Below are positions 1 through 64,000 of a stretch of DNA of 64,000 nt, one piece after another. The DNA lies in NCBI RefSeq assembly GCF_001428895.1, contig NZ_LMJA01000010.1, forward strand, positions 41,339 through 105,338. The letters are read 5' to 3'. The translations under genes and the position numbers were made by a program. Position 1 is the first letter of the stretch; each line of letters begins with the position of its first letter. The stretch is from Mycobacterium sp. Root265 (lineage in GTDB: Bacteria > Actinomycetota > Actinomycetes > Mycobacteriales > Mycobacteriaceae). The notes under the pieces are model-generated. The model ran no database searches, was not told the DNA's origin, and was given only the letters and a program-made list of their open reading frames with translations.

Positions 1-7
1 TCCAACG

Positions 8-538
8 ATGAGCCTGCACGCCTCCGTCGTCGATCTGCTGTCCCGATGGGATGCACCAGATCCTGAACAGGACGCGTTGCGCCACGCGGTGCTGGCCTTC
101 GTGCTGGCCCGGCCCGACGCCTGCGCGCGGTCCTGCGAGCCCGGCCACGTCACCGCCTCGGCACTGGTCCTCGACCACCGCGGCGAACACGCCCTGCTCA
201 CCCTGCACCCGCGGGTGGGCCGGTGGCTGCAGCTCGGTGGGCACTGCGAGGAGTCCGACAGCGATATCACCGCGGCGGCGCTGCGTGAGGCCACCGAGGA
301 GTCGGGTATCGACGGGCTGCGTATCGACCCGGACATGGTTGCGCTGCACGTGCATCCGCTGACCTGCTCACTCGGTGTGCCGACCCGTCATCTGGATCTG
401 CAGTTCGTCGCGCACGCACCGGCCGATACCGAATTCGTGCGCAGCGATGAATCGTTGGATCTGCGGTGGTGGCCGCTGGACGCGATGCCGCAGGACGACC
501 CGGCGCTGGTGGCGCTGGCGAAGGCCGCGCAGGCCTGA
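8..538 (+). CDS. NUDIX hydrolase
   Basis: A 176-residue protein of the NUDIX family, which hydrolyses nucleoside diphosphates linked to another group X. The C-terminal half of the Nudix box is intact (REATEESG, residues 93-100) after a GGHCEES stretch. The spacing and upstream Glu of the consensus box are not exact, so substrate and activity are uncertain. The ATG lies 8 bases from the window edge, so the upstream context is not visible. It converges on manB with a 16 bp gap. It is cytoplasmic, with no signal peptide or membrane segment. Confidence 0.85.
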   Translation: MSLHASVVDLLSRWDAPDPEQDALRHAVLAFVLARPDACARSCEPGHVTASALVLDHRGEHALLTLHPRVGRWLQLGGHCEESDSDITAAALREATEESGIDGLRIDPDMVALHVHPLTCSLGVPTRHLDLQFVAHAPADTEFVRSDESLDLRWWPLDAMPQDDPALVALAKAAQA

Positions 539-554
539 TCGGTCCGGTCCGCCC

Positions 555-1643
555 TCAGACGTCGGTGGAGTAGCGGATCCCGCCGTCGGGGATGGTGACC
601 CCCGGCCACACCCGGGCGCCGCGCAGCAGCTCGCAGCGGGCCCCGATATCGGCACCGTCGCCGATGACACCGTCGCGGATGAGCGCCCGCGGGCCGATGC
701 GGGCGCCGAACCCGATGATGGACCGTTCGATGACGGCCCCGGCCTCGACCCGGACCCCGTCGAAGATGACCGCACCGTCCAGTCGGGCTCCGGCGCCGAT
801 CTCGGCACCGCGGCCGACCACGGTCCCGCCGAGCAGCAGCGCGCCGGGTGAGACGGCCGCACCGTCGTGGATGAGGAACTCGCCGCGCTGATGCTGCAAC
901 GCGGGCGACGGGGCGATACCGCGGACCAGGTCCGCCGATCCCCGCACGAAATCGTCGGGGGTGCCCATATCGCGCCAATAGCTGGCGTCGACGTACCCGC
1001 ACACCTTCTGTCCCTCGGTGAGCAGCGTCGGGAACACCTCGCGCTCCACCGACAGAGCCCGGCCCTTGGGGATCTGGTCGATGATCTCGCGGCGGAAGAC
1101 ATAGCAGCCGGCGTTGATCTGATCGGTCGGCGGATCCTGGGTCTTCTCCAGGAAGGCGGTGACCCGGCCGTCGGCGTCGGTGGGCACGCACCCGAAGGCG
1201 CGCGGATCCCCGACCCGCACGAGATGCAGGGTCACATCGGCCTGATGGCCGGCATGGCAGTTCAGCAGGGCGCCCAGATCGGCGCCGGAGAGCACATCGC
1301 CGTTGAACACCAGTGCGGTGTCGTGGCGCAGCTTGCCGGCCACGTTGGCGATACCGCCGCCGGTGCCCAGCGCCTCCTCCTCGACGACGTACTCGATCTC
1401 CAGACCGAGTTTCGATCCGTCACCGAAGGCCGCTTCGAACACCTCGGCCTTGTAGGAGGTGCCCAGCACGACATGCTGGATACCGGCCGCGGCGATCCGC
1501 GACAGCAGGTGGGTGAGGAACGGCAGCCCGGCCGTCGGCAGCATCGGTTTGGGCGCCGACAGGGTGAGCGGGCGCAGTCGGGTGCCCTGCCCGCCGACCA
1601 GGATGACCGCATCCACGTTCGCCGGATCGAGTGTGCTGGCCAT
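555..1643 (-). CDS. manB: Mannose-1-phosphate guanylyltransferase
   Basis: Nucleotidyltransferase making GDP-mannose from mannose-1-phosphate and GTP, the donor for mannans, lipoarabinomannan and glycans. The 362 residues hold an N-terminal Rossmann-like transferase domain with GGQGTRLRP at residues 17-25 and a C-terminal left-handed beta-helix of hexapeptide repeats (roughly residues 250-362). Its place after wbbL and rmlD matches H37Rv Rv3264c, from which the symbol is taken. Sugar specificity rests on synteny, because glucose-1-phosphate enzymes share the fold. The ATG directly follows the wbbL stop (TGA-ATG), so the genes are probably translationally coupled. Confidence 0.9.
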   Translation of the reverse strand: MASTLDPANVDAVILVGGQGTRLRPLTLSAPKPMLPTAGLPFLTHLLSRIAAAGIQHVVLGTSYKAEVFEAAFGDGSKLGLEIEYVVEEEALGTGGGIANVAGKLRHDTALVFNGDVLSGADLGALLNCHAGHQADVTLHLVRVGDPRAFGCVPTDADGRVTAFLEKTQDPPTDQINAGCYVFRREIIDQIPKGRALSVEREVFPTLLTEGQKVCGYVDASYWRDMGTPDDFVRGSADLVRGIAPSPALQHQRGEFLIHDGAAVSPGALLLGGTVVGRGAEIGAGARLDGAVIFDGVRVEAGAVIERSIIGFGARIGPRALIRDGVIGDGADIGARCELLRGARVWPGVTIPDGGIRYSTDV

Positions 1644-2522
1644 TCAGAGCCGCCCTTTCGCCTGTTTACGTCGAGAGTTCCGGACCACGAGACCGGCTCG
1701 GGTTGCCAGCGCACCCCTGATCGTCCACCTCAACGGGGCCTGCCACCAGCGCGAATGACGGTCAGCCAGGAAAGTGTAGGTGCTGCGGTGGTGGGCCGCC
1801 AGATTCTTCGCGGGATCGCGCCCGGTCGAATGTCCCTTGTCGTGCAGGATCTCGGCGGTCGGCACATAGATGTTCTGCCGGCCCGCCCGCTCCAGCCGGT
1901 CGCCGAGGTCGACGTCCTCCATGTACATGAAATAGCGCTCGTCGAAACCGCCGATGTGGGTGAACGCGTCGCGGCGCAGCAGCAGGCAGGCGCCGGACAG
2001 CCAGCCGACCGGACGTTCCGTGGGGACCAGCCGTTCCTGCCGGTAGGCCGCCGTCCAGGGGTTGGTCTTCCAGACCGGGCCGACCACGGCGTGCATGCCG
2101 CCGCGGATCAGGCTGGGCTGATGCCGGGCCGAAGGGTACACCGAGCCGTCCGGATCGCGGATCAGCGGACCGAAGGCACCGGCCTGCGGCCACCGCTGCG
2201 CGGCCGCCAGCAGTTCGTCGATGCTGCCCGGGCCCCACTGCACATCGGGGTTGGCCACGATGAACAGCTCACCGTCGGTCACGAAGGCATCGACGGCGCG
2301 GTTCACGGCGGTGCCGTAACCGAGATTGCCGCCGGTGCGCAGCAGCCGGACGTTCGGATATCGCTCGACCGCCTCCTCGGGGGCGCCGTCGGTGGAGCCG
2401 TTGTCGGCCATGATCACCGTCACCGGCCGGTCGGTGGCATGCGCCAGCGAGGCCAGGAAGCGATCCAGATGGGGGCCCGGTGAATAGGTCACCGTCACGA
2501 CCTTCAGTTCGTCAGTCACCAC
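1644..2522 (-). CDS. wbbL: Rhamnosyltransferase WbbL (GT2)
   Basis: GT2 glycosyltransferase of 292 residues. In mycobacteria WbbL adds L-rhamnose from dTDP-rhamnose to GlcNAc-PP-decaprenol, forming the linker between peptidoglycan and arabinogalactan. Visible motifs are the N-terminal VVTVTYSPG strand, the nucleotide-binding ADNGSTDG loop, NPDVQW, and a later MEDVDLGDRL acidic motif. It lies between rmlD and manB as in M. tuberculosis. Two consecutive GTG codons (2522 and 2519) are possible starts; the outer one is used. Confidence 0.92.
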   Translation of the reverse strand: MVTDELKVVTVTYSPGPHLDRFLASLAHATDRPVTVIMADNGSTDGAPEEAVERYPNVRLLRTGGNLGYGTAVNRAVDAFVTDGELFIVANPDVQWGPGSIDELLAAAQRWPQAGAFGPLIRDPDGSVYPSARHQPSLIRGGMHAVVGPVWKTNPWTAAYRQERLVPTERPVGWLSGACLLLRRDAFTHIGGFDERYFMYMEDVDLGDRLERAGRQNIYVPTAEILHDKGHSTGRDPAKNLAAHHRSTYTFLADRHSRWWQAPLRWTIRGALATRAGLVVRNSRRKQAKGRL

Positions 2523-2573
2523 GCCCAGCCAGTTCGTCGCCCACGCTGCAGAGGGTAACCATTCTTCCCCCCG

Positions 2574-2628
2574 TCGCTACGCTCGCCCCGGATCCCGTCC
2601 TCCCGTTCGCTACGCTCGCCCCGGATCC
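2574..2628. repeat. 22-bp direct repeat, two copies, 33-bp period
   Basis: Two identical 22-bp units starting TCGCTACGCTCGCCCC and ending GGATCC lie at 2574-2595 and 2607-2628, separated by 11 bp. They fill most of the 106 bp between rmlD and wbbL, and the second copy ends exactly before the rmlD stop. No gene fits here. It could be a local slippage duplication or part of a dispersed intergenic repeat. Confidence 0.85.
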
Positions 2629-3483
2629 TCAAGGCAGTGCCGTCAAGGCGGCATCCAGCCCATCCCGCCAGGACCGCATCGGGCTGTGGCGGGCGTCATA
2701 ACGCGCGGTCGACAGCGCCGAGTAGACCGGACGCGGTGCGGGCCGCGGATGCCGGTCGGTACTCACCGGCCGGACCCGCTGCGGGTCGGCGCCGATCCCG
2801 GCGAACACCGCGCAGGCGAGCTCGTAGCGGCTGGCCGGGCCGGTGTTGGCCACGTGCAGCAGCGATGCGGGCGCCGGATCGTCGGCGATGAGAAGCAGCG
2901 CGCGGGCCAGGTCGGCGACATAGGTCGGCGATCCGGTCTGATCGGCCACCACGTCCACGTGCTCGCGTTCGGACTCCAGTCGGCGCATCGCGGCGACGAA
3001 ATCGTTGCCCGTCCCGGTGTACACCCACGCGGTACGCACGACGGTCGCCTCCGGCAGCACGTCGTGCACCTGCTGCTCCCCCGCGAGCTTGCTGCGGCCG
3101 TAGACGCTGCGGGGCCCGACAGGGTCGTACACCTCGTAGGGCCGCGGGGCTCCGCCGAAGTCCCCGCTGAACACGTAATCGGTGGAGATGTGGATCAGCC
3201 GGGCGCCGTTCGCTGCGCAGACGCGCGCGACATTGCCTGCGCCGGTGGCGTTGACGGCGTACGCGCGGGCCTCTTCGGTCTCGGCGACATCGACGGCGGT
3301 CAGGGCCGCGCAGTTGATCACCACGTCACCGGGGGCGACGATATCGGCGCCGGCCGCCGGGTCGGTGATGTCCCACTGCGACGACGTGCACGCGAGCAGA
3401 TCGCGTCCCTGGGCGGGGAGTGCACCGCCCAGGAACCGGCCGACCTGCCCGCCCGCGCCGGTGATGACGATTCGGGCAGGCAC
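2629..3483 (-). CDS. rmlD: dTDP-4-dehydrorhamnose reductase
   Basis: Last enzyme of dTDP-L-rhamnose synthesis, reducing dTDP-4-keto-L-rhamnose with NADPH. The 284-residue short-chain dehydrogenase fold has the N-terminal nucleotide loop TGAGGQVGRFL (about residues 7-17), the STDYVFSG segment, and the catalytic YGRSK (Tyr-x-x-x-Lys). Start is GTG at 3483, directly preceding the RIVITGAGG strand. The product feeds WbbL downstream, and the gene order matches Rv3266c. Confidence 0.94.
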   Translation of the reverse strand: MPARIVITGAGGQVGRFLGGALPAQGRDLLACTSSQWDITDPAAGADIVAPGDVVINCAALTAVDVAETEEARAYAVNATGAGNVARVCAANGARLIHISTDYVFSGDFGGAPRPYEVYDPVGPRSVYGRSKLAGEQQVHDVLPEATVVRTAWVYTGTGNDFVAAMRRLESEREHVDVVADQTGSPTYVADLARALLLIADDPAPASLLHVANTGPASRYELACAVFAGIGADPQRVRPVSTDRHPRPAPRPVYSALSTARYDARHSPMRSWRDGLDAALTALP

Positions 3484-3489
3484 AACCGG

Positions 3490-4551
3490 CTATCCGGCGA
3501 GCACGCCCGCGGCGACCTTCGGCTGCCAGTCCGAGGTGAGCAGCGCGCCGTAGTTGGCCTCACGGTCGTTGCGGTTGGAGCTGTCCAGGTCACGCACGGC
3601 GTGGATGAAGGCCGGTCCGGCCCACCCGACGGCGGCGGCCGCCCCGAGCACGTCGACGATCTGCTTGGCCTGCTCCTGCTGGCTCACACCGTCGCCGGGG
3701 ATGTCGCTGGTGGACGCGCCCATCTCGGTGAGCCAGATCTTCTTGCCGCCGTCGCCGTTGGCCGCCATCACGTCATGCATGCGCAGCACATCGGACCACC
3801 CGTTGTTGCTGTCGGCGGCCAGGCCACCCGGGAAGACATAGGGGTGCGCGGCGGCCGCGTCGAAGGAACCCTTTGCGCCCGCGGCGTACATCTGCTGCAG
3901 GAATCCCGGGGGCGAGTCCGGGCCCTCCAGCGGGCTGAGCCCGGCGGCGACGACGGTCGCGCCCGGGTTGGCGCCCTTGATCGCGGGATAGGCGGCCTTG
4001 AGCATGTCGGTGTACCGGACGGCCTTGTTGTCGGCGAAGCCCATGAACAGCGGCAGGTTCGGCTCGTTCCAGACCTCCCAGGCGTTGATCCGGCCGGCGT
4101 AGCGCTTGGCCGCGGCCGCGGTGAAAGCGCCGAAATCGCCGTAGTTCTTGGGCGGCGACGACGGGAACAGCAGCTGCGCACCCTCGGTGCGGGCCCAGAA
4201 CGGGGTATTGGAGATCAGCCCGAGGACGCGCAGACCGTTCGCACTCGCGGCATTGACCAGGCTGTCGAAGTAGCCCCAGTTGTATTCACCCGGACCGATC
4301 CCGACGATGCCCCAGTCCAGCGGGAGCCGCACCCAGCTGCCGCTGGTCTTGGCGACCGCGGCGATCTCGCGGGCGGAATCACCCGGGTTTCCGGTGGCCC
4401 AGGTGTACCCCTGGGCGAATCCGTAACCGTCGGCGGGGGCCACCACCGCGTTCGCGGTGGCCGGGCTGACCGTGACCATCGACACCACCAACGCGACCAT
4501 TACCGCCGCGCGGCCCAAAGCCCTGACCCAAGTTTTCCGCATACCGTTCAA
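3490..4551 (-). CDS. Secreted clan GH-A glycoside hydrolase
   Basis: A 353-residue exported (beta/alpha)8 hydrolase resembling cellulase/beta-xylosidase-type GH5/GH39 proteins. A signal peptide is clear (MRKTWVRALGR, hydrophobic core, ending near SPATANA). WNEPN places the general acid/base at Glu163 and LTEMG places a likely nucleophile at Glu276. The TTG at 4551 gives the longest form; ATG at 4542 (Met4) is equally plausible. It sits 6 bp upstream of rmlD in the same direction, so it may be co-transcribed with rhamnose genes. Substrate is unknown; mycobacterial wall or capsule glycans are possible. Confidence 0.8.
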   Translation of the reverse strand: MNGMRKTWVRALGRAAVMVALVVSMVTVSPATANAVVAPADGYGFAQGYTWATGNPGDSAREIAAVAKTSGSWVRLPLDWGIVGIGPGEYNWGYFDSLVNAASANGLRVLGLISNTPFWARTEGAQLLFPSSPPKNYGDFGAFTAAAAKRYAGRINAWEVWNEPNLPLFMGFADNKAVRYTDMLKAAYPAIKGANPGATVVAAGLSPLEGPDSPPGFLQQMYAAGAKGSFDAAAAHPYVFPGGLAADSNNGWSDVLRMHDVMAANGDGGKKIWLTEMGASTSDIPGDGVSQQEQAKQIVDVLGAAAAVGWAGPAFIHAVRDLDSSNRNDREANYGALLTSDWQPKVAAGVLAG

Positions 4552-4757
4552 GTTACCGGACCTCTCATGTGCTCATCGACCGAACGCCCAGCCCAGACGG
4601 GTGAACGCCGCTGTCGGCCGATGACAACTCGTACGCCATCTGTCGTTCGCTGAGCCGCCATCGTTACCGCGGGGGTCCCAGCACATCCGGCACCGCGGAA
4701 GTTGGCACGCCGACGCGCTTCGGCGGACATCGATGCTCCGGCCAGTAGCCTGGGCTG

Positions 4758-6257
4758 ATGCAAAATCGGCTGACCAGAACGGTCGGCGTCATTGCCGCAG
4801 TGGCGGTGGTGGTGTCCACTGGCGTGGCCTGGAGCACCGTGCGGTCGTTCGAGGACGGCATCAACCACGTCAATTCCGCCGCTCTCGGCGGGGGCGGCGA
4901 GGACGGCGCGATCGACATCCTGCTGGTCGGCGTCGACAGTCGCACCGATGCCCACGGGAACCCGTTGTCGGCCGAGGAATTGGCCACCCTGCGGGTCGGC
5001 GACGATGTCGCCACCAACACCGACACCATCATCCTGGTGCGCATCCCGAACAACGGGAAGTCGGCCACCGCGATCTCCATCCCCCGCGACACCTACGTCG
5101 AACTGCCGGATGACCAGGGAAAGATGAAGATCAACGGCGTGTACGGCGACGCGCGGCTGGCCACCATGAAGCAGCTCATCGAGGTCGAGGGCATGGACCC
5201 GCTCGAGGGTGAGAAGCGAGGCACCGAAGCCGGCCGGGAGGCGCTGATCGAAACGGTCGCGCATCTGACCGGTGTGACCGTCGATCACTACGCCGAAATC
5301 GGGCTGCTGGGCTTCAGTTTGATCACCGACGCGCTCGGCGGCGTCGATGTCTGCCTCAAAAACCCGGTCTACGAACCTCTTTCCGGCGCCGATTTCCCGG
5401 CCGGCTGGCAGAAACTGGACGGTGCGAGGGCGTTGAGCTTCGTGCGGCAGCGCCACGATCTGCCGCGCGGCGATCTGGACCGGGTCACCCGCCAGCAGGC
5501 GGTGATGGCATCGCTTGCCCATCAGGTGATCTCCGGTAAGACGCTGTCCAGCCCGGCCACCCTGGGCCGGTTGCAGACCGCCGTGCAGCGCTCGGTGGTG
5601 CTCTCCGATGGCTGGGACATCATGGATTTCGTGGAGCAGCTCCAGGAGATCGCGGCCGGTTCGGTCGCCTTCGCCACCATTCCGATCCTGCGCGAGGACG
5701 GCTGGAGCGATGACGGCATGCAGTCCGTGGTCCGCATCGACCCGGACAGCGTCAAGGAATGGGTGAGCGGTCTGCTGGACGAACAGGAGCAGGGCAACAC
5801 CGAGAAGGTGGCCTACTCCCCCGACAAGACCACCGTCGACGTGGTCAACGACACCGATGTCGGTGGTCTGGCCGCCGCCGTCTCCGAGGTGCTGACCGGC
5901 GGCGGCTTCACCCCCGGCGCCGTCGGCAACCACGAGGGTGACGGGGTGGCCAACAGCCAGGTACGCGCGCCCAGCGTCGATGACCTTGGCGCGCAGGCTG
6001 TTTCGAAAAGCCTGGGCAACCTGCCTGTCATCGAGGACCCGTCGATGGCACCCGGCACCGTGCAGGTCGTGCTGTCCGACGATTACGCGGGCCCCGGTTC
6101 GGGCCTGGAAGGCACCACGCCATCGGCCGATCCCGCGTCCACCGAGTGGTACCAGGGCTACGAAGGCGAGGATCTGATCTCCTCTTCCGAGGACGCACCC
6201 CCGCCCCCGTCGCCGATCATCACCGCCGGCTCCGACGACCCCCAGTGCGTGAACTGA
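4758..6257 (+). CDS. LCP family (LytR-CpsA-Psr) glycopolymer transferase
   Basis: A 499-residue membrane-anchored protein of the LCP family, which in mycobacteria attaches arabinogalactan to peptidoglycan outside the membrane. One N-terminal membrane segment (about residues 6-24) is followed by the LCP domain, with TDTIILVRI, ISIPRDTYVELP and the Arg-rich ALSFVRQRHDLPRGDLDR motif. A C-terminal LytR_C-type domain (VDVVNDTDVGG, about residues 355-440) precedes a Pro/Ser-rich tail. It is the syntenic counterpart of Rv3267 and is divergent from the glycosidase gene across about 200 bp. Confidence 0.92.
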   Translation: MQNRLTRTVGVIAAVAVVVSTGVAWSTVRSFEDGINHVNSAALGGGGEDGAIDILLVGVDSRTDAHGNPLSAEELATLRVGDDVATNTDTIILVRIPNNGKSATAISIPRDTYVELPDDQGKMKINGVYGDARLATMKQLIEVEGMDPLEGEKRGTEAGREALIETVAHLTGVTVDHYAEIGLLGFSLITDALGGVDVCLKNPVYEPLSGADFPAGWQKLDGARALSFVRQRHDLPRGDLDRVTRQQAVMASLAHQVISGKTLSSPATLGRLQTAVQRSVVLSDGWDIMDFVEQLQEIAAGSVAFATIPILREDGWSDDGMQSVVRIDPDSVKEWVSGLLDEQEQGNTEKVAYSPDKTTVDVVNDTDVGGLAAAVSEVLTGGGFTPGAVGNHEGDGVANSQVRAPSVDDLGAQAVSKSLGNLPVIEDPSMAPGTVQVVLSDDYAGPGSGLEGTTPSADPASTEWYQGYEGEDLISSSEDAPPPPSPIITAGSDDPQCVN

Positions 6258-6258
6258 C

Positions 6259-6969
6259 GTGACGACCGTCAGCGCGGCACTGCTGGACCCGTTGATCAAA
6301 CGGGACCCGGTCGGCCCGCGGATCACCTATTACGACGACGCCACCGGCGAGCGCATCGAGGTGTCCACGGTGACACTGGCCAACTGGGCCGCCAAGACCG
6401 CCAACCTGCTGCGCGACGAACTGGGGGCCGGCCCGGGCAGCCGGGTCGCGGTGCTGCTGCCCGCCCACTGGCAGACGGCCGCGGTGCTGCTCGGCACCTG
6501 GTGGATCGGTGCCGAGGTGGTGTTCGGCCGGCCGGATACCACCGATATCGCGCTGTGCACCGCCGATCGCCTGGACGAGGCCGACGCGGCCGCCGGGATG
6601 GGGGAAGTGATGGCACTCTCCCTGGATCCGTTCGGTAAGCCGGTGCCCGACCTGCCCATCGGGGTGACCGATTACGCAACCTCGGTCCGCGTGCACGGCG
6701 ACCAGATCGTCCCGGAACGGGCGCCCGGCGCGGCCCTGAACGGCCGGTCCGCCGCCGACGTGCTCGCACTGGCCGCCGACTCGGCCAGTGCGCAGGAACT
6801 GACCGACTCCGACCGGGTGCTCTCCACCGCGCGCTGGGACACCGACGACGACCTGATCCGGCATTTCCTCGCCGTGCTGTCGTCGGGCGCGTCACTGGTT
6901 CAGGTCGCCAACGCCGATCCGGCCGTGCTGGACCGGCGACGCGAGATGGAAAAGGTGAGCCGGGGGTAA
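6259..6969 (+). CDS. TIGR03089 family protein
   Basis: A 236-residue actinobacterial protein related to the N-terminal part of AMP-binding (acyl-CoA synthetase) enzymes. It lacks the adenylate-forming P-loop and the C-terminal domain. This short length is normal for the family (compare Rv3268), so it is not a truncation. GTG start lies one base after the LCP stop, indicating an operon. Biochemical role is unknown. Confidence 0.85.
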   Translation: MTTVSAALLDPLIKRDPVGPRITYYDDATGERIEVSTVTLANWAAKTANLLRDELGAGPGSRVAVLLPAHWQTAAVLLGTWWIGAEVVFGRPDTTDIALCTADRLDEADAAAGMGEVMALSLDPFGKPVPDLPIGVTDYATSVRVHGDQIVPERAPGAALNGRSAADVLALAADSASAQELTDSDRVLSTARWDTDDDLIRHFLAVLSSGASLVQVANADPAVLDRRREMEKVSRG

Positions 6970-7074
6970 TTCGTCCGATCGGCGGCTATATCAAATACCC
7001 TGGGCGTCAATATTGTCCTCGCATAGGCCAAACGGCCTCGGATGAGTACCCTGTGACAGGTGGGAAGCATCGCG

Positions 7075-7860
7075 ATGAAATTCGCTGCATATCGGCATTT
7101 GGGCCATCGACGGGTGCAGGGCTATACGGAATCGTCGGCCATCGGGTTGCTGCATGCCGTCGATCAGTACCAGCGCGACGCCGGGATCAATGGCCCCATC
7201 GCCGAGATCGGCGTGCATCACGGGCAGCTGTTCATCGCGATGAAGCTCCTGCAGCAACCGGGTGAGGCGGCCATCGCCATCGACCTGTTCGAGGACCAGG
7301 AGTCCAATATCGACAAGTCCGGTCAGGGCGACCGGGACCGCTTCCTGCACCACCTCGACCAGTGGACCGACCGCACCGGCCTGGTCATCCATCAGGGTGA
7401 CTCGACCGCGATCGTGCCCGGCGACATCGCCGCGATGTCGAACGTGCGGATCTTCTCCGTCGACGGCGGACACACCCAGGAGATCGTGCTCAGCGATATG
7501 CGGCTGGCCGAGAAGAGTCTCGTCGACGGCGGAGTGGTGATCGCCGACGACGTGTTCAACCAGCAGTGGCCCGGCGTGTGCGTCGGCACCGTGCACTACC
7601 TGGAGCAGGGCGGCGCGCTGGTGCCGTTCTACATCGGCTACAACAAGGTGTTGTTCACGCAGCCCGAGCATGCCGAGCGCTACCGCCGCACCCTGGACGC
7701 GGCCTACGCCGACCGGACCATGACGGCGGTTTTCGAATCCACCTTCGTCGGCCACCCGGTCAGCGTGCTGGTGCCGGTGCCCAAGCACCCGGTGCACATC
7801 GCGCGGCGCAGCGAGACGGTCCGCAACACCTACCAGAAGGTCGCCAAGCTCATCCGCTGA
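7075..7860 (+). CDS. Class I SAM-dependent methyltransferase
   Basis: A 261-residue cytoplasmic protein with a Rossmann-type SAM site: GPIAEIGVHHGQ is motif I, followed by AIAIDLFEDQ and FSVDGGH, then DGGVVIADDVF. This resembles the Methyltransf_24 / TylF-like group that modifies sugars or secondary metabolites. ATG 7075 is preferred because a purine-rich GGTGGGA sits 8 nt upstream; an in-frame GTG at 7060 would add five residues. It replaces the ctpC-region genes found at this point in M. tuberculosis. Substrate is unknown. Confidence 0.8.
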   Translation: MKFAAYRHLGHRRVQGYTESSAIGLLHAVDQYQRDAGINGPIAEIGVHHGQLFIAMKLLQQPGEAAIAIDLFEDQESNIDKSGQGDRDRFLHHLDQWTDRTGLVIHQGDSTAIVPGDIAAMSNVRIFSVDGGHTQEIVLSDMRLAEKSLVDGGVVIADDVFNQQWPGVCVGTVHYLEQGGALVPFYIGYNKVLFTQPEHAERYRRTLDAAYADRTMTAVFESTFVGHPVSVLVPVPKHPVHIARRSETVRNTYQKVAKLIR

Positions 7861-7868
7861 TACGCCAA

Positions 7869-7917
7869 TGGCCAGTTATTACACGCCTTTTCGCGAAAAG
7901 CGTGCAATAACTGGCCA
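7869..7917. repeat. 49-bp near-perfect palindrome (copy 1 of 2)
   Basis: Arms begin TGGCCAGTTATT and read inward to a perfect TTTTCGCGAAAA centre; the two 24-25 bp arms differ by one substitution and one indel. It lies between the convergent methyltransferase and fadE25 genes. A related palindrome with the same TGGCCA-S-TTATTGC ends occurs at 44253-44303. It could act as a bidirectional terminator, but the shared termini suggest a dispersed repeat. Confidence 0.85.
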
Positions 7918-7929
7918 CTCGGCGCAAAC

Positions 7930-9090
<1,161 letters not shown>

Positions 9091-9126
9091 CTGGATCTCC
9101 TCGCTACTCGTCAGTAACTTTAGCGG

Positions 9127-9654
9127 TTAATCCGCGCCACCCAGTAGCCGGTCCCGCAGTGCGGCGTCCTTTGCCAGCACCATCTTCTCCAGGTCGGCCT
9201 GGAATGCCTCGATCCGGGCGCGCAGCGCGGGATCGAACGCCCCGAGAATCCGCACCGCGAGCAGGCCGGCATTGCGGGCACCGCCGATGGACACCGTGGC
9301 CACCGGCACCCCGGCGGGCATCTGCACGATGGACAGCAGCGAATCCAACCCGTCCAGGCGCGCCAGCGGGACCGGTACCCCGATCACCGGCAGCGGGGTC
9401 GCGGCGGCGACCATGCCGGGCAGGTGCGCCGCGCCGCCCGCACCGGCGATGATCACCTGGATGCCGCGGCCCGCCGCGTGCTGGGCGTAGTCGAGCATCC
9501 GGGCCGGCGTGCGGTGCGCCGAGACGACACCGATCTCGAACGGGATCTCGAACTCCGCGAGCGCGGTGACGGCGTCCTCCATCACCGACCAGTCGCTGTC
9601 GCTGCCCATGATGACCCCGACCCGCGGGCCGGGCACGGTGTGCGCTTCGGTCAT
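9127..9654 (-). CDS. purE: N5-carboxyaminoimidazole ribonucleotide mutase
   Basis: Class I PurE (175 residues) converts N5-CAIR to CAIR in purine synthesis, acting after PurK. It shows [21 protein letters not shown], and [24 protein letters not shown] split over the active-site loops. Start is placed at ATG 9654, two bases from the purK stop, because the family begins a few residues before RVGVIMGSD; an ATG at 9690 would give a nonconserved 12-residue extension overlapping purK. Confidence 0.95.
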
Positions 9655-9655
9655 G

Positions 9656-10879
9656 TCAGTGCCCGTCCCATCCATCCGTCCACTGCGCATGCGACAGCCA
9701 GTGTGCTGCGCGCTGCGCTCTTTCCCTCAGTGCGCCAACATATTCCGGGTCATCGGCCGATCCGCCGGGTGCACCCACCAGATTCACGTGCCCAATCTTG
9801 CGGCCGGGCCGCTCCCCCTTGCCGTACAGGTGCACCTTCGCGTCCGGCATCCGCCCGCACAGGTGGTGCACCCGCTCGTCCATCGACATCCGCGGCGTCT
9901 CGGCGGCACCGAGCACATTGCCCATCACGGTCACCGGGGCCAGCGCCGCGGTATCGCCGAGCGGATAGTCCAGCACCGCCCGCAGGTGCTGTTCGAACTG
10001 ACTGGTGCGGGCGCCGTCCATGCTCCAGTGCCCCGAGTTGTGCGGGCGCATCGCGAGCTCGTTGACCAGGATCTCGCCGGTCTCGGTTTCGAACAGCTCG
10101 ACTGCCAGCACGCCGACGACCCCGAGTTCGGAGGCCAGCCGCAGGCCCAGCGCCTCCGCGCCGGCCGCGATCTCGCGAGGCAGGCCCGGCGCCGGTGCGA
10201 TGACCTCCACGCAGATGCCGTCGCGCTGCACGGTCTGCACCACCGGCCAGGCCGCGCCCTGCCCGAACGGGGACCGGGCCACCAGCGCGGAGAGCTCGCG
10301 GCGCCATGCCACCCGCTCCTCCAGCATGACCTCGACACCGTCGGCCAGATACCCGGCGACCGCCTCCCTGGCGTGCGCAAGATCGCGGGCCAGCACCACG
10401 CCGCGGCCGTCATAGCCGCCACGCACCGTCTTGACCACCACCGGACGGGAGGTCCGCGCGGCAAAGGCATCGACATCGTCGACGGTCCGCACCGCGGAGT
10501 AGGCCGGGATGGGTGCGCCCAGGGCCTCCAGCCGGCGGCGCATCACCAGCTTGTCCTGGGCGTGGATCAGGGCCTGCGGCGGCGGCGCCACCGTGACGCC
10601 CTCGGCGACGAGCTGTTCCAGATGCTCGGTCGGCACGTGTTCGTGGTCGAAGGTCAGCGCGGCGACCCCCTGCGCGGCGCGCCGCAGTGCGTCCAGGTCG
10701 GTGTGGGCACCGATCACCACATCGGGTGTGACCTGAGCCGCAGGATCGTCGGGCCCGGCGGCCAGCACCCGCAGCGTCTGCCCCAGCGCGATGGCGGCCT
10801 GGTGGGTCATTCTGGCGAGCTGGCCCCCGCCGATCATCGCGACGGTGGGCGCTCGGGAGTCACTGGGCGTTCGGGGCAC
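9656..10879 (-). CDS. purK: N5-carboxyaminoimidazole ribonucleotide synthase
   Basis: ATP-grasp enzyme (407 residues) making N5-CAIR from AIR, bicarbonate and ATP. N-terminal [15 protein letters not shown] (from about residue 15) is the family signature; [32 protein letters not shown] and [13 protein letters not shown] follow. GTG 10879 is the likely start: the frame stays open upstream to about 11554, but that part is antisense to gtrA and unlike PurK. Operon with purE. Confidence 0.93.
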
Positions 10880-10987
10880 GGCACATATGTTGTCATGTCC
10901 CGGGTGACCTCCATACGGGACGACCGGTACCGGCAGTGACCTGCACAGGTTCACGTTGGGCAGGGAGTTTCCGTAGACTTGATCCTC

Positions 10988-11698
10988 GTGTCCTTCGCTG
11001 ATGCCACGATTGCGCGGCTTCCCCGCCCGATCCGGCCCTTCGCCGAGCGGCACCATGAGCTCATCAAGTTCGCGCTCGTGGGCGCGACGACTTTCGTCAT
11101 CGACTCCGCGATCTTCTACACGCTCAAGCTGACCGTCCTGGAGCCCAAGCCGGTGACGGCCAAGATCATCGCCGGCATCGTGGCGGTCATCGCGTCCTAC
11201 ATTCTCAACCGGGAATGGAGCTTCAAGGACCGCGGCGGCCGCGAACGCCACCATGAGGCGCTGCTGTTCTTCGGGGTCAGCGGCGTGGGCGTGGTGCTGG
11301 CCATGGCCCCGCTGTACTTCTCCAGCTACGTGCTGGGCCTGCGGGTGCCCGAGGTGTCGCTGACGGTGGAGAACATCGCCGACTTCATCTCGGCCTACGT
11401 CATCGGCAACCTGCTGCAGATGGCCTTCCGGTTCTGGGCGTTCCGCCGCTGGGTGTTCCCCGACGAGCACGCGCGCAACCCGGAGAAGGCCCTGGAGTCC
11501 ACCCTCACCGCCGGCGGTATCGCCGAGGCCTTCGAGGACCATGCCGAGCACCACGGTCAGGTCGGTCAGAGCGCCGGGCGCGGCTTCGACGAGAACGGCG
11601 CCGGCGACGAGAACACCGTCACCCCGCTACGCCGACGGGTCCGCGACACCGATCAGCTCGGCGATTCCTCGGAGTCGAGGGTGTCGAAGACTTCGTGA
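10988..11698 (+). CDS. GtrA family membrane protein
   Basis: About 236 residues with a four-helix GtrA core (FALVGATTFVIDSAIFY, IIAGIVAVIASYILNREWSF, a third helix near VSGVGVVLAMAPLYF, a fourth near FISAYVIGNLLQMAFRFWAF). GtrA proteins are thought to help move lipid-linked sugars across the membrane. GTG 10988 matches the usual SFADATIARLP start; TTG 10979 is closer to the AGGGAG ribosome site. The hydrophilic C-terminal tail overlaps the convergent PH-domain gene by 46 bp. Syntenic with Rv3277. Confidence 0.9.
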   Translation: MSFADATIARLPRPIRPFAERHHELIKFALVGATTFVIDSAIFYTLKLTVLEPKPVTAKIIAGIVAVIASYILNREWSFKDRGGRERHHEALLFFGVSGVGVVLAMAPLYFSSYVLGLRVPEVSLTVENIADFISAYVIGNLLQMAFRFWAFRRWVFPDEHARNPEKALESTLTAGGIAEAFEDHAEHHGQVGQSAGRGFDENGAGDENTVTPLRRRVRDTDQLGDSSESRVSKTS

Positions 11699-12171
11699 TA
11701 GAGCAGGGAGTGCACCTGCTCGACGCGCGGAATGTCGTAGAACTCCAGCGGATCCTGTGACGCGGACTCGATGATCAGCGTGCCGGTGCGCAGCATCCGG
11801 TCCAGTACGCCGTGCTTGAACTCCACGCTGTTGATCCGGGCCAGCGGGATGTCGATGCCGCTACGGGTCAGCAGGCCGTGGCGGAACATCACCCGGCGGT
11901 CGGTGATCACGAAATGCGTTGTCCACCACGTCAGGAACGGCCACAGGGTGAGCCATCCGACCAGCACCAACCAGAGCGCGGCGATGACACCGAAGATGAT
12001 CCGCTTGGCATTGTCGTCCCAATCGGTCTGATTGACCCAGCCGGCACCGAACGCGGCCAGCGCACTGGCCAGCAGCAGCACCAACGCGGGAGCGAGCAGC
12101 CGCTTCCAGTGCGGGTGCCGGTGCAGCACCACATGCTCGTCTCTGGCCAGCACGTTCTCCGGATAGCCCAC
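11653..12171 (-). CDS. Membrane PH-domain (bPH2-like) protein
   Basis: A 172-residue protein with two adjacent membrane helices (about residues 20-70, LLAPALVLLLASALAAFGAGW and IIFGVIAALWLVLVGW, the first running into a short loop) followed by a bacterial PH-like domain (THFVITDRRVMFRHGLLTRSG). Function is unknown. GTG 12171 (VGYPENVL) is chosen as in Rv3278c-like proteins; it lies 10 bp after the birA stop. The 3' end overlaps gtrA. Confidence 0.88.
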   Translation of the reverse strand: MGYPENVLARDEHVVLHRHPHWKRLLAPALVLLLASALAAFGAGWVNQTDWDDNAKRIIFGVIAALWLVLVGWLTLWPFLTWWTTHFVITDRRVMFRHGLLTRSGIDIPLARINSVEFKHGVLDRMLRTGTLIIESASQDPLEFYDIPRVEQVHSLLYHEVFDTLDSEESPS

Positions 12172-12181
12172 GGTGTGGACT

Positions 12182-12985
12182 CTACTCAAACACCTCACCG
12201 GATAGCGGGCGCAAATGCACAATATCGGCCGCGGCGATGACCTCGGTGCCCGCGCCGGTGTCGATGCAGAGCCGGCCCTGCGCGTCGATGGCCGTGGCGG
12301 TGCCGACGATCTCCTTGCCGCCGGGCAGCAGTGCGCGCACCGGTCGGCCCAAGGTGGCGCTGCGTTCCCGATAATCCGTCAGCAGCGCCGCGGCCTCCCC
12401 GGCCTGCCAGGCCTGGATGCGGGTGGCCAGCTCGCCCAACAGGATCCGGGCGATCTCGGTGCGTTCGGCGCTCACCCCGAGTGCGCGCACCGAGGTGGCG
12501 TGGGGCTGGCCGATCTCCTCGGGCAGTACCGCGACATTCAGGCCGATGCCCAGCACCACGACCGGTTTGGGCGAGGCCACCTCGGCAAGGATGCCTGCGA
12601 TCTTGGCGCCGTCGATCAGGACGTCGTTGGGCCATTTCACGCCGGCCCGGATGCCGACGGCGGCCAGGGTGTCGGAGACCGCGACACCGGCCAGCAGTGG
12701 CAGCAGCCCCCACTGTTGTTCGTCGACGCCTTCGGCGGAGATGGCCACCGACACGATGACCAGTCCGCGCGGCACCGCGGTCCAGGCGCGTCCACCCCGT
12801 CCGCGCCCGGCGCTCTGATGCTCGGCGAGCAGCACCGCTCCGGCGATGTCCTCACCGGCGGCGGCCCGCGCGATCAGATCGGCGTTGGTCGATCCCGTCT
12901 CCTCGACGATGTCGAGGCGGTGCCACGGCGCGCGCAGATCGGCGCGCAGGGCGTCGACATCGAGGGGTAGCCGGTCAGCAGTCAT
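12182..12985 (-). CDS. birA: Biotin-[acetyl-CoA-carboxylase] ligase
   Basis: Attaches biotin to the carrier lysine of AccA-type subunits via biotinyl-5'-AMP. The 267 residues carry ETGSTNADL, the biotinyl-AMP loop GRGRGGRAW, KWPNDVLIDGAKIAGIL, and a small C-terminal SH3-like domain. There is no N-terminal helix-turn-helix, so it is a monofunctional class I ligase rather than a repressor. The ATG overlaps the 3' end of the lipase gene by 11 bp. AccA3 in this window is a likely substrate. Confidence 0.95.
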   Translation of the reverse strand: MTADRLPLDVDALRADLRAPWHRLDIVEETGSTNADLIARAAAGEDIAGAVLLAEHQSAGRGRGGRAWTAVPRGLVIVSVAISAEGVDEQQWGLLPLLAGVAVSDTLAAVGIRAGVKWPNDVLIDGAKIAGILAEVASPKPVVVLGIGLNVAVLPEEIGQPHATSVRALGVSAERTEIARILLGELATRIQAWQAGEAAALLTDYRERSATLGRPVRALLPGGKEIVGTATAIDAQGRLCIDTGAGTEVIAAADIVHLRPLSGEVFE

Positions 12986-14240
12986 TTCGCACCGGCTGAT
13001 CAGCGAAAATCTTTGTCATCCAATCCAGTTGGCTCGCGAGATCGACACCCGCGTGCCCCTTGTCCGGTTCGAACTGCACTGTCACCGTTCCTCCCATGGC
13101 GCATGCGCGCTGAATGGCCGCTGCCGTCCACGCCGCGTCGACAAGGGTATCGGCCCCGCCGTACCAGACCGATAGCGGCGCCGACAGTGGGCGCTGCGGA
13201 AGTGCCCAGTCCCGCAGCAGCTGTCGCAACTGGTCGGCCGCGGCCACCGACTGCGGTGCGACATCGTGCTGGCGCAGATGTTCTGCGGCACTCTGCCGTT
13301 CGTAGATCTGCGGCGCCTGGCACGCGGTGATGACCGACCAGTACTGCGCGCCGGCCCCGGCCCGGAAGTCGTCACGGTTGAGTTCCGGATGAAGCCGCGC
13401 GAGCGATTCGACGATGACCGGCATGGCCAGCAGTTGGTCGGCGGTCAGTTCACCGCGCAGCGACTTATCCGCGAAGCCACTCACGTCTGCGGCCGGCGCG
13501 GCCGCGACCGTCCCGAGCAGCTTCAGTTCGGGGGCGTACACCGAGGCCTGTTCGTTGGCGGCCCAGGTGGCCGCGCCGCCCTGCGAGTGGCCGAATCCCA
13601 GCCACTTGGTGGACACCTCGGGGAAGGTGTGGCGCAGCGCCCGCACGCTGTCGATCATGTTCAGCCCGGCGGTCCTGGCATCCAGGTACGGGTGAATCCC
13701 CTTGGCGCCCAGTCCTTGGTAATCGGGCACCGCCACCGCGAAACCGCGGTCGATGAACGGTGTCACGAAGGCCAGCGCGCCGAGCATGGTGTCCGACCGC
13801 GACGGGGCGCAGGGATTGTCGATGCCGACGGTGCCGTGGCCGATGGCCACGATGGGCCAGCCGCCCGGCGGCGGGGCGCTTTTGGGGGTGAACACCGAAC
13901 CGGAGACCACGGTGGGCGCGCCGGTGTCACCGGATGTCGAGCGGTACAGCACCCGCGCCGCGCGCAGATCGCGGGCCTCCACCCGCCGGGTCACCCCGGG
14001 CATGGTGGTGGCCGTGACCAACGAGCCGGGTCCGGCGTCGGTGAGGTCGGCGGTGTCGATGGCGACGGGCGCTCCGCCCGAGGACGGGAAGCTGTTCAGG
14101 AATTCCAGACCCAGCGGCACGGCGAACGGCAATAGTGCACGGCCGAGCAGGATCTGGGCGAGGACGACGACGAAGATGGTGACGGCGACGGCGGTGCGTT
14201 TGAGCCAACGCGGCCTGTCGTTGCTCCGGGAAAGCCGCAC
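12975..14240 (-). CDS. Secretory lipase-family alpha/beta hydrolase (paralogue 1)
   Basis: A 421-residue exported hydrolase of the LIP / secretory lipase type. An N-terminal hydrophobic segment (about residues 15-38) anchors or exports it. The fold shows GHGTVGIDNPC (oxyanion region), nucleophile elbow GHSQGG, acid GGADTLVD and base DKGHAG. GTG start at 14240. It is the first of four paralogues (12975, 16655, 19238, 21248) placed among polysaccharide genes. Esterase or acyltransferase activity on envelope lipids or acylated glycan is inferred; substrate is unknown. Confidence 0.82.
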   Translation of the reverse strand: MRLSRSNDRPRWLKRTAVAVTIFVVVLAQILLGRALLPFAVPLGLEFLNSFPSSGGAPVAIDTADLTDAGPGSLVTATTMPGVTRRVEARDLRAARVLYRSTSGDTGAPTVVSGSVFTPKSAPPPGGWPIVAIGHGTVGIDNPCAPSRSDTMLGALAFVTPFIDRGFAVAVPDYQGLGAKGIHPYLDARTAGLNMIDSVRALRHTFPEVSTKWLGFGHSQGGAATWAANEQASVYAPELKLLGTVAAAPAADVSGFADKSLRGELTADQLLAMPVIVESLARLHPELNRDDFRAGAGAQYWSVITACQAPQIYERQSAAEHLRQHDVAPQSVAAADQLRQLLRDWALPQRPLSAPLSVWYGGADTLVDAAWTAAAIQRACAMGGTVTVQFEPDKGHAGVDLASQLDWMTKIFADQPVRNDC

Positions 14241-14298
14241 GTCCCTACGCTACCGGACGTCCGTCACGGGACTGCGAAGCGAAAGCGACCCGGGTGGG

Positions 14299-15891
14299 TC
14301 AGTAGGCGCCGGTGCCGCCCAGCACGGTGCGCACGGTCTTGAGGGCGATCAGCAGATCACCGCTGATGGACCAGTTCTCGACGTAGGACAGATCCAGGCG
14401 CACCGAGTCGTCCCAGGACAGATCGGCGCGACCGCTGACCTGCCACAGGCCGGTGATACCCGGCAGCACCAGCAGACGGCGACGGACCTGGTCGGTGTAG
14501 GCATCGGCTTCGCACGGCAGCGGCGGGCGCGGGCCCACCACGCTCATGTCCTTGCGCAGCACGTTGATGAACTGGGGCAGTTCGTCGATGCTGTAGCGGC
14601 GCAGGATCCGGCCCACCGCGGTCACCCGGGGGTCGCGGCGGATCTTGAACAGCACGCCGCCGTCCATCTCGTTCATGTCGGCCAGGCCGGCGACCAACTT
14701 GTCGGCGTTCTCCACCATGGTCCGCAGCTTGATCATCTGGAACGGCTTGCCGTCCAGGCCGATGCGCTCGGACATGTAGAAGATCGAGCCACGGCTGGTG
14801 AGCTTGATCGCGATGGCGCTGACCAGCAGCAGCGGGAATGCGGCGGTGAGCACGGCGAGCGAGACGAAGATGTCGAAGGCGCGCTTCTGCACCTTCGTCG
14901 TGCCGCTGTACTGCGGCTTCTCGACGTGGATGAGGTTCAGACCGGCGACCGGGCGCATGGTCAGGCGCGGACCGGCCACATCGACCATGCCCGGTGAGAC
15001 CACGAGGTCGACGCCGAGGCGATCGAGATCCCAGGACAGCTCGCGCACGCCCTCGGGGCCGAGGTGCTCGGTGGTGGTCAGTGCGACCGTGTCGGCGTTG
15101 GCCTTGGCGATCGCCTCTTCCACCTGATGCTCGTCGCCCAGGATCGGCAGTGGGCCGACGCCGGGCACGTCGAGCGTGCCGCCACCGACGCGGCCGGTGA
15201 GGCAGACACCCACGACCGAGTAGCCGTAACCCCAGGCGCGGTCGAGGGACTGGACCAGGCTGCGCACCGCGGCCGCGTTACCGACCGCCACCACAGCGTT
15301 GACGCACTGTCCGCGCTTGCGGTACCAGCCGAGGACCCGGCGGCAGGCGGCACGGCCCAGCACCAGGAACACCAGACCGAGCGGGAAGGCCAGCGCCAGG
15401 TAGCCGCGCGCGTACTCCGGCCGGAAGATCATCAATGTGACGGCGACGACGCCGATGGTCGCCAGCGTGGCCGAGAGCACCCGTCGGTACTCCTCGATGC
15501 CGGCACCGACGATGCGCGGGGACCGGCTGCGGTAGGCCGTCAGCAAACCCAGCCAGATCAAGCCGAAGATCACCGACAGCAGGCCGAAGTACTTGGTGAG
15601 CGGATCGAAATCGGTAACTGGGCGCCCCAGGCGCACCATCTGGGCGCACGCCATGGCAGCGCCCACGACAACGACATCGGTGACCAACAGCGCCAACCCG
15701 TAGCGCCGCTGCCACTGCAGTCCGTCGTGGTCGCGGGCGGGCGCCGCGCTCACCAGAGCGATCGGCGCTTCCGTCTCTCTCACCAACGTCACGTGCGCGT
15801 CCACCTTCGTTTGCTGCACCGGTCCAAGCATGCTGACTAAGACTATCGCTTTGTTTCCTGCTTCTTGCAACATTTCGGCCCAAATATCCAC
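14299..15891 (-). CDS. Polyprenyl-phosphate sugar-1-phosphate transferase (priming)
   Basis: A 530-residue priming enzyme that loads the first sugar-phosphate onto a polyprenyl carrier. Four or five N-terminal membrane helices, a CoA-binding-like middle domain (CVNAVVAVGNAAAVR), another helix (FPLLLVSAIAIKL) and a C-terminal bacterial sugar transferase domain with KLRTMVENADKL, DELPQFINV, MSVVGPRPPLPCE and PGITGLWQVSGR. GTG 15891 is the longest start; Met7 or Met21 are alternatives with no clear ribosome site. Likely first step of the polysaccharide cluster. Confidence 0.9.
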   Translation of the reverse strand: MDIWAEMLQEAGNKAIVLVSMLGPVQQTKVDAHVTLVRETEAPIALVSAAPARDHDGLQWQRRYGLALLVTDVVVVGAAMACAQMVRLGRPVTDFDPLTKYFGLLSVIFGLIWLGLLTAYRSRSPRIVGAGIEEYRRVLSATLATIGVVAVTLMIFRPEYARGYLALAFPLGLVFLVLGRAACRRVLGWYRKRGQCVNAVVAVGNAAAVRSLVQSLDRAWGYGYSVVGVCLTGRVGGGTLDVPGVGPLPILGDEHQVEEAIAKANADTVALTTTEHLGPEGVRELSWDLDRLGVDLVVSPGMVDVAGPRLTMRPVAGLNLIHVEKPQYSGTTKVQKRAFDIFVSLAVLTAAFPLLLVSAIAIKLTSRGSIFYMSERIGLDGKPFQMIKLRTMVENADKLVAGLADMNEMDGGVLFKIRRDPRVTAVGRILRRYSIDELPQFINVLRKDMSVVGPRPPLPCEADAYTDQVRRRLLVLPGITGLWQVSGRADLSWDDSVRLDLSYVENWSISGDLLIALKTVRTVLGGTGAY

Positions 15892-16654
15892 CCTTCGGCT
15901 GACGCCGGCGCAAATTCGCCGGTGGATATGATCTTGATTTGCCGGATCTGGCCGCGCGGGTGAGTCGGTAAAAACTGACGCCCGCGACGATTTGACCTGG
16001 TAATTAAGCCTAAGCCGAGTCTGTTAATCCCATGTACTCATGGGTTATCGCCGGGGTTGCCGATGCGTTACACCTGAATCAAGATCTTCCGGCGCCCGGC
16101 GAGTCGGCCGAAGAGCCATTGCTGAAACTGCGCTTGCGTGCAAGGTTCCGACGTTTTATGGCTTAGCCGCGGCACACACCACCGGCAACCTGCCCAGACC
16201 TCCCGGCGATCGGCGACGGCCCGATGGGCATTCCGGTATGACGTTGCGAGAAGTCGCTGGCCGCCGGCACGGGAGTGCTTGCAATCGCGAACATGTCCTA
16301 CCCGCCGTGACCAGCGGCCAAACGCCGGACCAGCCACGCAGACGGACCGGACCGTGCGAATGGCGTCGCGCACCATTGGCGCAGCGGCCCACCCACCTAT
16401 TCACTTCGGCATCATCCGCCCCAATATGAATGGCACATTCGTGCCATTCCTCATTCGCCATTCCTCGAATAGCGAATCGCAGCGCTGCGAGGACACCGAA
16501 TTGACAGTGCCTGACACATCGGTTTGCCGGGTAACAGGCACATCACGGCGACTTCGCTGCCGGGGTCCGGGGCAATGCCCCTGCCGGGCCGTAGGAGGGC
16601 GCCAGGAGGGAGTTCGCGCCGGTGCGGCGGCACGACCGGGTACCCGTAGCAGGA
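15892..16654. other. 763-bp non-coding region with inverted repeats
   Basis: No convincing gene. It appears less GC-rich and lies upstream of the priming transferase gene, so it probably carries that gene's promoter. It contains perfect inverted repeats: CCCATG-TACT-CATGGG (16029-16044), GAATGGCAC-ATTC-GTGCCATTC (16428-16449) and ATTCGC/GCGAAT arms at 16453-16477. A 129-codon open frame at 16040-16429 has no recognisable domain and is not called. Confidence 0.6.
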
Positions 16655-17911
16655 CTAACCGCAGGCGGTGGCGGCGGCTTCACCTACGGGGCGCTCGATC
16701 GGCAGCCCCTCGAGCCGTTCGGCCAGCCAGCCCAGCTGGTCGGCGACCTCAAGGTCGCCGTGGCCCTTGTCGGGCTGGAAATCCCACGTCACCGTGCCGC
16801 CCAGCTCGCAGGCGCGGGCCAGCGCGTCCGTCGTCCAGCGCGGGTCGATGTACTCGTCCTCACCGCCGTAGACGACCGACATGGGTGCGGCCAGCGGCTG
16901 CTGCGGCAATGCCCACTGTCGAAGATAGGCCCGCAACTGATCGGCGGCTTCCGGCGTCCGCGGCTTCACGTCATCGGATCCGAGTCGGTCGATCACGGCT
17001 TCCCGGGTGTGCACCGCATCGCCGGAACAGGCGATCAGGATGTCCCAGTTCTCGGCGGCGACACCGTGCCGGAAATCGTCCCGGTTGAGCTCGGGGTGCA
17101 GCCGGGCCAGCGATTCGACGACGAGGACCAGCGCCGCCACCTGCTCCTTGGTCAAGGTGCCGTCCACGGACTTGTCGACCAGCCCCGCGATATCGGCGAC
17201 CGGCGCCAGCGCGAGCACCCCGCGCGGAGGCATCTCCGGGGAGTACGTCCCGGCCTGCTCCCCTACCGCCCAGGCCGCGCCACCGCCCTGCGAGCCCCCG
17301 AGTGCGGCCCACCTGTCCGAGACATCGGGGAAGGTGTGCCGTAACGCCCGCACCGAGTCGATCATGTTCAGCCCGGCGGTCTTGGAATCCAGATAGGGAT
17401 GGATTCCCGGTGATCCGAGTCCCTGGAAGTCGGCGAGGGCCACCGCGAAACCGAGCTCGGTCAACTTGACCACCCAATCGGTCAGCCCCAGCAGCGTCGC
17501 CGACATCGACGGGCCGCACGGCTCGTCGATGCCCAGGGTGCCGTGACCGAAGGCGACCACCGGCCATCCGCCGGCCGGGGCGCCCCCGCTGGGCGTGAAC
17601 ACCGCAGCGGACACCACCGTCGGCTCTCCGCTGTCGCCGTTGGTCGAGCGGTACACGACCCGGGCCGAGTTCAGGTCGGAGCCTTGCGGGCTGCGGCTGA
17701 ATTCGGGCATCGTCATCGCACTGACCAGAGAGCCGGGGCCGCTGCCCGTCAGGTCGGCGCCCTCGATGGGTGTGGGCAGCACCGTCGCGGGCGGCTTAGT
17801 CGACAGACCCACCGTCTGGCGGGCGGCCGGGGACACCGCCAGCACCACCGCGGCAACCAGGATCAGGACGGACAGCACAATGCCGGCCGGCAGCAGGTAT
17901 CGGCGCATCAA
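16655..17911 (-). CDS. Secretory lipase-family alpha/beta hydrolase (paralogue 2)
   Basis: A 418-residue paralogue of the 12975 gene with an N-terminal export/anchor helix (LLPAGIVLSVLILVAAVVLAV). Visible are GHGTLGIDEPCGPS, nucleophile elbow GGSQGG, acid GGEDEYID and base DKGHGD. Its ATG overlaps the acyltransferase stop (ATGA, 17908-17911), indicating co-translation with that membrane acyltransferase. This coupling suggests that acyl groups are added to and removed or moved from the same glycan, but no substrate is visible. Confidence 0.82.
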   Translation of the reverse strand: MMRRYLLPAGIVLSVLILVAAVVLAVSPAARQTVGLSTKPPATVLPTPIEGADLTGSGPGSLVSAMTMPEFSRSPQGSDLNSARVVYRSTNGDSGEPTVVSAAVFTPSGGAPAGGWPVVAFGHGTLGIDEPCGPSMSATLLGLTDWVVKLTELGFAVALADFQGLGSPGIHPYLDSKTAGLNMIDSVRALRHTFPDVSDRWAALGGSQGGGAAWAVGEQAGTYSPEMPPRGVLALAPVADIAGLVDKSVDGTLTKEQVAALVLVVESLARLHPELNRDDFRHGVAAENWDILIACSGDAVHTREAVIDRLGSDDVKPRTPEAADQLRAYLRQWALPQQPLAAPMSVVYGGEDEYIDPRWTTDALARACELGGTVTWDFQPDKGHGDLEVADQLGWLAERLEGLPIERPVGEAAATACG

Positions 17912-19194
17912 CTCTTCCGGAACCGCTTGACGAGGCCCAGACCCGGGCGCTCCACGGCGTAGTAGGTGATGGTCGACAGCAGGATCGTCACGACGGCCAC
18001 CACCGCAACATTACGGAACATGCCGCTCCAGGAGTCGCCGGCGGCCAAGTCGTAGCGGCCCAGCAGCAACAGCACCGGGTAATGCCACAGGTACACCGAC
18101 AGCGAGATCATCCCGACGAAATAGAACGGTTTGAGGTCGAGGAACCGCGCGATCGGGGAATCCTTGCCGCGGGCCAACGGCAGGACGACGATCGCGATGA
18201 ACACCGCGGAGACGAAACCGATTCCGGCAGTGGCGAATACGGTGCCCTTCACGGCGAGCACGAGTGCCACGGCGAAGGACACCAGCAGCAGCGGGAAACA
18301 CAGGAAATGGATCCGCCTGGCCGCCGGGACGGAAATCACGCCCTGTTCGATCGCGACGAACAGGATCGCGGCGAACATCCCGTAGGCGAACAGGTCCGCG
18401 TTGGTGATGAAGCTGCGCATGAACACCGCAGCCCAGGTGGGTCCCCAGTTCTGCATCATGACGGTGTCCGCGCCGGACGCGGTGAACACCAGCGGGGCGA
18501 ACAGTCGGCCGATGACCCCGACCGCCAGCAGGATGGCCGGTGCCAGGCAGGCCAGCACCAGCGGCTTGACGTCGGTGCGCTTACGCAACGCGAAGAGCAG
18601 GAAGCCCAACAGCGGCAGCACCGCGTAGAACGCGATTTCCAGGGTCAGCGACCAGGACGGGCTGATACCGGTCTGCACGTAGTCGGGAATGTAGGTCTGC
18701 GTCAGCGTCAGATTCGCCAGCAGTTCCCAGGGATCGGTGATCATCCCGGTACCGGCGTCGGTCCCGTGCGGCTGGATCGCCGAATTCTGCACATACGCCA
18801 CCTGCAGCACGAAATTGCAGATCAGGAAGATCGTCAGATATCCGGGGAAGACCCGGAAGAACCGGTGCAGGGCGTACTGCTTGGTATCCGGCATGGCCGC
18901 CTTCGACCGGTCCTTGGTGAGGCGCCGGATATAGGGCAGGAACAGCAGGAAACCGCTGAGCACGAAGAACAGGATGAGCGCCAGGCCGAGCACACCGAGG
19001 AAGGCCTTGTCGTGGGTGACCGGCGAATAGCTCAGCGCCACATGGCCCATCACCACCGCCAGACAGCCCAACCCGCGGATGCCGTCGAGGCCGATGATCC
19101 TGGTGTGCGTCGGCGAACTGGCGAGCACCTGGGATTCGATGCCCGGCACACCGGAGGCCCCCGCGCCCCCGTGCGCCGCGTTGGTTTCTGTCAT
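17908..19194 (-). CDS. Acyltransferase 3 family membrane protein
   Basis: A 428-residue integral membrane O-acyltransferase (acyltransferase_3 / OafA type) with about ten hydrophobic helices. The RIIGLDGIRGLGCLAVVMGHV start carries the family's catalytic His region, and FSVYLWHYP-like sequence (SLSVYLWHYPVLLLL) lies near the C terminus. ATG 19194 is chosen because GGAGA lies 6 nt upstream; an open extension to 19278 looks non-coding. Probably acetylates or acylates lipid-linked or surface sugars. Confidence 0.88.
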   Translation of the reverse strand: MTETNAAHGGAGASGVPGIESQVLASSPTHTRIIGLDGIRGLGCLAVVMGHVALSYSPVTHDKAFLGVLGLALILFFVLSGFLLFLPYIRRLTKDRSKAAMPDTKQYALHRFFRVFPGYLTIFLICNFVLQVAYVQNSAIQPHGTDAGTGMITDPWELLANLTLTQTYIPDYVQTGISPSWSLTLEIAFYAVLPLLGFLLFALRKRTDVKPLVLACLAPAILLAVGVIGRLFAPLVFTASGADTVMMQNWGPTWAAVFMRSFITNADLFAYGMFAAILFVAIEQGVISVPAARRIHFLCFPLLLVSFAVALVLAVKGTVFATAGIGFVSAVFIAIVVLPLARGKDSPIARFLDLKPFYFVGMISLSVYLWHYPVLLLLGRYDLAAGDSWSGMFRNVAVVAVVTILLSTITYYAVERPGLGLVKRFRKS

Positions 19195-19237
19195 GAGCGT
19201 TCTCCGGTCGCGGTGGTCAGCGGCGTCGTCTCGACGA

Positions 19238-20497
19238 CTAGGTGGTCTTGAGGATCGACGGCCCGCCCTCGACCCCACACGTACTGTCCGCCGGTGCGTC
19301 GTCGAACCGCTTCATGATCCAGTCCAGCGACACGATGGGGTCGAAATCACCGTGTCCCCGGCCGCCAGCGATGAAGGATGCCACGGTGTCGCCCATCTCG
19401 CAGGCTCTTCGCACCGCTTCGGTGGTCCACGCCACCGGGACCACGTCATCGGCGTCCCCGTGCACCACGAACATCGGCGCGCTGGCCGGGGCGCGGGGCA
19501 GACCGCTCATCTGATTGAGGTACCCGCGCAACGTGTCGAGGGCCTCGGGGGTCGCGGGGCGCAGATCCTCCGGCGGAATCTGCTCGGCCACCGCGAGCCG
19601 GTCCTCGGTGGCGTCGGTGGAACACCCGGCGAGCAGATCCCACTTCTCTTCGACCAGGCCGCGCCGGTAATCGTCCAGCTTGAAACCGGGATGCGCATTC
19701 TGCAACGACGACAGGATGAGCACCATGGCGATCCGCTGCTGCGGGGACAGGATGCCCTCGGCGGCCATATCCGCAAGACCGGTGATGTCGGCCGCGGGCG
19801 ACACGCTCACCGAGCCGATCAGCCGGGTGTCCTGCGCGCCGTAACCGGCGATCAATTCGTTGGCGGCCCAGGACGCCTGGCCGCCCTGGGACACCCCGAA
19901 GGCGACCCATCGCTCCGAGGAGTCCGGCACCAGCTTGCGGGCCGCACTGGCCGCGTCGACCATGTTGTAGCCGGCCGTGGTGGCATCCAGATAGGGGTGG
20001 TAGCTGTCGATGGTGCCCAGCCCCTGGTAGTCCGGCACCACCATGACGTAGCCGAGGGTGACCAGCGCGCGGACCGCCTCGGCCGCGCCCAGCAGGGTCG
20101 GTGACAGCGACGGCGCGCAGTCCGACAGCACGCCGGTGGTGCCGTGCCCGAACACGATGACGGGCCAGCCCCCCTCGGGCGGGGGGCCCGCCGGGGCGAA
20201 CACGCTGCCCGACACGACCTGAGAGCTGCCGTCGACCCCGGAGGTCGAGTTGTAGGTGATGCGGGCGGCGACGGAGGTGACCCGCAGCAGCCGGCGGTCG
20301 ATGGTGGGCAACCGGGTGGCGCTGACGAGCGCGCCCGGACCGGTGGCCGAATAGTCGGCGGGCAACTGGATTTCCGAGACCACCGCGGCCGACGGGCCGG
20401 GGTCGGGCTCCGAGCAGCCCGCGACCACCAGCGCGAGCGCCAGCAGCGAACTCGCCAGCGCCTTGCGGGTCGTCCTCGTCGAGATTGTGTGTGCCAT
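19238..20497 (-). CDS. Lipase-family lipoprotein (paralogue 3)
   Basis: A 419-residue predicted lipoprotein: signal peptide with lipobox LVVAGC near residue 28. The hydrolase domain has GHGTTGVLSDC, nucleophile elbow GVSQGG, acid HGDADDVVP and base GRGHGD. ATG with a strong AGGAG 6 nt upstream. It lies just after the Wzz-like gene (7 bp) and before the acyltransferase. Anchoring to the outer face of the membrane fits action on exported acylated material. Confidence 0.83.
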   Translation of the reverse strand: MAHTISTRTTRKALASSLLALALVVAGCSEPDPGPSAAVVSEIQLPADYSATGPGALVSATRLPTIDRRLLRVTSVAARITYNSTSGVDGSSQVVSGSVFAPAGPPPEGGWPVIVFGHGTTGVLSDCAPSLSPTLLGAAEAVRALVTLGYVMVVPDYQGLGTIDSYHPYLDATTAGYNMVDAASAARKLVPDSSERWVAFGVSQGGQASWAANELIAGYGAQDTRLIGSVSVSPAADITGLADMAAEGILSPQQRIAMVLILSSLQNAHPGFKLDDYRRGLVEEKWDLLAGCSTDATEDRLAVAEQIPPEDLRPATPEALDTLRGYLNQMSGLPRAPASAPMFVVHGDADDVVPVAWTTEAVRRACEMGDTVASFIAGGRGHGDFDPIVSLDWIMKRFDDAPADSTCGVEGGPSILKTT

Positions 20498-20504
20498 CGA
20501 GCTC

Positions 20505-21251
20505 CTAAGACCTGGGGGGCTCGCCGCTGGACGACGTGTACGAGTTGGCGACCTGGCGGAGTTGGCCGCCGGTCAGCACCTCATCACGGGCCAGTCCCAA
20601 CGCCAGCACCAGCACCAGGCTGAGGGCGAAGCCGACGCCGGTGGCCACCAGCAGCGTGTTCGTCATATCGGGTTGGACCTCGTGGGCGACGGTCGCCGGA
20701 TCGACGGCCACGAGTTCGGCCACCGGCCCGGTGTACTGGATCGGGTCGGTGGGTTTGGCCTCGACGTATTCCAGCTCGCCCGACATCTTCATCAGCACGG
20801 AGGCGAGCGTGTTGATGGTGTCGATGGTGGTCTGCGGATCGGTGCCCGTCACCCCCACCCGCAGCAGTGCCGACGATGGCCTGCCGAACCGCGACAAGCC
20901 GTAGGGCTCCCAGGTTGCGGTGACCTTGGCCGCGAGTTCGCTTGGCGTCAGCGGCAATCCGAGTTGTTCGATGGTCCGTTCGCTGATCACCGAGGACTGC
21001 GCCAGCGACACGTAGGTGGACATCCGGCTGTTGGCCCCGATGCCGCCGGCGTAGGCCGAATAGGTGCCGGGGTCACCGGCGACCTGCGCGAACAGCAGCA
21101 CCGACGCCGTGTAACTGCGTTCGGCGGTGAGCTTCTGGATGCCGAACGCCGCGGCGGGCGCCAGCAGCGTGGCCACCAGGATGATGACCCAGCCCCGGGC
21201 AGCGATCCTCAGGTAGTCCCGTGCCCGTGGCACGTCGACCGGCGCCCTCAA
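20505..21251 (-). CDS. Wzz-type chain-length determinant (no kinase domain)
   Basis: About 248 residues with a Wzz architecture: N-terminal DYLRIAARGWVII, first membrane helix, a periplasmic-type helical domain, and a second helix (LLVATGVGFALSLVLVLALGL) near residue 210. No kinase domain follows. Start is uncertain: TTG 21251 overlaps the preceding lipase stop (TTGA), and GTG 21233 (VPRARDYL) is also possible. It likely pairs with the Wzc-like protein encoded two genes upstream to set polymer length. Confidence 0.8.
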   Translation of the reverse strand: MRAPVDVPRARDYLRIAARGWVIILVATLLAPAAAFGIQKLTAERSYTASVLLFAQVAGDPGTYSAYAGGIGANSRMSTYVSLAQSSVISERTIEQLGLPLTPSELAAKVTATWEPYGLSRFGRPSSALLRVGVTGTDPQTTIDTINTLASVLMKMSGELEYVEAKPTDPIQYTGPVAELVAVDPATVAHEVQPDMTNTLLVATGVGFALSLVLVLALGLARDEVLTGGQLRQVANSYTSSSGEPPRS

Positions 21252-22498
21252 TTTCTGCTCAGGCAATCGTTGGGCGGCGGGTCGGCGCCGTCGAGGCGGT
21301 CCATCAGCCAGGGCAGGGTGAACCCGCTGTCCAGGTCGGCGTGGCCCTTGCCCGGGCCCTTGCGGATCTCGATGTAGCTGCCCATCGCGCAGGCCCGGTC
21401 CAGTGCCTTCTCGAACCACGTCTCGTCGACCAGCATGTCCTGGGTGCCGTAGCCGACGACCATCGGTGTGGTGTTGGGGGCTTGTGGCACAGCGATTTCC
21501 GCGAGCCGCTCACGCAACCAGACGACGTCCTCGTAGGTCGCAGGCCGCAGGTCCTCGTTGGTCATCAGCCCGCGCACCCTGGCGATGTCGTCGAAGTTGG
21601 GCGGGATGCAGTCCAGGAGTTGATCCCAGTTCTCGGCGGTGGTGCCGCGCCGGTAGTTGTCCAGATTCATCTCCGGGTTGAACCACTTCAGCGACTGCAG
21701 CGCGAACACGAGCGTCACCCGCTGATCGGCGGTCAGCGTGCCGTTCCAGGCGGCGTCGGCCAACCCGGACATGTCGGCGGCCGGCGCCATCGCGACGGTG
21801 CCGAGCAGATTGAGTCCCTGACCGTAGGTGGTGGCCTGTTCGGCGGCCGCCCAGACCGCCAGGCCGCCGGCGGAGTGACCGTAGGACAGCCAGCGGTCGC
21901 TGGTCTCGGCGCCGACCCGACGGGCGGCACGGACCGAGTCGATCACGTTGTAGCCGTAGGTCTTGGCGTTGAGGAACGGGTGCTGGTAGCCCTCGACCCC
22001 GGCACCCTGGAAGTCCGAGACGGTGACCAGGAAGCCGGACCGGACGAAGACCGACATCGTCCACGCGTTCAACGGCAGGCTGCCGTAGAGGCTGCTCGCG
22101 CATTTGTTCAGCACACCCTTGGTGCCCTGGCCGAAGGCCAGGATGGGCCAGCCGCCCTTGGGCGGGTCGCCCGGCGGGATCGCCACCGCACCCGAGACCT
22201 CGGTGGGCTGCCCGTCCACCCCGGAGGTGGATCGGTAGACCACGCGCATGTAGGTGGCGTCGTCCTGGTTGAGCAGTTCACTGCCGCTCATCGGTTCGAC
22301 GGACACCAGCGAGCCCGGCCCGTCGTCGTTCATATCCGGCGGTGGCAGCCGCGGTTTGCCGTCGAAGGGCGGGGTGAAGGTCTTGATCGCGACAGTGTCC
22401 GAGCCCGGAGGGGGCGCGGGGGCCTCCGCCGGTGCGCACGAGGTCACCAGCACGACGGTCACGAACAGGACCGCCGCACCACGAATCAGACTCGGCAC
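21248..22498 (-). CDS. Lipase-family lipoprotein (paralogue 4)
   Basis: About 416 residues from GTG 22498, four bases after the Wzc-like stop. The signal sequence (SLIRGAAVLFVTVVLV) ends in a TSC lipobox, so it is likely a lipoprotein. It shows GQGTKGVLNKC in place of GHGT, nucleophile elbow GHSAGG, acid GTQDMLVDE and base GKGHAD. It is physically locked between the Wzc-like and Wzz genes (overlap of 4 bp with Wzz), evidence that it works with the polymer export system. Confidence 0.82.
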   Translation of the reverse strand: MPSLIRGAAVLFVTVVLVTSCAPAEAPAPPPGSDTVAIKTFTPPFDGKPRLPPPDMNDDGPGSLVSVEPMSGSELLNQDDATYMRVVYRSTSGVDGQPTEVSGAVAIPPGDPPKGGWPILAFGQGTKGVLNKCASSLYGSLPLNAWTMSVFVRSGFLVTVSDFQGAGVEGYQHPFLNAKTYGYNVIDSVRAARRVGAETSDRWLSYGHSAGGLAVWAAAEQATTYGQGLNLLGTVAMAPAADMSGLADAAWNGTLTADQRVTLVFALQSLKWFNPEMNLDNYRRGTTAENWDQLLDCIPPNFDDIARVRGLMTNEDLRPATYEDVVWLRERLAEIAVPQAPNTTPMVVGYGTQDMLVDETWFEKALDRACAMGSYIEIRKGPGKGHADLDSGFTLPWLMDRLDGADPPPNDCLSRN

Positions 22499-22502
22499 GC
22501 CG

Positions 22503-23963
22503 TCATCCCGAGGTGTGCGATGAGGTCTGCGACCTCGCGGTGCGGCTGTCGGTTTCTTCCTCGGCAGCGGCCGCGGAGTTGCCGGAGGCGTGGGCACCGC
22601 CCTGGTGCTTGCGGTCCGAAGAGAGCTCACGACGGTGTCCCGGCTCGCAGGTGGCGACCACGCCGAGCACCGGTGCGTGCGCGGTCTGGAGCACCTTGAG
22701 CGCCTTGCGCAGCGCCGTGGTCTTGGTGTGGCCGAGCCGGCCGAGCACCAGTGCGCCGTCGCCGAGTGCGGCGGGCACGGCGCCGTCGGCGTACTTGGTG
22801 AGCGGCGGGGTGTCGATGATGACGTAGTCGAAGTGTCCGCGCAGCAGTTCCAGCACCCGCTGCACCCGCTGGTCGCCCCACAGCTCGCGACGCACCGAGG
22901 GCACCGGACCGGACGGCAGCAGCGCGAAACCGGACTGCGGCACCTCGATCAGTGACTCGGACAGGTCGTGCTGGCCGGCGAGCAGCGTGGTGAAGCCCTT
23001 CGTTCCGGCCTGCGTGACGGCCGCGGAGTCGAGCTGAAGCAGCTGCGGCAGTTCCGGATTCACCAGGTCACCGTCGACCAGGACCACCGAGTGGCCCGAC
23101 TCGGCGAACGCGACGGCCAGGTCGATGGCGGTCGAGGACCGGCCGTCCTGGGGGGACGGGCTGGTCACGGCGATCACCCGGGGGTGCTGGCCGGTGGCAT
23201 TGCGGGCGAACTGCACGTTGGTGCGCAGTTCGCGCAGGCGCTCGACGGCCAGGCCACCGGAGTCGATGTCGATGATGCCGTCGCGGCTCTGCTTGTCGGC
23301 CACCAGCGTGCCCAGCAGCGGGATACCGGTGACGTCCTCGATGCGCTCACGACGGCGCAGCTTGGAGTCGGACAGACCCAGCGCGATCGCCAACAGCACG
23401 CCGAGCACCAGACCGCCCACCGCACCGGCGGCCAGGCGGGTGGTCAGACCCATGGCGGCCACCTTGGTGCCATAGCTGGCGTCGTCGACGAGCACCGCGG
23501 CTGCCGCGGCCTCACCGCCACGGCGCGAGGTCTCCAGTTCGGCGGTCACATTCACCAGTTGGTCGGCGACGGCATTGGCGTAGCGCTGAGCGGCGGCCGG
23601 GTCGGGATCGGTGGCGGTGACGTCCAGCAACACGGTCTGCGGCAGCGGAACCGCGGTGATCTTGGCGCGCAGCTCATCGACGGTCAGCGGCGCCTTGAGC
23701 TGGTCGATGGCCCGGGCAGCGACCTGGTCGCTGGTGGCCAGACCGGCGTAGGAGAAGACGCGCTCCTGGGAGAACAGGTTGTTCTGGTAGGCGTCGCCCA
23801 CCGAGGTGCCGCTCTGGGTGGTGACGAACAGCCGTGTCGTCGATGAGTACTGCGGGGTCGAGAAGAGGGTGCTGGCATAACCCACCGCGACGCCGATCAG
23901 CGTCGCCAAGAGCACCACCCACCACAACCGGCGAAAAATTCGCAGGTAATCACCGATGGCCAA
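22503..23963 (-). CDS. Wzc-like Wzz + tyrosine-kinase-fold protein, atypical Walker A
   Basis: A 486-residue polysaccharide co-polymerase: GDYLRIFRRLWW, first helix, Wzz domain, second helix (about residue 185) and a cytoplasmic BY-kinase fold. The ATP site is unusual: the Walker A loop reads SPQDGRSST, with Arg275 where the catalytic Lys is expected; Walker A' (VDGDLVNPEL) and Walker B (VIIDTPPL) are recognisable. The C-terminal tail has no tyrosine cluster. TTG 23963 has GGAG 8 nt upstream; a longer TTG form starts at 23999. Confidence 0.85.
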   Translation of the reverse strand: MAIGDYLRIFRRLWWVVLLATLIGVAVGYASTLFSTPQYSSTTRLFVTTQSGTSVGDAYQNNLFSQERVFSYAGLATSDQVAARAIDQLKAPLTVDELRAKITAVPLPQTVLLDVTATDPDPAAAQRYANAVADQLVNVTAELETSRRGGEAAAAAVLVDDASYGTKVAAMGLTTRLAAGAVGGLVLGVLLAIALGLSDSKLRRRERIEDVTGIPLLGTLVADKQSRDGIIDIDSGGLAVERLRELRTNVQFARNATGQHPRVIAVTSPSPQDGRSSTAIDLAVAFAESGHSVVLVDGDLVNPELPQLLQLDSAAVTQAGTKGFTTLLAGQHDLSESLIEVPQSGFALLPSGPVPSVRRELWGDQRVQRVLELLRGHFDYVIIDTPPLTKYADGAVPAALGDGALVLGRLGHTKTTALRKALKVLQTAHAPVLGVVATCEPGHRRELSSDRKHQGGAHASGNSAAAAEEETDSRTARSQTSSHTSG

Positions 23964-24121
23964 GGGAGCACTCCATTCGCTCTTGGATCGCCACAACAAT
24001 GCAACGATAGCGTCAACAACAGTAGCTGCACACTTTGCCGAGCGCCCCTGTAGCGCGGCCAGCTAAGTCGATGCAAGGATAGTTAAATGCAACGACGGTG
24101 CGGTAAAGCCGTGAGGATCAT

Positions 24122-24149
24122 TCCGCAATGAAGACGAGTCCGCAATGAA
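24122..24149 (+). promoter_or_regulatory. Duplicated start region / leader mini-ORF before wzy-like gene
   Basis: The 11-mer TCCGCAATGAA occurs twice, 17 bp apart (24122-24132 and 24139-24149). The first ATG (24128) opens a six-codon frame (MKTSPQ) whose TGA overlaps the gene's ATG at 24145 (ATGA). A ribosome-site-like GAGGA (24113-24117) is correctly spaced for the first ATG, not the second. This could couple translation, or be a recent tandem duplication. Confidence 0.6.
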
Positions 24150-25641
24150 ACTCGGCGCGTCTACACGGCCCAACCTGCTGGTCGGAGCCGCGATCATCAT
24201 ATTGGTGCCCGTGATCGCCGGCACGGTGGCGCTCGGCGGCAAGGTCGGGGTGATGGCCGTCGGCGGGCTGATCGCACTGGCGGTCGGCGTCTATATCGGT
24301 CTTCGCCACCCGCTGTGGCTGTACTGGGGTATGGCGATCGCCGTCGGCATGCTGCCCTTCGGCTACTTCCCCGGCGTGCACCTTCCGCTGTATCTCCCGT
24401 TCGCCGGCGGCGCGCTGGTGGCGGCTCTGGTCCATCCCAACGCCGCCAAACGCTTCCCCGTCCTGGGCAGCACACTGGCCAAGAGCGTGCTGGTGCTGGT
24501 GGTCATTTCCGGGGTGTCGATGGTGCTCACATTCAGCTCCATCGTGAACATCCTCGATTACACCAAGTGGGCCATCGCCACGGGCGCTTTCTTCGCGCTG
24601 CTCGCGCTGCCGCGGGAGCATCTGGCCAAGTTCGGCCGCATCTTCGTCTATGCGGCCAGCTTCAATGCGCTGATCGGTATCGGGTCAATTGTGCTCGGCT
24701 CCAATCAGATACTGCTGCAGCCATTCCGGATCTTCGGCTATGCGGTGGCCAATACCGAACGTTTCTTCTTCACCGGTGGCACCTCGAATCTGCCACGCAC
24801 CGACCGATTCCAGGTTGCCGCCGACAGCCAGGCGTTCAGCCGGCTCGGCGGGCTGTGGCTGGACCCCAACGCCGCCGGTATCGGTCTGGTCATCTCGTTC
24901 GTGATCGCCATGATCGTCTTCGCCGGTTGGCGGCGCGTGGTGATCGCCGCGATCCTCGGTTCGGCCATCGCGCTGACGCTGAGCCGCTCGGCCATCGTCA
25001 GCGTATTGGTCGGTGTCGTACTGGTTTTCGTGTTCCACCCGATGCGTTCACGCGATCGCCAGATCCTGGTCGGCACGCTGACGCTGGCCTTCATCGGCGC
25101 CTTCATGGTGCCCTCGGTGCGTACCCGCCTGATGGGCACGCTCAGCTCCAATGACGCCGGCGCCACCGACCGGGTGGACTCGATCCGGGAGTTCCCCGGA
25201 CGCATGGACGGGCACTGGCTGTTCGGTTGGGGTTGGTCGCAGCGCGAGTTCAAGGATGGTGCGTACGCCTTCATCGAGAACTTCGTGTCCAATGCCCCGT
25301 TGATCGCGATTCACCGCGGCGGCATCTTCGTCGGTGCGGCGTTTCTGGCGGTCGTCGTGATCGGGTGCGTAATTGGTTACCGGTTGTTGCGATCGAATTC
25401 GCTACCGGGCGCACTTTATGGCGGCGTATTCATCGGATTCTCGATCGTTGCTCTGAATCTCGATCACCCCGTGGTGGTCATCCCGCAGATCGTGTTTCTG
25501 TACACCATTTTCCTGACATTTCTGGCCTACGCCGATCAACTCCGGCGCGAGGACAAAGAGCGCGCCGCGCTGGAGACGCGCATCGCCGAGGCCACCAGGT
25601 CCGTGCCGACGGCGGCACCGGTCAGCGCCGGACGCCACTAA
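24145..25641 (+). CDS. O-antigen polymerase/ligase-like membrane protein (Wzy-like)
   Basis: A 498-residue polytopic membrane protein with about 11-12 helices and a larger extracytoplasmic loop near residues 330-400 (DSIREFPGRMDGHWLFGWGW), as in O-antigen ligase/polymerase (Wzy/WaaL) proteins. In a Wzx/Wzy pathway it joins flipped repeat units. It is divergent from the Wzc-like gene across about 180 bp, and its 3' end overlaps the convergent GT4 gene by 4 bp. Confidence 0.85.
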   Translation: MKLGASTRPNLLVGAAIIILVPVIAGTVALGGKVGVMAVGGLIALAVGVYIGLRHPLWLYWGMAIAVGMLPFGYFPGVHLPLYLPFAGGALVAALVHPNAAKRFPVLGSTLAKSVLVLVVISGVSMVLTFSSIVNILDYTKWAIATGAFFALLALPREHLAKFGRIFVYAASFNALIGIGSIVLGSNQILLQPFRIFGYAVANTERFFFTGGTSNLPRTDRFQVAADSQAFSRLGGLWLDPNAAGIGLVISFVIAMIVFAGWRRVVIAAILGSAIALTLSRSAIVSVLVGVVLVFVFHPMRSRDRQILVGTLTLAFIGAFMVPSVRTRLMGTLSSNDAGATDRVDSIREFPGRMDGHWLFGWGWSQREFKDGAYAFIENFVSNAPLIAIHRGGIFVGAAFLAVVVIGCVIGYRLLRSNSLPGALYGGVFIGFSIVALNLDHPVVVIPQIVFLYTIFLTFLAYADQLRREDKERAALETRIAEATRSVPTAAPVSAGRH

Positions 25642-26765
25642 CCGGTCAGCAGCGCCTCGACCGCACGGTGGGGCCGTCGCTCCTGCCAATACCGGCTGTT
25701 CAGCGCGTACAGCCGGTCCCCAGCCGCGGTGGCGGCCTGCACATCCAGCAGCAGCCGGCGGCACTCGGCGACGAAGTCGGCGTCCTCGTCGTGGACGCCG
25801 AGTTCCAACAGATCGCCCAGCGAGCCGACGGCGGGGGTGGTGCCCACCACGGGCAGCCCCATCCGGGCCGCGTCGAGGATCTTCACCCGCACCCCGCCAC
25901 CGGTGCTGATCGGCGCGATCATGGCCCGGCAGGTCCCCAGGAAACCGACCAGGTCGTCGACGAAACCGAGGTCGCGCACACCGTCGGGATACTGCGGTGC
26001 CTTGGCTTTCGAGTGTCGGGCGCCGATGACGCAGAGTTCGGCGCCGGCGATGCCCGCCGAGATCTGCGGCCACAGCCGCAGCGCGGTCAGGAACGCCTCC
26101 TGATTCGGCGCCCAGTCCCTGGTCCCCATCAGGACCAGCCGGCGCGGGGTGGCCGCCACCTCGACCTGGGCGGCCGGCGGCAGCGTCAGATCCAGCCAGC
26201 GCGCGGACGGAACACCGTTGGCGCGGTAGAACTCCGCCTCCTCGGCGTCGTAGGTGCCCACCGCGTCGGCAGCGCGGGCCACCCGCAGTTCGTCGCGCAC
26301 CAACCTGCCCACCTGCAGGCGCCCCAACACTCCCCGGGTGGCCCGCCAGACCAGGGATTCGCTGACATGGGTGTTGACCACGAACCGCGCGTTGCCGCGC
26401 CGTTCGCTGCGCAGGAACGATTCGGCCATGTAGCTGTGCTCGGCGACGAACACGTCGGCCGGTGACGCGGAGATCGCGGCGACCAGTTCGTCGTTGTCGA
26501 ACCGGGCGTGCGCGAGGCTGCGCCCGCTGCGCGCGGTGTCCTTCAGCAACCGCAGCGGCTGCACACCGGACTTGGCCACCCGCTGCACGACGGCGCCGCC
26601 CTCGACCAGATCGGCGGTGGTGCGGCCCGGCGGCTGATGCGACAGACAGATGACCGACACCTCGTGGGAATCCGAGGCCAGCCGCATCACCAGCCGGGAC
26701 AGCTCCACATCCCCGCCGTGCTCGACGACCGGATCCTTCGACAGCAGGAACGTCGCCCTGGTCAT
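25638..26765 (-). CDS. GT4 glycosyltransferase (cluster GT 1)
   Basis: A 375-residue group 1 glycosyltransferase of GT-B fold. The N-terminal domain shows VEHGGDVELSRLVMRLA; the C-terminal nucleotide-sugar domain shows RLVLMGTRDWAPNQEA, DDLVGFLGTCRAMIAPISTGGGVRVKILDA and GLPVVGTT. It probably adds one sugar of the repeat unit at the inner membrane face. Its stop overlaps the wzy-like stop region; its ATG overlaps the upstream Wzx-like stop (26762-26765). Confidence 0.88.
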   Translation of the reverse strand: MTRATFLLSKDPVVEHGGDVELSRLVMRLASDSHEVSVICLSHQPPGRTTADLVEGGAVVQRVAKSGVQPLRLLKDTARSGRSLAHARFDNDELVAAISASPADVFVAEHSYMAESFLRSERRGNARFVVNTHVSESLVWRATRGVLGRLQVGRLVRDELRVARAADAVGTYDAEEAEFYRANGVPSARWLDLTLPPAAQVEVAATPRRLVLMGTRDWAPNQEAFLTALRLWPQISAGIAGAELCVIGARHSKAKAPQYPDGVRDLGFVDDLVGFLGTCRAMIAPISTGGGVRVKILDAARMGLPVVGTTPAVGSLGDLLELGVHDEDADFVAECRRLLLDVQAATAAGDRLYALNSRYWQERRPHRAVEALLTG

Positions 26766-27943
26766 TCCGGCGCCTTTCTGGCAGGGGGTTTGCGGTAGAG
26801 GACATAGGCGTAGATGCCCAGCAGCAGCGCGTCGGCGATCACCGTCGCGATGGCGGCCCCCACGGCGCCCGCCACCGCGAGCAGTGCGACCAGCCCCAGC
26901 TTGACCGGCAGCAGGCTGATGTTGGCCACCAGCCGGGTCGTGTCGCGACGTTGCAGGTAGAGCACCGCCTGGAACACCGAGGTGACGGTCCGCATGCCGC
27001 AGAACAAGCTCATGATGATCATCGCGACCGCGAGTTGCTGTGGCGCGGGGGTGAACAGCATGACCACACCGACGATCAGGACCAGCAGCCAGGCGACGCC
27101 GCCCAGGATCAGGGTGCTCTTCAGCGGCGGCCCGGCGGCCAGCTGCCCGTCACCCTCGCGCAGGGAGCGGTTGTAGGACATGCCGAAGGACTGCCCGACG
27201 GCGACGATCGCGATGGTCACGGTGACCGTCAGCGCGTAGTACCCGACGATGGTGTCGTTGGTCAGCCAGCCCAGCAGCAGCACATCGCCCTGCAGGTAGG
27301 CGGCCAGGCCCAGCATCTCGCCGACCAGGATGGCGATCAGTTTGGGCGGACCGGGCATACCGGGGCGGGGCCCCAGCACCGAGAAGCCGACGACGACGGC
27401 GATCACCACATAGGGCGCCACCAGGAACAGGCTGGCGACCTGCAGGGTGGGGTCGTCGACGAGGAAAACGTATGCGGCAGCACACATCACGCTGACGACC
27501 TGGCGGATGGTGTCGAGTTGCGCGACCCGTTGCGGCTGCCCGTCGCGTGCCCAGTGGCTCTGGTAGGCCTTCATGATGATCTCGCCGCCGGCCACGAACA
27601 GCCCGAACCAGGCGATGTAGCTGACCTCGACCAGAGCCGCCCCGGCCACCATCAGGGTCAGGCCGAGCAGATACCGGGTGGCCCGTTCGGCGAGGAACCG
27701 CTCCTCGGATTCCCGTACCGCGCGCACCGCGAACGGGTTGTCCAGCGGTGGGCCGATCAGTGAGAAGGCGGCATACGCCATGCCGTACTGGCCGTAGTCG
27801 GCGATCCCGAGCTGGGCGATGATGATCACCGTCCACAGCAGGCCGACGCCGCGGCCGCCGTAGAGCCAGAACACCGCCCACAGCGTGCGCACCAGATGAT
27901 GCGAGGTGGGCGCGGGCGCCACCGGCTCGATCGGTTCGGTCAC
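26762..27943 (-). CDS. Wzx-like polysaccharide flippase (MOP superfamily)
   Basis: A 393-residue protein with about 10-12 hydrophobic helices, resembling oligosaccharide flippases. N-terminal VRTLWAVFWLYGGRGVGLLW and YGMAYAAFSLIGPPLDNP fit the first helix pair. It would flip lipid-linked repeat units to the outer face for the Wzy-like enzyme. GTG 27943 is used: it lies four bases after the upstream GT stop, and the longer open frame to 28138 is antisense-like Pro/Arg-rich sequence. Confidence 0.85.
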   Translation of the reverse strand: MTEPIEPVAPAPTSHHLVRTLWAVFWLYGGRGVGLLWTVIIIAQLGIADYGQYGMAYAAFSLIGPPLDNPFAVRAVRESEERFLAERATRYLLGLTLMVAGAALVEVSYIAWFGLFVAGGEIIMKAYQSHWARDGQPQRVAQLDTIRQVVSVMCAAAYVFLVDDPTLQVASLFLVAPYVVIAVVVGFSVLGPRPGMPGPPKLIAILVGEMLGLAAYLQGDVLLLGWLTNDTIVGYYALTVTVTIAIVAVGQSFGMSYNRSLREGDGQLAAGPPLKSTLILGGVAWLLVLIVGVVMLFTPAPQQLAVAMIIMSLFCGMRTVTSVFQAVLYLQRRDTTRLVANISLLPVKLGLVALLAVAGAVGAAIATVIADALLLGIYAYVLYRKPPARKAPE

Positions 27944-27947
27944 CCGT

Positions 27948-29084
27948 TCAGGCGCTTTCGCTCTGTCCGGAGAGGACCCGCGTCCAGATCTCGACGAGGG
28001 CGTCGGCGGTGCGCTCGGCAGAACGCTCCTGACGGGTCCGGTCGGCGTTACGCCCCAGTTCGGCGAGCCGGGCGGGATCGTTGAGCAACGACTCGATCCC
28101 CTCGGCCAGGCCGGTCGCCACGGCGTCCTCACCCTCACCGCGCGGGCTCACGGTGAGAACACCGTGCGCACTGTCCAATTCGGCCAGCGAGCCGTACCCG
28201 GTGCACACCACCGGGGTGCTGTAGGCCATTGCGTGCGCCACCACGCCGGAGGCCGGATAGGTCTCGGCGTAGAAGTGCCGCTTACCGTAGGGAACCACGA
28301 TGGCGCGCACCGAATCGAAGAACGCATCTTCGTGCGCGCCGTCCACACCGCCGAGGATCTCGATGCCGTCGGCCCGCGGCAACTCTTCGGTGCCGCGCCC
28401 GGCGACCCGGATGGCGATATCGTCGGGCAGCAACTCGCGGATCCGGGCGATCTGCTCGAAACCCTTGCCGCGGTAGACGAATCCGAAGAAACCGACCGCC
28501 TTGGAACGCTCTTCGGCGGGCCTGATGGCGGGCCGTTCCCGCACCAGGTGCGGAACGTAGTAGGTGGTGGTGCGCGGATAGGTGCGTTCGATGGACTGCC
28601 TGCCGGTCTCGGTGAGCGCGATCAGCGTCCGGTCCCCGTGCACCCGGCCCTCGATGGCCTGCGACAGCGGTCGCAGCGGGTAGTGGATGCCATGGGTGAG
28701 CAGCCGGGACTGCGCGATACGGCGGGTGCGGGCCAAAAACCACAGACCCTGCGGCGGATCGTGAATCGTGGAGGTGACCGGAACGCCCTTGAGGCCCGCC
28801 ACGGCCCAGAAGGTGGGCAGCACACCGGTGGACAACTCGGCGTGCACCAGGGTCCGTCCGGGCGGCCCTTCGGCCACCAGTCGCCGTACCTGCGCGCGGT
28901 GCCTGCGCAGATCGGCCAGACTGTCCTGGCCCGGCCCGGCGGTGCGGTGCTCGACGACCTCGCCGAAATGCGGGCGCAGCGCGGTCAGCAGGTCCTGCGC
29001 GTAGTCGCCGACCGCGGTCTGGCCCTCGTCGGGCGCGACGAACACGAGCCGGTGATCACCGAACGGGACCGACGCCGCACCCAT
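27948..29084 (-). CDS. GT4 glycosyltransferase (cluster GT 2)
   Basis: A 378-residue GT-B glycosyltransferase. The N-terminal domain has GQTAVGDYAQDLLTALR and TSTIHDPPQG; the C-terminal domain has KAVGFFGFVYRGKGFEQI, RVAGRGTEEL, and AETYPASGVVAHAMAYSTPVV with the usual Glu motif shifted. The ATG overlaps the upstream acyltransferase stop by one base (TGATG). Likely builds the cluster's repeat unit; sugar unknown. Confidence 0.85.
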   Translation of the reverse strand: MGAASVPFGDHRLVFVAPDEGQTAVGDYAQDLLTALRPHFGEVVEHRTAGPGQDSLADLRRHRAQVRRLVAEGPPGRTLVHAELSTGVLPTFWAVAGLKGVPVTSTIHDPPQGLWFLARTRRIAQSRLLTHGIHYPLRPLSQAIEGRVHGDRTLIALTETGRQSIERTYPRTTTYYVPHLVRERPAIRPAEERSKAVGFFGFVYRGKGFEQIARIRELLPDDIAIRVAGRGTEELPRADGIEILGGVDGAHEDAFFDSVRAIVVPYGKRHFYAETYPASGVVAHAMAYSTPVVCTGYGSLAELDSAHGVLTVSPRGEGEDAVATGLAEGIESLLNDPARLAELGRNADRTRQERSAERTADALVEIWTRVLSGQSESA

Positions 29085-29761
29085 CAGTAGAACAGCGGGC
29101 GGTGATTGTTGGTGTAGCCCAGGGAATCGGCCGGACGCTTACCGATCACCTTGGCGGGCACACCGCCGACGATCGCGAGTTCGTCGACGTCCTTGTTCAC
29201 CACGGCATGCGCGGCCACCACGGCGCCGCGGTGGATGAGCGACGGCAGCACCATCGCGCGGCTGGCGATCCACACGTAGTCCTGCACGACGGTCGGGATC
29301 GGGACCGGCAGGAAGTCGGGGTGGTTGATGTCGTGGCCGCCGCCGATGAAGTGCACGTCGCTGGCGATGGTCACGTTGTTACCGATGTAGAGGCCGGCGC
29401 GGGAGTCCAGCAGGCAGCGAAACCCGATCGCGACACCGTCACCGATGGTGAGGAACTCGATGTCGAGCACCGTGGTGCCACGCAGGATCGAGGTGCGCTG
29501 CCCGATCCGCGCACCCATCAGCCGCAGGAAGCCCTGCCGGATGGTGTGCGACGGGATGAAGGTGATGAAGCTGTTGAAGAACAGCTCACCGAGCCGGTTG
29601 CGGATCTTGCGGCCGCGGGTCATGCCCTGCATCTTGTAGTCGATGACCCGGTTGTTTTCGTCGAGAATCCACTCGGGCGGCGGGGGCATGTGCAGATCGG
29701 GAGCAGCGGCAAGCTTGCGGGCGACGTCTGCCGGATCTGCCGACGCTGGTACTCCGGTCAT
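29084..29761 (-). CDS. Hexapeptide-repeat acyltransferase (LbH/WcaF-like)
   Basis: A 225-residue left-handed beta-helix O-acetyl/acyltransferase. Hexapeptide repeats run from about residue 85 (ARIGQRTSILRGTTVLD) to 205, with the catalytic-type His in FIGGGHDINHPDF and the closing GVPAKVIGKRP. ATG 29761 is chosen since AAGGAG is 10 nt upstream; TTG 29794 would add 11 residues. It lies between two GT4 genes, so it probably acylates a sugar of the repeat unit. Confidence 0.87.
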   Translation of the reverse strand: MTGVPASADPADVARKLAAAPDLHMPPPPEWILDENNRVIDYKMQGMTRGRKIRNRLGELFFNSFITFIPSHTIRQGFLRLMGARIGQRTSILRGTTVLDIEFLTIGDGVAIGFRCLLDSRAGLYIGNNVTIASDVHFIGGGHDINHPDFLPVPIPTVVQDYVWIASRAMVLPSLIHRGAVVAAHAVVNKDVDELAIVGGVPAKVIGKRPADSLGYTNNHRPLFY

Positions 29762-29834
29762 AGGTGTTGTGCTCCTTTGAGAAATTCGCGTCAACCATAA
29801 CTAGCCGAACGGGCTCGCGCCGCTCGGTTGGCCG

Positions 29835-31013
29835 TTACCCGGCCCGTTCAGGATTTCGGGTGCCGCTCAGTTGGTCGACGGCGGCGTACAGCGATTCCGC
29901 GTACCGCTGCTCGGTGAACCGTTCGGCGTGCGCCCGCAGTGTGTCGGGGTCGAAGCGGCAGGCCTCGAAGCGGTCGAGCGCCTCGGCGATGGAATCGGCG
30001 GCCGGCCGGTCGAAGAACATCCCGGTCGTGCCCTCGACCACGGTGTCCAGGAAGCCACCCCAGCGCAGCACCACCGCGGGTCGCCCCGACACCGCCGCCT
30101 CGATGGGGGTCAGCCCGAAATCCTCGTAACTGGCCGCGATCAACGCCCGGCAGGACTGGTACAGCCAGGCCATCTGCCCGTCGGTGAGCGCCGAGAGCAT
30201 CCGCACGTTGGGTGTCTTCATCCGCTCGATGCGCGCGGCCTCCGGGCCGTGGCCGACCACCACCAGGCGGCGATCGGTGTTCGCGAACGCCCCCACCACG
30301 GCGTCGACGTTCTTGTAGGCCATCAGCCGGGACACGCACAGGTAGAACGGTTCGCCTCCGCCGGTGGCCCAGTCCTGCAGTTCGGGGACCGGTTCGGCCG
30401 CGGTGTGCGGTTTCATCGCGATCGGGGACGGCAACACGCCGGCGTCGATGCCGTAGGCGGCGTGGATGCGGTGCTTGATGGCCGTCGACACGGCGAGGTA
30501 ACGGTCGACGGTCATCGCCGCCCGGCGGTCCCACGACTTCAGCAGGGGCGAGCCCACTTTCAGCGCGGCCCGCTTCAGGGTGTCCCCGTCGGGTTTGAGG
30601 TAGTGGTCCAACGCGTAGAGCCAGTGCGCCGGGGTGTGGCAGTGCACGAGTTTGGCGCCGTCGGTCCGGAAGCCGTGTGCCCAGCCGCTGCTGCTGGTCA
30701 CCACCACGTCGGCGTCGACGAACATCGCGCCGGCCGCGAACGGCAGCACGGGCAGGGCCACCCGGTGGTGCTTGCGGAACAATGAGACCCGGTTGAGCGG
30801 GGAAACCCGGATATCGCGGTCGGCGAATTCCGGGTAGGTGCCGTCCGGGTCGTACAGCAGGGTGTAGATGGGGGCGTCCGGGAACGCCTTGCTCATCGAG
30901 AGCACCACCTTCTCCGCCCCGCCACGCTGGGTGAGGTAGTCGTGGGCGATCGCCACCCGCGGCCCGTCCACCCCGTCGTACCTGTGCGGCGGCGCGCTAC
31001 GGTCGTCGGGCAC
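29835..31013 (-). CDS. GT4 glycosyltransferase (cluster GT 3)
   Basis: A 392-residue GT4 enzyme with VAIAHDYLTQRGGAEKVV at the N terminus (Gly-rich acceptor loop) and, in the donor domain, PFYLCVSRLMAYKNVDAVV, RLVVVGHGPEAARI and the EX7E-like ASYEDFGLTPIEAAVSGRPAV. This resembles mannosyl/rhamnosyl-type GT4 enzymes. GTG start with an AGGAGG ribosome site upstream. First gene of the sugar-assembly operon on this strand, which reads through to 25638. Confidence 0.88.
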   Translation of the reverse strand: MPDDRSAPPHRYDGVDGPRVAIAHDYLTQRGGAEKVVLSMSKAFPDAPIYTLLYDPDGTYPEFADRDIRVSPLNRVSLFRKHHRVALPVLPFAAGAMFVDADVVVTSSSGWAHGFRTDGAKLVHCHTPAHWLYALDHYLKPDGDTLKRAALKVGSPLLKSWDRRAAMTVDRYLAVSTAIKHRIHAAYGIDAGVLPSPIAMKPHTAAEPVPELQDWATGGGEPFYLCVSRLMAYKNVDAVVGAFANTDRRLVVVGHGPEAARIERMKTPNVRMLSALTDGQMAWLYQSCRALIAASYEDFGLTPIEAAVSGRPAVVLRWGGFLDTVVEGTTGMFFDRPAADSIAEALDRFEACRFDPDTLRAHAERFTEQRYAESLYAAVDQLSGTRNPERAG

Positions 31014-31045
31014 GACAACTCCTCCTGCGAAAACGACATGTGCGC

Positions 31046-31062
31046 GTCGGTACGGCCGACGT
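31046..31062. repeat. Short inverted repeat between GT3 and KshA-like genes
   Basis: CGTCGG-TACGG-CCGACG, a perfect 6-bp stem with a 5-bp loop in the 132-bp gap between two genes read in the same direction. It could be a terminator hairpin for the upstream oxidation operon or an operator, but there is no U-tract. Confidence 0.35.
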
Positions 31063-31145
31063 CGGGTGCTCAGCTGACGTTAGCTGACCCAGTTCACCAT
31101 GCCGACCAGTCACCCGCCAGTTGCTCCCCGCCCCGGATGCAGGTG

Positions 31146-32270
31146 TCAGCGCGTGGCCAGGTTCTCCAGGTTGTGGTTGACCTCTTGTTCCCAGATGCCG
31201 AACGCGTGGGTGGTGTCGACCTCCAACTCGAAACGGTCGGTCATCTCCGGCGTCACATCGGCGACGTCCACATAGAACTGCTCGTACCAGCGCCGGTGCT
31301 GATAGACGCCGCCGTCCTCCTCGGTGAGCAGCGGGTTGTCGATGCGGGTCTTGTGCTTCCAGATCTCGACGTCTTCTCCGAATCCGTCGCCGAAGGACCG
31401 GCTCATCGCCCCGGCGAGCTTGGCGGCCTTGTCGGCGGGCAGGCCCGGCATCTGCTGGACGGCCACGCCGTACTGCAGCACGAACGAGTTGTGCGTCACC
31501 GGGTAATGGCAGTTGATCAGCGCCACCTCCACGGTGAAGCCCGGCGCGAGGTCGTTGTGCAGCCAGTTGATCATGTACGCCGGACCGAAGTAGGTGGCCT
31601 CGGACCGCAGATGCGTTCCGTCCCAGAGCTTGTCGGGGTCGGCGATGTAGTCCGGCCGCGGTTTGGACTCCATGAACTGGCTGGCGGTGTGGCCTTCGAT
31701 GACGTTCTTGAAGAACGTCGGGTAGGCGTGGTGGATATAGAAGAAGTGCGCCATGTCGACGTTGTTGTCCACGATCTCACGGCAGTGCGAGCCCTCGATG
31801 AGGATCGAATTCCACTGCCACGGCGACCACCGGCCCTCCGCGTAACCGTCGATGGCCGGTGGCGCCAGTTCCGGTGGCGGACTGGAACGCTCCGGGTCGT
31901 GCCAGACCAGCAGCTGACCGTTGACCTCGTGGGTGGGCCAGGTGCGGGTGCGTGCCATCCGCGGGGTGCGCTTGGCGTAGGGCACCAGCTTGCATTTGCC
32001 GTCGCTGCCCCAGCGCCAGTCGTGGAACGGGCAGGCCAGGTTGTCGTCCTTGACGGTGCCGCGGGACAGGTCCCCACCCATGTGGCGGCAGTACCCGTCG
32101 AGCACGTGCACGTCCCCGGCGGCATCGCTGTAGACCACCAGCTTGGTGCCGAAGGCGTCGATGCCGTGCGGTTGCCCGTCGCGGAACGAGTCGGCCAGGC
32201 CCAGGCAGTGCCAGCCGCGGGCGAACCGCGTCATCGATGTGCCTGCGTCGATCTCCCGGATCTCAGTCAT
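31146..32270 (-). CDS. Rieske non-heme iron oxygenase, KshA-like
   Basis: A 374-residue oxygenase resembling the terminal oxygenase of 3-ketosteroid 9-alpha-hydroxylase. The Rieske 2Fe-2S motif C-x-H-x16-C-x2-H is exact (CRHMGG ... ACPFH, about residues 61-83). The mononuclear iron site follows in DNNVDMAHFFYIHHAYP. A partner reductase (KshB) is not in the window. It is the last gene of a run with the KstD-like and FadD-like genes, which supports steroid or steroid-like substrates, but it may be a paralogue with different specificity. Confidence 0.85.
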   Translation of the reverse strand: MTEIREIDAGTSMTRFARGWHCLGLADSFRDGQPHGIDAFGTKLVVYSDAAGDVHVLDGYCRHMGGDLSRGTVKDDNLACPFHDWRWGSDGKCKLVPYAKRTPRMARTRTWPTHEVNGQLLVWHDPERSSPPPELAPPAIDGYAEGRWSPWQWNSILIEGSHCREIVDNNVDMAHFFYIHHAYPTFFKNVIEGHTASQFMESKPRPDYIADPDKLWDGTHLRSEATYFGPAYMINWLHNDLAPGFTVEVALINCHYPVTHNSFVLQYGVAVQQMPGLPADKAAKLAGAMSRSFGDGFGEDVEIWKHKTRIDNPLLTEEDGGVYQHRRWYEQFYVDVADVTPEMTDRFELEVDTTHAFGIWEQEVNHNLENLATR

Positions 32271-32272
32271 GC

Positions 32273-33848
32273 TCAGGTGCTCTGTTCTTCGCGCAAGCGC
32301 TCATCACTCCTGCTTAACATGTCTCGCACCGCCAGGTGGCTGAACAGCATGCTCGTTCCGATCGGATTGCCACCGCCGGGGTATGCGGTGCCGCTCGGGG
32401 CGGCCATGGTGTTGCCCGCGGCGTACAGGCCGGCGATCACCCGATCCCCGGAATCCAGCACCCGGGCAGCGGTGTCGGTGCGTAATCCGCCCTTGGTGCC
32501 AAGGTCGGACACCCCGAAGGCGGCGGCGTGGAACGGGCCCTGCTCGATCGGCACCAGCGGGGACTCGCCGCCGGAGAACGCGCGGTCATACGGTTCGTCG
32601 CCGCGGCCGAAATCCTCGTCGGCACCGGCACGCACGAAATCGTTGAACCGGGCCACCGTGGCGACCAGTTCCCGCGGTGGCACCCCGATCTCGGCGGCGA
32701 GTTCCTCCAGCGTGTCGGCCGTCCGCCACAATCCGGCCGCGAGGTACTTCTCGGTGTCGACCATCGAGACGTTGGTGGCCTTGACGGGCGGGACGACGCC
32801 CTCGCGGTCGTCGTAGACCATCCAGTACGGCAGCGTCACCGTGCCGGCGGCCATCGCGTGCAGGACACCACGGCCCAGCCGGTCGTAGGCGGCGGATTCG
32901 TTGACGAACCGCTTGCCGTGATCGTCGACGAAGATGCCGCCGGTGAACCACAGCGCGAAAGCCGACGTCCCGTCCGGGTGGGTGAGCCCCGGTGACCACC
33001 ACGCCTGATCCATCAGGTCGGTGTCGGCGCCGGCGGCGATACCGGCCAGGTGGGCCAGACCGCGATTTCCCCACGGCCCCATGGTGTCCCGGGCGTCTCC
33101 GGGCACACCGTAGCGGGCCCGCATCTCGTCGTTGTGCTCGAAGCCGCCGGCGGCCAGCAGCACGCCGCGGCGTGCGCGGATGGCCCAGCGCTGCCCGTCG
33201 GTCTCCACGATCGCACCGGCCACCCGGCCGTCCTGCACCACCAGCTCGACCAGCGCGGTGTTCAGGCGCGCCGAGGCGTCCGGGTAGCGGGCCGTGGCGG
33301 TCAGCAACCGGGCGATCAGTGCCCGGCCGCCGACGAAATAGTCCTCGGGTTGCGGATGGCCCAGGCGGTCGGCGTCCAGCGGCCCCCGCACCGATTCCCG
33401 CAGTTCGGGTGCCGCGGCGACCTTGAGCGGTTTGGCGGCAATGTGGCGCATACCGTCGGCACGCGCCTTGGGCGCCCTGCCGAAATAGTCCGGCCAGGGC
33501 AGCAGTGAGAACTTCAGCAGCTCATCGCTTTCCAGGTACTCGATGAGCGGCGCCCCGTTGCGGACGTAGGTTTCCTGCAGCGCCGCCGGTGTGCGGTCCC
33601 CGACCACGGCCCGGTAGTACTCGCACGCGTCATCGAGGGTGTCGTCGACGCCGGCGCGCTGCAGAACGGGATTGCACGGGAACCACATTCCGCCGCCACC
33701 GGAGTACGCGGTGGTGCCGCCGAACTTGTCGGTCGCCTCGACGAGGATCACGCCCAGACCTTCCCTGGCCGCGGTGTAGGCGCCGGTCGCCCCGCCGGCG
33801 CCCGATCCGGCGACCAGCACATCGGTGGTCTCATCCCAATGCTGCCGA

Positions 33849-33856
<8 letters not shown>
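32273..33856 (-). CDS. FAD-dependent 3-ketosteroid delta-1-dehydrogenase-like
   Basis: A 527-residue flavoprotein of the KstD/fumarate reductase family. The dinucleotide fold is VLVAGSGAGGATGAYTAA (about residues 12-29), with VEATDKFGGTTAYSGGG next and the C-terminal GLYAAGNTM and AYPGGGNPIG segment typical of KstD. It would dehydrogenate ring A of 3-ketosteroids. ATG 33856 has GGAAGG upstream and overlaps the fadD-like stop by 8 bp. It ends 2 bp before the KshA-like gene. Confidence 0.87.
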
Positions 33857-37484
<3,628 letters not shown>

Positions 37485-37488
<4 letters not shown>

Positions 37489-38126
37489 CCCGCCTGGTCC
37501 TGGGTTCGGCCTCCGCGGGGCGCCTGAGCGTGCTGCGGCACGCCGGTGTCGAGCCGCTGGTCGTGGTGTCCGATGTGGATGAGGACGCCATCGTCGCGCG
37601 GATGGCCGACGACTCACCGGCGCACATCGTGGCAGCCTTGGCCGACGCCAAGGCCCAGCGCGTGGCGGAACTGCTCGATGCCGGTATCGCCGCCGATTGC
37701 GTTGTCGTCGGCTGCGATTCGATGCTGGAGATCGACGGGGTGCTGAGCGGTAAGCCCGGCACCGTGGCGGCCGCCCGCCGCCAGTGGCAATCCGCGGCCG
37801 GCCGCGCCGGGCAGCTGCACACCGGACACCGCGTGCTGCGGGTACGCGACGGCGCCGTCATCGGCGAGACCGGGCGAACCGGTACCACCACAGTTCATTT
37901 CGGCGTTCCCGGCGCGGACGATCTGGACGCCTACCTGGCCAGTGGCGAACCGCTGTACGTCGCGGGCGCCTTCACCCTGGACGGACTGGGCGGCTGGTTC
38001 ATCGACCGCATCGAGGGCGATCCGTCCAACGTCATCGGGCTCAGCCTGCCGCTGCTGCGGGTTCTGTTGGCCGACATCGGGATATCCGTCGCCGCGCTGT
38101 GGGCGGCGAACGCGCCGGCCGGCTGA
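37485..38126 (+). CDS. maf: Maf family nucleoside triphosphate pyrophosphatase
   Basis: Hydrolyses noncanonical or modified nucleoside triphosphates (house-cleaning), 213 residues. Family signatures are [18 protein letters not shown] at the start, [18 protein letters not shown], and the [16 protein letters not shown]-terminal motif. GTG start overlaps the accE5 stop (GTGA, 37485-37488). Converges on the chaB-like gene with a 2-bp gap. Confidence 0.94.
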
Positions 38127-38128
38127 CC

Positions 38129-38548
38129 TCAGCGGTTCTCGCGCGTCTCCCGGCGATTGGCCACCTGGATGGCGTCGACCAGCTCGTCCTTGCTCATCGT
38201 GGAACGGCCCCGGATGTCGAGGCGGCGCGCGATCTCCTGCAGGTGCTTCTTGCTGGCGTTGGCGTCGACACCCTCCGCGGTGGCGCCCGTCGGGTTCGGG
38301 CCGCCGCTGCGCGCGCGTTCATCGGACGGTCCACGTTCGGCCTTGGCTTCCCAATGATCCCCGACCTTCTCGTAGCTGTGTTTGAGCGCCGAGTAGGCGG
38401 CGCGATGCGCGCGCTCCTCATCGCCGTACTCATCGGCCGCCGCATCGTGCACCTTGGCGAACGTGCGCTGGGCCTTGGCCTCCGATTTTCGGAGGGTGCT
38501 CGGCAACTCATCCTGTTTCGGCGTGCCCTGGCGCGTGGTTTTCGGCAT
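38129..38548 (-). CDS. ChaB family protein with Rho-N/SAP-like C-terminus
   Basis: A 139-residue basic protein. Residues 8-70 form a ChaB domain (LPSTLRKSEAKAQRTFAKVHDAA ... HRAAYSALKHSY region), followed by a linker and a C-terminal short helical motif (LQEIARRLDIRGRSTMSKDELVDAI) like Rho_N/SAP nucleic-acid-binding folds. ATG 38548 with GGGAG upstream. ChaB genes lie beside sigF in M. smegmatis; here it has its own SigF-like promoter. Role is unknown, probably stress-related. Confidence 0.82.
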   Translation of the reverse strand: MPKTTRQGTPKQDELPSTLRKSEAKAQRTFAKVHDAAADEYGDEERAHRAAYSALKHSYEKVGDHWEAKAERGPSDERARSGGPNPTGATAEGVDANASKKHLQEIARRLDIRGRSTMSKDELVDAIQVANRRETRENR

Positions 38549-38576
38549 CGGAACCGCTCCCTTCGACCGTGGTTGG

Positions 38577-38603
38577 GTGCCCGTCCCGCCGACCGGAGAA
38601 ACG
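38577..38603 (-). promoter_or_regulatory. SigF-like promoter of chaB-like gene
   Basis: On the minus strand: CGTTT (38599-38603), a 16-nt spacer and GGGCAC (38577-38582), followed by the ATG at 38548. The mycobacterial SigF consensus is GGTTT-N15/17-GGGTA. The -10 deviates at T to C. Confidence 0.5.
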
Positions 38604-38623
38604 CGCATGAATCGCCCGCACCG

Positions 38624-38629
38624 GGGTAT
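38624..38629 (+). promoter_or_regulatory. GGGTAT -10-like hexamer before isochorismatase-like gene
   Basis: GGGTAT ends exactly 9 nt before the ATG at 38639. The same distance is seen at three SigF-like promoters at 47.2-47.7 kb. The -35 region is poor (no GTTT 15-17 nt upstream), so this is tentative. Confidence 0.35.
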
Positions 38630-38638
38630 TTCCCGAAC

Positions 38639-39181
38639 ATGGCCGACACCGCGATCCTCGTCATCGACATGCTCAACGCCTACCGGCACCCCGATGCCGA
38701 TCAGCTGATGAACAGCGCCGCCGACATCGTCGAGCCGCTGGCCGATCTGATCCATCGCGGCCGTGATGCCGAGGACGTCGACGTCATCTACGTCAACGAC
38801 AACTACGGCGACTTCACCGGCGACTGGGACGACATCGTGCGCGCGGCACTCGACGGCGCCCGGCCCGATCTGGTGAAGCCCATCCTTCCGGCCCCGGAAT
38901 GCCTGCGCCTCACCAAGGTTCGGCACAGCGCCTTCTACGCCACCCAGCTGGACTATCTGCTGCAGCAGATGCAACCAGACCGCCTGGTGATCACCGGTCA
39001 GGTGACTGAACAGTGCGTGCTCTACACCGCCCTGGACGCCTACGTGCGGCACTACGACGTGGTGGTGCCACCGGATGCGGTGGCCCACATCGACGCGGGC
39101 CTCGGCGAGGCGGCGCTGGCGATGATGCGCCGCAACATGCGGGCCGAACTCATCCCCGCAGCACACTGCCTGCCGGCGTGA
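38639..39181 (+). CDS. Isochorismatase family cysteine hydrolase
   Basis: A 180-residue hydrolase of the isochorismatase/nicotinamidase fold. The catalytic triad can be placed as Asp10 (AILVIDML), the Lys of LTKVRHSAF and the Cys of [14 protein letters not shown]. Substrate cannot be assigned. ATG 38639 has no ribosome site, consistent with a leaderless transcript. It is divergent from the chaB-like gene and absent from this position in M. tuberculosis as I recall it. Confidence 0.87.
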
Positions 39182-39215
39182 GCGCTGCGTCACTGATCAT
39201 GGGTACGCTCATGGG

Positions 39216-40112
39216 GTGTCGCTTCCTGCCGATCCAGATCCTGCCCTCGCCGCCTATGCGCACCCCGAACGTTTGGTCACCGCGGATTGGCTGTCGGCCA
39301 ATCTCGGGCGGCCCGGGCTGTCCATCGTGGAGTCCGATGAGGACGTCCTGCTGTACGACACCGGGCACATCCCGGGTGCGGTGAAGATCGACTGGCACAC
39401 CGACCTCAACGACCCGGCCGTCCGCGACTACATCGACGGCGCCCAGTTCGCCGAACTGATGGACCGCAAGGGCATCTCGCGCGATGACACCGTGGTCATC
39501 TACGGCGACAAGAGCAACTGGTGGGCCGCCTACGCGCTGTGGGTGTTCACCCTGTTCGGCCACCCCGATGTCCGCCTGCTCGACGGCGGGCGCGATCTGT
39601 GGGTGTCCAACAGCCGCGACACCACGCTGGATGTGCCGAGCAAGCCGAGCAGCGGTTACCCGGTCGTCGAGCGCGATGACGCCGCCATCCGGGCGTTCCG
39701 TGAGGATGTGCTCGGCGTGCTCGGGCAGGAGCCGCTGATCGATGTGCGCTCCCCGCAGGAGTACAGCGGTGAGCGCACCCACATGCCCGACTACCCCGAG
39801 GAGGGTGCGCTGCGGGGCGGGCACATCCCCACCGCGGTGTCGATCCCGTGGGCCAAGGCCGCCGAGGACAGCGGACGCTTCCGCAGCCGCACCGACCTGG
39901 ACGCGCTGTACGGACATCTCACCGCCGACGACAAGACGATCGTGTACTGCCGCATCGGCGAACGCTCCAGCCACACCTGGTTCGTCCTGACCCATCTGCT
40001 GGGGTTGCCCAACGTGCGCAACTACGACGGATCCTGGACCGAGTGGGGCAATGCGGTGCGGGTACCGGTCGCCGTGGGCGAGGAGCCCGGATCGGCACCC
40101 GCGGCCACATGA
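39216..40112 (+). CDS. sseA: Thiosulfate sulfurtransferase (rhodanese)
   Basis: Two tandem rhodanese domains in 298 residues. The N-terminal domain lacks an active Cys; the C-terminal domain has the loop [12 protein letters not shown] with the catalytic Cys. It moves sulfane sulfur from thiosulfate or 3-mercaptopyruvate to acceptors. GTG start at 39216. Its stop overlaps the SufE-like ATG, so the pair may work in sulfur transfer. Syntenic with Rv3283. Confidence 0.93.
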
Positions 40113-40525
40113 GCGTGCCCGCGGCGCTCGCCGAAGTCGTCGGGGAGTTCCAGGAGGTCACCGGGCAGGACAAGCTGCAACTCCTGCTCGAATTCGCCAA
40201 CGATCTTCCGGAGTTGCCCCCGCACCTGGAGGAGGCCGCCATGGAACCGGTCCCCGAATGCCAGTCGCCACTGTTCCTGGACGTCGACGCGACCGACCCC
40301 GACCATGTGCGACTGTTCTTCAGCGCTCCCGCCGAGGCGCCGACGACCCGGGGTTTCGCCTCCATCCTGGCCGCAGGCCTGGATGGGCAATCGGCCGCCG
40401 ACATCCTGGCGGTACCTGACGATTTCTACGCCGACCTGGGCCTGGCGGCGCTGATCAGTCCGCTTCGGCTGCGCGGGATGTCGGCCATGCTGGCCCGGAT
40501 CAAGCGCCGATTGCGCGCCGCCTGA
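40109..40525 (+). CDS. SufE family sulfur-acceptor protein
   Basis: A 138-residue SufE-like protein (compare Rv3284) that accepts persulfide sulfur for Fe-S assembly or related uses. The conserved Cys sits in [10 protein letters not shown] (Cys51), and the C-terminal [14 protein letters not shown] is typical. ATG overlaps the sseA stop (ATGA, 40109-40112), coupling it to the rhodanese, a plausible sulfur donor. Confidence 0.9.
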
Positions 40526-40586
40526 CGCCTGCCGCGGCCGGACCTCGCGCGCTGTGAGTGCCATCACTGTTGTCGCCGGTGTCAAT

Positions 40587-40604
40587 ATTGCCGACCACGG
40601 CAAT
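40587..40604. repeat. Inverted repeat downstream of sufE-like gene
   Basis: ATTGCCG-ACCA-CGGCAAT, a perfect 7-bp stem with a 4-nt loop, in the 215-bp gap between the SufE-like gene and the phosphodiesterase-like gene. It may terminate the sseA operon or serve as an operator. No other gene is visible in this gap. Confidence 0.45.
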
Positions 40605-40740
40605 TCCCGTCGATCCGTGCCAGAATGGCTCAAAGCCAGCTAACTAGCCAGCGAGCCGTCCGCACCGCCCGCCAGGCTGGATACGACGGTTGCGGGCGGG
40701 GGCCAGCGGCGAAGGACGACCAGGAAAGGGGCCCAGTTCG

Positions 40741-42174
40741 ATGAATCGGCAGGCCAGAGACGTCATTCTTTATGAGCTCAACGAAGTCCCGTGGGATGTC
40801 GTCGACATCTACGTCAAGCATCGTCCCGACTCGAACATCGCGGCACTGCTCCGGGAGGGCCAGTCGCTGACCACCGTGCACGAGGACCGCGAGGAGTTGC
40901 AGGGGCTGCAGCCGTGGCGCACCTGGCCCACCCTGCACACCTCCTCCTACGAGCACAATTCCTTCGACCTGGGCCAGGATCCCTCGACGTTCCGCGGCGA
41001 GCCGATCTGGGATGTCGCCGAGAAAGCCGGTCTGTCCGTCGGACTGTTCGGCCCGATGCAGAGCTGGCCGGCCCGCCCGTTCAAGCACGGCGGCTTCTAT
41101 GTGCCCGACACCTTCGCCTCCGATGCCAAGACCTACCCGCCCGCCCTGGAACGGTTCCAGGCGTTCAACCTCGCGATGACCGGTGAGAACGGTTTCTCGC
41201 CGGACTCCGCGCTGAGCCCCAAGGCGCTGGCCGGCACCGCGGTCGATCTGGTGCGGCTCGGGCTGACACCTCGGGTCACCGCCACCCTGGCCACCCATCT
41301 GGTCAAGGAGCGAATCGACCCGCGCTACAAGGCTTTCCGATCGGCGATGCAGGCCCCGCTGAGCTTCGATCTGTATTGGCGCCAGCACCGCAAGAACAAC
41401 CCGCGCCTCAGCGTCTTCTTCACCAATCACGTGGCCGGCATGATGCACCGGTTCTGGGGCGACGGGATGCCCGGCTACACCGAGACGTACGAGTACGACG
41501 CCGACGAGGTGTACGGCAGCTTCATCGTCGCCGCGATGGACATCACCGACCGCCAGATCGGGCGCATCCGCAAATATCTGGCCAAGCATCCGCAGTCGAT
41601 GCTGGTGCTGTCGGCCAGCATGGGCCAGGGCCCGGTGGAGGTGCCCAAGTTCGACGGTGGCCGGTTCGTCCTGGACGACCACACCAAGCTGATCGCCCAA
41701 TTGGGCCTCAAGCCCGCCGACGTCGCGCTGGCGATGTACCCGATGCTCTCGCTGGTCTTCCAGTCGGAGTCCGATGCCGCCGAGGCCGTCGCACCGCTGG
41801 AGTCGGTTCTGGTGAACGGCACCGAGCGGCTGTTCGCCCGACTGCGGGTGGAGGGCAAGACCGTCACCTTCGGCATCGACTACACGGTGCCCGGCGACGA
41901 CACCACGACCGTGACCCTGCGGCCCACGGGTGCCGACGCCGGCGTGACCGTCCCGGCCACCGAGTTGGGCCTGAGCGTGCACTCGCGGATCGGTGGGGTG
42001 AACACCGGATACCACATCCCCGAGGGCATCCTGCTGGCCGCGGGTGCCGGCGTGACCGCCGATCCCTCGCGCAAGGAGGTCGACATCCTCGACGTGGCGC
42101 CGTCACTGTTGGCCAATGCGCTCGGGGTGGACCCGTCGCCGTCGATGAAGGGCATCCCGACCCTGTTCGGCTGA
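40741..42174 (+). CDS. Type I phosphodiesterase/nucleotide pyrophosphatase-like protein
   Basis: A 477-residue alkaline-phosphatase-superfamily protein. The catalytic Thr loop is present (TWPTLHTSSYEHN, Thr64), as are NHVAGMMHRFWGD and C-terminal GYHIPEGILLAAG (His425) with DILDVAPSLLANALG. The usual Asp-His of the SDHG metal motif is replaced by SASMG (residues 291-295), so a metal site looks lost. ATG with AGGAAAGGGG upstream. Inserted between sufE-like and accA3 compared with M. tuberculosis. No signal peptide. Activity is uncertain. Confidence 0.8.
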   Translation: MNRQARDVILYELNEVPWDVVDIYVKHRPDSNIAALLREGQSLTTVHEDREELQGLQPWRTWPTLHTSSYEHNSFDLGQDPSTFRGEPIWDVAEKAGLSVGLFGPMQSWPARPFKHGGFYVPDTFASDAKTYPPALERFQAFNLAMTGENGFSPDSALSPKALAGTAVDLVRLGLTPRVTATLATHLVKERIDPRYKAFRSAMQAPLSFDLYWRQHRKNNPRLSVFFTNHVAGMMHRFWGDGMPGYTETYEYDADEVYGSFIVAAMDITDRQIGRIRKYLAKHPQSMLVLSASMGQGPVEVPKFDGGRFVLDDHTKLIAQLGLKPADVALAMYPMLSLVFQSESDAAEAVAPLESVLVNGTERLFARLRVEGKTVTFGIDYTVPGDDTTTVTLRPTGADAGVTVPATELGLSVHSRIGGVNTGYHIPEGILLAAGAGVTADPSRKEVDILDVAPSLLANALGVDPSPSMKGIPTLFG

Positions 42175-42198
42175 GGAAGAACTCGACAGCTGTCAAGA

Positions 42199-42232
42199 AA
42201 CGGCGGTGCCCCCGAACGGGGGCGCCGCCGTT
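42199..42232 (+). terminator. Strong intrinsic-type terminator hairpin
   Basis: A GC-rich stem (AACGGCGG arm to CCGCCGTT arm, with CCCCC-GAAC-GGGGG inside) 25 bp after the phosphodiesterase-like stop, followed by the T-containing TTCTACTCT. It separates this gene from accA3. Confidence 0.85.
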
Positions 42233-42374
42233 CTACTCTGAGGGTGCATTCGGCGGCATTCCCGCAGCGCAGCTACCGAGCACGTCACACGTACCGACCA
42301 GTAACAAACCCGCCTTACCGGAAGGGCGACGGTAACTCCGCCGAAAATCGGGGGTCCGACTCGCCACCCCGGAA

Positions 42375-42403
42375 TTGGACACATAAACTTCGCCCGATAC
42401 ATT
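42375..42403 (+). promoter_or_regulatory. Housekeeping-type promoter of accA3
   Basis: TTGGAC (42375-42380), a 17-nt spacer and TACATT (42398-42403), 42 nt upstream of the accA3 GTG. This matches a SigA-like -35/-10 arrangement. Confidence 0.55.
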
Positions 42404-42408
42404 CTTAA

Positions 42409-44241
<1,833 letters not shown>

Positions 44242-44252
44242 CACCCGCTCAC

Positions 44253-44303
44253 TGGCCACTTATTGCGCGGGTTCGTACCGAATCCCGTGCGATAAGTGGC
44301 CAT
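44253..44303. repeat. 51-bp palindrome (copy 2 of 2)
   Basis: Arms of 19 bp start TGGCCACTTATTGCGCGGG on the left and mirror with two mismatches on the right; a further TTCG...CGAA pairing reaches the centre. It starts 11 bp after the accA3 stop. The outer ends match the palindrome at 7869-7917. Possible terminator, but more likely a dispersed element because the ends are conserved. Confidence 0.8.
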
Positions 44304-44322
44304 TCGGCATTCTGGAGGCCTG

Positions 44323-44655
44323 ATGGAACCCGTGGAGATCAACAACGGGCAGTGGTACCTGCGGGGGCTGCGCTACGACGATCGCGTCGATGACCGCCCC
44401 GCTTTGGCCGACCTCGGCGAAACCGACCTCGATTACATCGACGAGGCCGCCGACGGCTGGGAATCCGACACCCGCTACACCTGGGCGGTGTGCGAACCGA
44501 GCACCGGCGAACTGCTCGCCGAGGTCACTCTGGACCGCGAAACGGGGTTCATGGCCAGCAGGGCCCGGCCGGGCTTCGAAGACGCAGCGGCGATGTCCGA
44601 GGACACCGTGCGGCGTTATGCATCGGCCGCGCTGGGCCTCACGGTGCACACCTGA
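44323..44655 (+). CDS. Hypothetical protein, 110 residues
   Basis: Small acidic protein from ATG 44323, with TGGAGG upstream. A NNGQWYLRGLRYDDRVDD N terminus and YTWAVCEPSTGELLAEVTLDRETG loosely resemble the start and a beta-hairpin of GNAT acetyltransferases, but there is no acetyl-CoA loop, so no function is assigned. It lies between accA3 and a nucleotidyltransferase, converging on the latter with a 1-bp gap. Confidence 0.6.
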   Translation: MEPVEINNGQWYLRGLRYDDRVDDRPALADLGETDLDYIDEAADGWESDTRYTWAVCEPSTGELLAEVTLDRETGFMASRARPGFEDAAAMSEDTVRRYASAALGLTVHT

Positions 44656-44656
44656 C

Positions 44657-45217
44657 TCAATTCTCGGCCCGCTCGTCCATATCGGCACCGCCGGCCAGAT
44701 CACCACATTCCACCGCGATGACGTCCTCGCGGGCGCGCAGGAACGGCCCGGCTCCGACGTCACCGCTCAGCCCGGTGAGCAATTCCCGCCGATGCCGGCG
44801 CGCGATGACGACGGGATGGCCCGGGCGGCCGGCATAGACCGCTCGGGCCAATCCCGACGGTGCCGAGCGGGCCGCTTCGAGCACCCGGGCGACCACGTCG
44901 GCCCCGACATCCGGGGTGTCCACCAGATGCACGACGGCGAAGGCCGCGTCCACGGCGTTCAGCCCCGCCCGCAAGGACGCCGACAGACCGTCGGCCCAGT
45001 CCGGCGCATGCACCGCGCGGGCCGGGGCGGGCACTTCGACGGCATCCGCACCGGCCGCACCCAGCACCACGACCACCTCATCACAGCCACCGCCAGCCAG
45101 GGCCGCAACCGCCCGCCGCAACCAAACTCCGTTATCTGCAAGGACTTTCGGCATCCCATACCGGGTGCCTGCTCCGGCGGCCAGCACGACGCCGGCGGCG
45201 GGGGCGGTAATCGACAT
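44657..45217 (-). CDS. MobA/MocA-like NTP transferase
   Basis: A 186-residue nucleotidyltransferase with the N-terminal signature GVVLAAGAGTRYGMPK (residues 9-24), HLVDTPDVG carrying the metal-binding Asp, and a GRPGHPVVIARRHR segment. This fits molybdenum-cofactor cytidylyl/guanylyltransferases. No molybdoenzyme gene is nearby, so the cofactor role is by family only. Start at ATG 45217. Confidence 0.83.
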   Translation of the reverse strand: MSITAPAAGVVLAAGAGTRYGMPKVLADNGVWLRRAVAALAGGGCDEVVVVLGAAGADAVEVPAPARAVHAPDWADGLSASLRAGLNAVDAAFAVVHLVDTPDVGADVVARVLEAARSAPSGLARAVYAGRPGHPVVIARRHRRELLTGLSGDVGAGPFLRAREDVIAVECGDLAGGADMDERAEN

Positions 45218-45531
45218 GACACCAGTGTGAACCGGTCAACGGAATCCGGCCCATCGACCGGGAGAATCACCGTGATGTCAAAAATGACACGTGACATCGC
45301 AATTTCCTGAGAGTCCAGCAAGGCGATTGTTCGCATTGATCATGTGGCGTAGGGTCGGTACCAGGTTGAGTTAACAGCCGGCACCACGCGTCATCGCAGC
45401 TACGGGGCCCTCGAGAGCCCCCGCCTGATTTGCCTCAAGCACACGGGGTCGATTTCTTCAGAACCGGAACACGCGGACGCGTGCCAGCACGATCAGGTTC
45501 ATCCAGAGTGCATCCGACTGATGGAGTACAC
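45218..45531. other. Intergenic region upstream of STAS gene, several inverted repeats
   Basis: A 314-bp region between divergent genes with no gene seen. It contains GATGTCA and TGACATC arms (45274-45298) nested with TGTCA-AAAA-TGACA (45276-45289), a GGGGC...GCCCC hairpin around CTCGAG (45404-45421), and CACGC-GGAC-GCGTG (45470-45483). These could be operators or leader structure for the STAS gene. No clear SigF-type promoter was found. Confidence 0.5.
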
Positions 45532-45903
45532 ATGACCAACCTCAACGCCGACGTGCGGGTCGCTGCCACGCAGCACCTCACCCGCGACCGGGCGAGCTAC
45601 ACCACCCAGGCCTTACCGCCGTCGACCGTCGTGATCACCGTCGAAGGTGAACTCGATGCGGCGAACACCACCCAGTTCAGCGACTACATCCAGCTCCGCC
45701 TGCGTAATGCCGAGAAGCTGGTGCTCGACCTCAGTGGAGTGACTTTCTTTGCCGCAGAAGCGTTCTCGGCTGTTCACAAGGTGAGCGTCCAGGCCGCCGG
45801 GCAGAACGTGCAGTGGAATCTGCTGACCAGCGCAGCCGTCGACCGGATGTTGCAGATCTGCGATCCCGACCACGCTCTCGACGAACTGCGCAAGGCAGGC
45901 TGA
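45532..45903 (+). CDS. STAS-domain protein, anti-sigma antagonist type
   Basis: A 123-residue STAS protein (residues 30-120) of the RsbV/SpoIIAA kind, which normally binds an RsbW-type anti-sigma kinase. VVITVEGELDAANTTQF and LVLDLSGVTFF are typical. The expected D-S-S-G phospho-loop reads A74-A75-E76-A77, so the phosphoacceptor Ser is missing. ATG 45532 has GGAG upstream. It converges on sigF with one base between stop codons, so it is a good candidate SigF-network regulator. Confidence 0.82.
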   Translation: MTNLNADVRVAATQHLTRDRASYTTQALPPSTVVITVEGELDAANTTQFSDYIQLRLRNAEKLVLDLSGVTFFAAEAFSAVHKVSVQAAGQNVQWNLLTSAAVDRMLQICDPDHALDELRKAG

Positions 45904-45904
45904 C

Positions 45905-46657
45905 CTACTGCAGTTCGTCGCGCAGGCGGGCCAGGGATTTCGCCAACAGGCGCGACACGTGCATCTGCGAGATGCCGACCCGTTCGGCGATCTGTGACTG
46001 GGTCATCGATTCGAAGAACCTGAGGATCAGCACCGTGCGCTCACGCTCGGGCAGGGTCGCCAGCAGCGGTCGCAGCGCCTCCCGGTTCTCGATCTGATCG
46101 AGCGCGTCATCTGAGGATCCGAGGGTATCGGCGATCGCCGGCGCCTCGTCATCGCCCGAACCGCCGCTGTCGATGGACAGCGTGTTGTACGAGCTGCCGG
46201 CGATCAGACCCTCGACCACCTCTTCGCGATCCATGCCGAGTTCGGCGGCGAGTTCGGTGGGGGTCGGCGCGTGGCCCAACCGCTGGGACAACTCCGCGGT
46301 GGCCGCACCCAGGCGCAGGTGCAGCTCCTTGAGCCTGCGCGGCACCTTCACCGACCAGCCGTTGTCGCGGAAGTGCCTGCGCACCTCGCCCATGATGGTG
46401 GGCACCGCGTAGGAGGCGAAGTCCGAGCCGGCATCGACGTCAAACCGGTTGACCGCGTTGACCAGACCGACGCGAGCCACCTGCACCAGGTCGTCGCGGG
46501 CTTCACCGCGGCCTTCGAAGCGGCGCGCGATGTGATCTGCCAAGGGTAGGCAGCGCTGCACTATCCGCTCGCGTTGCCGCGCGAATTGTGCTGAGCCCTC
46601 AGGGAGTTCGCGGAGTTCGCGGAACATCTCGAGGACGTCGGCGTATTCCGAACTCAC
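45905..46657 (-). CDS. sigF: RNA polymerase sigma factor SigF
   Basis: A 250-residue group 3 sigma factor of the SigB/SigF stress type. Region 2 is LPLADHIARRFEGRGEARDDLVQVARVGL with DFASYAVPTIMGEVRRHFRD; region 4 ends in the helix-turn-helix MTQSQIAERVGISQMHVSRLL. GTG start overlaps the rsbW stop (GTGA, 46654-46657), giving coupled synthesis with its anti-sigma factor. Syntenic with Rv3286c. Confidence 0.95.
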   Translation of the reverse strand: MSSEYADVLEMFRELRELPEGSAQFARQRERIVQRCLPLADHIARRFEGRGEARDDLVQVARVGLVNAVNRFDVDAGSDFASYAVPTIMGEVRRHFRDNGWSVKVPRRLKELHLRLGAATAELSQRLGHAPTPTELAAELGMDREEVVEGLIAGSSYNTLSIDSGGSGDDEAPAIADTLGSSDDALDQIENREALRPLLATLPERERTVLILRFFESMTQSQIAERVGISQMHVSRLLAKSLARLRDELQ

Positions 46658-47079
46658 TGCAGCAGGCTCGCTCGTCTCGCAGTGAGCGAAATCCCGAACA
46701 CGCTGTCGGACTCGTTGAAGGTGCTGACCTCGTCGGTCAGCGAATTGAGCACGTGCCAGCTGAAGCTTCCCGGAGCCACGATGGTGTCCTCGTCGGTCTC
46801 ACAGGTCGCCGACGCACGGACCACTACCGCGTCCTCGCGCGGTTCGACCCGTACCAGCAACGGCGAGCCGGGCACCGCCGACCGGATGAGCCGGGTGGCG
46901 GCCTCGTCGACCGCCAAGCGCAGATCGGAGACGGCGTCGAAATCCAGATCTTCGAATGTCGCCACGGCGGACACCAAAGCCCGCAGCACGGCGAGGTTCT
47001 CCACGGTGGCAGCCACCCGAAGTTCCACCGATCTGTCTCCGACGACCGCACCGTCGTGCGTGCCCGTACCGTGCACCAT
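46654..47079 (-). CDS. rsbW: Anti-sigma F factor RsbW (UsfX)
   Basis: A 141-residue GHKL-fold anti-sigma factor that holds SigF. The helix LRLAVDEAATRLIRSA holds the N-box; Thr replaces the catalytic Asn, as I recall for M. tuberculosis UsfX. GSFSWHVLNSLTDEV and SVFGISLTARRA are shared with that protein. ATG 47079 has GGGAGG upstream; an upstream open extension overlaps the promoter. Operon with sigF from the SigF-type promoter at 47108-47134. Confidence 0.9.
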   Translation of the reverse strand: MVHGTGTHDGAVVGDRSVELRVAATVENLAVLRALVSAVATFEDLDFDAVSDLRLAVDEAATRLIRSAVPGSPLLVRVEPREDAVVVRASATCETDEDTIVAPGSFSWHVLNSLTDEVSTFNESDSVFGISLTARRASLLQ

Positions 47080-47107
47080 CTGACCTCCCGCTGAGTCCGC
47101 TCGGAGG

Positions 47108-47134
47108 TTACCCCACAACTGCTGGTAGCTAACC
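47108..47134 (-). promoter_or_regulatory. SigF-type promoter of rsbW-sigF
   Basis: Minus strand: GGTTA (47130-47134), a 16-nt spacer and GGGTAA (47108-47113), about 28 nt before the rsbW ATG. It is close to the SigF consensus GGTTT-N15/17-GGGTA, implying autoregulation as known for M. tuberculosis usfX-sigF. Confidence 0.75.
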
Positions 47135-47158
47135 AACGGTCCTGCACCGCCTCACGGG

Positions 47159-47185
47159 TGTGTCACCTTGACGAGCCATGGGTAA
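47159..47185 (+). promoter_or_regulatory. SigF-like promoter, possible leaderless start
   Basis: TGTGT (47159-47163), 16-nt spacer, GGGTAA (47180-47185); the ATG of the 40-residue protein lies 9 nt further on. Perfect -10, weak -35. Divergent from the rsbW promoter. Confidence 0.45.
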
Positions 47186-47194
47186 TCCCGCGCT

Positions 47195-47317
47195 ATGAGC
47201 AACAACACGTTGCGCGGGGTCCTCATCGCCATCGCCGTGGTGCTGACCATCGCCGTACTCATCGCCATCGGTGTGTACGCCGTCGCTTTCATCATGCTCG
47301 GGCCGATGATGGCCTGA
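47195..47317 (+). CDS. Small membrane protein, 40 residues
   Basis: A short gene (ATG 47195, TGA 47315-47317) encoding one hydrophobic helix (GVLIAIAVVLTIAVLIAIGV, residues 8-27, then YAVAFIML). It has no ribosome site and starts 9 nt after a GGGTAA -10-like sequence, so it may be leaderless and SigF-dependent. Tiny membrane proteins are common among stress genes; function is unknown. Confidence 0.6.
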   Translation: MSNNTLRGVLIAIAVVLTIAVLIAIGVYAVAFIMLGPMMA

Positions 47318-47371
47318 AATGAGCATGCCGCCCTCGGTACCCCGTCACACCGGGTCGACAAACCTTGAGGC

Positions 47372-47397
47372 CGTTTCGCCGGTCATACCCCGGGTAC
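47372..47397 (+). promoter_or_regulatory. SigF-type promoter before acidic small protein
   Basis: CGTTT (47372-47376), 15-nt spacer, GGGTAC (47392-47397), then 9 nt to the ATG at 47407. Good fit to the SigF consensus; suggests a leaderless transcript. Confidence 0.65.
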
Positions 47398-47406
47398 TCA
47401 TCCCCC

Positions 47407-47610
47407 ATGACGAGTCCAGTTCCCGACGAGGTACCCGTCGCCGATGCCCTCGAGCAGTCCCGCGACGCCGCGGAGACCGTCCCGGACCGGGAGTCCCCGG
47501 AGCCCGACCACGGCGCCCCGCCGCTGGAGGCGAGTGCGGCCGACTGGCAGGAGCAGACCGCCGCGCTGGATCCGGACGCCGACGCGGACGAATTCGACCG
47601 CCGCGGCTGA
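47407..47610 (+). CDS. Small acidic hypothetical protein, 67 residues
   Basis: A very acidic, Asp/Glu/Ala-rich, probably disordered protein (DEVPVADALEQSRDAAETV near the start, AALDPDADADEFDRRG at the end). No domain is recognised. ATG 47407 has no ribosome site and lies 9 nt after a SigF-type -10. It sits in a run of stress-type genes. Confidence 0.65.
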   Translation: MTSPVPDEVPVADALEQSRDAAETVPDRESPEPDHGAPPLEASAADWQEQTAALDPDADADEFDRRG

Positions 47611-47658
47611 CGCGTTGGGAGCCAACCGGACCCGGCCGACGCCGGTCGGCTTGTTGCG

Positions 47659-47685
47659 TGTTTGCATCGTGCGAGGGGTGGGCAT
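47659..47685 (+). promoter_or_regulatory. SigF-like promoter before DoxX-like gene
   Basis: TGTTT (47659-47663), 16-nt spacer, GGGCAT (47680-47685), then exactly 9 nt to the ATG at 47695. The -10 has T to C, the same variant as at 53577-53582. Confidence 0.5.
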
Positions 47686-47694
47686 TCCTGGCCC

Positions 47695-48597
47695 ATGTTG
47701 GTTCGACGAATCGCCCGCCCACTGTTGTCAGCCGCCTTCATCGGACAGGGTATTGAAGCCCTGCGAGACGTGAAGCCCGCCGCCGAGGTCGTACAGCCGA
47801 CCCTTGACGCGGCCCAGGCGCTCCCGAGCTCGGTTGCCGATCAGATCCCCGACAATGCCGTCACCGTCGCGCGCATCAACGCCGCCGTGCAGATCGGCGG
47901 CGGTCTGCTGTTGGCCACCGGCCGCATCCCACGGGTCGCCTCGGCGCTGCTGGCGGCCACCGTGATTCCCGGCAATCTCGGCAAGCACATGTTCTGGGAC
48001 GAGACCGATCCGGCTCTCAAGGCCGAGAAGCGTCGCGGGTTCCTGACCGACCTGAGCCTGATCGGCGGCCTGGTGCTCGCGTCGGCCGACACGGCCGGGA
48101 AGCCGTCACTGGGCTGGCGCGGCCGGCGTGCCGGACGTCGTGTGGCCGAACGCGTTTCAGCCGCGCTGCCGTCGTCCTCGCACGACGCACTGATCGATGC
48201 GGAGCTGGCCGACAAGCTCAGTCACGGCGTACAGACCGGCGTCGACCGCGGCCGAGAATTGGCCGAGACGGCCTACGACCGGGCCGCCCCGCTGGCCGCG
48301 ACCGCATACGAGCGCAGCGCCAAGGCGCTACGAAAGGCCGAAGACCGTGCCGCACCGCTGGCGGCCCAGGCCTATGAGCGCAGCGCGCACGCCCTGCAGA
48401 AGGGCGCCGACAAGGCCGCACCGCTGGCCGCCGAAGCCTACGAACGCAGCGCTTACGCCCTGCAGAAGGGTGCCGACAGGGCCGCACCGCTGGCCGCCGA
48501 GGCACGTCGCCGGGGCACGGAACTGGCCGAGACCGCCATCGAGCAGGGTGGCGACCAGCTGTCCTCCGGCTGGCGACGGGTGCGCAAGCAGGTCTGA
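47695..48597 (+). CDS. DoxX family protein with C-terminal 22-residue repeats
   Basis: A 300-residue protein. Residues 1-150 form a DoxX-like membrane domain of about four helices (LLSAAFIGQGIEAL, INAAVQIGGGLLLATGR, ALLAATVIPGNLG, LSLIGGLVLASAD). The C-terminal half is Ala-rich and charged, with tandem 22-residue repeats at residues 195-216, 217-238 and 239-260 plus a partial copy (unit DRAAPLAAxAYERSAxALxK). These resemble amphipathic 11-mer helices of LEA or lipid-binding proteins. SigF-like promoter upstream, no ribosome site. Confidence 0.8.
   Translation: MLVRRIARPLLSAAFIGQGIEALRDVKPAAEVVQPTLDAAQALPSSVADQIPDNAVTVARINAAVQIGGGLLLATGRIPRVASALLAATVIPGNLGKHMFWDETDPALKAEKRRGFLTDLSLIGGLVLASADTAGKPSLGWRGRRAGRRVAERVSAALPSSSHDALIDAELADKLSHGVQTGVDRGRELAETAYDRAAPLAATAYERSAKALRKAEDRAAPLAAQAYERSAHALQKGADKAAPLAAEAYERSAYALQKGADRAAPLAAEARRRGTELAETAIEQGGDQLSSGWRRVRKQV
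48277..48510 (+). repeat. 66-bp tandem coding repeats in DoxX-like gene
   Basis: Units at 48277-48342, 48343-48408 and 48409-48474 plus a partial unit encode the 22-residue helical repeats. The second and third units are the most alike at DNA level, suggesting recent duplication. Confidence 0.8.
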
Positions 48598-48612
48598 CGC
48601 CGTCCTGATGTC

Positions 48613-49592
48613 GTGACGGCCTCGCGTCCCCTGCCCGCCGCCGCCGGCCCGTCGTCGGCGGCGGTGACAGCGCACCTGGCAGGGCGGGTGCAGGACCTCA
48701 CCCGCGTGCGGCCCGGCAGCGCCGACCCGGTGGGGCTCGACGTGCAGCTGGCACTGTATGTCTGTTATGAGTTGGCCTACCGGGGCTTCCAGGGCGTCGA
48801 TCCGAGATGGGAATGGGACGCCGACCTGATCGGACTGCGCAGCCGGCTCGAAAAGGTCTTTCTCGACCACCTTCGCGACTGCGCCGGCGATACCGGCGGG
48901 ATATCGGCTGCCGAGGAGATGCGGCGGCTCACCGCGGAGTCCGACGACGTCGGCGGGCCGGCACACTTTCTGCACCACCACGGGACCTGGCAGCAGATGC
49001 GCGAGTACTTCGTGCACCGCTCACTGCACCGGCTCAAGGAAGCCGATCCGCAGGCGTGGGTCATCCCCCGGCTCACCGGGCAGGCTAAGGCATCGTTCGT
49101 GGCCGTCGAGTTCGACGAGTACGGCGCCGGTCACGCCGCGCACATGGACCAGCGGCTGTTCGCCGAGTTGATGCGGCCGCTGAACTCGACGATGCCTATC
49201 TGGCGTACCTGGGCGCGGTCCCCGCGGTGTCGCTGACGGTGGTGAACCTGATGTCGATGTTCGGGCTGCACCGCAGTCTGCGCGGCGCCGCGGTCGGGCA
49301 CTTCGCGGCGGCCGGGATCACCTCACCGCCGTATTCGCGGCGGTTGGCGGATGCACTGGAGGGGATGGACGCTCCCGGTCCGTGCACGAAGTTCTATCGC
49401 GAACACGCGTGCGTTCCCGAGAACGACATGGCGTTCGAGGTGGTCGGCGATCTGTTGGAGGCCGAGCCCGAGCTCAACGAGGATGTGGTGTTCGGCATCC
49501 GCGCGCACGATATCGTCGAGAATCGGCTCGCCGAGCACATGCTGAAGAGTTGGGCGGCCGAGGAGACCTCACTACTGCAGGCGCTGAGCTGA
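48613..49592 (+). pseudogene. Iron-containing redox enzyme family, frameshifted
   Basis: Two overlapping frames together make one heme-oxygenase-like di-iron protein. Frame A (from GTG 48613) contains HFLHHHGTWQQMREYFVHRS and HAAHMDQRLFAELM; the family sequence then continues as LDDAYLAYLGAVPAVSLTVVNLMSMF in another frame to the stop at 49592, with a late HDIVENRLAEHML. One G appears missing after CCGCTG near 49182. This is either a true inactivating deletion or a sequencing error. It lies 15 bp after the DoxX-like gene, likely the same SigF-driven transcript. Confidence 0.82.
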
Positions 49593-49593
49593 A

Positions 49594-50283
49594 TCAGGCC
49601 GGCTTGTCGGCCCTGATGACGGCGATCTGCTCTTCCCGTCGCCCGGTGTCGAGTCGTCCGGTCTGCTCCAGCCAGCCCGCCTGCTCACTGAGCACCGGGC
49701 CGAACCGGACCTGTTCGGTGAGCACGATCCGGGCATCGAGGCCGCTGCCGCGCAACTGCTCCAACGACCGGTCGATATCGGAGAGCTCCGACTGCACCAA
49801 CAGCAATACCCCGCGGGCGGCGAGCATCCCGGCGGCCACCTGGCACAGCGGGTCCAAAATCAGCCTGCCATCGGGGCCCCCGTTCCACGGCGTGCTCGGC
49901 GCACCCCACGCGCCGGGCGTTGCGCCGCGACCGTCGGGCTGCATCGGCACCCCGGGCGGATTACACGCCACCACATCGAACGGTGCGCATTCCAGCGCCT
50001 GCGTCCATGACCCCAGCCGGATGTGGACATCCGCCCCGGCGACCGATGCGCGGGTTCGGGCGTACTGCACGGCACGGGGGCAGATGTCGAACCCCGTGAC
50101 GCTTTTGGCGCCCAGGCCGGCGGCAGCCATTGCGACCACGCCGCTACCGGAGCACAGATCCAGCACACGGCGCCCGGCCACCGCCGCGGCTTCCTGCAGA
50201 GCCTGCACGAGAAGATACGAATCCTGTTGCGGCCGATACACAGTGGCGAGTTCCGAGGCTGTCCGGGTGAAAGTCGTTCTCAT
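49594..50283 (-). CDS. HemK2-like class I methyltransferase
   Basis: A 229-residue SAM-dependent methyltransferase with VLDLCSGSGVVAMAAAGLGA (motif I) and VVACNPPGVP, the NPPx motif of enzymes that methylate Gln/Asn or bases. VYRPQQDSYLL near the start is typical of the HemK2 group. The ATG overlaps the stop of the LLM oxidoreductase (ATGA). Natural substrate unknown. Confidence 0.85.
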   Translation of the reverse strand: MRTTFTRTASELATVYRPQQDSYLLVQALQEAAAVAGRRVLDLCSGSGVVAMAAAGLGAKSVTGFDICPRAVQYARTRASVAGADVHIRLGSWTQALECAPFDVVACNPPGVPMQPDGRGATPGAWGAPSTPWNGGPDGRLILDPLCQVAAGMLAARGVLLLVQSELSDIDRSLEQLRGSGLDARIVLTEQVRFGPVLSEQAGWLEQTGRLDTGRREEQIAVIRADKPA

Positions 50284-51263
50284 CCGAGTTCCGCGCGCAA
50301 TGCGGTCAGCAGCGGTTGGGCCGCCTCGGACAGGAACTGATCCTGGGTGTCCCCGCCGATCTGGATCAGCGCAATGTCGGTGAAACCGGCGTCCCGGTAG
50401 GGTCGCGCCGCCTCGATGATGGCGTCGAGATCGGGCCCGCAGGGTATCGCCGATGCCACGTCCTCGGGCCGGACGAACTTGGTGGCCGCGGCGAACCCTG
50501 CCGGGGTGGGCAGGTCGGCGTTCACCGGCCATCCGCCGGCGAACCACCGGAACTGATCGTGGGCACGAGCGATCGCAGTGTCCCGGTCGGGATCCCAGCA
50601 GATGGGCAACTGACCGATGACGCGCCCCTCGGTCAGACCCATCCCCTGGCGCTGGTGATGCCAGCCCTGAACGACATCGGTGTCGGGCGCGGTGTTGATC
50701 AGATGGTCGGACAGCACGGCCAGTTCCCCGACCGCCCGGTCCCCTGCCATCGCGACCGCGAGCCCGACCGGCTCCTGCGGCAGATCCCACAGCCGTGCGG
50801 AATCGACCGAGAAGTACTCGCCGTGGAAGTCCACGAGATCGCCGCCGAGAAGCTCCCGGATCACCTTGATGGCTTCGGCGAGCATGTCCAGCCGGCGACC
50901 TGCGGTCGGCCAGCCCTGACCCACGACGTGCTCGTTGAGGTTTTCGCCGCTGCCCAGCCCGAGGGTGAACCTGCCGTCGGCGAGGATCTGCACGGTCGCG
51001 GCCTGCTGCGCCACCACCGCGGGGTGATACCGCATCGTCGGACAGGTCACGTACGAGTACAGGCCCACCTCGGAGGTCGCGTGGGCCACTGCGCCGAGCA
51101 CCGGCCAGGCATTGGGGGCGTGCCCTTGCGCTGCCAGCCATGGCGAGAAGTGATCACTGCAGACCTCGAAGTCGAACCCGACCTGCTCGGCGGAAACCGC
51201 ATGGCGAACAAGATCTTTGGGACCAGTCTGCTCGGTCATCAGGGTGTAGCCGAATCTGGTCAT
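50280..51263 (-). CDS. F420-dependent LLM-class oxidoreductase (TIGR03557-type)
   Basis: A 327-residue luciferase-like (beta/alpha)8 flavin/F420 enzyme, related to F420-dependent glucose-6-phosphate dehydrogenase but of the TIGR03557 subgroup. Motifs are FGYTLMTEQTGP, FDFEVCSDHFSPW, YVTCPTMRYHPAVVAQQAATV and LGLGSGENLNEHV. ATG 51263 fits the family start; an extension to 51308 overlaps the next gene. Substrate unknown. Confidence 0.87.
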   Translation of the reverse strand: MTRFGYTLMTEQTGPKDLVRHAVSAEQVGFDFEVCSDHFSPWLAAQGHAPNAWPVLGAVAHATSEVGLYSYVTCPTMRYHPAVVAQQAATVQILADGRFTLGLGSGENLNEHVVGQGWPTAGRRLDMLAEAIKVIRELLGGDLVDFHGEYFSVDSARLWDLPQEPVGLAVAMAGDRAVGELAVLSDHLINTAPDTDVVQGWHHQRQGMGLTEGRVIGQLPICWDPDRDTAIARAHDQFRWFAGGWPVNADLPTPAGFAAATKFVRPEDVASAIPCGPDLDAIIEAARPYRDAGFTDIALIQIGGDTQDQFLSEAAQPLLTALRAELG

Positions 51264-51304
51264 GGCCGGGGCATACCCGCTCACCCGCTGGGCAAACGCG
51301 GCGC

Positions 51305-51862
51305 TCAACGCTCGGGGCTATGCTCTGCGGTCTCACATTCCGTTGGCCCGGCCCGTATCCGCAGCACCAGTGGCAGCACCAACCAGAAGGCCACCAGGCC
51401 CAGTCCGGTGGTCAGACCCGCCAGCACACCGGCCCACAGGTCGAGGACCGCACCGAAGATCAGCACCATCACGCCGGACAGCGTGAGTGCCAGCAGCAGG
51501 ATGCCGGCATAGGCCAGCCAGTGCGCGGTCGTCACCACCAGATCCAGCCGGTGGCGGCGGAACAGCAGCCGGTGGATGCCGATCGGGGCGATCAACAACA
51601 CCGTCGCACCGATGGAACACGACACCGTGACCAGGTAGACGATCCGCAGCTCGAGTCGTAGGCCCTCGAAGCCGTCGTGAAACGGCAGGGTCAGCAGCAG
51701 GCCGGTGAGCAGTTGGACTCCGGTCTGCACCACCCTCAACTCCTGCAAAAGGCTGGACCAGTTACGGTCCAGCCTTTGCGTACTCGTCTCGTGACGAGCG
51801 TTTTCATTCCAACGTCGGTCGCGCTCCAGATCGTCCACGTCGACCTCGTCGGGCCGCGGCAC
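51305..51862 (-). CDS. DUF6328 family membrane protein
   Basis: A 185-residue protein with a charged N terminus (NWSSLLQELRVVQTGVQLLTGLLL split across the first helix) and four hydrophobic helices. This matches the DUF6328 family of actinobacteria, function unknown. GTG 51862 with GGAGAAG upstream. Third gene in a run starting at 52259, probably driven by the SigF promoter at 52298-52324. Confidence 0.78.
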   Translation of the reverse strand: MPRPDEVDVDDLERDRRWNENARHETSTQRLDRNWSSLLQELRVVQTGVQLLTGLLLTLPFHDGFEGLRLELRIVYLVTVSCSIGATVLLIAPIGIHRLLFRRHRLDLVVTTAHWLAYAGILLLALTLSGVMVLIFGAVLDLWAGVLAGLTTGLGLVAFWLVLPLVLRIRAGPTECETAEHSPER

Positions 51863-51873
51863 TTCTCCGCCCG

Positions 51874-52029
51874 CTAATACCAGGCACGCCTACCGGCCAC
51901 CGGCCTGCCGATGGCACCCAGTGCCCAGAAGACCGCGCCGACGACGAGCAGAACGACCCCGACGACCCACAGCAGATACACATCCAGCACGAAGCCGAGG
52001 ATCAGCAGTATTGCTCCGAGAACGATCAC
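51874..52029 (-). CDS. DUF6131-like small membrane protein
   Basis: A 51-residue two-helix protein (VIVLGAILLILGFVLDVYLL, then VVGVVLLVVGAVFWALG) ending in a basic GRPVAGRRAWY tail. GTG 52029 overlaps the upstream stop (GTGA), with GAGG upstream, so it is co-translated with the 77-residue membrane protein. Function unknown. Confidence 0.78.
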   Translation of the reverse strand: MIVLGAILLILGFVLDVYLLWVVGVVLLVVGAVFWALGAIGRPVAGRRAWY

Positions 52030-52259
52030 GACACCCTCATTTCCATCGGACCCATCGAACTGGGCTCTGGCAGTTTGCAATTCGCCACCTTGGGGTTCAC
52101 GCCCGCGTAGTTCAGTGGCCCGGCGACCACGGTCAGCGCGATGGTCCCGGCGGTCGCACAGTTGGTGGCGCCGCTGTCGAAGTAGTCGCGCTGAAACGCC
52201 GCGAACACCCCGATCAACAACCAGATCAACACCAGCGTGCCGATGAGTCCGCGTCCCAT
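52026..52259 (-). CDS. Small membrane protein, 77 residues
   Basis: One N-terminal helix (LIGTLVLIWLLIGVFAAF, residues 5-22) and an exported-type domain with two Cys (ATNCATAGTIAL and VANCKLPEP) that could pair outside the membrane. ATG with GGAGG upstream. First gene of the putative SigF operon with DUF6131 and DUF6328 genes. Function unknown. Confidence 0.75.
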   Translation of the reverse strand: MGRGLIGTLVLIWLLIGVFAAFQRDYFDSGATNCATAGTIALTVVAGPLNYAGVNPKVANCKLPEPSSMGPMEMRVS

Positions 52260-52297
52260 GAATCCTCCAGTTTGCTATGGATGAATGCAGACGCCGG

Positions 52298-52324
52298 GTA
52301 CCCCTTTGACGGTCGCGTCAAACC
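52298..52324 (-). promoter_or_regulatory. Consensus SigF promoter of small membrane-protein operon
   Basis: Minus strand: GGTTT (52320-52324), 16-nt spacer, GGGTAC (52298-52303), about 38 nt before the ATG at 52259. A perfect match to the mycobacterial SigF consensus, the best in the window. Confidence 0.8.
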
Positions 52325-52358
52325 TGTTTGGTGGTACTGAAAACTGTGTCGTGGCCCA

Positions 52359-52385
52359 GGTTTGGCCCGCCAAGGCACCGGGAAG
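52359..52385 (+). promoter_or_regulatory. SigF-like promoter of csbD-like gene
   Basis: GGTTT (52359-52363), 16-nt spacer, GGGAAG (52380-52385); the -10 has one mismatch. 51 nt before the CsbD ATG and divergent from the consensus SigF promoter at 52298-52324. Confidence 0.5.
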
Positions 52386-52436
52386 CCTGCGGTGGTGCGG
52401 GAAAACCAATCCACTCCCGTAGCGGAAAGGTTGAAC

Positions 52437-52673
52437 ATGACTGACAAGAAGACCGGCCCCGAATCCGGCATCAGCGGCGTCGTCGAAGACGTCAAGGGCA
52501 AGGCCAAGGAGGCCGTGGGCACCGTCACCGGCCAGGACGATCTGCGGCGCGAGGGCGCGGCCCAACAGGACAAGGCCGAAGCCGAGCGCGATGTGGCCAA
52601 GAAGGAAGCCGAGGCCGAGAGCGCTCGCGCCGGCGCCGACGCAGCCGAGCAGCGCCAGAAGGCAGAGCAGTAA
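52437..52673 (+). CDS. CsbD-like stress protein
   Basis: A 78-residue, highly charged helical protein with the CsbD signature GVVEDVKGKAKEAVGTVTGQDDL (residues 14-36, core GKAKEAVG) and a Glu/Ala/Lys-rich C-terminal helix. CsbD in Bacillus is a SigB-dependent general stress protein, so SigF control fits. ATG with GGAAAGG upstream. Confidence 0.9.
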   Translation: MTDKKTGPESGISGVVEDVKGKAKEAVGTVTGQDDLRREGAAQQDKAEAERDVAKKEAEAESARAGADAAEQRQKAEQ

Positions 52674-52702
52674 CTGCCCTCGCGGCTCCACGGACCGGCC
52701 CA

Positions 52703-52730
52703 GCCCAGCTCCCCCGCGGGGCTGGGCCTT
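52703..52730 (+). terminator. Terminator hairpin after csbD-like gene
   Basis: GCCCAGC and GCTGGGC arms (52703-52709 and 52721-52727) with further inner C-G pairs, followed by CTTTCC. It lies between the convergent csbD-like and usfY genes. Confidence 0.75.
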
Positions 52731-52755
52731 TCCGTGTTCGGGCCGTCCTCAGGGT

Positions 52756-53064
52756 CTAACTGGCGGGACGCTGGCGGATGACCTCGGGGTGCTCGGCATA
52801 CCACCGCTCTTCGAGGCGACGCACCCGAACATGCTCGACGGTCATCCACAGCGCGCCGATGACAAAACCGGCGGCCGACAGCGAACCGAGCATCAGCCCG
52901 ACATCATGGTGCCGGGTGGCGAAGGCGGCAAGACAACCGACGAACAGCACGAGTGCCACTCCGATCACGACCAGCGCGGGCATGATCACGTTGTCCGTCA
53001 TGGACTCGCCGGCGTGGGTGCGCGTCGTGCGGGTGTGGTCTACAGGATCTCTGGGGCCTTTCAT
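52756..53064 (-). CDS. usfY: UsfY family protein
   Basis: A 102-residue membrane protein with N-terminal RDPVDHTRTTRTHAGES, two helices (VIMPALVVIGVALVLFVG and VGLMLGSLSAAGFVIGALW) and the C-terminal ERWYAEHPEVIRQRPAS. Both ends closely resemble UsfY (Rv3288c), which sits directly upstream of usfX-sigF in M. tuberculosis; here it is about 6 kb away. ATG with GGAGG upstream. Probably co-transcribed with the 53148 gene. Confidence 0.82.
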   Translation of the reverse strand: MKGPRDPVDHTRTTRTHAGESMTDNVIMPALVVIGVALVLFVGCLAAFATRHHDVGLMLGSLSAAGFVIGALWMTVEHVRVRRLEERWYAEHPEVIRQRPAS

Positions 53065-53147
53065 GGCGCCTCCTTCTCCCCAACCTGACCCGTTACCGGG
53101 TTACCTCAAGGGTAGGACTGTCCGCACTTCGCTGCTGCCGAACGCCG

Positions 53148-53507
53148 TCATCCGCCGAACCCGGCCAACGCCGGAAGGCTCATGGTCAGGACCGTCATCA
53201 TCAGCAGCATCAGAAACCAGCCGGCGCCCTGCCACGCCCACCATGTCTGCCGGTGCTTCCAGGTTTGATACGTGCGCACAAACGCGCGGACGCCGCCCCC
53301 GAAAAGGATCACCGGCGCGCCCAGTGCCAGCACGATGCGTTGCGGCCGTCCGCACGTCGCCGAATCGACGACCGCGCCGTCGCAGCCACGGGCCAGTATC
53401 GCCGCCACGGTGAGGAACAGAACGCCCAGCACGGCCGTCACCAGACCGAATCGGATCGCGGCGCTCACCTCGGGGTCGTCGCGTTGCAGTCTCGGTTCGG
53501 CGTGCAT
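53148..53507 (-). CDS. Membrane protein, Rv3289c-like
   Basis: A 119-residue protein with three helices (FGLVTAVLGVLFLTVAAIL, IVLALGAPVILFGGGV, AGWFLMLLMMTVLTMSLPAL) and a loop with CDGAVVDSATCG, whose two Cys could pair outside. The arrangement before usfY matches Rv3289c, function unknown. ATG with GAGGTGAG upstream and a SigF-like promoter at 53577-53603. Confidence 0.75.
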   Translation of the reverse strand: MHAEPRLQRDDPEVSAAIRFGLVTAVLGVLFLTVAAILARGCDGAVVDSATCGRPQRIVLALGAPVILFGGGVRAFVRTYQTWKHRQTWWAWQGAGWFLMLLMMTVLTMSLPALAGFGG

Positions 53508-53576
53508 CGACGCTCACCTCGCCGCGGGGATTCCGGAGCGGGGCACACCTGTGGCGCCGGTCACCATGAGTGGTGG

Positions 53577-53603
53577 ATGCCCGAGCAGACCGGGGCGTAA
53601 ACG
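53577..53603 (-). promoter_or_regulatory. SigF-like promoter of Rv3289c-like/usfY pair
   Basis: Minus strand: CGTTT (53599-53603), 16-nt spacer, GGGCAT (53577-53582), about 70 nt before the ATG at 53507. The -10 has the T to C variant also seen at 47680-47685. Confidence 0.5.
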
Positions 53604-54293
53604 TCAGGAGTCGACGCGCAGGTGGGCGGTCAGTAGCAGCCGGTCGTACACGCTGCGATGCGGCAGAAGTTCGTGGTAGTCGAGTTCGAGGAAGTCCTTG
53701 GCGATCTGCTCGGTGAGCGCCCTGAGCTTGGTGTTGGTTTCCTGCGAGCGCCATTTCAGCAGCTCGAACGCGGCGTCGGCGCTGATGCGGTAGATCAGCA
53801 TGAGCATGCCCTTGGCCTGTTCGATACCGCTACGGGCCTCGGCGATCTCGGCAACGGCCTCGCTGACACGCTCCTGCTGCTCGCGCGTGCCGGTCTGCGC
53901 CGAGGGCGTGGCGTCGATGTAGAACCCATGGGTGCCGATGACGGTGCTGCCGTCATCGGCGAACAACTGGTCGGCGACGACAACGACATGGTGGGTGTTG
54001 CCGCGGGTGTCGACGATCCGGTGCCGGGTGCTGAACGCCGCGCCGGTGCGCCGGATCTCGGCCAGCGTGGCCGCGACCTGACCGTAGTCATCCGGATGTT
54101 TGTGTGCCAGCACCAGTTCGGTGGTGGGCTCTACCGCGCCGGGCTCGTAACCGTGCATGCGCTGCACCTGTTCGGACCATTCCCATCGCTCATCGGCGAA
54201 ATGGAAACGAAACCAACCGACGTGTTGATGCTCACCACCGGCGAGTGCGGGCTCGTCCGGCAGTTGTTTGCCAAGGTGTTGTCCATCGCTCAT
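53604..54293 (-). CDS. PAS-ANTAR domain protein
   Basis: A 229-residue cytoplasmic regulator: an N-terminal PAS_3-type sensor (WFRFHFADERWEWSEQVQRMHGY through GTHGFYIDAT, residues 25-130) and a C-terminal ANTAR RNA-binding domain (GIEQAKGMLMLIYRISADAAFELLKWRSQ, residues 160-190). ANTAR proteins bind paired hairpins and prevent transcription termination. The signal is unknown; its place beside SigF-type genes suggests stress sensing. ATG 54293. Confidence 0.88.
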   Translation of the reverse strand: MSDGQHLGKQLPDEPALAGGEHQHVGWFRFHFADERWEWSEQVQRMHGYEPGAVEPTTELVLAHKHPDDYGQVAATLAEIRRTGAAFSTRHRIVDTRGNTHHVVVVADQLFADDGSTVIGTHGFYIDATPSAQTGTREQQERVSEAVAEIAEARSGIEQAKGMLMLIYRISADAAFELLKWRSQETNTKLRALTEQIAKDFLELDYHELLPHRSVYDRLLLTAHLRVDS

Positions 54294-54304
54294 CTCACGA
54301 TGGA

Positions 54305-54646
54305 TTATGCCCGTTCATCCAGCCCTTCGGCGATGCGCTTGATAGCCAAAAGGCGACGATCCCATTGCTGCCCGATCACTGTGAGTTGGGTGCCCAGCGC
54401 GCTCAACCGGGCACCGAGCGCGCGATAGCGAACCTCGCGACCGGCGCGGACGGACTCGACGAGACCGGCCTCGGCCAGCACCACCAAGTGCTTGGCGATC
54501 GCCTGCCTGCTCACCGGGAGTCGGGTTGCCAGCGCACTGGCCGACATCTCGGCGGCGCCGAGTTCGGTGAGGATGCGCCAACGCGTTTCGTCGGCCAGCG
54601 CGGCCAGCAGCGCCGTCGGCTCCGACGCGGGAGGTGTGGCCGTCAC
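54305..54646 (-). CDS. ArsR family transcriptional regulator
   Basis: A 113-residue winged-helix repressor: LLAALADETRWRILTELG, MSASALATRLPVSRQAIAKHLVVL (recognition helix) and a wing with RAGREVRYRAL. No metal-binding ELCVC motif, so it is of the type paired with SRPBCC proteins. GTG 54646 overlaps the SRPBCC stop (GTGA). Probably autoregulates the pair through the repeats at 55097-55148. Confidence 0.87.
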   Translation of the reverse strand: MTATPPASEPTALLAALADETRWRILTELGAAEMSASALATRLPVSRQAIAKHLVVLAEAGLVESVRAGREVRYRALGARLSALGTQLTVIGQQWDRRLLAIKRIAEGLDERA

Positions 54647-55071
54647 GACGCCGGCGTCAGGAATTCGACCAGTTCGCCGAGTTCGGCGGTCCACCCACCC
54701 TGGTTGTCGGCGTGCGCGGCCTCGGGGTTGTGCAATTGTTCGAACCCGCTCTCCACCAGCGCGAGTCGCGTCCCGCCGTCGACCTCGACGAGCTCGATGC
54801 GCACCACCGTCGAGTTCCCGGGCACCGGGTCGGTGTCGGCCTCCCTGGCCCACCGGTACACCAGCAGCCGGGGCTTCTCGGCCTGTTCCACGAGCACCCG
54901 GTGCTTGCCGTGATCGGACCAGCCGAAGAAGCCGGTGCCACCGGCGACGGCCTCGAACTCCGCGCTGTCACCGAACCATTGTGCGATCAGATCCGCTTCG
55001 GTGAGCGCCGACCACACCTTGCCGATGGGAGCGGCGATGTCGATGCTGCGGGTGATGTCGAGCGTGTCCAT
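54643..55071 (-). CDS. SRPBCC/AHSA1-domain protein
   Basis: A 142-residue START-like fold protein (RSIDIAAPIGKVWSALTEADLIAQWFG at the start, GWTAELGELVEFL at the end), which forms a hydrophobic ligand cavity. Genes of this kind often pair with ArsR repressors, as here by stop/start overlap. Ligand unknown. ATG 55071 with GGGAG upstream. Confidence 0.87.
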   Translation of the reverse strand: MDTLDITRSIDIAAPIGKVWSALTEADLIAQWFGDSAEFEAVAGGTGFFGWSDHGKHRVLVEQAEKPRLLVYRWAREADTDPVPGNSTVVRIELVEVDGGTRLALVESGFEQLHNPEAAHADNQGGWTAELGELVEFLTPAS

Positions 55072-55096
55072 GGGAGTCTCCCTCGTCGGCTGATGT

Positions 55097-55148
55097 GCAA
55101 CCCCAGAATTGCATGATGCCCGGTTTAACGCAACCCTGAAGTTGCATG
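55097..55148. promoter_or_regulatory. Two tandem ArsR-type operator candidates
   Basis: Direct 19-bp repeats GCAACCCCAGAATTGCATG (55097-55115) and GCAACCCTGAAGTTGCATG (55130-55148) spaced 33 bp apart, each partly palindromic (TGCAA-N8-TTGCA; GCAAC-N6-GTTGC). They lie between SRPBCC and the Mrr-like gene and cover the ATG of the latter (55146). Confidence 0.7.
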
Positions 55149-55724
55149 TCGTCCGATCGGCCTGTCGGAGCCGTCGCCTACCATGCGAGCGTGCGGATCA
55201 AGATCGTTCTCGCGGTGGGCATCACGGCCGGTGCCGCGGCATATGCCGCGGGCGCCAGGTGGCAACTGGCATTGACCGCCGCACTGCTCGCGCCGCTCAC
55301 GGTGGCGACGGTGCCGCATTTCCTATCCGGGTTGCGCACCCCGGCTCCCGACGAGAATCCGATCGACACCATGTCGGGAACCGAGTTCGAGGACTACATC
55401 GCCCGCATCGCCCGCTCCTGCGGCGCCCCGGTGATCATGACCTCGATCACCGGCGATTGGGGTGTCGACCTCATCATCGGTCGTCGCCCCGAACGTCTTG
55501 CCGTGCAGTGCAAACGGATGAACCGTCCGGTCGGCACGAGCGCCGTCCAAGAGGTGGTGGCCGGTGCCGCGATGCAGGACTGCACTCACACCATGGTGGT
55601 GACCAACAACGAGTTCACGCCTGCGGCAAGGAAACTGGCCGAACGACACGACTGCATCCTGGTCACCGGGGCGGACATCCCCAGACTCAAGGGGCTGATC
55701 CGCGGGCTGACTACATCCCGCTGA
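55146..55724 (+). CDS. Membrane-anchored Mrr-like restriction endonuclease domain protein
   Basis: A 192-residue protein with one or two N-terminal hydrophobic helices (IVLAVGITAGAAAYAAGARW, then LALTAALLAPLTVATV, residues 18-57) and a C-terminal Mrr_cat-type PD-(D/E)XK domain: MSGTEFEDYIARI, GDWGVDLIIG (metal Asp) and LAVQCKRM (Gln-x-Lys). Mrr domains cleave modified or foreign DNA; membrane attachment is unusual. Its start overlaps an operator candidate. The 3' end overlaps lat by 14 bp. Confidence 0.8.
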   Translation: MSSDRPVGAVAYHASVRIKIVLAVGITAGAAAYAAGARWQLALTAALLAPLTVATVPHFLSGLRTPAPDENPIDTMSGTEFEDYIARIARSCGAPVIMTSITGDWGVDLIIGRRPERLAVQCKRMNRPVGTSAVQEVVAGAAMQDCTHTMVVTNNEFTPAARKLAERHDCILVTGADIPRLKGLIRGLTTSR

Positions 55725-57060
55725 GGACGTCGCGCACCGCGTCCACCGCGGTGTCGATCTCGGCGGCGGTCACCGTCAGGGCCGGCCGGAACCGCACCGA
55801 ATCCGTACCGCTGGCCAGCATGATCACCTGCCGGTCCCACAACCGCCGGATCAGTTCGTCCCGCTCGGTGGCGGTGCGCATGCTGAACGCGCACATCAGC
55901 CCGCGGCCCCGTGGATCGAGCACACGGTCGGGGAACTCACCGGTCAACTCGCGCAGCCGGTCCAGCAGACGCCGTCCCGCCACGGCGGCGTCGGCGATCA
56001 GTTCGTCGGATTCGATGACCTCAAGGATGCGCCGGGCGCGCACCATGTCGGTGAGGTTGCCACCCCAGGTGGAGTTGATCCGGGAACTGGTATGGAACAC
56101 GTTGTCGACGATCTCATCGACGCGTCCGCCGGCCATCACACCGCACACCTGGGTCTTCTTACCGAAGGCCACCACATCCGGGGTGACGCCCAATTGCTGG
56201 TAGGCCCAGGCAGTTCCGGTGATACCGCACCCGGTCTGCACCTCGTCGAAGATGAGCAGTGCGTCGAACTCATCGCACAGTGCACGCATGGCCGCGAAGA
56301 ATTCGGGCCGGATGTGCCGGTCACCGCCTTCGCCCTGAATCGGCTCGGCGATGAAACATGCGATGTCGTGCGGGTGCGCCTCGAATGCGGCACGCGCCTG
56401 GCGAAGTGACTCGGCCTCCAGCTCGGCGATGTCGACGCCCGGCCGTAGATACGGCGCGTCGATACGCGGCCAGTCGAACTTAGGGAAGCGGGCGACCTTG
56501 TTGGGGTCGGTGTTGGTCAGCGACATCGTGTAGCCGCTGCGGCCGTGGAAGGCGCCGCGCAGGTGCAGGACCCGGGTGCCCAGCGCCGGATCGATGCCGC
56601 GGGCCTCGTTGTGGCGGCTCTTCCAATCGAAGGCCACCTTCAGCGCGTTCTCGACGGCGAGGGCTCCCCCGTCGACGAAGAACAGATGCGGCAGCGCCGG
56701 ATCACCCAGCACCCGGGCGAAGGTCTCGACGAATCGCGCCATCGGCACGGTATAGATATCGGAGTTGCTCGGCTTGTTCACCGCCGCCTGCGCCAGTTCG
56801 GCGCGGAAGGTCTCGTCGTCGGCCAGGGCCGGGTGGTTCATGCCGAGCGCCGACGAGGCGAAGAACGTGAACATGTCCAGGTAGCGCCGGCCGTCGCGGG
56901 CATCGACCAGGACCGATCCTCGGGATCGTTCGAGATCGAGCACCAGATCCATGCCGTCGGCCAGCATGTTGCGGCCCAGCACATCGTGCACCTGGCGGGC
57001 CGGGATCTCGGCGGGGCGCTGGTGGTCGGCAGAAGTCAGAACAGCGGTCATGGGCGCCAT
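55711..57060 (-). CDS. lat: L-lysine 6-transaminase
   Basis: PLP enzyme of 449 residues moving the epsilon-amino group of lysine to 2-oxoglutarate; the product cyclises to piperideine-6-carboxylate, the Pcd substrate. Class III signatures are LRGAFHGRSGYTMSLTNTDP, CFIAEPIQGEGGDRH, LLIFDEVQTGCGITG and the PLP lysine in VVAFGKKTQVCG. ATG 57060, with a second ATG 9 nt in. Matches Rv3290c, which rises strongly in stationary phase in M. tuberculosis. Confidence 0.95.
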   Translation of the reverse strand: MAPMTAVLTSADHQRPAEIPARQVHDVLGRNMLADGMDLVLDLERSRGSVLVDARDGRRYLDMFTFFASSALGMNHPALADDETFRAELAQAAVNKPSNSDIYTVPMARFVETFARVLGDPALPHLFFVDGGALAVENALKVAFDWKSRHNEARGIDPALGTRVLHLRGAFHGRSGYTMSLTNTDPNKVARFPKFDWPRIDAPYLRPGVDIAELEAESLRQARAAFEAHPHDIACFIAEPIQGEGGDRHIRPEFFAAMRALCDEFDALLIFDEVQTGCGITGTAWAYQQLGVTPDVVAFGKKTQVCGVMAGGRVDEIVDNVFHTSSRINSTWGGNLTDMVRARRILEVIESDELIADAAVAGRRLLDRLRELTGEFPDRVLDPRGRGLMCAFSMRTATERDELIRRLWDRQVIMLASGTDSVRFRPALTVTAAEIDTAVDAVRDVLSGM

Positions 57061-57101
57061 CCTAACGCAATTTTTACGCTCTACCCACCATCAAACAGGA
57101 A

Positions 57102-57563
57102 CTATTCCGGCAGGTTGGTTCTTCCATCGTAAAAAGTCTGTAAGATGATGGTGCTTCGCGTGCGGACATTGGCCGCCGTGCGGATCCGTTGCAGCAGGTC
57201 TTCCAGGGTCCGCGCCGAGGCGACACGCACCAGCAGCACATAGCTCTCATCGCCGGCCACCGAATAGCACGACTCGATCTCATCGATGTGGCGCAGCCGG
57301 GCCGGAGCGTCATCGGGTTGAGAGGGATCAAGAGGAGTGATGGCCACGAACGCCGACAACATGTGTCCGACGGTCTCGGGGTTGATCCGGGCCGTGTACC
57401 CGGTCACCACGCCGCGGGATTCCAGTCGACGCACCCGCGACTGCACCGCCGAGACCGACAGCCCCGCGGTCGTCGCGAGGTGCGCCAGCGTCGCGCGTCC
57501 ATCCGCGATGAGCTCCCGCACCAGGATCCGATCGATGTCGTCGAGGTGCTCGGTGTCGACCAT
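57102..57563 (-). CDS. lrpA: Lrp/AsnC family regulator LrpA
   Basis: A 153-residue feast/famine regulator: N-terminal helix-turn-helix (LDDIDRILVRELIADGRATL, LSVSAVQSRVRRLESRGVV) and a C-terminal ligand-binding RAM domain (IESCYSVAGDESYVLLVRV). It sits 41 bp upstream of lat in the same direction and is divergent from the lysine genes on the other side, so it is the likely local lysine-pathway regulator. Matches Rv3291c. Confidence 0.93.
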   Translation of the reverse strand: MVDTEHLDDIDRILVRELIADGRATLAHLATTAGLSVSAVQSRVRRLESRGVVTGYTARINPETVGHMLSAFVAITPLDPSQPDDAPARLRHIDEIESCYSVAGDESYVLLVRVASARTLEDLLQRIRTAANVRTRSTIILQTFYDGRTNLPE

Positions 57564-57581
57564 GGCCGGAGACTATCGCAG

Positions 57582-58781
57582 ATGACCGTGCCCACTTCAC
57601 AGCTGCGCGCATCGTTCGCCGCTGCGCTGTCGCACATGTACGGCGCCGAAGTTCCCGCCTACACCACCCTGGTCGAGGTCACCTCCGAGGTGAACCGCGG
57701 TCACACCGGCTCGGAGGCGCTCGGGTCGCCGGCGCGGGTCACCGCGGAACGCCACGGCGCGATCCGGGTGGGTAGTGCCGCCGAACTTGCCGACGCGGCC
57801 GACCTTTTCGCGGCGTTCGGCATGCTCCCGGTCGGCTTCTACGATCTCCGCGAGGCGGCGTCACCGGTTCCGGTGGTGTCCACGGCGTTCCGCCCCATCG
57901 ATTCGGACGAGTTGGACGCCAACCCTTTCCGGGTGTTCACCTCGATGCTTGCCACCGACGACGCCCGGTTCTTCTCCCCCGACCTGCAGACCAGGATGGG
58001 CACCTTCATCGCCCGGCGACAACTCTTCGACCCGGATTTGATCGGCCAAGCCCGCCGCATCGCCGCCGACGGCTGCCCGCGCGAGGATGCCGAGGACTTC
58101 GTGCGCCGTGCCGCCGCGGCATTCGCGCTGTCCCGCGCACCGATCGACAAGGCCTGGTACGAGGAGTTGGCCGCGGTGTCGGCGGTGGCCGCCGACATCG
58201 CCGGTGTGCGCACCACCCACATCAACCACCTCACGCCCCGCGTGCTGGACATCGATGAGCTGTATGCCCGGATGACCGCTCGGGGCGTCACCATGATCGA
58301 CGCGATCCAGGGACCACCGCGCACCGCCGGGCCCGCAGTACTACTGCGACAGACCTCGTTTCGGGCCCTCGCCGAACCGCGACGGTTCCGCGGTACCGAC
58401 GGCACGGTGTTCGACGGCGCCCTGCGGGTGCGCTTCGGTGAGGTCGAGGCTCGCGGGGTGGCGCTCACCCCGGCGGGTCGCGAACGCTACGACGCCGCGA
58501 TGGCCGACCCCCAGCGCTGGGATGAGTACTTCCCGGATACCGATGCCGCCATGGCCGCTGCGGGGCTCGCCTACTACCGCGGCGGAGACCCGGCGAAACC
58601 CGTTGTCTACGAGGATTTTCTGCCCGCATCTGCGGCCGGCATCTTCCGTTCGAATCTGGATACCGATGCCGAGCCGGTGCAGCAGTCCGACCAGCCGGGC
58701 TACAGCCTCGACTGGATGTCGGGCGCCATCGACCACCACATCCACGACCCTTACGCCCTCTACGAGAAAGCGGCATCATGA
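57582..58781 (+). CDS. 2-oxoadipate dioxygenase/decarboxylase, HglS-like (DUF1338)
   Basis: A 399-residue metalloenzyme of the DUF1338/HglS group, which converts 2-oxoadipate to D-2-hydroxyglutarate in lysine breakdown. Candidate metal ligands are His in VNRGHTGSEAL, His in THINHLTPR and Glu in RFGEVEARG; RQTSFRALAEPRRF is conserved. ATG 57582 is divergent from lrpA with a short 18-bp gap. Its stop overlaps the pcd start (58778-58781). Counterpart of Rv3292. Confidence 0.87.
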   Translation: MTVPTSQLRASFAAALSHMYGAEVPAYTTLVEVTSEVNRGHTGSEALGSPARVTAERHGAIRVGSAAELADAADLFAAFGMLPVGFYDLREAASPVPVVSTAFRPIDSDELDANPFRVFTSMLATDDARFFSPDLQTRMGTFIARRQLFDPDLIGQARRIAADGCPREDAEDFVRRAAAAFALSRAPIDKAWYEELAAVSAVAADIAGVRTTHINHLTPRVLDIDELYARMTARGVTMIDAIQGPPRTAGPAVLLRQTSFRALAEPRRFRGTDGTVFDGALRVRFGEVEARGVALTPAGRERYDAAMADPQRWDEYFPDTDAAMAAAGLAYYRGGDPAKPVVYEDFLPASAAGIFRSNLDTDAEPVQQSDQPGYSLDWMSGAIDHHIHDPYALYEKAAS

Positions 58782-60322
58782 CCGTCGTGCAGACCAGTAC
58801 TCTCCCCACCGCCGATGACCTTCGCGACCAGGTACGTGTCGCGCTACAGGCGATCGGCGCCGACGCCCGGCTCGGGGCACCGGGCGAGCCGGGGCTGCCT
58901 GCGGGCACCCCGATCAGCGGCGACGTGCTCTTCTCGGTTCCCGAGCACACCGCAGCGCAGACCGAGGACGCCATTGCCGCCGCTGCCGCCGCATTCCTCG
59001 GCTGGCGGACCACTCCGGCTCCGGTCCGTGGCGCGCTGGTGGCGCGGCTCGGCGAACTGCTCACCGAGCACAAGACCGATCTCGCCACGTTGGTCACCGT
59101 GGAGGCCGGAAAGATCACCTCCGAGGCACTCGGCGAAGTGCAGGAGATGATCGACATCTGCCAGTTCGCCGTCGGGTTGTCCCGCCAGCTCTACGGCAAG
59201 ACGATCGCCTCCGAACGGCCCGGCCACCGGCTCATGGAGACCTGGCATCCGGTCGGCGTGGTCGGCGTGATCACCGCCTTCAACTTCCCGGTCGCGGTGT
59301 GGGCGTGGAACACCGCCGTCGCGCTGGTGTGCGGGGACACCGTGGTCTGGAAACCATCCGAGCTGACCCCATTGACCGCCATCGCGTGTCAGGCGCTGAT
59401 CGAGCGTGCCTGTGCCGACGTGGGTGCGTCGCAGAACGTCGCCCGGCTCATCCAGGGTGGCCGCGAGATCGGCGAGCAGCTCGTCGACGATCCGCGGGTC
59501 GCGCTGGTGAGCGCCACCGGATCGGTGCGGATGGGTCAGGAAGTCGGCCCGCGGGTGGCTCGCCGTTTCGGCAAGGTACTGCTGGAATTGGGCGGCAACA
59601 ACGCCGCCATCGTCACCCCGTCGGCGGATCTCGATCTCGCGGTGCGCGCGATCGTGTTCTCGGCGGCCGGGACGGCCGGTCAGCGGTGCACGACGATGCG
59701 ACGCGTGATCGCGCACTCCTCGATCGCCGATGAGCTGTGTCGGCGGGTCGCGGCGGCCTACAAGACGCTGCCCATCGGTGACCCTTCCGTCGAGGGCACT
59801 CTGGTGGGTCCGCTGATCCACGCCCGCGCCTACCGCGACATGGTCGGTGCGCTGGAGGCCGCGCGTGCCGACGGCGGCGAGGTCATCGGCGGGCACCGCC
59901 ACGAGATGGGTGACGAGGGCGCGTACTACGTCGCCCCGGCGCTGGTCCGGATGCCGGCGCAGACCGAGGTGGTGCACAACGAGACCTTCGCCCCGATTCT
60001 GTACGTGCTGACCTACGAGGATCTGGACTCCGCGATCGAGTTGAACAACGCCGTGCCGCAGGGCCTTTCGTCGGCGATCTTCACCACCGACATCCGTGAG
60101 GCGGAGCGGTTCATGGCCGCGGACGGCTCGGACTGCGGTATCGCCAACGTGAACATCGGCACCTCGGGCGCCGAGATCGGTGGCGCGTTCGGTGGCGAGA
60201 AGCAGACGGGCGGCGGCCGGGAGTCCGGGTCGGACTCCTGGAAGGCCTATATGCGCCGGGCGACCAACACCGTGAACTACTCATCCGAGCTGCCGCTCGC
60301 CCAAGGCGTGCAGTTCGGGTGA
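58778..60322 (+). CDS. pcd: Piperideine-6-carboxylate/aminoadipate semialdehyde dehydrogenase
   Basis: Aldehyde dehydrogenase of 514 residues oxidising the Lat product to 2-aminoadipate with NAD(P). Motifs are GVVGVITAFNFPVAVWAWN, LVSATGSVRMGQEV, LELGGNNAAIV (catalytic Glu), AGTAGQRCTTMRR (catalytic Cys) and FGGEKQTGGGRESGSDSWK. ATG overlaps the HglS-like stop, so the two lysine enzymes are co-translated. Matches Rv3293. Confidence 0.94.
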   Translation: MTVVQTSTLPTADDLRDQVRVALQAIGADARLGAPGEPGLPAGTPISGDVLFSVPEHTAAQTEDAIAAAAAAFLGWRTTPAPVRGALVARLGELLTEHKTDLATLVTVEAGKITSEALGEVQEMIDICQFAVGLSRQLYGKTIASERPGHRLMETWHPVGVVGVITAFNFPVAVWAWNTAVALVCGDTVVWKPSELTPLTAIACQALIERACADVGASQNVARLIQGGREIGEQLVDDPRVALVSATGSVRMGQEVGPRVARRFGKVLLELGGNNAAIVTPSADLDLAVRAIVFSAAGTAGQRCTTMRRVIAHSSIADELCRRVAAAYKTLPIGDPSVEGTLVGPLIHARAYRDMVGALEAARADGGEVIGGHRHEMGDEGAYYVAPALVRMPAQTEVVHNETFAPILYVLTYEDLDSAIELNNAVPQGLSSAIFTTDIREAERFMAADGSDCGIANVNIGTSGAEIGGAFGGEKQTGGGRESGSDSWKAYMRRATNTVNYSSELPLAQGVQFG

Positions 60323-60384
60323 GCAGGGCCGGGTCCAACCCCGGGTCGCTGCGCTCCTGCCCGCCGCACGTAATATCGCGGGCT

Positions 60385-62292
60385 GTGAGCGAGCAGGTCG
60401 AACAGCGGGAATTCCAGGCCGAGGCCCGTCAGCTGTTGCAGCTGATGGTGCACTCCATCTACTCCAACAAGGACTCGTTCCTACGGGAACTGGTCTCGAA
60501 CGCCTCCGACGCCTTGGACAAGCTGAGGCTCGCGGCGTACCAGGACAAGGACTTGGAGGTCGACACCTCCGACCTGCACATCGAGATAGACGCGGATAGC
60601 GCGGCTCGGACGCTGACGATTCGCGACAACGGCATCGGGATGTCCCGTGACGAGGTCGTCGACCTGATCGGCACGCTCGCCAAGTCCGGTACCGGCGAAC
60701 TGCGCCGCAAGCTCAGTGAGGCGCAGCAGCAGGGTGAGGTCAGCGACCTCATCGGCCAGTTCGGCATCGGGTTCTATTCGACGTTCATGGTGGCCGACTC
60801 GGTTGTGCTGCTGACCCGCAAGGTGGGCGAGAGCACCGCCACCCGTTGGGAATCCAGCGGCGACGGGACCTACACCATCGCCACCGTCGACGACGCTCCG
60901 CAGGGCACGTCGGTCACCTTGCACCTCAAGCCCGAGGACGCCGACGACGAGCTGCACGACTACACCGCGCCGTGGAAGATCAGGCAGCTGGTCAAGAAGT
61001 ACTCCGACTTCATCTCCTGGCCGATCCGGATGGAGGTCGAGAAGACCGTCCCGGCCACCGAGGACGGTGGCGAGCCGACCCTCACCGTCGAGACAGAGAC
61101 CATCAACTCGCGGACCGCTTTGTGGGCGAAGTCCAAGAGCGAGGTGTCCGACGAGGAGTACCGGGAGTTCTATCGGCACATCGCCCATGCCTGGGATGAG
61201 CCACTCGATGTCATTTCCATGAAGGCCGAAGGCACCTTCGAGTATCAGGCGTTGTTGTTCATCCCGTCCCAGGCGCCGTTCGACCTGTTCAACCGCGACG
61301 GGCACACCGGTGTGCAGTTGTACGTCAAGCGTGTCTTCATCATGGGCGACTGCGACGAGCTGGTGCCGCCGTACCTGCGGTTCGTCAAGGGTGTCGTCGA
61401 CGCACAGGACATGTCGCTCAACGTGTCTCGTGAAATTCTCCAGCAGGACCGCCAGATCAAGGTGATCCGGCGCAGCCTCACCAAGAAGGTGCTCTCGGCG
61501 ATCAAGGACCTGCAGGCCAACCGCCCGGACGACTACGCGACCTTCTGGACACAGTTCGGCCGCGCCTTCAAGGAGGGCCTGCTCACCGATACCGACAACC
61601 GCGACACCGTGCTCGGGCTGTCGTCGTTCGCGTCGACGTTCAGTCCGGACACTCCGACGACGCTGGCCGACTACGTGCGCCGGATGAAGGACGACCAGGA
61701 ACAGATTTTCTACGCGACGGGCGAATCACGCCAATTGCTGGAGCACTCCCCTCATCTGGAGGCATTCAAGGCCAAGGGATATGAAGTGCTGCTGCTCACC
61801 GACCCGGTCGACGAGGTGTGGGTCGAGTCGGTGCCGGAGTTCGACGGCAAGGCGCTGCAGTCCGTGGCCAAGGGCGAAGTCGATCTCGGCTCCGCAGACG
61901 ACGAGGCCGACGCCGACCGCACCGAGTTCGCCGACCTGCTCACCTGGCTGCAGGAGACACTCGACGAGCATGTCAAGGAAGTGCGGCTGTCGACCCGACT
62001 GACCTCGTCGCCGGCCTGCCTGATCACCGACGCCTTCGGCATCACCCCACAGTTGGCGCGCATGTACCGCGCCTCCGGTCAGGAGGTGCCGGTGGGCAAA
62101 CGCATCCTGGAGCTCAACCCCGACCATGCCCTCGTCACCGGTCTGCGGGACGCCTTGGCGTCGTCACCGGACGGGCTCAGCGATACTGCCGAGTTGCTCT
62201 ACGGCACAGCTCTTCTCGCCGAGGGTGGGTCGCTCGACGATCCGGCGCGCTTCGCCGCCATTCTCGCCGACCGGCTGGCCAAGACGTTCTAG
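60385..62292 (+). CDS. htpG: Chaperone protein HtpG (Hsp90)
   Basis: ATP-dependent chaperone of 635 residues. N-terminal GHKL ATPase signatures are [45 protein letters not shown] and GQFGIGFYS; the middle domain has [14 protein letters not shown] and [13 protein letters not shown]; the C terminus dimerises. GTG 60385 ([17 protein letters not shown]) is chosen over an extension reaching into the pcd end, as homologues begin here. In H37Rv htpG is elsewhere (Rv2299c). Confidence 0.96.
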
Positions 62293-62429
62293 ACACCCAC
62301 GGCGCAGGTCACGGGTCGCCTGGGGTCAAAGACAGCGGGGTTCGTCGTGGCGGGTCCGGCTCTGCACTGTGCGCCGGCTCCCGCCGTCATTTGGTGTTCA
62401 CTGTGTAGTTGTCAAGGTGCGCAAAGCGT

Positions 62430-63734
62430 TTAGGCGGCAGCGGGCAGGATGGTCATGGTGCGTCGGGCGTGGGAGCGCAGGTGCGTCGGTTCTGCTTCGC
62501 CAGGTTTGCGGCGTGGGATGAACCAGGGGTGGCGGTCGGGGCCGAGGTAGACCTGCCAGCCGCCGTGGTGGATCGCGGTGTGGTGCAGTCGGCAGAGCAG
62601 CACTCCGTTGTCCAGGCTGGTGGTGCCCCCGTGGGCCCAGGGGGTGATGTGGTGGGCGTCGCACCAGGAGACCGGTCGGCCACAGCCGGGGTATGCGCAG
62701 CCACAGTCGCGTACGGCCAACCCTTTCCGGATGATGGGCGTGAACAGACGCTCGGCGCGCCCGACGTCCAGTGGCACCCCGGCCGAATCGACGAGCACCG
62801 AAGTCAGGGTGCTGTCGCAGGTGATGAGTTCGGCAGTCAACGCGCTGACGGGTCCGGCGAAGCCGAGGGTGTCTACGCGCCCATCGCTACGGATGAGGGT
62901 GACGTGCGGGAGCACTCCACCGGAGGTCGGCCGACGCGAATTCGACAGATAAGTACGCATCAACTGCCCGAACGCGTCCGCGCGCCGCTTACCCGCCGGG
63001 CGGGGGTCGGGGGATCCGTCGGGCAGCGGCACGGGCCGGCATAACGGATCCAATGCCGTCATCAGTTCTTCACCGGTCAGCAGATCGAGATCGAGAGTGG
63101 CACTGACCCGCCCGTCGTCGGTCTGCACGACGGTCATCTCGTTGAGGTCACTGTTCTCAGCAACCGGCACCGCGCCATCTTCGGGCGGTCGGGCGGCGGA
63201 TTTATCGATCGCGATTTCGCGGGCTTTCTTGTCCACCTGCGCAGGCGTGGTCTGGATCATCAACTTCGTGACAACGGCCGCTCTGTCCTGCTCGGACAAG
63301 GGCACCCGGTTGTTGATGTGGGTGACCCCCTTACCGACCGCATCCACGAATTCGATGCCGATCCCACCGAGGCGCTGTTCCTGGGTCAGAGCCGGCAGCG
63401 TGTGTGCGGCGCGTCCCACCCGCGCCGCTCGGTACGCCGCACCAGGTGATACCCCCAGGCTGGTGAGTAAATCGGCCCCGGAGCTCAGGTGTCGTCGTGC
63501 GGGGATCCCGAGGCGCTCAGCGGCCGCGACCGCTTGAGCGATCACATGATCGAACAGATTGCGAGCGGTGACCGCAGCCACCAGCACCGCGAGCAGGGCC
63601 GGTTCATCGATCACCCGCCGGGGACGGTCCAACAGATGAAACAACGTGCGGTCGGCGACCTCGTCGAGCGCAGGCGTCGGGGTGAGGTCATCGATGAGCG
63701 CATCGATGACAGTCTCGAGGTACGTGGCGTCCAT
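62430..63734 (-). CDS. 13E12 repeat family protein, DUF222-HNH endonuclease
   Basis: A 434-residue protein: N-terminal DUF222 helical domain (residues 20-290) and C-terminal HNH nuclease with CAYPGCGRPVSWCDAHHITPW and LLCRLHHTAIHHGGW, giving two zinc-type Cys/His groups and the HNH core. These multicopy mycobacterial genes have mobile-element character and some are SOS-induced. ATG 63734. A perfect SOS box lies 142 bp upstream. It converges on htpG. Confidence 0.92.
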   Translation of the reverse strand: MDATYLETVIDALIDDLTPTPALDEVADRTLFHLLDRPRRVIDEPALLAVLVAAVTARNLFDHVIAQAVAAAERLGIPARRHLSSGADLLTSLGVSPGAAYRAARVGRAAHTLPALTQEQRLGGIGIEFVDAVGKGVTHINNRVPLSEQDRAAVVTKLMIQTTPAQVDKKAREIAIDKSAARPPEDGAVPVAENSDLNEMTVVQTDDGRVSATLDLDLLTGEELMTALDPLCRPVPLPDGSPDPRPAGKRRADAFGQLMRTYLSNSRRPTSGGVLPHVTLIRSDGRVDTLGFAGPVSALTAELITCDSTLTSVLVDSAGVPLDVGRAERLFTPIIRKGLAVRDCGCAYPGCGRPVSWCDAHHITPWAHGGTTSLDNGVLLCRLHHTAIHHGGWQVYLGPDRHPWFIPRRKPGEAEPTHLRSHARRTMTILPAAA

Positions 63735-63875
63735 GGCGGATACCGGCTTTCACAGAAGGTGCACAACGGCACGATCAGGCAAGGCAGTTCGACAGTCCCG
63801 CAGGACCGTCGAACCTCGCGGCGACCGAAGTCGCGGTCTGAGGCTCACCGTGTTGCGTTGGGAGCCACGTCGCAT

Positions 63876-63891
63876 TCGAACTTGTGTTCGA
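63876..63891. promoter_or_regulatory. SOS box (LexA operator)
   Basis: TCGAAC-TTGT-GTTCGA, a perfect palindrome matching the mycobacterial LexA consensus TCGAAC-N4-GTTCGA. It sits in the 236-bp gap between the 13E12 gene (minus) and the partial gene at the window edge (plus), so it may control either. The rest of this gap shows no gene. Confidence 0.88.
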
Positions 63892-63970
63892 TTCTACGCG
63901 CTTCTACTGACTCAAACTTCTTGTCATGTTCGTCGGGGTAAGACTGGCGACATGTCAGAAGGAGTGTCAG

Positions 63971-64000
63971 ATGACGAGATCACGGCAGTCGAAAGTATCG
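63971..64000 (+). CDS. Start of a gene cut by the window edge
   Basis: ATG 63971 with AGAAGGAG 6 nt upstream opens a frame (MTRSRQSKVS) that runs off the window. Another frame from ATG 63952 (MSEGVSDDEI) is also open, but its ATG lacks a ribosome site. Product cannot be told. It lies 80 bp downstream of the SOS box. Confidence 0.4.
   Translation, partial: MTRSRQSKVS

Follow-up and report, generated by a model that had tools for sequence, protein, structure and literature searches.

In the window, a 64,000-nucleotide stretch of Mycobacterium sp. Root265 (contig NZ_LMJA01000010.1), four lipases of the CAL-A family (PF03583) are located inside a Wzx/Wzy-type polysaccharide locus, in the interval from birA to accD5. 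All genes named here lie on the minus strand unless a plus strand is given. The flanking birA (12182..12985; PF03099, PF02237) is followed by LIP1 (12975..14240; PF03583, 77.3 bits; triad intact in the LIP1/2 group), a CAL-A-family alpha/beta hydrolase with a predicted N-terminal transmembrane anchor; PGT (14299..15891), the priming polyprenyl-phosphate hexose-1-phosphate transferase, assigned by PF02397, by TIGR03025 above its cut-off and by WbaP structures; LIP2 (16655..17911), a second hydrolase of the family with the same predicted type of anchor; AT3 (17908..19278; PF01757, 86.4 bits), a standalone membrane acyltransferase; LIP3 (19238..20497; PF03583, 58 bits), a hydrolase of this family and predicted lipoprotein with the lipobox VVAGC; a small Wzz-like chain-length protein (20505..21419; two transmembrane segments, weak TIGR01006, synteny); and LIP4 (21248..22630), also a CAL-A-family hydrolase and predicted lipoprotein, whose triad is intact in the window copy. 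The true start of AT3 is probably 19194 (ATG), that of the Wzz-like protein probably falls at about 21233-21251, and that of LIP4 is probably 22498.

The remaining part of the locus comprises a Wzc-like co-polymerase (22503..23999; PF02706, PF10609, TIGR01007 above cut-off) whose P-loop domain has no Walker-A lysine; the Wzy polymerase (24145..25641, plus strand; PF04932 at 36.8 bits with a cut-off of 31.7, 13 hydrophobic segments); the Wzx flippase (26762..28138, conserved part from near 27949); three GT4-like glycosyltransferases, GTa (25638..26765; PF13692, PF13579), GTb (27948..29084; PF13692) and GTc (29835..31013; PF00534, PF13439); and a WcaF-like hexapeptide O-acetyltransferase (29084..29794; PF00132, best NCBIfam match PRK10502, below cut-off). 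The accD5 flank lies at 35336..37231 on the plus strand (PF01039). PDB sequence searches with Wzx and with AT3 gave no match, nor did that with a 494-aa protein at 40690, for which Pfam and NCBIfam are silent or weak.

A Wzx/Wzy set between birA and accD5 had been proposed from the sequence-only reading, and both homology and fold support it: a priming transferase, a flippase of the MOP superfamily, a Wzy polymerase and PCP co-polymerases (Wzz/Wzc) are all present. By the same evidence the core parts are common to the locus and to group 1-type capsule/EPS systems (PGT, Wzx, Wzy, Wzc). The locus differs from these systems in that its Wzc has neither the Walker-A lysine nor the tyrosine tail, and in that it contains a second, small Wzz and interleaved CAL-A-type hydrolases, four of them here.

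The lipases are linked to this type of co-polymerase across genera. LIP4 directly adjoins Wzc in 53 of 56 named loci from Mycolicibacterium, Rhodococcus/Rhodococcoides and Williamsia, while no lipase was found near other Wzc genes in 20 of 20 control loci (flank reach about 8-10 kb on most sides), which were hand-picked and consist of 19 of 20 fetched regions plus L190; region L270, which has no Wzc, was left out. The expectation of the earlier reading that lipases and Wzx/Wzy genes would show conserved linkage is thus borne out, and lipase positions are fixed across the genera compared. The locus samples overlap, as some genomes and some named loci represent the same species, and the scan of named genomes relied on two strict peptide patterns; R. 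erythropolis and R. rhodochrous are not in its list. Wzy of the window type had no match in nine of the 56 named loci. Three of these (L126, L128, L129) come from short contigs, one (L165) has another Wzc type, and the other five (L123, L127, L131, L166, L168) cover full stretches. In the genome G090, which looks the same as L131, Wzy is located further off.

The family itself is distributed more broadly. Four of the eight PF03583 proteins in this genome sit outside the locus, and a LIP3-like match was found in 68 of 261 family genomes, which exceeds the number of genomes with the locus; profile matches to LIP1/2 (E 1e-90) occur in 14 of 298 order-sampled genomes, all from one and the same family. 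A single chromosomal site for every member was rejected, because the locus of G098 is far from the birA-accD5 interval and the stretches retrieved for the Rhodococcus and Williamsia loci contained no match to birA or accD5.

LIP1-4 of the window match PF03583 at 39.5-77.3 bits (cut-off 23), have the CAL-A fold and, by alignment, the Ser-Asp-His triad. Of the 138 complete LIP1-3 sequences in the loci, 137 keep the triad, a count that, like the anchor count for LIP3, excludes eight non-locus tips; the serine is missing in all eight of these LIP3-like proteins from outside the locus. In LIP4 the catalytic Ser and His are both lost in 17 of 53 loci, and the sequences concerned form a well-supported clade that has kept the gene. 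It had been suggested that the hydrolases trim or transfer acyl chains; these losses show that LIP4 is not a plain enzyme of this kind everywhere. Judging from a simple hydropathy and lipobox rule, the locus lipases look membrane-tethered. Together with their place in a polysaccharide locus and the branch devoid of catalytic Ser and His, this predicted tethering distinguishes them from the CAL-A / Xanthomonas oryzae LipA family (PF03583).

In the lipase tree, LIP4, LIP3 and LIP1/2 form three clades, each common to all three genera, so that on phylogenetic grounds these are old clades of mycobacteria, Rhodococcus and Williamsia. Only the split between LIP1 and LIP2 looks mycobacterial, and it is weakly resolved; FastTree support for the LIP1/2 clade is 0.66, and support labels may move by one node with rooting. 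Since the clades span Rhodococcus and Williamsia, four recent local duplicates were rejected, and the tree does not bear out the idea that the lipases arose by duplication in this lineage.

A feature that the sequence-only reading had not reported is the loss of the Walker-A lysine in every lipase-linked Wzc. This lysine is replaced by Arg in 54 of 54 such proteins, the window copy included, and kept in 23 of 23 other Wzc (L167 and L170, whose sequences do not cover the P-loop, are omitted from these counts). As the loss was probably a single event in one clade, the 54 sequences should not be counted as independent. A lysine-bearing Wzc is encoded in the same genome as well (contig 5). The last 40 residues contain no tyrosine in the window protein and none or one in the other locus sequences; hence two marks of an active tyrosine BY-kinase, the Walker-A lysine and a C-terminal tyrosine cluster, are lacking in locus Wzc.

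AT3 is frequently, but not always, found with the lipases. A recognised LIP neighbour was present in 41 of 44 AT3-bearing loci, where neighbour counts register only genes matching window proteins, and in most of these loci two LIPs flank AT3; in three Williamsia loci (L130, L135, L139) AT3 lies about 1.8 kb away, past another gene. For nine of 32 AT3 matches, no LIP lay within 5 kb. No AT3 match (tblastn, E 1e-5) was obtained in 12 of the 56 named loci: five of these are short contigs or the non-lipase locus L165, and seven are full 21 kb stretches of the lipase type (L124, L127, L142, L143, L152, L162, L168). In G035 the whole accD5-birA interval contains five LIPs and no AT3, and its gene string is the same as that of the M. 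hodleri locus. M. frederiksbergense, whose strain LB 501T carries the locus, exemplifies the AT3-bearing type and M. hodleri the AT3-less one. AT3 as an obligate partner of the LIPs was therefore rejected, and AT3 is not their only partner. LIPs are retained in AT3-less loci that have relatives of hexapeptide acetyltransferases. No SGNH/GDSL domain was matched among the cluster proteins scanned, AT3 included. A GDSL lipase is present in the variant locus L171.

We tentatively favor, at somewhat less than even confidence, a reading in which the LIPs add acyl groups to a surface polysaccharide on the outside of the membrane, with AT3 as the source of acyl groups where it is present and LIP4 partly structural. 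A surface heteropolysaccharide would be made by the Wzx/Wzy route: by homology, PGT would prime the lipid carrier, GTa-c extend the unit, Wzx flip it and Wzy polymerize it, with chain length set by the Wzc-like and Wzz-like proteins. Since the Walker-A lysine is gone, the co-polymerase may no longer take part in an ordinary tyrosine-kinase cycle. Tethered LIP3, LIP2 and, in mycobacteria, also LIP1 would act on the external side of the plasma membrane, where their serine would take an acyl group and pass it to sugar hydroxyls of the chain; AT3 would carry acyl groups across the membrane, and some other donor would serve loci without it. LIP4, tied to the co-polymerase genes, would serve mainly as a scaffold or to bind glycan, since gene and position persist even where the catalytic residues have gone. 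The resulting polymer would carry acyl groups and be capable of interacting with the mycomembrane.

The LIPs would thereby take the role of the SGNH proteins of OatA, OafB and PatA/PatB. As in AT3-SGNH and MBOAT-SGNH systems (OatA, OafB, PatA/PatB, AlgI/AlgJ/AlgX), a membrane acyltransferase is found beside tethered Ser-His-Asp hydrolases with a predicted position at the outer face; however, the hydrolases here are CAL-A-type alpha/beta proteins, transfer is putative and some lipase loci have no AT3. The AT3-LIP gene order, the CAL-A fold, the intact triads and the tethering predicted for the lipases are consistent with the acylation role proposed earlier, whereas the seven full-length loci devoid of AT3 speak against it in part. 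So does one screen in which R. ruber IEGM 1391 (locus L157) yielded only 2.3 mg/L EPS carbohydrate (PMC12298843).

The main rival is hydrolytic editing: LIP1-3 would be esterases tuning a polymer acylated by AT3, the hexapeptide enzyme or others, and LIP4 would bind glycan. The nearest solved relatives of the LIPs include the cell-wall esterase LipA, and acetyl xylan esterases are among the next-nearest folds; as LipA and LesA are short-chain hydrolases, deacylation is as natural for the LIPs as transfer, and sequence cannot separate the two. Kept triads and the persistence of LIPs beside hexapeptide enzymes in AT3-less loci also agree with editing. We nevertheless consider it rather unlikely, as at least three tethered, old and separately conserved esterases per polymer would be unusual and as two LIPs so often flank AT3. 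Transesterification from an envelope lipid, independent of AT3, joining polymer to lipid or lipid acyl chains to polymer and resembling what Chp2 (Rv1184c) does for acyltrehaloses in M. tuberculosis, would accommodate the AT3-less loci and the restriction of LIP1/2 to one family. CAL-A relatives use long-chain donors (PMC7383625), and the predicted anchors are like that of Chp2, a protein of the acyltrehalose pathway which likewise combines an N-terminal transmembrane segment with an alpha/beta hydrolase and whose substrates outside the membrane are acylated sugars (PMC4183827). Chp2, however, is cutinase-like and its product is a small glycolipid rather than a polymer; moreover, the donor is hypothetical, several distinct LIPs would require distinct jobs, and the frequent proximity of AT3 is left unexplained, which makes this mechanism improbable. 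That the fold is mainly a binding module, all LIPs being structural partners of the Wzc/Wzz/Wzy complex with incidental catalysis, would fit the serine-less LIP4 clade and non-locus LIP3-like proteins but is hard to reconcile with the nearly universal triads of LIP1/2 and LIP3, and we regard it as very unlikely. Nutritional enzymes present by chance, a notion that draws on the PF03583 proteins elsewhere in the genome, were rejected as scarcely credible: the fixed positions and lipase-free control loci have already largely refuted them, and the predicted membrane anchors also argue against them.

Acylation by the LIPs could bear on fatty-acid EPS in a related genus. A review describes stearic and palmitic acid ester-linked in the Rhodococcus EPS FR2, S-2 and SM-1, and mentions only one gene-deletion work on Rhodococcus EPS (PMC12786566); such EPS are known from R. 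rhodochrous and R. erythropolis, and a link to the locus is hypothetical. In another study, antiSMASH found no EPS-specific cluster (PMC12298843). In the open-licence literature we found no description of lipases combined with Wzx/Wzy genes. It is possible, although we consider it doubtful, that a non-kinase co-polymerase together with CAL-A-type hydrolases acting as extracytoplasmic acyltransferases (AT3 partners where AT3 is present, dead copies being structural) defines a distinct Wzx/Wzy class in mycolate-bearing bacteria and the genetic basis of fatty-acylated capsules and EPS in mycobacteria and rhodococci.

Two questions become directly testable: whether standalone AT3 proteins use a partner, SGNH or otherwise, as posed in PMC9558356 and PMC9833829, and which genes underlie acylated extracellular polysaccharides in rhodococci and their relatives. 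If the proposal is true, the birA-accD5 interval would be a variable, capsule-type site in non-tuberculous mycobacteria, and polymer length would be controlled without the usual kinase cycle. The gene set conserved in some soil mycobacteria and their relatives may then be a new route for placing fatty groups on the bacterial coat.

Relatives of the Wzy polymerase were found in 13 of 118 genus genomes, and relatives of the PF03583 (CAL-A-family) alpha/beta hydrolases LIP1–LIP4 were present in all 13 (39–64% identical where mapped in the ten more distant genomes). Gene order was largely alike in most of them, the exceptions being G035, G055 and G090, which are rearranged or carry additional lipases; LIP1 had no match in G067, and the loci of G070 and G112 sit on broken contigs. 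A scan of named genomes yielded 56 loci from Mycolicibacterium, Rhodococcus/Rhodococcoides and Williamsia; LIP4 adjoins the gene for the Wzc-like co-polymerase in 53 of them; of the remaining three, L167 and L170 are contig ends and L165 has a different Wzc. The complete string Wzc-LIP4-Wzz-LIP3-AT3-LIP1/2 (AT3, a standalone PF01757 membrane acyltransferase; LIP1/2, the LIP1 and LIP2 group) was kept in 35 of these 53 loci; the remaining 18 have additional lipases, AT3 absent or displaced, Wzz undetected, or a truncated locus. In Rhodococcus the glycosyltransferase half is inverted and this core still stays together. Among 261 family genomes, the 21 best Wzc matches all have a lipase match within 3.7 kb, while none was found in 20 control regions around other Wzc genes (19 good regions of 20 fetched, one wrong pick being dropped, plus L190 from the window's own genome). 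The linkage of lipases and Wzx/Wzy genes proposed in the sequence-only reading is thus upheld. More distant lipase-linked loci occur in further genera (L241–L245, L253); the strict LIP1/2 profile matched 14 of 298 order-sampled genomes, all within the same family.

The birA-accD5 interval seems to be a variable site of capsule type. Across the 104 genus genomes that have both genes on one contig, its length varies between 33 bp and 72 kb (no more than 5 kb in 71, 5–15 kb in 9, above 15 kb in 24), and polysaccharide genes of differing types are common inside. The 24 long intervals contain lipase-type Wzy loci (10), Wzc with the P-loop lysine (6) or something else (8), the last including a priming transferase relative in G021, G028, G041 and G079. 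In G098 the lipase-type locus is located away from this site. G079 has a variant locus at birA (L171/L284) with a lipase, a priming transferase, Wzz-like proteins and a GDSL lipase. In the window, kshA, kstD and an AMP-ligase gene (31146-35540) separate the cluster from accD5, as in close relatives; the same trio lies beside a different priming transferase locus in G021. Beyond accD5, a 494-aa protein (40690-42174) with a weak, sub-threshold PF01663 match has 63–67% relatives within lipase-type loci of further species (L132, L134, G066, G055). A protein resembling glycoside hydrolases (PF00150/PF01229 type) and carrying an LGFP repeat is encoded in the lipase-type loci L124, L127, L168, L248, L249 and L250, which come from Mycolicibacterium, Rhodococcus and Williamsia; in L124, L249 and L250 its gene adjoins Wzy, and the window's cluster showed no such gene.

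The P-loop lysine is replaced by arginine in all 54 locus Wzc sequences, and ten further lipase-linked Wzc have Arg (6), Ala (2), Thr (1) or Gly (1) there; all 23 other Wzc retain it, several with a tyrosine-rich tail. This suggests that lipase-linked Wzc lack the kinase cycle and that the co-polymerase would work without one. They fall into a single group of 62 tips (support 0.94), apart from two that cluster beside it with the long-branch, lysine-bearing Wzc of L175, which has a LIP3-like gene without the catalytic Ser about 17 kb away. The second Wzc of the window's genome (L190; contig 5, 130000-149999) has an intact P-loop lysine; a Mutator-family transposase and a CMAS-type methyltransferase are encoded close by, and no lipase was found in its vicinity.

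Local duplication as the origin of the four lipases, also raised in the sequence-only reading, does not agree with the trees, in which they fall into three clades, each with Rhodococcus, Williamsia and Mycolicibacterium members: LIP4 (FastTree support 0.999; SH-aLRT/bootstrap 95.5/97 in an IQ-TREE tree of 65 sequences in all), LIP3 (0.997; 98.6/100) and LIP1/2 (0.66; 99.8/100). The lipase set is therefore of old origin, and its members have stayed distinct; the LIP1/LIP2 split looks mycobacterial and is weakly resolved. The Ser-Asp-His triad is intact in 77 of 77 complete LIP1/2 sequences (four more are cut by contig ends), in 60 of 61 LIP3 and in 37 LIP4, including the window's. Seventeen LIP4, a single clade with support 1.0, lost both Ser (to Gly) and His, 16 of them retaining Asp. 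Ser is absent from all eight non-locus LIP3-like proteins; scans of three such regions outside polysaccharide loci (L177, L178, L186) show the gene adjoining one for a PF00756 (antigen-85-like family) esterase, possibly forming a pseudolipase-esterase pair. A simple rule based on hydropathy and the lipobox motif predicts a lipobox in 47 of 54 LIP4 (a TM segment in four more; three none or truncated) and 46 of 61 LIP3 (TM in one more; 14 none or truncated); of the 81 LIP1/2 sequences, it assigns 65 a TM or signal segment and 16 a lipobox.

AT3 is present in 44 of the 56 named loci, following a lipase immediately in 41 and preceding one immediately in 40 (recognised genes); the exceptions are one contig end and three Williamsia loci. 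It was not found in the other 12. Five of these are short contigs or, in the case of L165, a non-lipase locus; the remaining seven are lipase-type and span a full 21 kb. G035 matches the M. hodleri locus L142 in its gene string; its whole accD5-birA interval contains lipases and two hexapeptide enzymes, and AT3 was not found there. Two GDP-mannose-4,6-dehydratase-like genes between accD5 and the glycosyltransferases of this locus (L031, 4757-6770) hint at a polymer with a GDP-linked deoxyhexose. In the 261 family genomes, 23 of 32 AT3 matches have a lipase match within 5 kb. Taken with the AT3-less loci, this means that AT3 and the lipases are associated, yet separable.

Gene content, order, conservation and residues are established, together with predicted folds of Wzx and LIP2. 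By homology, the locus genes would synthesise a polymer, to which LIP2 and LIP3 (and LIP1) may transfer acyl groups, with LIP4 as a putative scaffold or glycan binder. The idea of acyl transfer draws on published precedents: SGNH proteins are partners of AT3/MBOAT proteins (PMC12148441, PMC9833829, PMC9558356), CAL-A relatives transfer acyl groups in water (PMC7383625), and Chp2 is a further case (PMC4183827). The main rival is hydrolytic editing by the lipases. R. ruber IEGM 1391, which carries a lipase-type locus (L157) and is a low EPS-carbohydrate producer (2.3 mg/L) in a survey that found no EPS-specific clusters (PMC12298843), speaks against a simple "locus means EPS" reading. The open-licence literature gave nothing on point for a Wzx/Wzy locus with built-in lipases; Rhodococcus EPS carrying stearic and palmitic acid in ester linkage have been described (PMC12786566). 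For acyl transfer by the lipases, AT3 would be the source where present; in loci that lack it, a different acyl donor could serve.
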